From assembly GCA_020445745.1 (NCBI GenBank), contig JAGRGB010000198.1:1-34214 (forward strand): 34,214 bases of DNA, in the 5' to 3' direction. The notes beneath the pieces were generated by a model, which worked only from the letters and a program-made list of their open reading frames with translations, had not been told where the DNA came from and did not search any database. This document shows, one piece after another, positions 1-34,214 of this stretch. The position numbers were made by a program, and so were the translations under genes. This DNA comes from Rhodocyclaceae bacterium (GTDB lineage Bacteria; Pseudomonadota; Gammaproteobacteria; Burkholderiales; Rhodocyclaceae). How positions within the stretch are numbered: position 1 is the stretch's first letter; each line of letters starts with the position of its first letter.

Positions 1-859
1 CGTTGATCATGCCGCCCCAGCTCGGCGCCAGCAGGATCAGCGAGAAGGTCATGCCGACCGACTGGGTCCAGTCGGGCAGCGCGGTGTAGTGCAGGTGATG
101 CGGGCCGGCCCACATGTAGGTGAAGATCAGGGCCCAGAAATGCACTACCGACAGGCGGTACGAATAGACCGGGCGCTCGGCCTGCTTCGGAACGAAGTAG
201 TACATCATGCCCAGGAAGCCCGCGGTCAGGAAGAAGCCCACGGCATTGTGCCCGTACCACCACTGGATCATCGCGTCCTGGACACCGGCGTAGGCCGAGT
301 ACGATTTGGTCAGCGACACCGGAACCGCCATGCTGTTGACGATGTGCAGCAGCGCAACCGTCAGGATGAAGGCGCCGAAGAACCAGTTGGCGACGTAGAT
401 ATGCGAGGTCTTTCGCTTGGCGACGGTGCCGAAGAAGACGATCGCGTAGGACACCCAGACGACCGCGATCAGCAGATCGATCGGCCACTCGAGTTCGGCG
501 TATTCCTTGCCAGAGGTCATCCCCGCCGGCAGCGTGATCGCCGCCAGCACGATGACCACTTGCCAGCCCCAGAACGTGAATTCGGCAAGTTTCGGCGCAA
601 ACAGCGTGGTATGACCGGTTCGCTGTACCACGTAGTACGAGGTCGCGAACAGCGCACAGCCCCCGAAGGCGAAGATCACGGCGTTGGTATGTAGCGGGCG
701 CAGTCGTCCGAAGTGGAACCACTCGGCTAGATTCAGTTCGGGCCATACGAGCTGCGCCGCGACGATCACGCCGACCAGCATGCCCACAATGCCCCACACC
801 ACCGTCATGATGGCGAACTGGCGCACGACTTTATAGTTGTAAGTCGCCTGCGATTGCAT
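1..859 (-). CDS. ccoN: cbb3-type cytochrome c oxidase subunit I (CcoN), N-terminal part
   Basis: Catalytic haem-copper subunit of the high-affinity cbb3 oxidase in the inner membrane, reducing O2 to water. Only the first 286 codons of about 475 lie here; the 3' end is beyond the left edge. The translation starts [15 protein letters not shown] and shows successive hydrophobic helices. It contains the haem-ligand region [15 protein letters not shown], the [13 protein letters not shown] stretch that carries a CuB-ligand histidine in this family, and [15 protein letters not shown], all diagnostic of CcoN. The ATG at 859 is the natural start because the family begins with a short cytoplasmic segment. 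It sits about 77 nt downstream of an FNR/Anr-dependent promoter and follows the maturation genes ccoI and ccoS. The other structural genes (ccoO, ccoQ, ccoP) are expected to the left but cannot be seen. Confidence 0.97.
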
Positions 860-933
860 GAGTTACCTCACTGGATTGGGAACCTGACCATCCGCACGCC
901 GACCACGGAGCGCACGGCCCTGATACTGAAAAG

Positions 934-956
934 TCCCGAGAAGAATACGCTCGGGA
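934..956 (-). repeat. 7-bp inverted repeat spanning the ccoN -10 region
   Basis: TCCCGAG (934-940) and CTCGGGA (950-956) are perfect inverted arms around a 9-nt centre. The centre contains the proposed ccoN -10 hexamer TATTCT (947-942 on the minus strand). It could be an operator, or a hairpin in transcripts reading through from upstream. It lacks a convincing U-tract, so it is not called a terminator. Confidence 0.5.
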
Positions 957-984
957 CCCAAAACCTAGAATTGACAGAGATCAA
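942..984 (-). promoter_or_regulatory. FNR/Anr-dependent promoter of ccoN
   Basis: On the minus strand TTGATCTCTGTCAA (984-971) matches the FNR/Anr consensus TTGAT-N4-ATCAA with one substitution. A -10 like hexamer TATTCT lies at 947-942. Transcription would start near 935-936, placing the box centre at about -42, the class II activation position. The predicted leader before the ccoN ATG at 859 is about 76 nt. This fits the known oxygen-limited induction of cbb3 oxidases. Box and spacing are read from the sequence; the start site is inferred. Confidence 0.88.
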
Positions 985-1049
985 TATTGTATTGCAGCGC
1001 AAGAAGGCCCGTAAACCCATGTTACGGGCCGAGCGCGATCGAGCGGGGC

Positions 1050-1078
1050 AAAAAAAAAGGGTGCGCCCATACGCACCC
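1050..1078 (-). terminator. Intrinsic terminator after the candidate small RNA and ccoS
   Basis: Read on the minus strand, GGGTGCG and CGCACCC form a perfect 7-bp stem (1078-1072 with 1065-1059) around a 6-nt loop. A run of nine T follows (1058-1050). This is a textbook Rho-independent terminator and separates the ccoI-ccoS unit and the candidate small RNA from the ccoN promoter. Confidence 0.9.
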
Positions 1079-1161
1079 CCAACCCCAACAGAGAGACAAA
1101 AATTCCTGCCGACGGCGGCACAGGCGCGCCATTTGCGGCCTGCCGCGCCCGCCTCGGGCTT
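1050..1161 (-). ncRNA. Candidate FNR/Anr-activated small RNA, about 112 nt
   Basis: An FNR box, a correctly placed -10 hexamer (GATAAT, 1174-1169) and a strong intrinsic terminator enclose about 112 nt with no plausible gene. The predicted 5' half is GC-rich and foldable. The region 1110-1080 would be single-stranded and reads AGGAATTTTTGTCTCTCTG followed by a G-rich run. That gives a U-rich and CU-rich segment suited to Hfq binding and to pairing with Shine-Dalgarno sequences. The overall plan (FNR promoter, about 110-120 nt, terminator) recalls enterobacterial FnrS and Neisseria AniS, but I see no sequence similarity to them. An alternative is a short leader transcript or attenuator ahead of ccoN. 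Confidence 0.6.
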
Positions 1162-1168
1162 CGATGCC

Positions 1169-1209
1169 ATTATCGCCCGTCGCCCCCAAGCCGACTTGAC
1201 CTATGTCAA
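1169..1209 (-). promoter_or_regulatory. FNR/Anr-dependent promoter of the candidate small RNA
   Basis: TTGACATAGGTCAA (1209-1196 on the minus strand) is a symmetric FNR/Anr-type box. The -10 hexamer GATAAT is at 1174-1169. With transcription starting at about 1161 the box centre lies at -41.5, exactly the class II spacing. The box starts six bases beyond the ccoS stop codon and is about 340 bp from ccoN, too far to be the main ccoN activator site. Confidence 0.8.
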
Positions 1210-1214
1210 AAACC

Positions 1215-1421
1215 CTACTCATCGTACAGTTTTTCCTCCGGTTCCGCCGCCCTGCGCCGCTCGTCGCCAGCCTGCGGCGGGCGGTCGTCGTCCATCAGCA
1301 CCCGGTAGGCGGGGCCTTCCAGGTCGTCGAACTGCCCGCTGCGGACCGACCACCAGAAGACGATGCCGATCACGAACACCAGCAGCACGGACAGCGGTAT
1401 CAGCAGGTACAGGGATTCCAT
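1215..1421 (-). CDS. ccoS: cbb3 oxidase maturation protein CcoS
   Basis: 68-residue single-span membrane protein needed to insert haem and copper into the cbb3 oxidase. The sequence begins MESLYLLIPLSVLLVFVIG, a transmembrane helix. It continues with the family signature FWWSVRSGQFDDLEGPAYRVLMDDD and a charged cytoplasmic tail. An in-frame upstream start would add 11 residues that overlap ccoI and match nothing in the family, so the ATG at 1421 is preferred. It lies only 4 nt after the ccoI stop codon, so ccoI and ccoS are almost certainly cotranscribed and coupled. Its stop is followed directly by the FNR box of the candidate small RNA. Confidence 0.95.
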   Translation of the reverse strand: MESLYLLIPLSVLLVFVIGIVFWWSVRSGQFDDLEGPAYRVLMDDDRPPQAGDERRRAAEPEEKLYDE

Positions 1422-1425
1422 CGAC

Positions 1426-3870
1426 TCACCGCATGCGCTGGATGCGCAGCGCATTGAGGATCACTACCAGCGAACTCGCGGACATGCCGATGCCGGCCAT
1501 CCACGGCGTCACCAGACCCGCCATTGCGGCCGGCATCGCAAGCAGATTATAGGACAGCGCCCACAACAGATTCTGGCGTATGACCCGCCGGCAGCCGCGC
1601 GCAATCCTCAAACCGGCGAGCAACGGCGCAAAGCGTCCGCCGAGCAGCACCACATCGGCCTGGTTGCGGGCCAGTTCGGCCCCCTCGCCCATCGCGATCG
1701 ACACATCGGCCTGGGCCAGCACCGGGCCGTCGTTGATTCCGTCACCGACCATGGCGACCCGCTCGCCGGCGGCCTGCATCGCCTTCACCCGGGCGAACTT
1801 GTCCTCCGGCAACAGGTTGCCATGGACGTCGGCGATCCCCAGGCGCGCGCCGACATCCGCCACGACCGCGGGTGAATCGCCGCTCAAGACGGTTGTCGCG
1901 ATGCCTTGCCGGGCCAGGCTGGCGACCAGCTCCCCGGCATCGGGCCGCAACTGGTCGGAGAACGCGAGAATGGCCTCCGGCCCCCTGTCCGATGCCAGCC
2001 ACAGGGTCGTCTTCGGCTGCCGCCGGCAATCCGCAGACTCGACCGTGTCGGCGTGAGCGCCGACACGGTCGAGCGCGAACTGCAGTCGGCCGAGCCGATA
2101 GGGAACCTTGCCGTAGCGGCCGGACAGCCCTTCCCCGACATGCACCTGCACGTCGTCGATGATAGCGGCATCGACCGCCCAGCCGGCGGCCCTCACCGCG
2201 TCGGCAAGGGGATGCTCGGATACACGTTCGAGCCCCAGCACGACCGCCTCGATCGTCTGCAGATCGAGAGCGCCGACCGGCTCGACGCGATCCAGGCTGA
2301 GTTCACCCCGCGTCAGCGTCCCGGTCTTGTCGAACACGAATCGATCGGCCTCGCCGAGGGTTTCGAGCGCCTGTCCCCGCGTCACCAGCACGCCCGCCCG
2401 CGCCATCGTCGCCGTCGCCACCGTCAGCGCCACCGGCGTGGCCAGCGACAGGGCGCAGGGGCAACTGACGACGAGTACCGACACGCACACCCAGAGGGCG
2501 GAAGCGGGATCCCGGGTCCACCAGTACGCGCCGGTCAGCACTGCCGCGACGATCACCAGCGCGACGAAGCGACCGGCGTAGCGGTCGGCCAACCGGGCCA
2601 CCCGTGGCCGCTCGCTCTGGGCACGCTCCATCAGGCGCCGCACGCTCGCCAGGCGGGTCGAATCACCGACCGCCGCCACCCGCAGCACCAGCGGCGCAGG
2701 CCCGTTCACCGCACCACCGATGACCGCGCTGCCGACGTGCTTCGGAACCATGTCGGCCTCGCCGGTCAGCAGCGACTCGTCCGACGATCCTTCGCCCTGG
2801 ACGACTTCGCAGTCGGCGGGAATCACCTCGCCGGCCTTGACCCGGATGACGTCGCCCACGGCCAGGCGGGACACGTCCACCCGCTCGCCGGCAGGGTCCG
2901 GCCACGACGGCAGGCGCTCGGCCACCGCCGGCAACACCTTGCCCAGTTCCTCGGCACCGCGCGCCGCCTTCTGCCTGGCCAGCATCTCCAGGTAGCGGCC
3001 GCACAGCAGAAAGAACACGAACATCGCCACCGAATCGAAATAGACCTGTCCGCTACCGCTGACCACCGCCCACAGGCTGGCCCCGAATGCGACACTGACA
3101 CCCATCGAGACCGGCACGTCCATCCCCAGGCGGCGCCGTCGCAAGTCCCGCCAGGCCTGCCTGAAGAACGGCGCCGCCGAGTAGAACACCACCGGCAGGG
3201 TCAGCACCAGGCTCGCCCAGCGCAGCAGCGCCGACATGTCGGTGGCCATCTCACCTTCGCCGGCGACATACTCGGGCAGCGCGTACATCATCACCTGCAT
3301 CGCACCGAATCCGGCGACGAACAGCCGCCACAGGGCGGAGCGGCGTTCCTTGCCGGCGAGCGCATCGCCGCGCTGCGCGTCGTAGGGGTAGGCGCGATAG
3401 CCGATCGCCTGGACCGCTGCCAGAATCTCGGAGAGGCGCGTCTCGCGGGTATCCCACCGCACCCGGGCACGCCTCGTCGAGTAATTGATGTGCACCGCGA
3501 CCACGCCCGGCTGGTGGGCCACGTGTTGCTCGTTCAGCCAGACGCACGCCGCGCAGGTGACACCTTCGAGCAGCAGCGCCGCTTCCTTGTGATGGGGCTC
3601 GGGCTCGCTGACGAAGCTGGCCTGGAAATCCGCGCTGTCGAACAAGCCCAGATCCACGAGCTCGTCCGGCATCGCCTCGCGCCGGGACTCCGGCATCGAA
3701 TCGCGGTGGCGATAGTAGTCCTCCAGCCCACTGCCGACGATCGATTTCGCGACCGCCTCACAACCGGCGCAACACATCGCCCGGCGCTTGCCGAGCACCG
3801 GCACCTCGATGTGGACGTCATCCGGCACCGGAAGTCCACAGTGGTAGCAGACAGGGCCGCTCACCGGCAT
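1426..3870 (-). CDS. ccoI: Copper-exporting P1B-type ATPase for cbb3 oxidase assembly (CcoI/FixI)
   Basis: 814-residue inner-membrane Cu+ pump that supplies copper for the CuB site of cbb3 oxidase. The N-terminus has the CcoI-type cysteine cluster CYHCG (C8, C11) and CCAGCEAV (C33, C34, C37). A heavy-metal-associated domain follows, with GVTCAACVWL (C106, C109). The membrane CPC motif VVSCPCALSLATPVAL is near residues 468-483. The phosphorylated aspartate is in DKTGTLT near 513 and GDGINDGP is near 707. Length and domain order are normal for the family. The operon continues into ccoS 4 nt later. I found no FNR box in the 465 bp upstream, so its own promoter is unidentified. The paralogue CopA is less likely because of the extended Cys-rich N-terminus and the ccoS linkage. 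Confidence 0.97.
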   Translation of the reverse strand: MPVSGPVCYHCGLPVPDDVHIEVPVLGKRRAMCCAGCEAVAKSIVGSGLEDYYRHRDSMPESRREAMPDELVDLGLFDSADFQASFVSEPEPHHKEAALLLEGVTCAACVWLNEQHVAHQPGVVAVHINYSTRRARVRWDTRETRLSEILAAVQAIGYRAYPYDAQRGDALAGKERRSALWRLFVAGFGAMQVMMYALPEYVAGEGEMATDMSALLRWASLVLTLPVVFYSAAPFFRQAWRDLRRRRLGMDVPVSMGVSVAFGASLWAVVSGSGQVYFDSVAMFVFFLLCGRYLEMLARQKAARGAEELGKVLPAVAERLPSWPDPAGERVDVSRLAVGDVIRVKAGEVIPADCEVVQGEGSSDESLLTGEADMVPKHVGSAVIGGAVNGPAPLVLRVAAVGDSTRLASVRRLMERAQSERPRVARLADRYAGRFVALVIVAAVLTGAYWWTRDPASALWVCVSVLVVSCPCALSLATPVALTVATATMARAGVLVTRGQALETLGEADRFVFDKTGTLTRGELSLDRVEPVGALDLQTIEAVVLGLERVSEHPLADAVRAAGWAVDAAIIDDVQVHVGEGLSGRYGKVPYRLGRLQFALDRVGAHADTVESADCRRQPKTTLWLASDRGPEAILAFSDQLRPDAGELVASLARQGIATTVLSGDSPAVVADVGARLGIADVHGNLLPEDKFARVKAMQAAGERVAMVGDGINDGPVLAQADVSIAMGEGAELARNQADVVLLGGRFAPLLAGLRIARGCRRVIRQNLLWALSYNLLAMPAAMAGLVTPWMAGIGMSASSLVVILNALRIQRMR

Positions 3871-4335
3871 CGAGATCGCTGTCCGGTGCTTACGAAAGTT
3901 TCGACAGGTACATGCATTTCAATTCTTCAATGCCTTTTCCGGGCCGACGGAACGGAGCGTTTCGGCCAGCCTCGGTCCGGTTTCGCGGGCGTCCTGCAAC
4001 CCGCCGCGACGCGTTCGACGGCGGCCCGGCACATGCGTTGCTCCTGATCCGCCACGACCCGCGCTGTCGCGCATCGGATGGCGCAATTCTCAGATCCCGG
4101 CAACCGGGGTCGGGGTGGGCGGTGTCGAATGTACCGGAATTGAACGTCGGCATCATTTCCTCGCGGTTCTGCATGGACACGCGCCGCCGCTGCCAGCCGT
4201 CGATGCCAGGACTACGTTCGCAGCGGCGAACGCGGTGCAGCTGCTGCCGAGCACGACACGGATGTTCGGGGTGCCAGCTGCCTGTTGAGCGCGGCCACCT
4301 CCCCGGCGCCGCCGACCGCCGCGTCGCACGCCGAA
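3871..4335. other. Non-coding stretch between the P2A ATPase gene and ccoI
   Basis: 465 bp with no gene I can defend. A minus-strand open frame at 4174-3890 (MQNREEMMPTFNS..., ending IEELKCMYLSKLS) has a GAGGAA directly before an internal ATG pair at 4156-4151. Its middle is arginine- and proline-rich like random high-GC sequence, so I do not call it. The ccoI promoter must lie here but no FNR box or clear -35/-10 pair stands out. Confidence 0.4.
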
Positions 4336-6960
4336 TCAATTCCCACCGTGCTCGCCATACAGCCGGCCCCGGCGAACGAGCCACTTCTCGGCCTCCACGG
4401 CGAAGAACACGGCACTCGACAACACCAGACAAAGGACCAGATCCGCGGCACCGAGCGGCACCGTCTTGAAGATCGGATTGAGGGACGGGATATACAGCAC
4501 CGCCATCTGCAGTGCCACGGTCAGCAACGCGGCCCCGGCCAGCGCGCGGTTGCTGCCCAGGCCAAGGCTGAACAGGGACGTCCGCTCGGAACGCACCGCC
4601 AGCGCATGCCCCACCTGCGAAAGGGTCAGTACCGTGAATACCATGGACTGCCAGTGCGGACTGCCGCTGTGCCAGGCCCAGGCCTCCGTGAACACCGACA
4701 CGCCGCCCATCAAGAGGCCGACCCAGGCGATGTGCTGCCACATGCCATGGGCGAAGATGCTTTCCCCGGGGTGGCGCGGCGGGCGCCGCATGATACCCCG
4801 CTCGGCCGGCTCGACCGCCAGCGCCAGACCCGGCAGACCGTCGGTGACAAGATTGATCCACAGGATGTGGATCGGCAGCAGCGGAATGGGCAGTCCGAGC
4901 AGAGGGGCCAGGAACAGGGTCCAGATTTCCCCGGAATTGCTGGTCATCGTGTACTTCACGAACTTGCGGATGTTGTCGTAGATGCGCCGGCCTTCCCGGA
5001 CCGCGCCGACGATGGTCGCGAAGTTGTCGTCGAGCAGCACCACGTCGGACGCCTCGCGCGCCACGTCGGTACCGATCCGGCCCATCGCCACTCCGATGTC
5101 GGCGCGCTTCAGCGCCGGCGCGTCGTTGACCCCGTCCCCGGTCATCGCCACGAACTCGCCCCGGCTCTGCAACGCCGCGACGATACGCAGCTTTTGCGCC
5201 GGATCGACCCGCGCGTAGACACGAGTCCGGCCCACCCGCTCCGCCAGCTCCGCGTCGGACAGGCGAGCCAGCTCGCGCCCCGTGAGTTCCAGTTCGCCCG
5301 GTGCCAGCAAGCGGAGTTCGCGCGCGATCGCAGCGGCGGTGGCCGGGTGGTCGCCACTGATCATGACCGGAACGATGCCGGCCACGCGGCACTCGTCCAC
5401 CGCGCCCTTGGCCTCGGGCCGCGGCGGATCCGCGAGGCCGGCGAGGCCCAGCAGCGCAAGCTCGCCTTCCAGCACGTCAACCGTTTCCCCTTCCCGATTC
5501 GCGGGCAGGGACGCAAGGCGACGGCGGGCAAAGGCGATGACCCGCAGCCCGTCGCCAGCCATCGCTTCGCTCTGGCTGCGTGCCATCTCCGGGAGCATGC
5601 GGCAGCGCGGCAGCAGCGCCTCCGGTGCGCCCTTCACCAGCAGCATCAAGGCCGGCTCGCCGCCGTCCGACCGGCCGTCGTGATGAACTGTGGACATGCG
5701 CTTGCGCTCGGCATCGAAAGGCAGTTCGGCAAGACGCGGATATTCGGCCGCGAGCTGCGACGGCGAGTAGCCGGCGGCGGCGGCCGCCCGCGCCAGCGCG
5801 AGTTCGGTCGGATCGCCATGGGGCTCGCCATCGGCATCCCAGGTGCAGTCGTTGTTGAGGGCGAGGGCACGCCAGAACCAGGTCTCCTCGCCCTGGTCCG
5901 CACACCACGTGCGCACCACCTCCATCCGGTTCCGCGTCAGCGTGCCGGTCTTGTCGGAACAGATGAAGGTGACCGAACCAAGGGTTTCCACCGCCGGCAG
6001 CCGCCGGATCAGCGCATGACGCCTGGCCATGCGTCGCGCCCCCAGCGCAAGGGCGATGGTCACCACCGCCGGCAGCGCTTCGGGGATCGCGGCCACCGCC
6101 AGACTGACCGCAGTGAGGAACATCAGCGTCACGTCTTCACCGCGGATCACGCCACCGGCGAACAGGATCGCGCAGATCGCCAGCACCAGCCAGGCGATAT
6201 TTCTGCCGAATGCCGCCAGCCGCCTTTGCAGCGGGGTCCGGGCATCTCCTTCGTCGGCAAGCAAGCGGGCGATGCGGCCCAGCTCGGTAGTCGCGCCGGT
6301 GGCCACCACCAGCCCCTTGCCGCGACCGCGCAGCACCAGGGTGCCCTTGTAGGCCATGTTGTGCCGCTCGGACAAGGCCGCGTCGCTTTCCGAAGGAATC
6401 TCCACGGACTTGTCCACCGGCTGGGATTCTCCGCTGAGCGCCGCTTCGTCCACCTGCAGCGCGGCGACCTCGGCCAGGCGCAGGTCGGCTGGCACCCGGT
6501 TGCCGGCCTCCAGCCAGACGAGGTCACCGGGCACGACTTCCGCGGCCGCCAATTCCAGCCAATGACCGTCGCGGAAGACGCGGGACTTGGGCACATCCAG
6601 CCGCTTGAGTGCCGCGAGGGCGCGCTCGGCGCGGAATTCCTGAATGAATCCGACGATCGCGTTGAGGACCACGATGACCAGGATGGCGATCATGTCCGCC
6701 GCATCGCCCACCAGGCTGGAGACGATCGCGGCGACGATCAGCACGACGATCATGAAGTCGGCGAACTGACCGGAGAACATCATGACGGCGCTGCGTCGGC
6801 GGCCCTCCGGAAGCACGTTGCGTCCGTGCCGTGCGATCCGGCGGGCGGCCTCGTCCGCCGTCAGGCCAGCGTCGGGATCGACGCCCAGAATCCGCGCCGC
6901 TTCCGCCGGCGGCAGCCGGTGCCACTGGCTGGGCTGAGCATTCGACGCGGGCGAGTTCAT
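4336..6960 (-). CDS. P2A-type (Ca2+-transporting-like) P-type ATPase
   Basis: 874-residue cation pump of the inner membrane. It begins [16 protein letters not shown], and an N-terminal cation-ATPase domain is followed by two helices and the actuator motif [14 protein letters not shown]. The motif PEALPAVVT (about 290) is in helix 4, DKTGTLT is near 335 and [10 protein letters not shown] near 607. SNSGEIW (about 672) is in helix 5 and [10 protein letters not shown] (about 702) in helix 6. The Glu of PEALP, the Asn and Glu of helix 5 and N..TD of helix 6 correspond to the Ca2+ site II ligands of SERCA/PMR1-type pumps, so Ca2+ is the likely ion. Mn2+ or another cation is possible. The start at 6960 overlaps the stop of a small upstream ORF as ATGA; the frame stays open further upstream but runs into the TIR gene. 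Confidence 0.88.
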
Positions 6961-7190
6961 GCCGGCAGCCCGATCATCGGAGCGGACCGGCAGGCGGATC
7001 CGCGCTGCCGGCAGCGGAACCGGCGATCGCCACCGGGTCGCCGAGGGGCGGCGATCGTCGCCAGCAAGGTCGGTGCACGCCCCCTCTCGAGCGATCGATG
7101 CAGCGAACGGCGGCGGCGAATCCCGCTGGCAGATCCCGGCGCCCCGTCCGCCGCGACGAGTTGCGGTCCGAGCGCATTCACGATCTCCAT
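6957..7190 (-). CDS. Small ORF or leader peptide coupled to the P2A ATPase
   Basis: 77 codons starting MEIVNALGPQLVAADG, preceded by the strong ribosome-binding site AGGAGG (7201-7196) at good spacing. It ends in TGA overlapping the ATPase ATG (ATGA), a classic coupling arrangement. After the first 20 residues the translation becomes very arginine-rich, as expected for off-frame high-GC DNA. It may therefore be a frameshifted remnant or a translated leader rather than a folded protein. I recognise no family. Confidence 0.4.
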   Translation of the reverse strand: MEIVNALGPQLVAADGAPGSASGIRRRRSLHRSLERGRAPTLLATIAAPRRPGGDRRFRCRQRGSACRSAPMIGLPA

Positions 7191-7307
7191 CGTACCTCCT
7201 GGAAACTTGTCGGTGGTAGGCGATGGACCGCATGCGCAGCGCCGTTCGGGCGCAGCCGCTGGTGGTGTCCCGACGTCGAGCCGCCCACGACGGACCATGC
7301 CCATCGG

Positions 7308-8900
7308 CTATGGCGAAATGCCCAGCCGAGTCAGGAGAAATCGCCAGAGCGCGAGCTCGCGGTGGGTATAGACGGTTTCGTCGACCCGGACGCAGGCGGC
7401 GCCGCCGAGCATTCCGCATAGCTCGACTTCCGATCGAGAGCCGTACGGCGGCATCGACGCCGGTGTCCACTCGGCCTCGCCCGCGCGCTGCTCGACGACG
7501 CGAGTCGAGTATGGCTCCAGAGAGCTGCCTCGCCAGCGGTCGAAATGGGCCTCGGCGACGACGACGGAATCGAGTCGCCCCGCTCGCTCGCGAGCCACGA
7601 TCGAACTCACACTGAGGAATCCCGGTATGCGTGCCCACGACCGCCCACCATCTCCGCTGTGCCACAGCCCACCTTCGACTCGTGCGTCCCATCCAGGCGC
7701 GCCCAACCAAACCTGGCCGTCCTCCGTCCATGCCACGGGAAGGCCCTTGAATGGCGAGACGGGCCCGGCCGCGACCGGATCCATGGCCGTTTCGCCGCCG
7801 GGCCAGTGGGGCAGGAGACTGTCGATCTCAGCCGCGCGCGCCTTCCCGTCGCTGATGGCGATCACGAGTGAGCCGGTGGTCTCGGGCACGGCAATGGGGA
7901 GATCTGCGTTTTCGGTTTCGATTCTGATTTCTTCGAGCTCGTCCGCGCTTGGCGACAAGGCTTGGACGACCAGCCACCTCCCCGGATCGATCTCCGTCAC
8001 GAATGCTTCGCCAACCGGTTTCCTGTTCGTGTACATGCCCGGGACGATCGTCGGCATCCGCTGTTCGAATGCGCTCAGGGAACGTGGCAGCAAGTGACGG
8101 CGCAAGGGATACCTGCCCGAGAAATCCCCTCGGTCGCCGTCCTTGTCGAGGACGATCTCGTTGACGCGGATGTAATTCCTGGGACGCTCTTGCGATTCGC
8201 GACGGTATCGCGACGCCACGATCAGCTTGTCGCCGCTGGCTTCCGCCCCGATCGCATAGAGAGGCTCCTTGTCGGCGGTCAATGGATGGGGCTGCCAGTC
8301 GTCCAGCGGAAGCTGCAACAGCACCGACGGCGGCACGAGCACGAAGCAGATCAGCGCGACCCCGAGACGTATCGTTCGACGCAGGTGCCAGTTTCGCAGC
8401 GTCCGCAGGTCGACGTCCGCGACAAAGGCCAGCAGGCGCAGCAATTCGAGCTTGACACCGAGCCCGATCAACCCGAGCCAGCGACCCCGACGCAGGTCGT
8501 GCACGCGCAGCTCGGCCCCTTCGACGAGTTCCCTGCCCGCGTCCTCGATCGTCGAATTGCCGCCGACCACTGCTATCGCAATTCGGTCGGGTTCGGCACG
8601 CTCCCGAAACAGCTGCACCTCCTTCTCGACCCAGCGCGATTCGACCGCCGCCGGCGAATAGCATACGACCAGCGTCCGGGAGCCATGGGCCGCGCGACGC
8701 AGTTCGGTGTCGAGTCTTCCGCCGCGGATGTCCGTCGTGTCGAGGAAGATCCTGAGTCGGCGCTTGTCACGCTTGTCGATCCAGCTCTCGAGGAATTGCT
8801 GTACATGTCGCGCGGCGCGACGATCGACCGACGAATAGGAAACGAACGCGTCATATGGGAAGCGCGTTTCGACCGACGACCGATTGACACCCCTGGTCAT
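7308..8900 (-). CDS. Membrane-anchored TIR-domain protein with extracytoplasmic Asp-box region
   Basis: 530 residues. Positions 15-130 form a TIR domain: FPYDAFVSYSSVDRRAARHV (first box), LRIFLDTTDIRGG (49-61) and TLVVCYSPAAVESRWVEKEV (76-95). W90 and E94 occupy the places of the Trp and catalytic Glu of NAD-cleaving bacterial TIRs. A basic stretch (LRNWHLRRTIRLG) precedes one hydrophobic helix (about 179-198), predicting an N-in, C-out topology. The remaining 330 residues would be periplasmic. They include a perfect Asp-box, SGDGGRSW (about 415-422), typical of beta-propeller folds. Start 8900 is supported by GGGAGG eight bases upstream. TIR domains act as NADases or produce cyclic-ADPR-type signals in immunity; that role here is inference. 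No Thoeris or other defence partner is adjacent. Confidence 0.82.
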   Translation of the reverse strand: MTRGVNRSSVETRFPYDAFVSYSSVDRRAARHVQQFLESWIDKRDKRRLRIFLDTTDIRGGRLDTELRRAAHGSRTLVVCYSPAAVESRWVEKEVQLFRERAEPDRIAIAVVGGNSTIEDAGRELVEGAELRVHDLRRGRWLGLIGLGVKLELLRLLAFVADVDLRTLRNWHLRRTIRLGVALICFVLVPPSVLLQLPLDDWQPHPLTADKEPLYAIGAEASGDKLIVASRYRRESQERPRNYIRVNEIVLDKDGDRGDFSGRYPLRRHLLPRSLSAFEQRMPTIVPGMYTNRKPVGEAFVTEIDPGRWLVVQALSPSADELEEIRIETENADLPIAVPETTGSLVIAISDGKARAAEIDSLLPHWPGGETAMDPVAAGPVSPFKGLPVAWTEDGQVWLGAPGWDARVEGGLWHSGDGGRSWARIPGFLSVSSIVARERAGRLDSVVVAEAHFDRWRGSSLEPYSTRVVEQRAGEAEWTPASMPPYGSRSEVELCGMLGGAACVRVDETVYTHRELALWRFLLTRLGISP

Positions 8901-9490
8901 GTTTGTCGCCTCCCGGCGCCGGTCGAGCGACCGCCGGCGCTACCCATCGTGACGGCGTCCCCGTTGGGCACCCATCACGCCGTCACGGCGCCCGGCATCC
9001 GCAACGAGCGCCCAGGGCAATGGCGAAGGAATGCCCGACCGCGCACCATACCCCGGCGCGGGCGGATCCGCCGGCTCCCCCGAACCCTCGCGGTCGCAGA
9101 CTGTGGCCCTCGATGCCGCGTCCATGGCCGAGCTGCAGCAGGCGCGGCGAGGCCGATGGCGGACTCGTCGCCGCCAGGCCGTTCGTGATTCGGATCGAGC
9201 CGCGGCCGAGGCGGCTGCAGGTCGGGTGCAGGTACGAACTCGCTGCGCCGCGGGTCATCGGCGCGAAGCCCGTTTCGTCGAGAATCGTCGGTGCCACTTC
9301 GAGTCATCTGCTTCGCCGAGGGCTTGCGGGTAGCGATCTGCGCCGGCGCGCGTCCTGCCAGCCGCAGGGCCAGGGTAGCCCCGCATCGCCTCGTCGCTCG
9401 GCAGCGCGATCCGATGGCCGCGTCACGGCAATTGTGCGCCCGCCAGGCGCCAGACCCGTCGCGCCACCAGACCGGCGGCACCGGACAAGC
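8901..9490. other. Non-coding stretch between the sensor protein and the TIR gene
   Basis: 590 bp lacking a credible gene. Open frames on both strands are arginine-rich and without recognisable motifs, and I found no remnant of an AAA+ or HTH region for the truncated regulator upstream. It should contain the TIR gene promoter; the only strong element I see is the inverted repeat at 8948-8987. Confidence 0.4.
8948..8987. repeat. Perfect 11-bp inverted repeat upstream of the TIR gene
   Basis: CGTGACGGCGT (8948-8958) and ACGCCGTCACG (8977-8987) are exact inverted copies separated by 18 bp; the spacer itself holds TGGGCACCCA. It lies 48-87 bp before the TIR start codon. There is no T-run, so an operator or a leader hairpin is more likely than a terminator. 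Confidence 0.7.
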
Positions 9491-10786
9491 TCAGGACTGC
9501 CCCGGTAGCACCACGAGGCTTCCCACGACGCCCCGCGCGCGCTTGACCGGATGGCAATTCTGCGCCCAGTCGGGTCGAGCACCGGACCAGGCATCCAGAT
9601 CAAGCTCGGCAACGCGCGTCTGTGGCGTAACGTGGACGACGATGCCCAGACGCTCGAGCGCACGATGTGCCGCTCCGTTCGCGCGCACGAGCCTTCCACA
9701 TCGATCGAACGCCAGCAGTCCTTCGCCCGGCCAGCGTTGGAACCATTCCGCACTGCCCAGGACAACGTCGCTGCGAGCGCGAAAGTAGGCAATCGACAGA
9801 TTGCGCTCGATCAGGCGCGCTCCGGTCATTGCGAATTCGAGCGCTTGTCGGCGGTAGGAATTCGTCAGGCCGGAAATGTCGAGTACTCCGACTACGTGGC
9901 CGTCATGGGGATCGCGAATGACCTCTGCCGAACAGGTCCAGCGCTTGATGGCCTCACAATAATGCTCGGCACCGAACAACTGTACGGGCTGCTCCTCGGC
10001 CAGCGCGGTACCGATCGCATTGGTACCCACCGAACTTTCGGACCACTGTCCGCCGACAACGAGATTGCAGTCACGCGCATGATCGCGGGTCCGACAATCG
10101 CCCGTGGCATCGACGATGACACCATCGTACGCGGCGAGTACGGCTACGCTCTCGGCCGATGCAAGCATCGCGCCGGCACGCAGCAGGACCGGGCGTGCCG
10201 CCGCACGCAGGCTTGGATAGCGGTCACGTGCCGCTTCCTGTTCAAGCTCCAGCGGCGCCGCCGGTAGCTCCGGATCGAGGTTGAGGCTGTGGCATCGATG
10301 CCACGAATCTTCGACGATCGGTCGCAGCAATTCGCCCGAATATGCCTCGTCGAGCATGAAATGCTCCCACGCCGCAAGCAACGCGGCATGATTCTCCGGA
10401 TTGCTGAAGAGTTCCCCCTCCTTGCAGATCTGCGCCGCAGCGTGCGCTGCTTGCTCCCGCGTATAGAAGTTTCCATGTCGTTCGAATCCCGCCACCACCC
10501 CCGGGCGGGTGGCGGCCACGCGCCCGCCAGGCAGTCGGCACGCCACCAACTCTTCGGGCAGGCCGTCCAGCACGTGCATCGGCGCACAAATCCCGTTGGC
10601 GAAGCGCGATGGGTACACCTGGCCGGTTTCCATGTCGTAGAACGCTGGATGGAAACCCAGCGGGCGAATCTCCTCGCTCACGCCACCGCGGCCGCGATAG
10701 ACGTCGTTCTGCCAACGCAGCGCGGCAAGAGTGAGCTCGCTGCCATCACGAGGCGGCTCCAGCGGCAACGAAGCTCTCATTCCCAT
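9491..10786 (-). CDS. AcoR-type sensor protein lacking AAA+ and DNA-binding domains
   Basis: 431 residues. Positions 131-431 align by eye with the N-terminal sensor half of the AcoR-family activator at 21812-23851. Shared features are LLRPIVEDSWHRC (153-165), the GAF signature SSVGTNAIGTALAEEQPVQL and AEHYCEAIKRWTCSAEVIRD (251-292), and a PAS-like segment up to residue 428. It stops exactly where the activator would begin its sigma-54 AAA+ domain. Residues 1-125 are an extra domain with FHPAFYDMETGQVYPSRF and HVLDGLPEELVACR. From memory this resembles small stand-alone uncharacterised proteins; I could not check. The ATG at 10786 follows CGGGAG at good spacing; longer starts lack a ribosome site. 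It may bind the same effector class and modulate the full-length activator, or it may be an old truncation. Confidence 0.78.
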   Translation of the reverse strand: MGMRASLPLEPPRDGSELTLAALRWQNDVYRGRGGVSEEIRPLGFHPAFYDMETGQVYPSRFANGICAPMHVLDGLPEELVACRLPGGRVAATRPGVVAGFERHGNFYTREQAAHAAAQICKEGELFSNPENHAALLAAWEHFMLDEAYSGELLRPIVEDSWHRCHSLNLDPELPAAPLELEQEAARDRYPSLRAAARPVLLRAGAMLASAESVAVLAAYDGVIVDATGDCRTRDHARDCNLVVGGQWSESSVGTNAIGTALAEEQPVQLFGAEHYCEAIKRWTCSAEVIRDPHDGHVVGVLDISGLTNSYRRQALEFAMTGARLIERNLSIAYFRARSDVVLGSAEWFQRWPGEGLLAFDRCGRLVRANGAAHRALERLGIVVHVTPQTRVAELDLDAWSGARPDWAQNCHPVKRARGVVGSLVVLPGQS

Positions 10787-11348
10787 TCCGTCATCTCCCG
10801 CACGTGCGACCCGTGGCAAGCGCACCCAGCACCCCTGCCCGACCTGAATGCGCTGTGGCAGTTCGAGTATAGGCATTCGAACGTTCAGCGTACGCAAGGC
10901 GCGACACCGACAAGCCAATCAGCCGTTGGGTGGACATCTCTGCACGACCGAACCGATCCCGGGGCAAGGCAGCCCCAGATCGAAATCCTCCGGAGCACCC
11001 GGAGGTCGACTCGTCTACCAGGCACAAAGCAAGTTCCACACCCTCGCTGGTTGACGGCCGATGAGCAAGTGGGGATCTGCCGAGATCCCCGCATCGCCCC
11101 GGACCCATTGCGATGGCAAGGTCCAGCCCGCGAAAGCCGTAAATGAACACGATTCCCGTCGAAACCGGCAACGGCAGTCGCTCCCGCGCTCGAAAAATGA
11201 CGGATCCTTGCGCACTTGCCAGCTTCTCCGACGTCTGCAGCTCGCAAGCGCTTTCGCAAGACCGATCGATCGACGGGTCCGAAGTCCTCCTTCGAGGTCC
11301 CGCCGATCCGCAATTTGCTTACGCCTCTCGTTCCACGACTTCGAATTC
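10787..11348. other. Divergent intergenic region, sensor-gene side
   Basis: No credible gene is seen. The region contains the inverted repeat at 10987-11005 and should hold the promoter of the sensor protein gene. I found no -24/-12 element in that orientation. The half nearer cobW carries the activator sites described separately. Confidence 0.4.
10987..11005. repeat. 7-bp inverted repeat upstream of the sensor protein gene
   Basis: CCTCCGG and CCGGAGG are perfect arms with a 5-bp spacer, about 200 bp before the start at 10786. The half-sites resemble those of the proposed sigma-54 activator sites (TCCG...CGGA), but the spacing is N7 instead of N5, so it is not counted as one of them. Confidence 0.45.
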
Positions 11349-11394
11349 CGTCCGCTTCCCGGACGCATCTCGCCGGTACAGTCCGATTTTCAGA
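11349..11394 (+). promoter_or_regulatory. Proposed activator-binding sites (UAS) of cobW
   Basis: CGTCCGCTTCCCGGACG (11349-11365) is a fully symmetric match to the TCCG-N5-CGGA motif found upstream of apcA. A second copy with one mismatch, TCCGATTTTCAGA, lies at 11382-11394. The two are 31 bp apart, about three helical turns, and about 162 and 131 bp before the predicted sigma-54 start. Confidence 0.65.
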
Positions 11395-11492
11395 CGCCCG
11401 ATTTCGCCGTCACCATCGAACGCGCATGCGGTCGAACCGCAAACATGCTGTGATTCCGGGCCTGGCCCGGAACAGAACCGGCATCGGAGTGC

Positions 11493-11507
11493 TGGCGCAC
11501 AAATTGC
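11493..11507 (+). promoter_or_regulatory. Sigma-54 (-24/-12) promoter of cobW
   Basis: TGGCGCACAAATTGC matches the RpoN consensus TGGCAC-N5-TTGC with one mismatch and exact GG-N10-GC spacing. Transcription would start near 11519, leaving a 25-nt leader before the ATG at 11544. Confidence 0.72.
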
Positions 11508-11543
11508 AGGTCACCCGCGTCACCGCCAGCATGCGAAGCAAAC

Positions 11544-12875
11544 ATGACGAAGAGTCACGAATCCAGCCCGGTAACATCGAATGTTCAGCGATCCAGGTCC
11601 CGCACGATGGCTGGGTCGGCCGATTCCGGATTCGGAAAATCAGTCACGCGAATTCCGGTCACGCTTCTCACCGGGTTTCTTGGAGCGGGCAAGACAACCC
11701 TGCTGAACGGTCTGCTCGGCCAGCCCGAATTGAGGGGCGCAGCCGTTCTGATCAACGAGCTGGGCGACGTCGGCATCGACCACCACCTCGTCGAGATGGT
11801 CGATGAATCCTTGATGCTGCTCGATTCCGGCTGCCTGTGCTGTGCCATGCACGGTGACCTGGTAAAGACACTCAGGAGCCTGTCCGACAAGAGTTCCCGC
11901 CGGGAGATCCCGCCGGTCACCCGCATTCTGATCGAAACGACGGGACTCGCCGATCCGGTTCCGATCGTCTACACGATCATCGAACACGCATTCGTTTCGG
12001 CACGCTACGTTCTCGACGGAGTAATCACCGTCGTCGATGCAACCCATGGCGAAGATCAGATCGGCCAGCACCAGGAGGCACTTCGTCAAGTGAGCATGGC
12101 CGACCGCCTGCTGATCACCAAGTGCGATCTGGCCGACCGCCAAAGGCGCGCATCGCTTTCGCGACGCTTGTCGATCCTGAATCCGGCAGCCCGGCAGATC
12201 GAGACATTCGGCGGCCGGATTCCGGGAAACGAAGTGATCGGAATCGGCTTCTATGCGCCTTCCGAGAAATCGCCAGACGTCGCGACCTGGCTCGGCGAAC
12301 TGGCCGCCGAGGCGTCGACCGGGTCATCGCGTGCTCCTCGCAGCCCGTGGATCCAGCGCACTACCGGGGAACGTCCCGCCCCGGATCGGTCCCGCCACGA
12401 CGGGCGGGTCGCCAGCTTCGTGGTGGGTTTCGATCAGCCGGTGGACTGGCAAGGCTTCACCGCGGCAATGGGCCGGATCCTCGGCGACTACGGTCCCCAA
12501 CTGCTGCGCGTCAAGGGCCTGATCGCGGTCGCCGGTTCCGAACGGACGCCGATGGTCGTCCATGGCGTCCAAGGCGTTGCCTACCCACCGCTGCGCTTGA
12601 CCGACTGGCCGTCAGCCAGTCCGTTCGCCGATCGGCGTGGCCGACTGGTGTTCATCGGCTACGACTTGACCGCCGACGATCAAGCAGCGATTCGCGGGAC
12701 CCTTGCAGACATTCCGAACGCGAACGCCGCGGCGCGCATCATTGCCGCCAATCCCCTGCTCCCGACCCGTTGCTGGCTCTCCCAGCGTCAGGCTCCGGCA
12801 GCAAGGTCCCTGATCGAGCTCGACGGCTGGGTCGTTCAGGCAAAACGATTCTCGAGGACGAGGACCGTCCCATGA
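11544..12875 (+). CDS. CobW/COG0523-family G3E GTPase, probable metallochaperone
   Basis: 443 residues and the only clear plus-strand gene. The G domain begins near residue 35. Walker A is GFLGAGKTT (44-52), with INELGDVGIDHHLV (70-83) following. The metal-binding CxCC motif is GCLCC (C97, C99, C100). ETTGLADP (131-138) is the switch/Walker B region and TKCDL (192-196) a variant base-recognition motif. The CobW C-terminal domain is at about 287-440 (VASFVVGFDQPVDWQGF). Family members bind Zn2+, Co2+ or other metals at CxCC and deliver them to client enzymes using GTP. Residues 1-34 are serine/arginine-rich and unlike the family; a later start at Met22 is possible because the ribosome site of 11544 is weak. 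The sigma-54 promoter and activator sites match those of the apc operon, so a client in the carboxylase is inferred. Confidence 0.9.
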   Translation: MTKSHESSPVTSNVQRSRSRTMAGSADSGFGKSVTRIPVTLLTGFLGAGKTTLLNGLLGQPELRGAAVLINELGDVGIDHHLVEMVDESLMLLDSGCLCCAMHGDLVKTLRSLSDKSSRREIPPVTRILIETTGLADPVPIVYTIIEHAFVSARYVLDGVITVVDATHGEDQIGQHQEALRQVSMADRLLITKCDLADRQRRASLSRRLSILNPAARQIETFGGRIPGNEVIGIGFYAPSEKSPDVATWLGELAAEASTGSSRAPRSPWIQRTTGERPAPDRSRHDGRVASFVVGFDQPVDWQGFTAAMGRILGDYGPQLLRVKGLIAVAGSERTPMVVHGVQGVAYPPLRLTDWPSASPFADRRGRLVFIGYDLTADDQAAIRGTLADIPNANAAARIIAANPLLPTRCWLSQRQAPAARSLIELDGWVVQAKRFSRTRTVP

Positions 12876-13122
12876 TGGCGAAGACCATGCGTAGGTGCTG
12901 ACGGCTCCTGCCCACGGTCACGGCGCCAAGTCGCGCAGCGCGCCGAACATGCCGGCCGACACGGGCCGCGCACCGGTTTCGCGATTCTCGAGCCCCGATC
13001 GAACGACAAACTCGATCACGGACAATCGCGGGCCTGCTGCGGTCCATCTCGCTGGTCGTCGCGGGTGATTCCGACCGCACCAGCGGATCGGCCCGCCGAT
13101 TCACGCCTGCTGGCCCGATCGC

Positions 13123-13431
13123 TCACCGCCCGCGTCTACCGGCGCGGCTGGCCGACCTACATCCTTCGCCGTCAGCCTGGCACCAACCCGCGGCCAACAT
13201 CTCGCCCATGTTCGGCAGCCGGGTCGGGTCGCGCGCGAAGAGATGGATGACGTCGGGCTCGTCCGCGTCCCAGAGTACGCGCTCGATGCAAACCAGTTCG
13301 GTCGTGCCTGGCAACCGAAGCAGGCTGCCCGGACCCAAGACTGCAGGGGGGTCGATGTCCACGAAGACCTCCTCTGCCTCGAAGCAACCAGTCTCGGTGG
13401 GCTTGGCCAGATACCATACTCTCGTCTTCAC
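13123..13431 (-). CDS. Uncharacterised 102-residue protein downstream of apcE
   Basis: Starts at a GTG with GGAG seven bases upstream and reads MKTRVWYLAKPTETGCFEAE. An acidic, hydrophobic-patterned body follows (VFVDIDPPAVLGPG, TTELVCIERVLWDADEPD) with a basic tail. The composition differs from the arginine-rich noise of other frames, so it is probably real. It has no signal peptide, membrane helix or motif I recognise. It lies 49 bp beyond the apc operon terminator, and so depends on read-through or its own promoter. A small accessory protein for the carboxylase is only a guess from position. Confidence 0.6.
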   Translation of the reverse strand: MKTRVWYLAKPTETGCFEAEEVFVDIDPPAVLGPGSLLRLPGTTELVCIERVLWDADEPDVIHLFARDPTRLPNMGEMLAAGWCQADGEGCRSASRAGRRGR

Positions 13432-13479
13432 ATGGCCACTCCGCCATACAGCGAACCGAAGATGATGAACTCGCCCGCG

Positions 13480-13517
13480 AAAAAAAGAGGGCCGGCGCAT
13501 GCCGCCACACGCCGACC
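13480..13517 (-). terminator. Intrinsic terminator of the apcABCDE operon
   Basis: On the minus strand 13517-13506 pairs with 13501-13490 around the tetraloop GCGG. The 12-bp stem includes some G-T pairs. CTC and seven T follow (13486-13480). It lies 16 bp past the apcE stop codon, marking the end of the operon. Confidence 0.85.
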
Positions 13518-13532
13518 GCCAAGGGAGGCCAG

Positions 13533-14420
13533 TTACGGACACCTCGAGGAGAGTGATCTGAGTTGGGCCAGGCAATCCAACACGTGCTCCGGCTTCTGCT
13601 CCGCGGGAACCTCGGCAAAGTAGAATTGCCGCGGCTCCAGCGGCGGCGGTGCCTCGGCCGCCCAGAGCCGCCTGCCGACATCGACTCCGATCGCGCATCC
13701 TGCATCGTTGACCAGTGCCGGATCGCCGATCAGGACGTCCAGGTCCGATCCATCCGGGATCGAAAGCAGCGCCGCTTTGCCGAGGCGAAGTCCCAGGGTC
13801 CAGCGATAGTGACGGGCCACGTTGATCAGCGGACGATACCGTTCGACGTCCACCGGCCCAAGCTCGCCGTCGTCGATTCGCTCCTCGAGCAGCAATCCAC
13901 CCACCGGCAGGTGGGACACCGATCGAAGTACGTCGGCGACATACATCGCCGCATCCTCGATGGAGTCCGGGTCGAGCTCGATCGCATCGCGGCCGGCCAT
14001 CCGGTTCGCCTGCAGCAGCCATTGCCTCGGCGAGGGCACCGCCAGCACCAGTGGCGCCTGGCCGCGCAGATGCGCGATGACCGCCTCGATGACCTCGGCC
14101 AGCAGCGCCCGCGGCGCGGTGCTCTCGAGCAGCCGGCGAAGCGGCCAGGCCAGCCGCCGCTTGGCCGCCATCTCCGTCGCCAGAGCGGGCTCGCGTCGGA
14201 CCAGGGACTGGTACAGATCTCCGACCTCGATCACCGCCACGTCCGGCCGCAGCAGGCCGTGTGCCTGCGAGAACCAGGCTAGGTACTGCGCTGCCCCCTG
14301 CCAGGGGTCGCCGCCCTCCCCGAGCAGCAGTCGGCGCGTGTATGCGGCCGATTTCAACCACACGCGGAGGTTTCCTCCACCCGGCGCACCGGGCAGCAGA
14401 TCGGCGAATCCCGGGTTCAT
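13533..14420 (-). CDS. apcE: Acetophenone carboxylase-type epsilon subunit (ApcE)
   Basis: 295 residues (about 33 kDa), matching the fifth, smallest-but-one subunit of Aromatoleum acetophenone carboxylase. In that system it completes the core complex ApcABCD, and carboxylation needs it. The sequence starts MNPGFADLLPGAPGGGNLRV and has no signal peptide. Segments such as LVLAVPSPRQWLLQANRM and DVLIGDPALVNDAGCAIGVD look like strand-loop units of an alpha/beta barrel; that fold guess is mine. Its ATG overlaps the apcD stop codon (ATGA), so it is translationally coupled to apcD. The operon terminator follows directly. Identification rests on operon position, size and coupling more than on any recognised motif. 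Confidence 0.8.
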   Translation of the reverse strand: MNPGFADLLPGAPGGGNLRVWLKSAAYTRRLLLGEGGDPWQGAAQYLAWFSQAHGLLRPDVAVIEVGDLYQSLVRREPALATEMAAKRRLAWPLRRLLESTAPRALLAEVIEAVIAHLRGQAPLVLAVPSPRQWLLQANRMAGRDAIELDPDSIEDAAMYVADVLRSVSHLPVGGLLLEERIDDGELGPVDVERYRPLINVARHYRWTLGLRLGKAALLSIPDGSDLDVLIGDPALVNDAGCAIGVDVGRRLWAAEAPPPLEPRQFYFAEVPAEQKPEHVLDCLAQLRSLSSRCP

Positions 14421-16693
14421 TTCTTCTCATCCTCCAGCGCACCCAGCGCAGCCAGGCGGGCCTCCAGTTCCTCGATGCGCACGTCCTTGGGATGGCGCAT
14501 GTAGTTGGGGCGCGGCTGATCGGCGTGGTGGGACTGGTCCGCGCTGCCCATGTACAACTTGCCCACGTCGTCGCCCCAGCAACCGAAGTACTGCAGGTGT
14601 GCGGGCGGGGTCGGCTTGTTCCATTGCTTGATGAACTCGGAGAAGGGCACGCCGCGCGCCTTGCGCGCCTTGCGCTCGGCTTCGCGGGCGGCCGCCGTTG
14701 CCTCCTGGTTGATGGCCAGGGTCTGCGGGTCGAACTGGACCTTGTAGAGCCGTTCGGCGACCGCCGGCGAAATCAGCCCTTCCTCGATGTCGCGCACTAC
14801 GCCGGCCGGATCGCGCTCCAGCAGGTCACCGTAGCCGGCGCCTGCCCCCTGGGAAATCATGAATAGCTCACCGCGCTTCGAAATCTCGAAGCCCATGCCC
14901 ATGTGATAGGTGGTGTAGCTGGCGCCCTCGAATGGCTGATCGTTCATGATCTCTTCGATCGAATGCCTGAACTTCGCCGGCTCGTTCAATAGAATGTCAT
15001 AGACATCGACGCCCTTGACCTTGGACAGGGGATAGGCGCCGCAGGCATAGCCGCCGAAAAGACCCTGCAACGGGGGAATCTTTGCGCCCTGGCAGGTGGT
15101 CATGAAGCCCCACTGCTCGCTGTCCTTGGTGGCGACGATCATCGTGTAGCCCTGGCCGCCGCGGTACTTGCCCGGGGCGATCGCGTCGCGCGTCATCTTC
15201 TTCGACACGAGTTGCAGGAAGGGCACGTCTTCCTCGTTGAGTTCCTGCTCGCCGATGTCGGCCATGGTCGCGAAGATCGGCGCCAGCGCGTGTTCGCCGT
15301 CGCGGTCGACGGTGGCGCCGGCCCCCATGCCATTGAGGTCGGCGCAGAGGTTGCCCAGCGTCTCGCCGTGCTGGCTGACGCCTCCCCAGATGAAGGTGTT
15401 GATCATGTTGAAGGTCGGCGCGTGCACCTTGGTGTATTTCTCGGGGCAGCTGTAGAGGAACTTCGCGACCGCGTGCTGACCGGCTGTAAAGCCGGTGAAG
15501 ATCGACATCAGGCTCTGGGAGTTGGGCGCCGCATAAGAGCAGTTCACGATCGAGTGCGGGTCGGTGATTACCTCGATCGGCGCAAACGCAGCCTGGCCAC
15601 GTGGCAGATCGGGCCACACGTAGCACAGGAAGACCTGCGCGAGCATGCCCTTGAGGCCGGCGACGATGGTGTTGGTCGGGCGGTTGGTGAATTCCGGAGC
15701 CGAGCCCCGGAAGTCGAAGATCAGCCGGTCGCCGGTCTTGGTGAGCTTGCAGTTCACTTTGACCACACAGTTCTCGCGCAAGGTCGAGTCCTGGATGATG
15801 TAGGTGCGCACCGTCATGTCGGGCCACTCGCTGATGCGGCGCTTGACCTCGGCGCGAACGTTCTCCATCGTCAGGCGCAGCGTCGATACCAGCGCCTCCG
15901 GGCCATCGCTGTTCAGCGTCTCCTCGATACGCTGCTTGATGCGCAGGCAGGCGAAGAGCTTGACCTTCATGTCCTCGTACTGGAGCTTGGGCTCGCGCAC
16001 CGAGTTCTGCAGGAAGGTCAGGATGTCGCGCTTGATCTCGTAGTTCTCGACGACCTTGAAGGGACTCATCTTGAGGCCCTCGTCGCACGGGCTCTCTGCC
16101 ATCGACGGCATGCCGCCAGGCTCGATCGCGCCGTTTTCGCCCTCATGCACGGTGGACGCCACCCAGCACACCAGCTTTCCGTCGTGGAAGATCGGCAGGA
16201 TCATGCTCTGGTCGGTGTTGTGCACGTTGCCGTAGCGCGAGTCGTTGTGGATGAAGCCGTCGCCTTCGCGCACGCCCACGGTCGGATCCTTCATCCAGTT
16301 CTTGATGATGAACTTGATCGGGTGGTGCACCAGCGCGGAGAAGATCAGCACCCCGCCGGCACTGGCGATCGCCAAGTCGCCCGAGGCGGAATAGACGCCG
16401 GTGATCACGTCGCCCCACTTGGCACCCGGCGCCGCGCCCATCTGCTCGACCATCTCGTAGCCTTCGTCGCAGCCGGACTGCAGGCGATCGCGGATCTTGG
16501 CGATGGTGTGGGCATCGCTGACCTTGTTGATCGACTCCTCTTCCAACGCGGTGCGCGGCATCAGGTCGTGGTTCTGCATGATCTCGGGATCGGGCCCGAG
16601 GAAGAGCGTGTTGTCGCTGAGGAACTTCTTGATCAGCTTCATTTCCTCGGCGCTTGGCTTGCGCGCCGGTACTTGGGTTGCAGTCTGTTTCAT
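14417..16693 (-). CDS. apcD: Acetophenone carboxylase-type subunit, HyuB/oxoprolinase-B family (ApcD)
   Basis: 758 residues (about 84 kDa), of the hydantoinase B/5-oxoprolinase family. Family features are GDVITGVYSASGDLAIASAG (about 92-111), DGFIHNDSRYGNVHNTDQSM (about 146-165), FDFRGSAPEFTNRPTNT (about 329-345) and GKYRGGQGYTMIV. In characterised acetophenone carboxylase the HyuB-like subunit holds the carboxylation site. There the phosphoenol of the ketone meets the activated bicarbonate. The enzyme consumes two ATP per acetophenone carboxylated to benzoylacetate. The start at 16693 has AGGA six bases upstream. It lies 45 bp after apcC and overlaps apcE by 4 bp. Acetone carboxylase is less likely because the operon has five genes rather than three; the true ketone substrate cannot be read from sequence. 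Confidence 0.9.
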   Translation of the reverse strand: MKQTATQVPARKPSAEEMKLIKKFLSDNTLFLGPDPEIMQNHDLMPRTALEEESINKVSDAHTIAKIRDRLQSGCDEGYEMVEQMGAAPGAKWGDVITGVYSASGDLAIASAGGVLIFSALVHHPIKFIIKNWMKDPTVGVREGDGFIHNDSRYGNVHNTDQSMILPIFHDGKLVCWVASTVHEGENGAIEPGGMPSMAESPCDEGLKMSPFKVVENYEIKRDILTFLQNSVREPKLQYEDMKVKLFACLRIKQRIEETLNSDGPEALVSTLRLTMENVRAEVKRRISEWPDMTVRTYIIQDSTLRENCVVKVNCKLTKTGDRLIFDFRGSAPEFTNRPTNTIVAGLKGMLAQVFLCYVWPDLPRGQAAFAPIEVITDPHSIVNCSYAAPNSQSLMSIFTGFTAGQHAVAKFLYSCPEKYTKVHAPTFNMINTFIWGGVSQHGETLGNLCADLNGMGAGATVDRDGEHALAPIFATMADIGEQELNEEDVPFLQLVSKKMTRDAIAPGKYRGGQGYTMIVATKDSEQWGFMTTCQGAKIPPLQGLFGGYACGAYPLSKVKGVDVYDILLNEPAKFRHSIEEIMNDQPFEGASYTTYHMGMGFEISKRGELFMISQGAGAGYGDLLERDPAGVVRDIEEGLISPAVAERLYKVQFDPQTLAINQEATAAAREAERKARKARGVPFSEFIKQWNKPTPPAHLQYFGCWGDDVGKLYMGSADQSHHADQPRPNYMRHPKDVRIEELEARLAALGALEDEKK

Positions 16694-16738
16694 GGTCGGT
16701 CCTATGTCTTTCGTGGGTGCACTACGCGTCGTTGATCG

Positions 16739-18874
16739 TCAGGCCCGCAGGAACCAGGAAGCGCCCTGCTTGGCCGCCACGAAATTCCAGCCCGGATTCA
16801 CCAGGAACGTGGTCACTTCGGAGGCGATGACTGCCGGTCCTTCGATCTGGACCCCCGGCTCGATCGAGGCGCGGCTCCACACCGGGGTCTCGCACGGCCC
16901 CTCGTGGCCGACGAAGTAGCAGGTGCGGACGCTTTCCGGCTTCGGCGGCTTGCGGCGCTGTTCGACCGGCAACGGCTTGATGTCCTCGAATTTCACCGTT
17001 TCGTGGCGAACGAATGCCGCGACCCGGATGGTGTTGATGCGGATACCGGCTTCCGGCGCCTGGGACCCCTCGCCGAAGCGCTTGCCGTAGTCGGTCGCGA
17101 ACTGCTCGATGATCGCCAGCACGTCCGCCACGCCATGCATCTCGTGCTTCGGAATCACCGCCGTGGTCTGCACCAACTGGTTGCCGTAGCGCAGATCGAG
17201 CTCGAGGTCGTGGCAGATCTCCTCGCGCGGCACGCCCTGCCGGATCAGGTCCTGGGTCCCCAGTTCCTTCAGGTCGGCGACGATGTGATTGAAACGATCG
17301 TAGTCGTCGAACAGCTTCAGGCTGTTCGAGTCGTACAGGACCATGTACAACGAGGTTTCGTGAATGTGCAGCTGGTGCATGTTGCCGGCACCGACTGCCG
17401 AGAACACCGACGACAACGGCGGGGCCATGATCCTGTCGATGTTCAGGTTCTGGGCGATGCCGCAGCAGTGCAGCGGGCCGTTGCCGCCGTAGGCCAGCAT
17501 CGTGAAATCCTTCGGATCGTAGCCACGAGCACGCAGCTCGGTGAACAGACCGTTGGCCATGTTGTCGTCCACCTTCTCGCGGATCAGCAGGGCGGCATCG
17601 ATCACTTCACAGTCGAGATCGTCACACAGCGCGTCTTCGATGGCGGACTTGGCACGACGCGGATTGAGCGGGATGGAGCCGCCAGCGTAGTTCTTCGGAT
17701 CCAGATAACCCAGCAGCAGGTCGGCGTCGGTGACGGTCGGCCTCATGCCACCCCGGTCATAGCAGGCCGGACCGGGGTCGGAACCGGCAGACTCGGGACC
17801 GCACTTGACGGTGTTGTACATGCGGTCGTAGCTGGCGACAGAACCACCGCCGGCGCCCAGCGTGACCAAGTGGACCATCGGCACCGACACCAGCCAGCGA
17901 TCGATCACCGGATTGAAGTCGTAGTGCTTGATGCCGCCCTCCACGACAATGCCAATGTCGTAGCTGGTGCCGCCCATGTCGGTGGCGACCACGTTGCCCA
18001 GATCGCACTGGGTGGCCAGGTGCTCGGAGGCGCCGATGCCGGAAACCGGACCGGAGTGGATGGTCTGCAGCGCGTCGGTGGAGTTCAGCTGGGCCATGCC
18101 CCCGGAGTTGTGGATCACCAGCATCGGCTTTTCATAGCGGTGCGCGCGCAGGTTCTGCTCCAGCGCCGACAGGGCGTGGTACATGGTGTTGTGCAGGTAG
18201 CCGTCGACGATCGCCGAGGTCGCGCGCACGTACTCGCCCTTGCGGCCCGCCACCTGGTGCGACAGGATGATCGGAATCGCGCCCAGCAGGTGCGACGGAT
18301 ACTCTTCGAGCAGGATCTCCTCGGTACGCTGCTCGTGGGCCGGATTCACCACCGCGTTCACCAGCGCCACGACGATGATCTCGGCGCCACGGTCCACCAG
18401 CTCGCGGATCTGCACGCGCAGGTCGTCCTCGTCCAGGGCCATCACCAGATTGCCCTGGAAGTCGACGCGCTCGCGCACGCCGCGGATCATGTGCGGCAGT
18501 ACCAGCGGGTCGGGACGCTGGGCATTGGGCATGTCCTGCTGTCCCAGGTTGTCCAGGCCCTCGCCGTAGCCGCGGGCACGCGACAGCGGCACCGTGGCTT
18601 CGTAGCCGGCCGTCACCAGCATGCCGATCTTGGGGCCCTTGTGCTCGATCAGGGCGTTGGTGCCCAGGGTCGTCGCGTAGCGCACCGAATCGACCTGAGA
18701 AAGGATTTCCTCGAGCTCGAGTTCCAGTACGTGGTAGGCCTTGCTCAGTGCCTCGTTGAAGCCCAACGCCAGATTATGGTGGGTGGTCAGGGCCTTGGCT
18801 TCGATGTACTTGCCATCCCAGACCACGAAACAATCGGTGAAGGTGCCACCGATATCAACAGATACGCGCCTCAT
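16739..18874 (-). CDS. apcC: Acetophenone carboxylase-type subunit, HyuA family (ApcC)
   Basis: 711 residues (about 78 kDa), of the hydantoinase A/oxoprolinase ATP-binding family. The phosphate-1 motif VDIGGTFTDC is at 6-15, RYATTLGTNALIEHKGPKIG follows near 65-84, and the second nucleotide motif DMGGTSYDIG is near 298-307. It ends with IEGPAVIASEVTTFLVNPGW, the usual C-terminal region. In the studied enzyme two HyuA-like subunits (ApcA and ApcC) each phosphorylate one reactant, the enol of the ketone and bicarbonate. Which does which cannot be decided here. Start 18874 has GAGGAG seven bases upstream. Both nucleotide motifs are canonical, unlike the altered first motif of ApcA. Confidence 0.92.
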   Translation of the reverse strand: MRRVSVDIGGTFTDCFVVWDGKYIEAKALTTHHNLALGFNEALSKAYHVLELELEEILSQVDSVRYATTLGTNALIEHKGPKIGMLVTAGYEATVPLSRARGYGEGLDNLGQQDMPNAQRPDPLVLPHMIRGVRERVDFQGNLVMALDEDDLRVQIRELVDRGAEIIVVALVNAVVNPAHEQRTEEILLEEYPSHLLGAIPIILSHQVAGRKGEYVRATSAIVDGYLHNTMYHALSALEQNLRAHRYEKPMLVIHNSGGMAQLNSTDALQTIHSGPVSGIGASEHLATQCDLGNVVATDMGGTSYDIGIVVEGGIKHYDFNPVIDRWLVSVPMVHLVTLGAGGGSVASYDRMYNTVKCGPESAGSDPGPACYDRGGMRPTVTDADLLLGYLDPKNYAGGSIPLNPRRAKSAIEDALCDDLDCEVIDAALLIREKVDDNMANGLFTELRARGYDPKDFTMLAYGGNGPLHCCGIAQNLNIDRIMAPPLSSVFSAVGAGNMHQLHIHETSLYMVLYDSNSLKLFDDYDRFNHIVADLKELGTQDLIRQGVPREEICHDLELDLRYGNQLVQTTAVIPKHEMHGVADVLAIIEQFATDYGKRFGEGSQAPEAGIRINTIRVAAFVRHETVKFEDIKPLPVEQRRKPPKPESVRTCYFVGHEGPCETPVWSRASIEPGVQIEGPAVIASEVTTFLVNPGWNFVAAKQGASWFLRA

Positions 18875-18943
18875 ACTATCTCCTCGAATTCCTTGCTCGG
18901 CTCGGGCCCGGCGACGGACCCAGGGGCCGGATTGCTGGGATGC

Positions 18944-19342
18944 TCAGTGGTTGTGGCCCTGATCCGGCAGGACCGCCGGTCCGACGACGGTCTCCTTGAC
19001 CTCGTCCCGCTGCGCCCACTGGGCCTTCAGCGCCGGCAGATCGGGTTCCATGTCGAGCAGCGGAGGGTGGCCGGGGATCGCGTACTCGGTCTCGACCATG
19101 GTTCCGCAACTCGGGCAGTAGTACTCCAGGATGCGTACCCACTCGGGATCGGGACTGAACGTAAAGCGGTACTTGTCGGGGTCGATGATGGGCGGATGGA
19201 TCTCCCGCGGATCGCGGTTATAGACCAGCATGCCCTCCTTGTAGCCCTTGCTGGCACTGCCCACCACGTGGTCGCAGACGCGGCATTCCCAGTTCTCGGT
19301 GTCGAGGTTGATGCGCAGGTATTCCGTCATTAGCACTTTCAT
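18944..19342 (-). CDS. apcB: Acetophenone carboxylase-type small zinc-binding subunit (ApcB)
   Basis: 132 residues (about 15 kDa), the size of the beta subunit of acetophenone carboxylase and similar to the gamma subunit of acetone carboxylase. Two CxxC pairs, CRVC (C20, C23) and CPSC (C76, C79), form a probable structural zinc site. The tail PDQGHNH is histidine-bearing. It starts only 3 bp after the apcA stop, with AAGGG eight bases upstream of the ATG at 19342; a second ATG at 19330 is possible. It is the obvious metal-binding member of the operon and the natural client for the co-regulated CobW-type GTPase, though that link is inference. Confidence 0.9.
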   Translation of the reverse strand: MKVLMTEYLRINLDTENWECRVCDHVVGSASKGYKEGMLVYNRDPREIHPPIIDPDKYRFTFSPDPEWVRILEYYCPSCGTMVETEYAIPGHPPLLDMEPDLPALKAQWAQRDEVKETVVGPAVLPDQGHNH

Positions 19343-19345
19343 GTC

Positions 19346-21283
19346 TTATCCCTTTCTGTTCAGCATGATGTCGCCGGCATCACTGACCACGAAGGTCCAG
19401 CCGTCCAGCACTCGGCAGGTGAAGTAGTCTTCTTCGAGGATGGCGGGGCCGGCGGCGAAGTCGCCGGCCTTGAGCTCTGCGAGCTTGTAGACCGGGACGT
19501 CGATCCGCCCCTGGTCCCGCGTCAGAACATTGCGCTCGCCGTGGGACTTGGCAGGCGAACCCTCGACAAACCGGGCGGACTTGCCGGCGTCCTGACGCAG
19601 CGACTTGACGGCCACGACCTCGAGTTCGACGACGTCTGCCTGAGCGAACTCATTGAGGAAGATCTGCAGGTCCCCGACCGGGCGCGAGACTTCCTCGCCG
19701 TCTGCCGTTTCCGCCACCAGGCGACCGATGACCTCGTACTCACCCTCACCGAATCCCTCCGCAAACATGTCGCGCGCGGCCTTGACCTTGAGTTCCGCCA
19801 GCGCATCTGCGACCCCCGCACTGCTGCGGTCTTCGAGGACCACCGTGTAGCGCTGGGAGATATCGCAGGAGCCGATGCCGTTGGCGCTGAACACCGCTGC
19901 CAGTTGGGGCACCGCGACGGTATCGATACCGGCCTTTTCGGCCACGCCACACGCATTCAGCGGGCCTGCCCCGCCGAAGGCGAGCAGCACGGTGCCCTTC
20001 GACACCTTGGTGTGGCGGTGCAGTTCGACTGCGATCTTGTCTTCGTAGGCGTGCTCCATCTGCAGGAGCGCAGCGTCCAGCTCGAGCCCGAGAGGTTGAG
20101 CGATGTTGATGCTCACCGCGGTAGCTGCCCGATCCAGGTCGAGATTCATGCCGCCGCCAAAGTAGGACTTGGGATCGAAGATTCCCGACAGCAGACTGGC
20201 GTCGGTGATGGTGGCTTCCTTGCCGCCGCGCCCGAAGGCCGCCGGCCCGGGTACGGCTCCCACGCTCTCGGGCCCGATCACGATGCGCCCGTTCACCGCC
20301 TTGAAGATCGAGCTGCCGCCGGCGCCCGCACTGAAGATCTCGCACAGCGGGAAGGACACGGTGATGCCTTCCACATGACCGCGGCGAACTTCGGCGATCT
20401 TGCCGTGCAGGCACTGGCCGATATCGGTGGTGGTGCCACCGACGTCGATCATCACCACATCGCCCAGGTTGTAGAGCTTGGCGAAGCTGCGCAGACCTTC
20501 CATGCCGCCCCGCGGACCGGAGCTATAGGTCTTGATCGCCACGGTCTTGGCGACCCGGGAGGCATCGCCATCGTTGCGGAAGATCAGCAGCGGGTTCTTG
20601 GTCCGGTAGGCCCGCAGCCGGTTCTCCGCGTTGAACAGGAAGGCCTCCATCGAGGTATGGAGGAAGGAATTGATCAGCGCGGTCCACGTCCGCCGCACCA
20701 CGTCCCGGTCCATCGCCACGTCGCAGCCATAGAGCACCGGCACGGCCCCCAGCAGGTGACGCGGATACTTGCGCAGCACCACCTTTTTGAAGCGGTCCTC
20801 GACCGATTCGAAGTCGGCGCCGCCGAAGCTCACGACCAGCCGATTGGCGCCGGCGGCAGTGAGCTTGTTGATCGCCTTGACGACCTCGATCTCGGCCTCT
20901 TCGCCCATCACCATGTCGCTGCCCAGAAACACCAGACGGTCACCGACCAGCGCTTCGAAGACTTCCGGATCCTCCTCCGCCAGGCGCACCGGGAGGTCAC
21001 GCGCCGCTGCGTCGATGATCAGTCCCAGCCGCGGGCCCTTGCGCTCACAGATCGCGTTGGTTCCCTGGGTCGTCGAATAGCGGATCAGATCTGCTTCCTC
21101 CAGCAGGCGGCTGACGTTCTGCTCGCCGTAGACCACGCCAGAAGCCTTCTGCAGACCTTCGAAGAAACACTTGCTAAGGTCATAGGGCGTCGTCAGAACC
21201 TTGGTTTTCTTGACCACGCCGTCTTGATTGACACAGATATCGGTGAGGGTTCCACCGTTATCGATGTTGATTTGTAGTCCCAT
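19346..21283 (-). CDS. apcA: Acetophenone carboxylase-type subunit, HyuA family (ApcA)
   Basis: 645 residues (about 70 kDa), the first gene of the operon and second HyuA-type ATP-binding subunit. The N-terminal motif reads IDNGGTLTDIC (7-17) where ApcC has VDIGGTFTDC. RYSTTQGTNAICERKGPRLG follows near 68-87 and DVGGTTTDIGQ near 277-287. It is shorter than ApcC at the C-terminus. The ATG at 21283 is preceded by GGAGG with nine bases between. A sigma-54 promoter lies 148 bp upstream and paired activator sites 249-282 bp upstream. Expression is therefore probably switched on by the AcoR-type activator encoded next door when its ketone or related effector is present. Confidence 0.92.
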   Translation of the reverse strand: MGLQINIDNGGTLTDICVNQDGVVKKTKVLTTPYDLSKCFFEGLQKASGVVYGEQNVSRLLEEADLIRYSTTQGTNAICERKGPRLGLIIDAAARDLPVRLAEEDPEVFEALVGDRLVFLGSDMVMGEEAEIEVVKAINKLTAAGANRLVVSFGGADFESVEDRFKKVVLRKYPRHLLGAVPVLYGCDVAMDRDVVRRTWTALINSFLHTSMEAFLFNAENRLRAYRTKNPLLIFRNDGDASRVAKTVAIKTYSSGPRGGMEGLRSFAKLYNLGDVVMIDVGGTTTDIGQCLHGKIAEVRRGHVEGITVSFPLCEIFSAGAGGSSIFKAVNGRIVIGPESVGAVPGPAAFGRGGKEATITDASLLSGIFDPKSYFGGGMNLDLDRAATAVSINIAQPLGLELDAALLQMEHAYEDKIAVELHRHTKVSKGTVLLAFGGAGPLNACGVAEKAGIDTVAVPQLAAVFSANGIGSCDISQRYTVVLEDRSSAGVADALAELKVKAARDMFAEGFGEGEYEVIGRLVAETADGEEVSRPVGDLQIFLNEFAQADVVELEVVAVKSLRQDAGKSARFVEGSPAKSHGERNVLTRDQGRIDVPVYKLAELKAGDFAAGPAILEEDYFTCRVLDGWTFVVSDAGDIMLNRKG

Positions 21284-21430
21284 GCTGCATATCCTCCGGC
21301 CAGCGGTTCTCGATTCAATTCACTCTGTTTCGATACGGGAATTGCATGGCAAGAATCATCTTCGTGCCATATCCGCGCCACCATCCACCATATGTTCTAG
21401 ATTGGTTGCGAGGCATCCGAAGACTATTCA

Positions 21431-21445
21431 GCAAGCGCTATGCCA
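21431..21445 (-). promoter_or_regulatory. Sigma-54 (-24/-12) promoter of the apc operon
   Basis: On the minus strand TGGCATAGCGCTTGC (21445-21431) fits TGGCAC-N5-TTGC with one mismatch and exact GG/GC spacing. Transcription would begin near 21419, giving a 136-nt leader before apcA. An AT-rich stretch (about 21468-21515), unusual for this DNA, lies between promoter and activator sites and could aid looping. Confidence 0.8.
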
Positions 21446-21531
21446 TTGCGAGGATCACTGACGGAAATTTCTATCTTGTTGTTTTAATGCATTTTTCAGG
21501 AACCTAAAATAAAGGCACTCTCGTATTCGCT

Positions 21532-21565
21532 CGTCCGGTTATCGGAGTCCGTCCGAATGTCGGAG
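21532..21565 (-). promoter_or_regulatory. Tandem activator-binding sites (UAS) of the apc operon
   Basis: Two 16-bp inverted repeats stand side by side: CGTCCGGTTATCGGAG (21532-21547) and CGTCCGAATGTCGGAG (21550-21565), 18 bp apart start to start. Both have arms TCCG and CGGA with a 5-bp centre. They lie about 121 and 139 bp upstream of the predicted start, normal for an enhancer-binding protein. Confidence 0.78.
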
Positions 21566-21723
21566 TGCGACGACCCGGCGACCTCGAGCGCATTTTCCCG
21601 GGATATCTACCGCGGCATTTGCAGCGGCGATGGAATAGCGTGCGCGAACGGTTTGGCGGACAGGATCAATCCAACGTTCCGCAACCGATGAAATGGCGAA
21701 ATGAATCCCGATCAGAACAGACG

Positions 21724-21753
21724 AAAAAAATGGGCATGCCATCGCATACCCAT
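21724..21753 (-). terminator. Intrinsic terminator of the activator gene
   Basis: On the minus strand ATGGGTATGC and GCATGCCCAT form a 10-bp stem (one T-G pair) around loop GATG, followed by seven T (21730-21724). It lies 59 bp past the stop codon of the activator gene and isolates it from the apcA promoter. Confidence 0.9.
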
Positions 21754-21811
21754 CTCGCTTCAGGAGTCGCACCGCCGATCAAGCCAGCGGCGACGATCCC
21801 GGTGCAGCGCC

Positions 21812-23851
21812 CTATTCCTGATTGCCGCGAACGCTATCGACAAAAGACTCCAGGTCGAACCGCTTCAGCTTGAGATACAAGGTGCTCTTCGCGATCCCCA
21901 GCGCGCGCGCCACGGCTGCCATATTACCCGCGTTGGCGCGGATCGCCTTGAGGATAGCCTCCCGCTCGACGTCAATCAGTCGACCTTCACTGTTCGCGGC
22001 CGTCGACTCGTCAGCGCACTCCCGGGAATCCGGGAAAGTCGGCGAATAATTCAGGATATCGACTGGAAGGAACTCGACGCCGAGCAAATGGCTCGGTGCG
22101 GTAAGAAGCATGCATTCCATTACATTGCGAAGCTCGCGGATGTTGCCGGGCCAATTGTATCGTTCGAGCGCTTCGAGTGCCGAAGGCAGCAATTCTCCCT
22201 TTCTGACGCCGTGCCGCTGAGAGAGTTTCTCCAGGTAGTAATCCGCCAGAATCGGAATATCGCCGACGCGATCTCTGAGCGGAGGAATCCGGATGCTGGT
22301 GACCGCAATCCGATAATACAGATCCATTCGGAAGCGGCCCGCCTCGACCTCCTGACGCAGGTCACGGTTGGTCGCGGCAATAAGGCGGAATTTCACCTTC
22401 CGTGACTTGTTTTCCCCGATCCGATAAACCTCGCCGTCTTCCAGCACGCGCAGGAAGTGGGGCTGCAATTCGAGGGGCATTTCCCCGATCTCGTCGAGAA
22501 ACAAGGTTCCACCATCTGCAGCTTCCACTTTCCCTACCATCCCGCCCCGCCGGGCACCGGTAAAGGCCCCGTCCGAGTATCCGAACAGTTCGCTGGTCAA
22601 CAACTCGCGTGAGAACCCTCCGCAATTCAGCGCCACGAAGGGCGCATCCTTGGCATTGCCCGTGGCATGCATGCATCGCGCGAAGACATCCTTGCCGACT
22701 CCCGTCTCGCCCAGCATCAGTACCGGCACGTTCGATTTTGCCAACTGGTGGGCGCGGCCAACTGCTTCGAGAATGGATTTGTCCTGTCCGACGACCCGCC
22801 CGAACGATCCCTTGTCGATGACCGTCGCCAATTCATTCGCCGGCCCCGCCGGACTTGCCATGTAGCGCCCCCCGGGATTCGGAAGAGTCAGCAGCGTTCC
22901 GATGCGCTGCCCATTGTGCATCACGGGTTCGAGCCATTCCGGCTTGATCCAGGCAGGCAACTTCCCTGGCAGTTCTTCGCCACGCGCGGCACCGATCATG
23001 ATGTCGTTGAGTTTTAGGGCGCCCGCGGAACCGACCGATTCGCCGAGGCGCTGCAAGGCCGAAGTGGCTCGCTCGTTCGCCTTTACCGGGCGGCCACGGC
23101 GGTCGAGCACGACCATGCCGTCGCCGGTGCTGGCGGTGAGGCGGCGCATGCAGTATTCGAGCAGGCGATAGCGATGATCCATCTCGAAGCGCGCCAGCCG
23201 GTTTTCGATCCGGCCTGCCGAGGTGACGACCAGTGCCAGATTGTGGCGGCAATAGCTACCGTTCAGCCCGGAAACGTCGATCACCCCGAGAATCGAATTG
23301 TCGTAGGGATCACGAATTACCGTCGCCGAACAGGTCCAGCGCTTGATACCGGAACAGAAATGTTCTGCCGAATGAATCTGGACAGGCTGACCGAGCGTCA
23401 GTGCGGTCCCGATAGCATTGGTACCACAGGCGGCCTCGGTCCATTCGCTCCCGGGCATCAGGTTGATTCTTTCAGTAGCGCCGCGCAGCGAGGTCGACGA
23501 ATCTCCTTCCAGATTGAGGATTATCCCGTTGTGGTCGGTCAGCACCATGACCGTGCCCGTCTCGGAAAGGAAGTCACGCGCTTCCGCCATTACCGGCGTG
23601 CCGGCGGAGAGCAGTTCCTGATGTTCTTCGCGCAAGACCTTGAGCACTACTTCATCGATCGGCGCAGGCCCCTGGTCTATTCCAGGATCGACGCTGGCGT
23701 CGGCACAGCGCCGCCAGGAATCGTTGATCAATTGACGCAGCGCCGTGCTTTCTCCGCGGACGCCACCGAGAAACCGCTCCCAAGAATCCATGATGCGGCC
23801 GTCGTTTTCCGGGCGTGAAAACATCTGACTGCCCGTCTCTCTGAATTGCAT
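21812..23851 (-). CDS. Sigma-54-dependent activator of the AcoR family, probable regulator of apc
   Basis: 679 residues. The sensor half has LRQLINDSWRRC (38-49), a GAF domain with CGTNAIGTALTLGQPVQIHS (142-161) and IKRWTCSATVIRDP (169-182), and a PAS-like segment (about 230-325). The AAA+ domain has Walker A GETGVGKD (381-388), the sigma-54 contact loop GAFTGA (428-433), Walker B LFLDEIGE (450-457) and the arginine-finger region. A Fis-type helix-turn-helix is at about 628-668 (NMAAVARALGIAKSTLYLKL). All parts are intact. The ATG at 23851 is preceded by AAGGAGG eight bases upstream. The gene has its own terminator and probably its own sigma-54 promoter with matching activator sites, implying autoregulation. 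Family members respond to small ketones, diols or aldehydes; an aromatic ketone is inferred here. Confidence 0.93.
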   Translation of the reverse strand: MQFRETGSQMFSRPENDGRIMDSWERFLGGVRGESTALRQLINDSWRRCADASVDPGIDQGPAPIDEVVLKVLREEHQELLSAGTPVMAEARDFLSETGTVMVLTDHNGIILNLEGDSSTSLRGATERINLMPGSEWTEAACGTNAIGTALTLGQPVQIHSAEHFCSGIKRWTCSATVIRDPYDNSILGVIDVSGLNGSYCRHNLALVVTSAGRIENRLARFEMDHRYRLLEYCMRRLTASTGDGMVVLDRRGRPVKANERATSALQRLGESVGSAGALKLNDIMIGAARGEELPGKLPAWIKPEWLEPVMHNGQRIGTLLTLPNPGGRYMASPAGPANELATVIDKGSFGRVVGQDKSILEAVGRAHQLAKSNVPVLMLGETGVGKDVFARCMHATGNAKDAPFVALNCGGFSRELLTSELFGYSDGAFTGARRGGMVGKVEAADGGTLFLDEIGEMPLELQPHFLRVLEDGEVYRIGENKSRKVKFRLIAATNRDLRQEVEAGRFRMDLYYRIAVTSIRIPPLRDRVGDIPILADYYLEKLSQRHGVRKGELLPSALEALERYNWPGNIRELRNVMECMLLTAPSHLLGVEFLPVDILNYSPTFPDSRECADESTAANSEGRLIDVEREAILKAIRANAGNMAAVARALGIAKSTLYLKLKRFDLESFVDSVRGNQE

Positions 23852-24052
23852 TCCGCACTCCTCCTTTGTCGTGCCGTCCGATGTCGGGCCGATCGACTCC
23901 GACTCGAACGATCATTTTCCTGCTTGCATTTCGTAGCGCCAGCGAGTTCGCCGGAACGGCTGAATGGTCGACATGCGATTTCCCGACGGCCGCGTGACCC
24001 GGCCAGACCATTCTCGTCAGCCACGCCAGCGCACCGACTCCGCCGACCACAA

Positions 24053-24067
24053 GCAATTTGCACGCCA
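24053..24067 (-). promoter_or_regulatory. Candidate sigma-54 promoter of the activator gene
   Basis: On the minus strand TGGCGTGCAAATTGC (24067-24053) keeps the GG and TTGC elements at correct spacing. Two positions differ from consensus in the -24 box. Start would be near 24041, leaving a 190-nt leader, with activator sites about 187-209 bp further upstream. Confidence 0.55.
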
Positions 24068-24219
24068 CCCGACAGGAAACAGTTCCGCTGGCAAAAAACC
24101 CACCCACGGAACAAGGCAGTCACAGGTACGAAAGCGTGATTCCGGCGGATTCACAGCGTCAGTCGCATCGCTCCGGCGCGTTTATCACTTTAGCACTAGA
24201 CGCCAGTCATCCCCAGAAG

Positions 24220-24258
24220 CGTCCGATTGTCGGACGGCCAGAATCCATCAATCGGACA
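24220..24258 (-). promoter_or_regulatory. Proposed activator-binding sites upstream of the activator gene
   Basis: CGTCCGATTGTCGGACG (24220-24236) is an exact TCCG-N5-CGGA site with symmetric flanks. A second copy, TGTCCGATTGATGGA on the minus strand (24258-24244), has one mismatch in its right arm. The first site could also fold as a hairpin at the end of the upstream operon, but no T-run follows it, so a binding site is preferred. Confidence 0.6.
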
Positions 24259-24263
24259 CCGGC

Positions 24264-25577
24264 TCAGTCCAGAAACCAATAGCCGTCCGGGTCGATCCAT
24301 GCCCTCACCGGCAGCCGTTGGCCATCCCCGCCCTGATGCGGCATGCCCGGCCAGCGATTTCCGCACACCAGACTTCCGGCCGCGTTTCCAGTGGCGATGT
24401 TCAGGCAGATATCGACGCCAGGCAGCGGGCCGACCAGGGCACACGGCTTTACCGGAAGTCCCGGAAAGGCGGCCAGCAGCAAGCCGCCCCAGGCCGGCCC
24501 GCCAAAACAATTGACCAACGGAAAGCGGCAATGACCGATCTGCTCGAACAGCCAGTTCCAGGCCATGGCGTCGATGCGTCCATCGAATATCGCCACCAGC
24601 CGCAGCGAGCTCGAGTCGAAGGCCTCCATCGGCGCGCTGCAGCCATCGCGCTCGGACTTGAGCGTCGCGCCGCAGATTCCCAGATGCGTGACGACGGACA
24701 GGACATGCGGCGCCAGGGCGTCATTCGACGCGAGGCGATCCGCGATCACCAACCCTGCTCCCAGTTGCAGGCAACCAAGGACGAGCCAGGGCCACTGCGG
24801 TGAGTTCGGCTCGGCGCACACCATCAACAAGTCGCCCCCATGCAGGTCGAGCGCCGCCACGAGATCCCACGCCGCCTTGAGCGTGATCCCGGCGATTGCC
24901 TGAGCTGCCAAGCCGGGAAGTTCGAGCCGTGGAGGCTGGCAGCTCGGCGGGGGACCCGGTGCTCCGGCCCCCTGCCCGAGCGAGGCGAAGTCGATCACCC
25001 TGGCACCCGGAACGCCGGCCAAGGCCTCGTGGAACACGACGAACCAGCGGCAATCGGCCGCGTGATGCCGTCGCGCGCTGTCGCGAATCGCGCCCAGCCA
25101 CACGACTTCCACGCCCAGGCGGAGAAGCGCCAGCATCGTGGTGACGGCTTCCAGCCCGATCGGCAACGCAACGCCCACGCGATCGCCGGCTCGGACGCCA
25201 CGCAGGAGAAATGCCGCGGCCACGGTCGAGGCGTCCTCGGCAAGCTCGGCAAAGCTGCGTTCGGACCATTCACCGGCGAGGCTCGGTGCGCATAGAGCCA
25301 GACGCTGCGGGGCGCGGACGGCGTGTCGCCCGAGGAGGCTGTCGGCCGCATCGAATCGGGTCGGTTCGAGCCAGCCCAAGGGGCTCCCCGTCCGCGGCCT
25401 GCCACCTTCATGGTCGAGGCCGACCTCCTCGGCCACCGCGTGCCAGAAGTCCCCCGAGTTCCGCAGTGACCAGCGCTGAAGCTCCTCGAGGAAACCAAAG
25501 CCGTTGTGCGCGACGAATCGGCCCAGACGCGTCTCTTCCCACCGCACCTCTGTCGGTAGATACATCCGCATTCCCAT
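24264..25577 (-). CDS. Degenerate acyl-CoA synthetase homologue (probable pseudoenzyme)
   Basis: 437 residues against about 650 for acetoacetyl-CoA or benzoylacetate-CoA ligases. The N-terminus (RLGRFVAHNGFGF, LQRWSLRNSGDFWHAVAEEV) and the fold around RAGDRVGVALPIGLEAVTTM match that family. The ATP-binding loop (normally TSGTTGKPK) is absent: the sequence passes from LAAQAI straight to AGITLKAAWDL. The GGTE-type motif reads NCFGGPAWGG, and the RTGD motif is lost. The protein stops at DPDGYWFLD, before the GR hinge and the C-terminal domain with the catalytic lysine. The frame is otherwise open, so it may be kept for a non-catalytic role. The start at 25577 was chosen from family alignment; ATGs at 25571 and 25565 are alternatives. 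It is the last gene of the transport operon. Confidence 0.82.
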   Translation of the reverse strand: MGMRMYLPTEVRWEETRLGRFVAHNGFGFLEELQRWSLRNSGDFWHAVAEEVGLDHEGGRPRTGSPLGWLEPTRFDAADSLLGRHAVRAPQRLALCAPSLAGEWSERSFAELAEDASTVAAAFLLRGVRAGDRVGVALPIGLEAVTTMLALLRLGVEVVWLGAIRDSARRHHAADCRWFVVFHEALAGVPGARVIDFASLGQGAGAPGPPPSCQPPRLELPGLAAQAIAGITLKAAWDLVAALDLHGGDLLMVCAEPNSPQWPWLVLGCLQLGAGLVIADRLASNDALAPHVLSVVTHLGICGATLKSERDGCSAPMEAFDSSSLRLVAIFDGRIDAMAWNWLFEQIGHCRFPLVNCFGGPAWGGLLLAAFPGLPVKPCALVGPLPGVDICLNIATGNAAGSLVCGNRWPGMPHQGGDGQRLPVRAWIDPDGYWFLD

Positions 25578-25683
25578 TCCCCCGAGACACGGATCGCTTT
25601 CCTCCGCGCGTGGACATTGCATCGCCGCCAGATGCCGAAGCCGAAGCTCCGGCACCTGGCGCTCGAACGCCAGCGACTGCCGC

Positions 25684-26994
25684 CTACCGGCCGCCGGTCG
25701 CCACCTGCTCGAGCTTGCTGAGTGAAACGTCTCTTTCCTCTACGCCCTCGGGGTTCGACTTCATGTTCGCCGACCAGGTGGTCGAGTGATTGCGCTTGAC
25801 GTCGATCACGTGGCCGACCACCGGCATGACCGCCTTGTATCCGTCCTCGCCGATGTCCGGGCGATTCTGAAAGATCATGAATTTCCAGAACTCGCCCTTC
25901 TGGTCGTACATCTCGCCAAGATAGGGACGCGGGAAGTCCACCTCCATGTACACCACCTTCTTGCTGTACGGGTGCTCGGCCGGCGGCGTCCCCTCGACCA
26001 CATAGACCTCGCGCGGCTCCCACTCGATGTGCTTTGCCGGGAAGTAGTACGGCGCCTCGGTCAGGCCGACCGACGGGAACTCCGCCGGCGTGTCGCGCTT
26101 GCTGTTGTCCACGCTCAGCTCGGGACTGTGCGCGATCGCGAACACCCAGCGCTTGGCGACCAGCTTGTTGGCCCGATATTTGGTCGGGAAGGCATCCCAG
26201 ATATCCCAGTCGTCATAGAGCTGGTCGGTGCCGCCGATCGGATCCATCCAGGCGCCGCCGGACAGGCGCCGCGTGCGGCGCACCGATTTCAGGTAGGCCC
26301 AGGTATCGTCCGGCTTCGACGACGACGCATCGTTGTAGCGGATCGAGAAGGTGCCCAGGCCACGGATGTCCTGCGGGCTGGTCGCGAACAGATAGGTCTT
26401 CTGCGCGATCGTGCCGTCGCCCTCGCTGATCGGGCCGCCATCGAGCCGACCCTCCATGTAATAGCGTCGCGACTGCCAGCGCTGCACCCGTTCGACACCG
26501 CTCGATCCGCTGATGAACACGAACGAGATGTCGCGCAGATCCATCGTCGCGCCATAGGTGGCGGCCCGCAGGTTCCAGATCACCTTGTCGCCGGCGTTCG
26601 GGTCATCCATCTTGATCGCCTCGGGCGGGAACAGCATGCCGGCTTTCCAGCCGCTGACCGTTCTCGCCGCCGGATCGAACTGGACGTCCTTCGACCACTC
26701 CTTGGTCGCCTGGACGTACTTGGGATCCATCTCGATCTTCTTGGAGTGGGCGATCTTCATCGTCAGCCCGAACTCCTTGATCATCTGCTCGAGCTTCTCG
26801 GGAACCATGCTGGCGACGGTCTTGCCCTCGAAGGTCTCGTTCTTGACCTTGTCGTAGTTGTCCTTGTCGATCACGAAGCCGGCCTCGAGTTCGGCGGCGA
26901 ATGCGGCGGAGGTGCCGGCCAGCAGCAGCGCGCCGATCAGCGCCAGCGGCTTCGCGACGGGTCGTTGGGAATTGCGGAAATGAGTTTGCGACAT
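25684..26994 (-). CDS. DUF1329 periplasmic/outer-membrane-associated protein
   Basis: 436 residues beginning with a basic n-region, a hydrophobic core (LALIGALLLAGTSAAFA) and an Ala-rich cleavage site, so it is exported. The mature part fits DUF1329, whose members are beta-rich LolB/outer-membrane-lipoprotein-like proteins nearly always encoded beside DUF1302 genes. Recognisable segments are GWKAGMLFPPEAIKMDDPNA and YIPK-like loops such as GGTDQLYDDWDIWDAFPTKY. AGGAG lies eight bases before the ATG. It follows the DUF1302 gene by 13 bp, so the two are cotranscribed. The family is thought to act in envelope transport of hydrophobic compounds; direct biochemical evidence is lacking. Confidence 0.88.
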   Translation of the reverse strand: MSQTHFRNSQRPVAKPLALIGALLLAGTSAAFAAELEAGFVIDKDNYDKVKNETFEGKTVASMVPEKLEQMIKEFGLTMKIAHSKKIEMDPKYVQATKEWSKDVQFDPAARTVSGWKAGMLFPPEAIKMDDPNAGDKVIWNLRAATYGATMDLRDISFVFISGSSGVERVQRWQSRRYYMEGRLDGGPISEGDGTIAQKTYLFATSPQDIRGLGTFSIRYNDASSSKPDDTWAYLKSVRRTRRLSGGAWMDPIGGTDQLYDDWDIWDAFPTKYRANKLVAKRWVFAIAHSPELSVDNSKRDTPAEFPSVGLTEAPYYFPAKHIEWEPREVYVVEGTPPAEHPYSKKVVYMEVDFPRPYLGEMYDQKGEFWKFMIFQNRPDIGEDGYKAVMPVVGHVIDVKRNHSTTWSANMKSNPEGVEERDVSLSKLEQVATGGR

Positions 26995-27007
26995 GTGGGT
27001 CTCCTGC

Positions 27008-28540
27008 TTAGAACAGACGCGTCAGACGGAAGGTCAGCTGGTTGTTGTTGGCGAAGTAGCCGAACAGCTGGGTGGACGGATTCGGGTCGAACAGAGTCTT
27101 GGACTTGCCATGGGCCCAGAACAGGTCCGCTTCGACCTTGGCCCGCCAGCTGTCCCCGAGCACGAACTCGACGGCTGGAATTGCAAATCCCCCGCCATGG
27201 TTGAGGTCGAAGCCGACCGCGAAGCTCGGGTTGATGGTGTCGCCCTTGTAGTTGAGCACCGAAAAGGCGGTCAGGATGGTGTTGTGCTTGGTCAGCGGCG
27301 CGCCGTATGCGAACAGGCGCACCAGGTCGTCGGATTCCCGGTAGTCGCGGATCCAAGTATCGAAGATCTGCACCGAGGAAAAGGACGGCCGGTTGGTGCC
27401 GAGCAGGCTCTGGAAATTCAGGTTCTTGTCGGCCCGCAGCATCACCGTCACGGTGTCCTTCCGCTTGATCCCTCCCAGACCGAGACCTGCTGCGGCGCCC
27501 CGCGTCGGCGCGGTCAACGGACCGGTGCCGACGTTGAATGGCTGGCCGTAGGTGTAGGCGAGCTCGGCGCTGAGTACCGTGTCAAGCTCCGCGAGATAGC
27601 CGCTGACCGTCGCGCCGAGGACGTCGATGGTCGGATTGATCAGGTCAAACAGCGGCCCCTGGGGTGTCTTCTTCCACGGGTTGAACACCGAGTTGGCGAC
27701 CGGATCGGCCGAGAACGTGCGGATGTAGGCAAGCGAGTAATTGACCGGACCGGCGGTACCGGACCAGCGCACGCCGCCGGTCACGTCGTCCTTGTCGGCT
27801 TCCGGATGATCGCAATCGTGGGTCGTCAAGGCGGTCAGGTCGAAGCCGCGGTAGGGCTGAAAAAACCAGCGACCGCCCTGGATATCGTAGGTATTGCCGA
27901 TGTCCTTGCAGCGATCGAGCCCGGGACGGATGAAGATGTCGAACTGGCCGTCGGCTTCCGGCACGTCGAACTTCATGGCCGCCAGCCACAGCGGCTTGCG
28001 CCACTCCTCGTTCTCGCCTTCGAAGAACAGCCGCCACGAGAGGTCGTAGCCGTGGACCACGTCCATCGCGTGGAAGAAGTCCGACTCGCCCCAGACGATC
28101 TGCTGTTTACCGAGTTTGAAGGTGGCCCTTTCGCCGAGCTTGAACTGGGCCCAGAACTCGCGCAGGTCCTTCTGGTTGTAGTTGTCGAGGATGCTCGAAT
28201 CGTCACCGCCGGTGGTGCCGGTGGCCTGCCGCAGATCCTCGAGCTGCTCCAGGTAGTCGGTCTTGTGCTCGCGATCGAGCCGCCCGACGGCTTTCCACTG
28301 CACCGGACCGGTATATGCGTCGGCATCGAGCAGCAGCGACGCGCGCAGCATCGACGCCTTCCATTTGTCGTCGTAACCGACGGTTTCCGGGATGTCCTGC
28401 AAATTGAAGGCCGCCCAGCCACGGACATAGCCGCCCAGGTGGAAGCTGGCCCAGTCGGAATCGTCGGCGCGGGCCGCGCCGCAGGCGGCCCAGGCCAGTG
28501 CGGTGGCGACGGCCAAGCTGCGAAGTTTTCTGTTGTTCAT
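27008..28540 (-). CDS. DUF1302 outer-membrane beta-barrel protein
   Basis: 510 residues with a clear signal peptide (MNNRKLRSLAVATALAWAACGAARA, cut before DDSDW). The body is made of amphipathic strands and the last residues, LTFRLTRLF, end in phenylalanine, the outer-membrane assembly signal. FKLGKQQIVWGESDFFHAMD and YDLSWRLFFEGENEEWRKPL are typical of DUF1302 proteins. It partners the DUF1329 protein encoded 13 bp later and the RND transporter encoded 94 bp before. A channel or receptor for a hydrophobic substrate or product is the usual interpretation. The ATG at 28540 has GAGGGA seven bases upstream. Confidence 0.9.
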   Translation of the reverse strand: MNNRKLRSLAVATALAWAACGAARADDSDWASFHLGGYVRGWAAFNLQDIPETVGYDDKWKASMLRASLLLDADAYTGPVQWKAVGRLDREHKTDYLEQLEDLRQATGTTGGDDSSILDNYNQKDLREFWAQFKLGERATFKLGKQQIVWGESDFFHAMDVVHGYDLSWRLFFEGENEEWRKPLWLAAMKFDVPEADGQFDIFIRPGLDRCKDIGNTYDIQGGRWFFQPYRGFDLTALTTHDCDHPEADKDDVTGGVRWSGTAGPVNYSLAYIRTFSADPVANSVFNPWKKTPQGPLFDLINPTIDVLGATVSGYLAELDTVLSAELAYTYGQPFNVGTGPLTAPTRGAAAGLGLGGIKRKDTVTVMLRADKNLNFQSLLGTNRPSFSSVQIFDTWIRDYRESDDLVRLFAYGAPLTKHNTILTAFSVLNYKGDTINPSFAVGFDLNHGGGFAIPAVEFVLGDSWRAKVEADLFWAHGKSKTLFDPNPSTQLFGYFANNNQLTFRLTRLF

Positions 28541-28634
28541 AGAGTTCCCTCGTTATCTGCGTAAGGTGTGGGCACGACTTCCCCCCGACGCGGCCGGCGT
28601 CCGGCGCGCGTACGTCAGGCTGCGTCGGCAAGGG

Positions 28635-31025
28635 TCAAGCGGTTGGAACGGGAACCGGCTCGGCGTCCGGCGCGAGTTCGATCGGGTGGCGTTTCGAGCC
28701 GACGATGAACTCCGGCTGGAACAGGTACACCAGCGCGGGCATCAGGAAGAGCGCCGAAGCGGCCGAAATGGACAGCCAGATCGCGATCAGCACACCCATG
28801 TCCGCCTGCAGCCGCAAGGACGAGAAACTCCACAGCACGACACTGGTGATCAGCGTCAGGGCGGTGATCAGCACACCCTTGCCAGCGCTCGCGATCGACT
28901 TGGCAATCGCCCGGCCGACGTCGCGGTGATGGTGCAGTTCTTCGCGGATGCCATCGACGATGTAGAAGGTGTAATCGACTCCGAGCCCGATACCCAGCGC
29001 GACCACCGGCAGCGTGTTGATGTTCATGCCGATGCCCTTCCAGGCCATGTAGCTGAAGGTCAGCGTGTTCGACAGCATCACCGGGATCATGAAGAACACC
29101 CCGGCGACCATCGATCGGTATGTGACCGTGCAGCACACCACCAGCACCAGCAGCGCGAAGGCGATGGCCTCGATCTGGCCGCTGAGGATGACCTCGTTCA
29201 CCGCCGCCAGCACGCCGATCAGGCCGCCGGCGAGCATGAAGTCGGCCTTCTCCATCGGATTCTGGGCGACGTAGTCCTTGACCCGTGCGATCGCGGTGCG
29301 GATGGTCTCGCCCTGATGGTCGCGGAAGAACAGTGTGACCGAACCGTTCTGGGCCTGCGGATCGGCGAAGCGATCCATGTCGCCGGGGTCGGTACCGGAG
29401 ACGAACATGTAGGCCAGCTCGCCGTTCTCGTTGGCGGTGTTGCCGATCTCCTGGTAGCGCGCATTGCCCTCGCGCAGCACCCGCTTGACCGCCGGCAGGA
29501 CGTCGGCCAGCGACAGGCTGCCGCCGACCTCGGGCTGGGCCTCCATGTATTTCTGGAAGCGCTCCATGCTCTCGAGCACTGCCGGCTCCTTGAGGTCGCC
29601 TTCGTTCCTGCCGCCGACAACGACGAACATCCGGTCCGAGCCCTGGAACTTGTTGTTGATCGCCGTGGCGTCCTGGTTGTAGGCGGAGTCCGGCCACAGG
29701 ATCGGCGAGCCCGGATTGGCGTCGCCGACCTTCAGGTTGAACGCATACAAGGCGGATATCGCGAAAACGGCAACGGCCCCGATCACCACGCCATAGCGCG
29801 CGCGCGAGGTGACGACTGCCGAGCAGAGGTTGAGGATCCAGCGCAGCGCCGGCAGGATGTCGATCGGGTGGGCGTAGCGCTTTTCGAGGCGGCAGTAGGA
29901 CAGCAGCACCGGGGTCAACACCAGCGCGCTGATCATGATCGACAGGATCCAGGCGGTGCCGATGTAGGAGATCTTCTCCAGCATCGGGATCGGCGTCAGC
30001 GCCACCACCAGCACGCAGCCGGCATCGGCGACCACCGCCAGCATCCCCGGCTTGAACAGATTGAGCAGGCTCACCCGTGCCGCCGCCTTGGTGCTCGGCG
30101 CCCCGTTGGCCACCTCGTCTTCGAAGCGCGAGACCAGTTGGACCGAGTTCGACACCGCCTGGGCGGTGATCAGGAAGGCCACCACGATGACCAGCGGATC
30201 GAGATGGAAGCCCATCAGCTTGGCCGCCCCGAGCGCCCAGATCGCGCTCACCGCGCCGGTGGTGAGGGGCAGCAGTGTGCCGTGCCAGGTGCGGGTGATC
30301 AGCAGCAGGAGCAGCACCAGGGCCGAGACCGTTACCGCGAAGATCTGGATCGTCTCGGTCAGGTAGAAGTTCACCAGCCCGTAGAGGATCGGCTCCCCGA
30401 CCACCCGCACCAGCACGCCGTCGCCCCGGGCGTTGTCGACGATCTCCTTGATCTGCCGGTAGGCCTTGAAGTAATCGACCTCGCTGTCGGTGAAGTCCGC
30501 GGTGATCAGGGTCGCCTTCATGTCGATCGACACGTAGGGCCCATACACCAGCGGATTGTTCAGCACCGACTCCCGCAGCACCGCGATCTCGGCGTCATCC
30601 GTGGGCAGGTTCGGCCACATCAGCGGGCGTGACTCGATACCCTCGGTCGAAGCCCGCACCTCCTTCACCTTTTTCGATGCCAGCGAAATGATCTGGTAGG
30701 TGTCGACCCCCTCGACCTTCTGCAGGCTCTGGGTGATCTGCTGCACCTTGCGCAGCACGGTCATGTCGAATACGTCACCCTTCTCGACCTCGAGCATGAT
30801 GCTGACCATGTTCGAGCCACCGAAGGTTTGCTTGAAGCGGTTATTCACTTCGACGTACGGATGGTTCTTCGGCAACAGGTCACTGAACACCGTCTTGACC
30901 GCGATATGGCCGGCGAGATAGGCCATCACGGCGGTGATCCCTGCAATGACCACCAGCACGATCACGCGGTACTTCAGTATCAGGTCGATAAAGTGTTCGA
31001 GTGCCTTGAACGTCTTGTTCTTCAT
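28635..31025 (-). CDS. RND-superfamily (MMPL-type) transporter
   Basis: 796 residues, inner membrane. One N-terminal helix (VIVLVVIAGITAVMAYLAG) precedes a periplasmic loop containing FSDLLPKNHPYVEVNNRF. Five helices, a second single helix (VIGAVAVFAISALYAF) with a second large loop, and five more helices follow, the 1+5+1+5 pattern of RND proteins. ALGIGLGVDYTFYIVDGI is the conserved GxxxDY helix that carries proton-relay acids, and the equivalent of its first half lacks the Asp (DPLVIVVAFLITAQAVSNSV). It is shorter than tripartite drug pumps and belongs with the MMPL/hopanoid- and sterol-type exporters found beside DUF1302/DUF1329 genes. GAGGAA lies seven bases before the ATG. Confidence 0.9.
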   Translation of the reverse strand: MKNKTFKALEHFIDLILKYRVIVLVVIAGITAVMAYLAGHIAVKTVFSDLLPKNHPYVEVNNRFKQTFGGSNMVSIMLEVEKGDVFDMTVLRKVQQITQSLQKVEGVDTYQIISLASKKVKEVRASTEGIESRPLMWPNLPTDDAEIAVLRESVLNNPLVYGPYVSIDMKATLITADFTDSEVDYFKAYRQIKEIVDNARGDGVLVRVVGEPILYGLVNFYLTETIQIFAVTVSALVLLLLLITRTWHGTLLPLTTGAVSAIWALGAAKLMGFHLDPLVIVVAFLITAQAVSNSVQLVSRFEDEVANGAPSTKAAARVSLLNLFKPGMLAVVADAGCVLVVALTPIPMLEKISYIGTAWILSIMISALVLTPVLLSYCRLEKRYAHPIDILPALRWILNLCSAVVTSRARYGVVIGAVAVFAISALYAFNLKVGDANPGSPILWPDSAYNQDATAINNKFQGSDRMFVVVGGRNEGDLKEPAVLESMERFQKYMEAQPEVGGSLSLADVLPAVKRVLREGNARYQEIGNTANENGELAYMFVSGTDPGDMDRFADPQAQNGSVTLFFRDHQGETIRTAIARVKDYVAQNPMEKADFMLAGGLIGVLAAVNEVILSGQIEAIAFALLVLVVCCTVTYRSMVAGVFFMIPVMLSNTLTFSYMAWKGIGMNINTLPVVALGIGLGVDYTFYIVDGIREELHHHRDVGRAIAKSIASAGKGVLITALTLITSVVLWSFSSLRLQADMGVLIAIWLSISAASALFLMPALVYLFQPEFIVGSKRHPIELAPDAEPVPVPTA

Positions 31026-31058
31026 CGTCGGTTCCTCGTAGCGATGACGGCGGCGCGC

Positions 31059-32078
31059 CTAGTCGCGGCCATAGATGTGGAGTTGATCGCCTTCGAGCTG
31101 CGCCAGGTTGGAGCCCGCGAGGTAGTAGCGTTCGCCCACGGCAATGATCTGGGTTCGCCAGGAGAGGTCCTTGTCCGAGATCCTGCCGCCCTGCCAGCGG
31201 GTACCGTCCTCGCTGCCGATCAGGCGCACGCCCTTGTCCCCGACCGCGATCCAGCGCTTGCCGTCCCACAGCACGCTGTTGAGGTGTTCCCGGGTGACGC
31301 GGGGCTGCTCGAGCCAGTTGTCTCCACCGTCGTGGGTAACCAGCACCGCGCCCGACAGGCCGACCGCCACACCGTTCTCGGGATCGCGGAAGCGGACCGA
31401 CATCAGGCTCGACTTCAGCGGTCCGGACTTCGGCGACCAGCTTTCCCCGCCGTCGCGCGTGCGCAGCATCGCGCCGAACTCACCGACCATCCAGCCGTCC
31501 GCGCCGAGCAGGAATATGTCATTCCATGCCTGGTCCTTCTCCTCCAGAACGCGACGCCAATGCGCGCCGTAATCCTGCGTCCGCAATACCGCGCCGACTT
31601 CGCCCACCGCCCAGGCGATTCCGTTCGGCAGGGTTCGCACCTGGAGCAGCTTGTTGGCGATCTCGGAGCGCGGCACATCGACCGAACGCCAGTTCCGTCC
31701 GCCGTCCGAAGTCACCAGCACATCACCCGCGTTGCCGACCACCACCGCCCGGTCCGCGTCCCACGCCGAGATCGCCTGCAGGTGCACCGCGGCCGGCGTC
31801 GACTGGATCGTCCAGTGCTCTCCGCCGTCGTCGCTGCGCACGATCTTTCCGTAGGAACCGACTGCCCACACGACGCTCGCGCCGGGCGCGGCCACGCCAT
31901 AGAAGACATCGCGCCGTTCGATGGCCGGCGCTTGCAGCTGGCTGATCTCGGGCTCCCACTTGATGAAGAACGCGGCGTACAGGAGACAGCCGATGATCAG
32001 CAGCGGCAGCGACGAGGCCACCACCCCGGAGGCGGCACGGAGCGCCCCTCCCAGCGAAAGTGTCGAGTCAGCGGCCAT
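31059..32078 (-). CDS. YCF48/HCF136-like membrane-anchored beta-propeller
   Basis: 339 residues. One N-terminal helix (SSLPLLIIGCLLYAAFF, about 21-38) anchors a periplasmic propeller with Asp-box repeats SDDGGEHW, SDGGRNW, QDYGAHW, RDGGESW, HDGGDNW and EDGTRW. Such proteins are widely encoded with DUF1302, DUF1329 and RND genes and may hold the envelope complex together; their biochemistry is unknown. The ATG at 32078 has GGAAG seven bases upstream; a TTG at 32105 would add nine residues and is not preferred. It is the first gene of the transport operon, behind a sigma-54 promoter and a 234-nt leader. Confidence 0.87.
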   Translation of the reverse strand: MAADSTLSLGGALRAASGVVASSLPLLIIGCLLYAAFFIKWEPEISQLQAPAIERRDVFYGVAAPGASVVWAVGSYGKIVRSDDGGEHWTIQSTPAAVHLQAISAWDADRAVVVGNAGDVLVTSDGGRNWRSVDVPRSEIANKLLQVRTLPNGIAWAVGEVGAVLRTQDYGAHWRRVLEEKDQAWNDIFLLGADGWMVGEFGAMLRTRDGGESWSPKSGPLKSSLMSVRFRDPENGVAVGLSGAVLVTHDGGDNWLEQPRVTREHLNSVLWDGKRWIAVGDKGVRLIGSEDGTRWQGGRISDKDLSWRTQIIAVGERYYLAGSNLAQLEGDQLHIYGRD

Positions 32079-32323
32079 GGCAGGCTTCCGCGACACGGCG
32101 GGCAAGCGGGCAGCAATGTGCCGGCGGCCGCCGCAATTGAATTTGTATGTCTCCGGTCATTTCCCCTTCCTTCTCTTGGCGCCGCGGCACCTGTGGCACA
32201 GAGCACCCCGCTTCGAGTGGATGCAAGGCCGCATGCCGCGTGCATCGACCCACCCTGGCAGGACTGGGCGCGGCCCGTGTATCTGGCGGCCAGCCTCCCG
32301 ACGGGGGCGCTGGACTGTGAGTC

Positions 32324-32338
32324 GCAACTTCGATGCCA
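32324..32338 (-). promoter_or_regulatory. Sigma-54 (-24/-12) promoter of the transport operon
   Basis: On the minus strand TGGCATCGAAGTTGC (32338-32324) has the same TGGCAT-N5-TTGC layout as the apcA promoter. Start would be near 32312. An A/T tract (about 32363-32380), striking in this GC-rich DNA, lies between it and the activator site, as expected where DNA must bend. Confidence 0.72.
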
Positions 32339-32454
32339 GTGCCAGATACAACCGCAAGCACTTGTTTTTTTGTGTTTTTCAGGAGGAATCCGATTGCGGC
32401 GTCGCAACATCACGGTTTGCTCCGTCCGGATATGCTCCTTGTCGTAGGCCAGCT

Positions 32455-32469
32455 ATCGGACTACCGGAC
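32455..32469 (-). promoter_or_regulatory. Weaker activator-binding site upstream of the transport operon
   Basis: ATCGGACTACCGGAC contains TCGG-N5-CGGA, one mismatch from the TCCG-N5-CGGA motif, about 150 bp upstream of the predicted sigma-54 start. Only one copy is seen, plus a lone GTCCGGATA half-site near 32424, so this is the least certain of the four. Confidence 0.42.
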
Positions 32470-33093
32470 ACGGGCGCCGGGCGCGCCAGGAGGGCTCGAT
32501 CGGGCGCCGGCAAAGCTCGCCGCGGCGGCATTTCACCGCGCTGGGGGAATCGGCCATCGGGCCTGCTGCGAACAAGGCATGTATTGCCACGGCGCTGATC
32601 GCGGCCAGTGGCGTCCCGCTGAATTCCGGTTCGGAAGGCGGAGCGCCGCGACGCCACCGGCCGCCTCGCAAGTGCGGGTTTCAAGTACCGTCCCGGAAGG
32701 CGAGGCGCGCAGTTCTCATCGGGCGAACAGGGGCACCCGCAGCGCTGACCGCGTGCGGTCTGCGGCTCAGCGAAGATCGCTCGCAGCTTGACCCAAGCGG
32801 CCCGGGTGACCGGCGTCTTTCAGCCACCAAGCGGCATGTGGCGACCCCGGCACGACGACCTCACCCGGGCCCGCCACGAAGCGGTGGCCAAGGCGCTTGG
32901 GTCGGCCCGACCGCGGCACCGGCCGGGCCAGCGCCCCCAGCGACTCCCCGGCCTGGCCTCTGCAGTGCACGGCGACATCCCGGCGATCGTCGAGAGACGA
33001 AGTCCAGCCGGCAGGACTGCGGGATCCTGTTGTTTGGCCGCTCTGTCCCGCGCCACGGCAATCGGCCATCGACGCGCCCGTCTGCCGGCCGCC
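32470..33093. other. Non-coding stretch between the cytochrome gene and the transport operon
   Basis: About 620 bp with no gene I can support: the open frames on both strands are rich in Arg, Pro and Ala and have no motif or ribosome site. I see no intrinsic terminator with a T-run after the cytochrome gene. Confidence 0.4.
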
Positions 33094-33531
33094 TCAATTG
33101 CGCGGTTTGCCCTCCAGCGAGCGGATGTAGGCGACGATCTTCCAGATCAATTCGTCCGGTATCGACGCCTTCCAGGACGGCATGACGTTGGCGCCGCGCT
33201 GACGCCCATCGGCGATGGTGTCATGGATCACCTGGGGATCCCACGCCTTGCGCTCCCGGAACGGGCGCACCTTTCCGGAATCCCCTTCCTGGCCATGGCA
33301 GTAGGCGCAGGTCTGGACGAACTTGCTTCGGCCGGTCGCGATCCACGCCGGATCTGCCAGCTGGGCCAGGGTGGGGACCGGGGCGACCACAGGCTCGGCT
33401 TCCGCGGCAAGTGCCGGCCGCGGACCGGGCAGCAAGGCCAGGATGCCGGCGCAGGCCAGCACTATGCTCCGAATCGCCCGCGTGCAAGCGGCTGCCGGCA
33501 GCATTTCGGTAACGGGTTCACTGACGAACAT
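33094..33531 (-). CDS. Periplasmic cytochrome c, probable electron acceptor of the PQQ dehydrogenase
   Basis: 145 residues. A hydrophobic segment (SIVLACAGILALL, about 22-34) followed by ALAAEA is a signal peptide. One haem site, CAYCHG (C75, C78, H79), is present and the axial Met is probably M117 in NVMPSW. The end, IPDELIWKIVAYIRSL, is the usual closing helix of class I cytochromes c. It follows the PQQ-dehydrogenase gene by 93 bp, the standard pairing in which the cytochrome takes electrons from PQQH2. A longer frame (start 33582) and a shorter start at 33504 exist; none has a strong ribosome site, so the exact N-terminus is uncertain. Confidence 0.88.
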   Translation of the reverse strand: MFVSEPVTEMLPAAACTRAIRSIVLACAGILALLPGPRPALAAEAEPVVAPVPTLAQLADPAWIATGRSKFVQTCAYCHGQEGDSGKVRPFRERKAWDPQVIHDTIADGRQRGANVMPSWKASIPDELIWKIVAYIRSLEGKPRN

Positions 33532-33624
33532 GGATGCAATTTCCGAGAATGGCGGAACCGGCCTGCCACAGGCCGGCTCCACACCGGGATTCGACTGCCG
33601 TGCCGACCGGGCACCCAGCGGCGC

Positions 33625-34214
33625 TCAGTCGACGACGAAGGCGATCAGGGCCGCACCGCCCCGGATGTCCTTGAAGTCCGGGAAGACGCTCGACGCAAAG
33701 CCGGGAAACAGCGAGCCGAAACCGCTCGGCACCAGCACGTACTGCTTGCCACCGGCGGAGTAGCTGATGATTCCGCCGCGGATGCCGGAACCGGTATTGA
33801 ATTTCCAAAGCTCCTCACCGCTGCGGTTGTCGTAGGCATGGACCAGCCCGTGCGAGTCGCCATTGAAGACCAGCCCCCCCGCGGTGGCCAATACGCCGCC
33901 CAGGCCCGGCAGGTCGTAGTCGACCGACCAGACCTGCTTTCCGCTCAGCGGCTCGTAGGCGGCGAGGCGAGCACTCGCCTTTCCATCCGGCGGCGGCACG
34001 AAATCGAACGCGCTGACGCCGAAGTAAGGCTGCGAAAACGCCATCTCCTTGACGTCCTGTTCGCCGCTGGCGACCTTCATGCAGAATTCGTGGGCGTTGG
34101 TGTACCAAAGGCCGGTCTGGGGACTGTAGGCGCCGGCATTCCAGCTGCGGGCGCCAAGCACGCTCGGGCAGAACACATCGGGCTTGCCCATCTGCGGTTC
34201 GTGCCGCCCGACCA
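33625..34214 (-). CDS. PQQ-dependent dehydrogenase, C-terminal part
   Basis: The last 195 or so residues of a quinoprotein dehydrogenase; the N-terminal two thirds lie beyond the right edge. CPSVLGARSWNAGAYSPQTG is the family's late propeller blade with the Trp/Asn region near PQQ. VDYDLPGLGGVLATAGGLVF and GDSHGLVHAYDNRSGEELWK are classic W-motif repeats. GGIISYSAGGKQYVLVPSG is the closing blade. Enzymes of this group oxidise alcohols or aldehydes in the periplasm. The adjoining cytochrome c supports an alcohol-dehydrogenase-type role; the substrate cannot be judged from this fragment. Whether it belongs to the same pathway as the ketone carboxylase, for example by making the ketone from a secondary alcohol, is speculative. 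Confidence 0.9.
   Translation of the reverse strand, partial: VGRHEPQMGKPDVFCPSVLGARSWNAGAYSPQTGLWYTNAHEFCMKVASGEQDVKEMAFSQPYFGVSAFDFVPPPDGKASARLAAYEPLSGKQVWSVDYDLPGLGGVLATAGGLVFNGDSHGLVHAYDNRSGEELWKFNTGSGIRGGIISYSAGGKQYVLVPSGFGSLFPGFASSVFPDFKDIRGGAALIAFVVD

Follow-up and report, generated by a model that had tools for sequence, protein, structure and literature searches.

A predicted sigma-54 operator shared by four promoters around an Apc-like ketone carboxylase locus of a Rhodocyclaceae bacterium

In Cupriavidus and Xanthobacter, the GAFTGA activator AcxR is encoded beside the ketone carboxylase operon acxABC, whose sigma-54 promoter reads TGGCATG-N4-TTGC (PMC2864759). In Aromatoleum aromaticum, five carboxylase genes, A to E, form part of the inducible operon apcABCDE-bal, and a predicted two-component system, adiRS, has been assigned to acetophenone induction (PMC4729919). 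The AmeABCD system of Castellaniella defragrans consists of a HAE3 RND pump together with a COG4447-type, an outer-membrane and a further periplasmic protein, and the same paper mentions both DUF1302 and DUF1329 (PMC6394551). In Clostridiales, the operator motifs of sigma-54 regulons mostly lie 100-250 bp upstream of the sigma-54 promoters, near activator genes (PMC6615313).

The locus analysed here lies on a 34,214-nucleotide stretch of DNA from a Rhodocyclaceae bacterium (the window, meaning that whole stretch; Table 1). As with AcxR-acxABC, a GAFTGA activator adjoins a ketone carboxylase operon with a sigma-54 promoter, although no operator is named in the available text on that system. The adjoining operon in the window is Apc-like and has five genes, whereas AcxR governs the acetone carboxylase acxABC, and the predicted regulon adds a transporter and a metallochaperone. 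Subunits A-D match Apc models in the same order as in A. aromaticum (HyuA-type, small gamma-type, HyuA-type, HyuB-type, as in acetophenone carboxylase). However, the fifth gene is not followed by a ligase gene; a short AMP-binding-like ORF instead stands last in the transport operon. The RND pump gene set appears similar to AmeABCD, but in the window it would be linked, under sigma-54 control, with a ketone carboxylase. Our evidence is of the same comparative-genomics kind as that for the Clostridiales regulons, for which the motif spelled out is TGT-N10-12-ACA, with AcoR's motif placed in a figure and supplement (PMC6615313). In the open literature searched, we found none of six spelled-out forms of the operator motif described here, and no co-mention of acetophenone carboxylase with 'sigma-54' or of COG0523 with acetone carboxylase.

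Table 1. Genes, predicted operators and sigma-54 promoters in the window
Feature	Positions	Strand	Basis
cobW, COG0523-type GTPase/metallochaperone	11544-12875	+	Pfam PF02492, PF07683; GCLCC motif
Gene in apcE position	13123-14442	-	no family match
apcD-like, Hydantoinase_B-type carboxylase subunit	14417-16693	-	family matches
apcC-like, Hydantoinase_A-type subunit	16739-18874	-	family matches
apcB-like, acetone carboxylase gamma-type subunit	18944-19342	-	PF08882
apcA-like, Hydantoinase_A-type subunit, first carboxylase-operon gene	19346-21283	-	family matches
AcoR/AcxR-type sigma-54 activator	21812-23851	-	GAF, AAA+ with GAFTGA, Fis-type HTH
Short AMP-binding-like protein, last transport-operon gene	24264-25655	-	family match
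DUF1329 protein, AmeABCD-like component	25684-26994	-	family match
DUF1302 protein, AmeABCD-like component	27008-28540	-	family match
MMPL/HAE3-like RND transporter, AmeD-like	28635-31025	-	family matches
YCF48/BNR-type protein, AmeC-like, first transport-operon gene	31059-32105	-	family match
cobW predicted operator 1	11349-11365	no strand	CGTCCGCTTCCCGGACG; exact core; PWM rank 2 of window
cobW predicted operator 2	11380-11396	no strand	AGTCCGATTTTCAGACG; core one mismatch off; PWM rank 3
Carboxylase predicted operator, proximal	21532-21548	no strand	exact core; PWM rank 4; conserved
Carboxylase predicted operator, distal	21550-21566	no strand	exact core; PWM rank 5; conserved
Activator-gene predicted operator, proximal	24220-24236	no strand	CGTCCGATTGTCGGACG; exact core; PWM rank 1
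Activator-gene predicted operator, distal, degenerate	24242-24258	no strand	PWM rank 11
Transport predicted operator, block 1	32454-32470	no strand	TATCGGACTACCGGACA; core one mismatch off; PWM rank 6
Transport predicted operator, block 2, half-site	32423-32435	no strand	CGTCCGGATATGC; aligned-block evidence
cobW sigma-54 promoter	11493-11507	+	TGGCGCACAAATTGC; TGGC-N7-TTGC exact; faces cobW
Carboxylase-operon sigma-54 promoter	21431-21445	-	TGGCATAGCGCTTGC; TGGC-N7-TTGC exact; faces apcA-like gene
Activator-gene sigma-54 promoter	24053-24067	-	TGGCGTGCAAATTGC; TGGC-N7-TTGC exact; faces activator gene
Transport-operon sigma-54 promoter	32324-32338	-	TGGCATCGAAGTTGC; TGGC-N7-TTGC exact; faces transport operon

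We propose that the window's activator very probably drives a four-unit sigma-54 regulon through CGTCCG-RWWWY-CGGACG repeats, the refined form of the predicted operator. The activator would bind such repeats, present as single inverted repeats or as pairs spaced by 18-31 bp, at some 90-180 bp before the -24 element. Its GAF-containing sensor region would meet an effector that is presumably either the ketone or an alcohol precursor of it, and its AAA+ domain would then open the sigma-54 promoters by DNA looping. The targets would be the operon for the Apc-like ketone carboxylase, the activator's own gene (a positive feedback), an AmeABCD-like RND transport or efflux operon, and a cobW-type metallochaperone that could load the carboxylase metal. 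This gives a concrete predicted operator (CGTCCGRWWWYCGGACG) for the sigma-54 activator family near ketone carboxylases, one that would make ketone carboxylase regulons findable in genomes and could supply parts for ketone biosensors. The COG0523 metallochaperone, tied to the carboxylase by shared control, would be a lead on the enzyme's metal supply.

A sequence-only reading of the window had placed a sigma-54 promoter before each of these four units, and a pattern search recovered all four as exact TGGC-N7-TTGC matches on the correct strand, among seven such cores in the whole window. Pattern, strand and the presence of an rpoN gene in the genome are all as expected of sigma-54 promoters. 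TGGC and TTGC are invariant across six aligned genomes at the carboxylase promoter, and the transport promoter is conserved across eight.

The operator core TCCG-N5-CGGA occurs exactly four times in the window (11351, 21534, 21552 and 24222) and with one mismatch at 11382, 24244 and 32456. Exact cores thus stand at three of the four promoters, as the same reading had it, the transport site being one mismatch off. Its spacing of 120-210 bp has to be corrected: calculated from the coordinates of sites and promoters, the gaps from the 13-mer to the -24 element span 88-176 bp (98 and 129 for cobW, 88 and 106 for the apcA-like gene, 154 and 176 for the activator gene, and 117 for transport). When all 34,198 window positions were scanned with a position weight matrix (PWM), built from 28 sites of genera other than the window's that had been chosen by the originally proposed core, ranks 1-6 went to 24220, 11349, 11380, 21532, 21550 and 32454. 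The ranges first proposed hold seven sites, of which these are six; the seventh, 24242, ranked 11. The arrangement of four promoters with their motif sites is confirmed as real. Palindromes in intergenic DNA could instead be terminators or RNA hairpins, and the activator-gene sites do lie just past the upstream gene's stop. But the repeat arms are 4-6 bp long, no T-run follows the repeats, and both their base identity and their range of distances ahead of sigma-54 promoters are conserved, so that a structural rather than protein-binding role is hardly credible.

A G+C-rich genome can also yield such pairs by chance, and the motif was picked after being seen in the window, which makes the within-genome count post hoc. 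The 4.88-Mb genome contains 139 exact TCCG-N5-CGGA palindromes and 155+195 promoter cores on the two strands, against 78+65 for the reversed control. Arithmetic from these counts gives about 2 operator-promoter pairs at 60-260 bp per genome. The raw pattern in correct geometry is found at 3 places, compared with 2 for the reversed-letter control. Yet all 3 fall in the window, which is 0.7% of the genome; the refined pattern returns the same 3 places and none in the reversed control, and pairs with the operator on the opposite side of the promoter number 0 genome-wide. The extended half-site form STCCG-N5-CGGAC has 22+21 genome matches on the two strands, with 4 of those places in the window. 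Correct geometry is thus confined to this contig, which bears out the earlier expectation that single matches would arise by chance and their joint placement would not. The refined form identified no regulon members in the genome beyond the three window places, and the relaxed promoter form was uninformative (15 matches, 17 in the control).

Comparison between genomes bears on the same question. Of 297 family genomes, 220 contain the raw operator-promoter pattern, a poor genome classifier, and the extended half-site was therefore used. With it, pairs were found in 27/62 family genomes with an activator homologue and in 15/235 without (Fisher p 2e-11), in counts that are raw with respect to genome size, come from related and thus not independent genomes, and have the discovery genome among the 62; the reversed control gave 8/62 and 17/235 (p 0.12). 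At most three candidate homologues per genome were scored. Together with the recovery of the sites by an out-of-genus matrix and their conservation across genomes, these cross-genome tests largely refute chance, which we regard as a very improbable explanation. The joint placement of operators and promoters is not chance.

In a leave-one-genome-out analysis, the best upstream site reached p<=0.05 at 13/13 recognised apcA promoters (14 genes), at 10/10 for transport (10 genes), at 8/8 for cobW (14 genes) and at 21/23 for activator homologues (34 genes); 6/14 cobW and 11/34 activator genes are without a recognised promoter. Two loci, L009 and G225, are of equal length and apparently one contig; both entered the PWM and orthologue comparisons, and L009 was dropped from the leave-one-genome-out analysis. 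Alignments show operator blocks and -24/-12 elements conserved at carboxylase and transport promoters. In the nearest relative, G104, the activator is 89% identical to the window's, and its gene has an exact site 177 bp from the promoter, in contrast to the degenerate distal site in the window. The Methyloversatilis loci (L008, L009, G225) have weaker apcA sites and no recognised cobW or activator promoter, and the Celeribacter locus has no recognised promoter at apcA, cobW or the activator gene; the operator code is therefore not universal. In genus g6 (G206 and 9 short loci), no T(C/T)CG-N5-CG(G/A)A was found within 480 bp upstream of the activator genes. In the g6 genomes G206, G182 and G242, the activator gene and the refined pair are some 1.5 kb apart, so that the pair is not at that gene's own promoter.

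The transport and cobW arms of the predicted regulon appear weaker than the carboxylase and activator arms. The regulon might comprise only the latter two units, with the transport and/or cobW sigma-54 promoters answering mainly elsewhere. Transport sites are mostly inexact, with the exact core at only 1/10 promoters (G213), and the alignment shows that the stretch separating them from the promoter holds another conserved inverted repeat; the G104 cobW gene has only AGGC-N7-TTGC upstream and a site scoring 8.0, both degenerate. Block 2 of the transport operator reads CGGAC in 7/8 aligned genomes (TGGAC in G192). Against the smaller regulon, the window's sites at both promoters are within the PWM top six, and the best transport site lies 115-119 bp from the promoter in 8/10 orthologues. 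The cobW gene, besides having a site wherever its promoter was recognised, is present in 14/15 examined loci with apcA (13/14 after counting the duplicated contig once). We therefore consider the smaller regulon unlikely and retain the four-unit one.

The identity of the target genes calls for some adjustment of names. The name apcA, and hence acetophenone as the ketone, is unsupported, as the window's subunits A-D fall far below the NCBIfam equivalog cut-offs for ApcA-D (317.6/1250, 121.8/250, 559.4/1500 and 319/1500 bits). Acetophenone was considered as substrate, and the name was rejected on these cut-offs and on distance from the 5l9w subunits. The proposed metallochaperone target holds as COG0523-type, by its CobW domains and by GCLCC, an instance of the GCxCC motif that we take to be the mark of COG0523/CobW GTPases; the named subtypes were below cut-off (CobW 123.7/332.1, ZigA 116.3/600 bits). 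The 'transport' operon encodes a predicted RND transporter, with MMPL, YCF48/BNR, DUF1302 and DUF1329 genes one after another, but its apparent resemblance to the AmeABCD efflux system suggests that it may be an efflux operon. AmeA and AmeB would correspond to the two DUF genes in one order or the other, and the pump is below the HAE3 model cut-off (TIGR00921, 165.6/351.9 bits).

The activator itself has the sigma-54 enhancer-binding architecture of AcoR/AcxR, with the AAA+ sigma-54 interaction domain (PF00158, 7.4e-64) and GAFTGA in the translation, a Fis-type HTH_8 (PF02954) and a GAF domain (PF01590). With three candidates scored, two proteins of the genome match at E<=1e-100, so that there is at least one close homologue besides the window's activator; this second activator (C119), elsewhere in the genome, is 56% identical and shares the IAKSTLY core of the recognition helix. 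A motif of the same type also precedes related activators at 42-55% identity, and at 42-44% identity 7/10 homologues have TCCG-N5-CGGA itself; the motif alone therefore does not name one regulator. The operators could then be real but bound by another activator of the family, or by several in common. We judge this quite improbable, as the target units flank the window's activator gene, which bears the window's best site, whereas the second activator's gene has different repeats upstream. The window's activator is therefore favoured as, and most likely is, the binder of the predicted operators, and the one-switch interpretation of the sequence-only reading is supported at the level of a predicted circuit.

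A broader proposal, to which we give about even chances, is that in a ketone-responsive activator family one base per half-site separates the circuits (CGTCCG-N5-CGGACG versus CGTTCG-N5-CGAACG), tracked by changes around the shared IAKSTLY helix, the first circuit including the carboxylase's own metallochaperone. The two activator circuits in this genome may be kept apart in this way, and such an operator difference between two related activators would be a good case for the insulation of duplicated activators. Some activators carry variants of the recognition helix such as LDIAKSTLYQKVK. Upstream of its own gene the second activator has two copies of GTTCG-N5-CGAAC, and it differs from the window's activator around the recognition helix (LAIAKSTLYQKLRDYG versus LGIAKSTLYLKLKRFD).

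The four sigma-54 promoter cores proposed for this window, before apcA, the activator gene, the transport operon and cobW, are all found on direct reading of the sequence, together with the inverted repeats named upstream of them. The exact palindrome TCCG-N5-CGGA is present at three of the four promoters, as the sequence-only reading had claimed. That reading had put the operators 120-210 bp upstream; measured from the core to the -24 element, they are somewhat closer, at 88-176 bp.

Genes and promoter cores of the proposed regulon
Feature	Position	Strand	Promoter core	Content or setting
Transport operon	32105 to 24264	minus	32324-32338	BNR/YCF48-like, MMPL/RND, DUF1302, DUF1329, short AMP-binding-like, in that order
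Activator gene	23851-21812	minus	24053-24067	between transport operon and carboxylase operon
Carboxylase operon	21283-13123	minus	21431-21445	apcA-, B-, C-, D-like plus fifth gene
cobW	11544-12875	plus	11493-11507	beyond carboxylase operon

Across the 4.88 Mb genome, in which the window is the entire contig C150, there are 139 exact palindromes and 350 promoter cores (TGGC-N7-TTGC). By our arithmetic, about two pairs at 60-260 bp are expected per genome, in line with the earlier caution that single matches arise by chance. Pairs in the correct geometry occur at three places, all in the window contig. A reversed-letter control gave two matches, and the opposite order, with the site on the other side of the promoter, was absent from the whole genome. 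Three random pairs would all land in this contig, 0.7% of the genome, with a probability of about 3e-7, a figure to which we give no weight because the motif was chosen after the window had been viewed. A refined pattern returned the same three places, with zero matches in its reversed control.

Related sequences provide independent tests. Forty-seven sequences including the window (773,353 bases, one contig being present twice) hold 44 exact operator/promoter pairs at 40-300 bp, and 31 of these carry a CGGACG extension on the promoter side. To build a matrix we took 28 distinct sites, none from the window's genus, that have the proposed core with a promoter 60-200 bp away. Among 34,198 window positions it ranks 24220, 11349, 11380, 21532, 21550 and 32454 first to sixth, and the seventh proposed site, 24242, eleventh. 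We then left out one genome at a time, several of them near to one another, and compared the best site 60-200 bp upstream with random stretches of the same locus. Sites at p<=0.05 precede 13/13 apcA promoters (nine at p<=0.01; 14 genes, the one at locus L010 lacking a recognised promoter), 10/10 transport promoters (five at p<=0.01) and 8/8 cobW promoters (six at p<=0.01). No recognised promoter precedes 6 of the 14 cobW genes, including that of the nearest relative, G104. For the activator, 21 of 23 promoters pass, all 21 at p<=0.01; those of genomes G206 and G004 fail p<=0.05, and 11 of the 34 genes have no recognised promoter.

The blocks conserved across six aligned apcA regions are the -24/-12 element, an A-rich block and two copies of the operator. 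In the transport alignment, all eight regions have a GTCCGATAGCYGG-like block, and a second shared block is CGGAC in seven of them. The exact core occurs in only one of the ten transport promoters (G213), and in eight of the ten orthologues the best site is 115-119 bp away from the promoter. At 32394-32410, flanked by the transport operators and the -24 element, a further imperfect inverted repeat (TTGCTGCTACGCAGCAA-like) is conserved in the eight aligned genomes; the activator motif does not account for it, and it possibly serves a second regulator.

Taken together, these sequence comparisons make it very probable that the window holds one sigma-54 regulon with four promoters. The original proposal is largely right. 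The carboxylase and autoregulatory arms are the strongest and the cobW arm is good, though not shared by every relative; the transport arm is weaker.

Activators of this class assemble into oligomers that loop to the promoter. The genome contains rpoN, and the operator pairs, 18-31 bp apart, would fit two activator dimers assembling such an oligomer. The best operator of the window by matrix belongs to the activator's own gene, which implies that positive feedback may operate there.

Which activator binds was approached with the pattern TCCG-N5-CGGACG-N60-190-TGGC-N7-TTGC, present in 42 of 297 family genomes. It occurs in 27/62 genomes with an activator homologue (E<=1e-100), adjacency not being established for every one of the 27, versus 15/235 without; the Fisher p of 2e-11 overstates the evidence because the genomes differ in size and are related to one another. 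The reversed control gave 8/62 versus 17/235 (p 0.12). A second activator of the family, 56% identical to the window's, is encoded on another contig of the same genome (G000 C119:23535-25820; loci L138, L263, L264). Upstream of its gene are two GTTCG-N5-CGAAC repeats (C119:25773 and 25806), found likewise in the same-genus relatives G104 and G170. We counted half-sites (C-type, TCCG; T-type, TTCG) up to 480 bp upstream of activator genes, with orthologues counted several times. Nine activators have an IAKSTLYQKL(R/K)DYG helix: six of them carry four T-type half-sites and no C-type, two carry two of each type, and one is siteless. Seventeen have (I/V)AKST(L/V)Y(L/V/A)KLKR: ten carry C-type alone, in two C-type outnumbers T-type by 3 to 1, one is even (G286), two are mainly T (G086, G106) and two are siteless. 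From these tallies, the operator difference tracks the helix by degrees and imperfectly. Such a difference between two related activators of one genome is of interest.

For the two carboxylase subunits compared, the closest relatives among solved structures are acetophenone carboxylase subunits, and we class the enzyme as Apc-like. All four subunits fall far under NCBIfam equivalog cut-offs, a result that does not support acetophenone as the ketone substrate. The fifth gene (13123-14442) had no Pfam, NCBIfam or PDB match at the thresholds used. Of the 15 apcA loci fetched, 14 also carry cobW; dropping the duplicate contig leaves 13 of 14. Because zinc is tightly bound in acetophenone carboxylase, according to excerpts of PMC4729919, and the cobW product has a GCxCC motif, a metal-delivery role is plausible. 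With its RND, DUF1302, DUF1329 and COG4447-like proteins, the transport operon is similar to AmeABCD, which the excerpted account of PMC6394551 describes as an efflux system for apolar monoterpenes; by this analogy it may serve for export, rather than import, of a hydrophobic compound.

The regulon type is already well known, and the operator definition is a useful addition. As far as the excerpts compared extend, the closest published arrangement is AcxR adjoining acxABC, with a TGGCATG-N4-TTGC promoter (PMC2864759), whereas a two-component system, not a sigma-54 activator, is assigned to apc-bal of A. aromaticum (PMC4729919). For the sigma-54 activator BmoR, the operator stands 193 bp upstream of the promoter (PMC8899819, in part). 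A literature search with most subscription journals outside it gave no paper for the operator motif strings, for acetophenone carboxylase with 'sigma-54' or for COG0523 with acetone carboxylase, an absence that is weak evidence. Acetone carboxylase with enhancer binding protein gave one paper, on NifA in nodules; with sigma54, the matches listed include PMC2864759 and, on Helicobacter, PMC2244623 and PMC9927306.

Several neighbouring genes deserve mention. The short AMP-binding-like protein (24264-25655, 463 aa) represents an acyl-CoA synthetase in parts only and has a 76% match at the same position in G104. Adjoining the transport promoter, near the contig end at 34214, a PQQ-repeat ORF (33625-34191) has a 98% match in the same place in G104. 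A 475-aa GAF protein (9491-10918), whose sole NCBIfam match is the DhaR N-terminal part, lacks an AAA+ or HTH match and resembles the sensor half of an activator. At 7308-8900, a 530-aa TIR-domain protein weakly matches a SAVED-TIR model in PADLOC.
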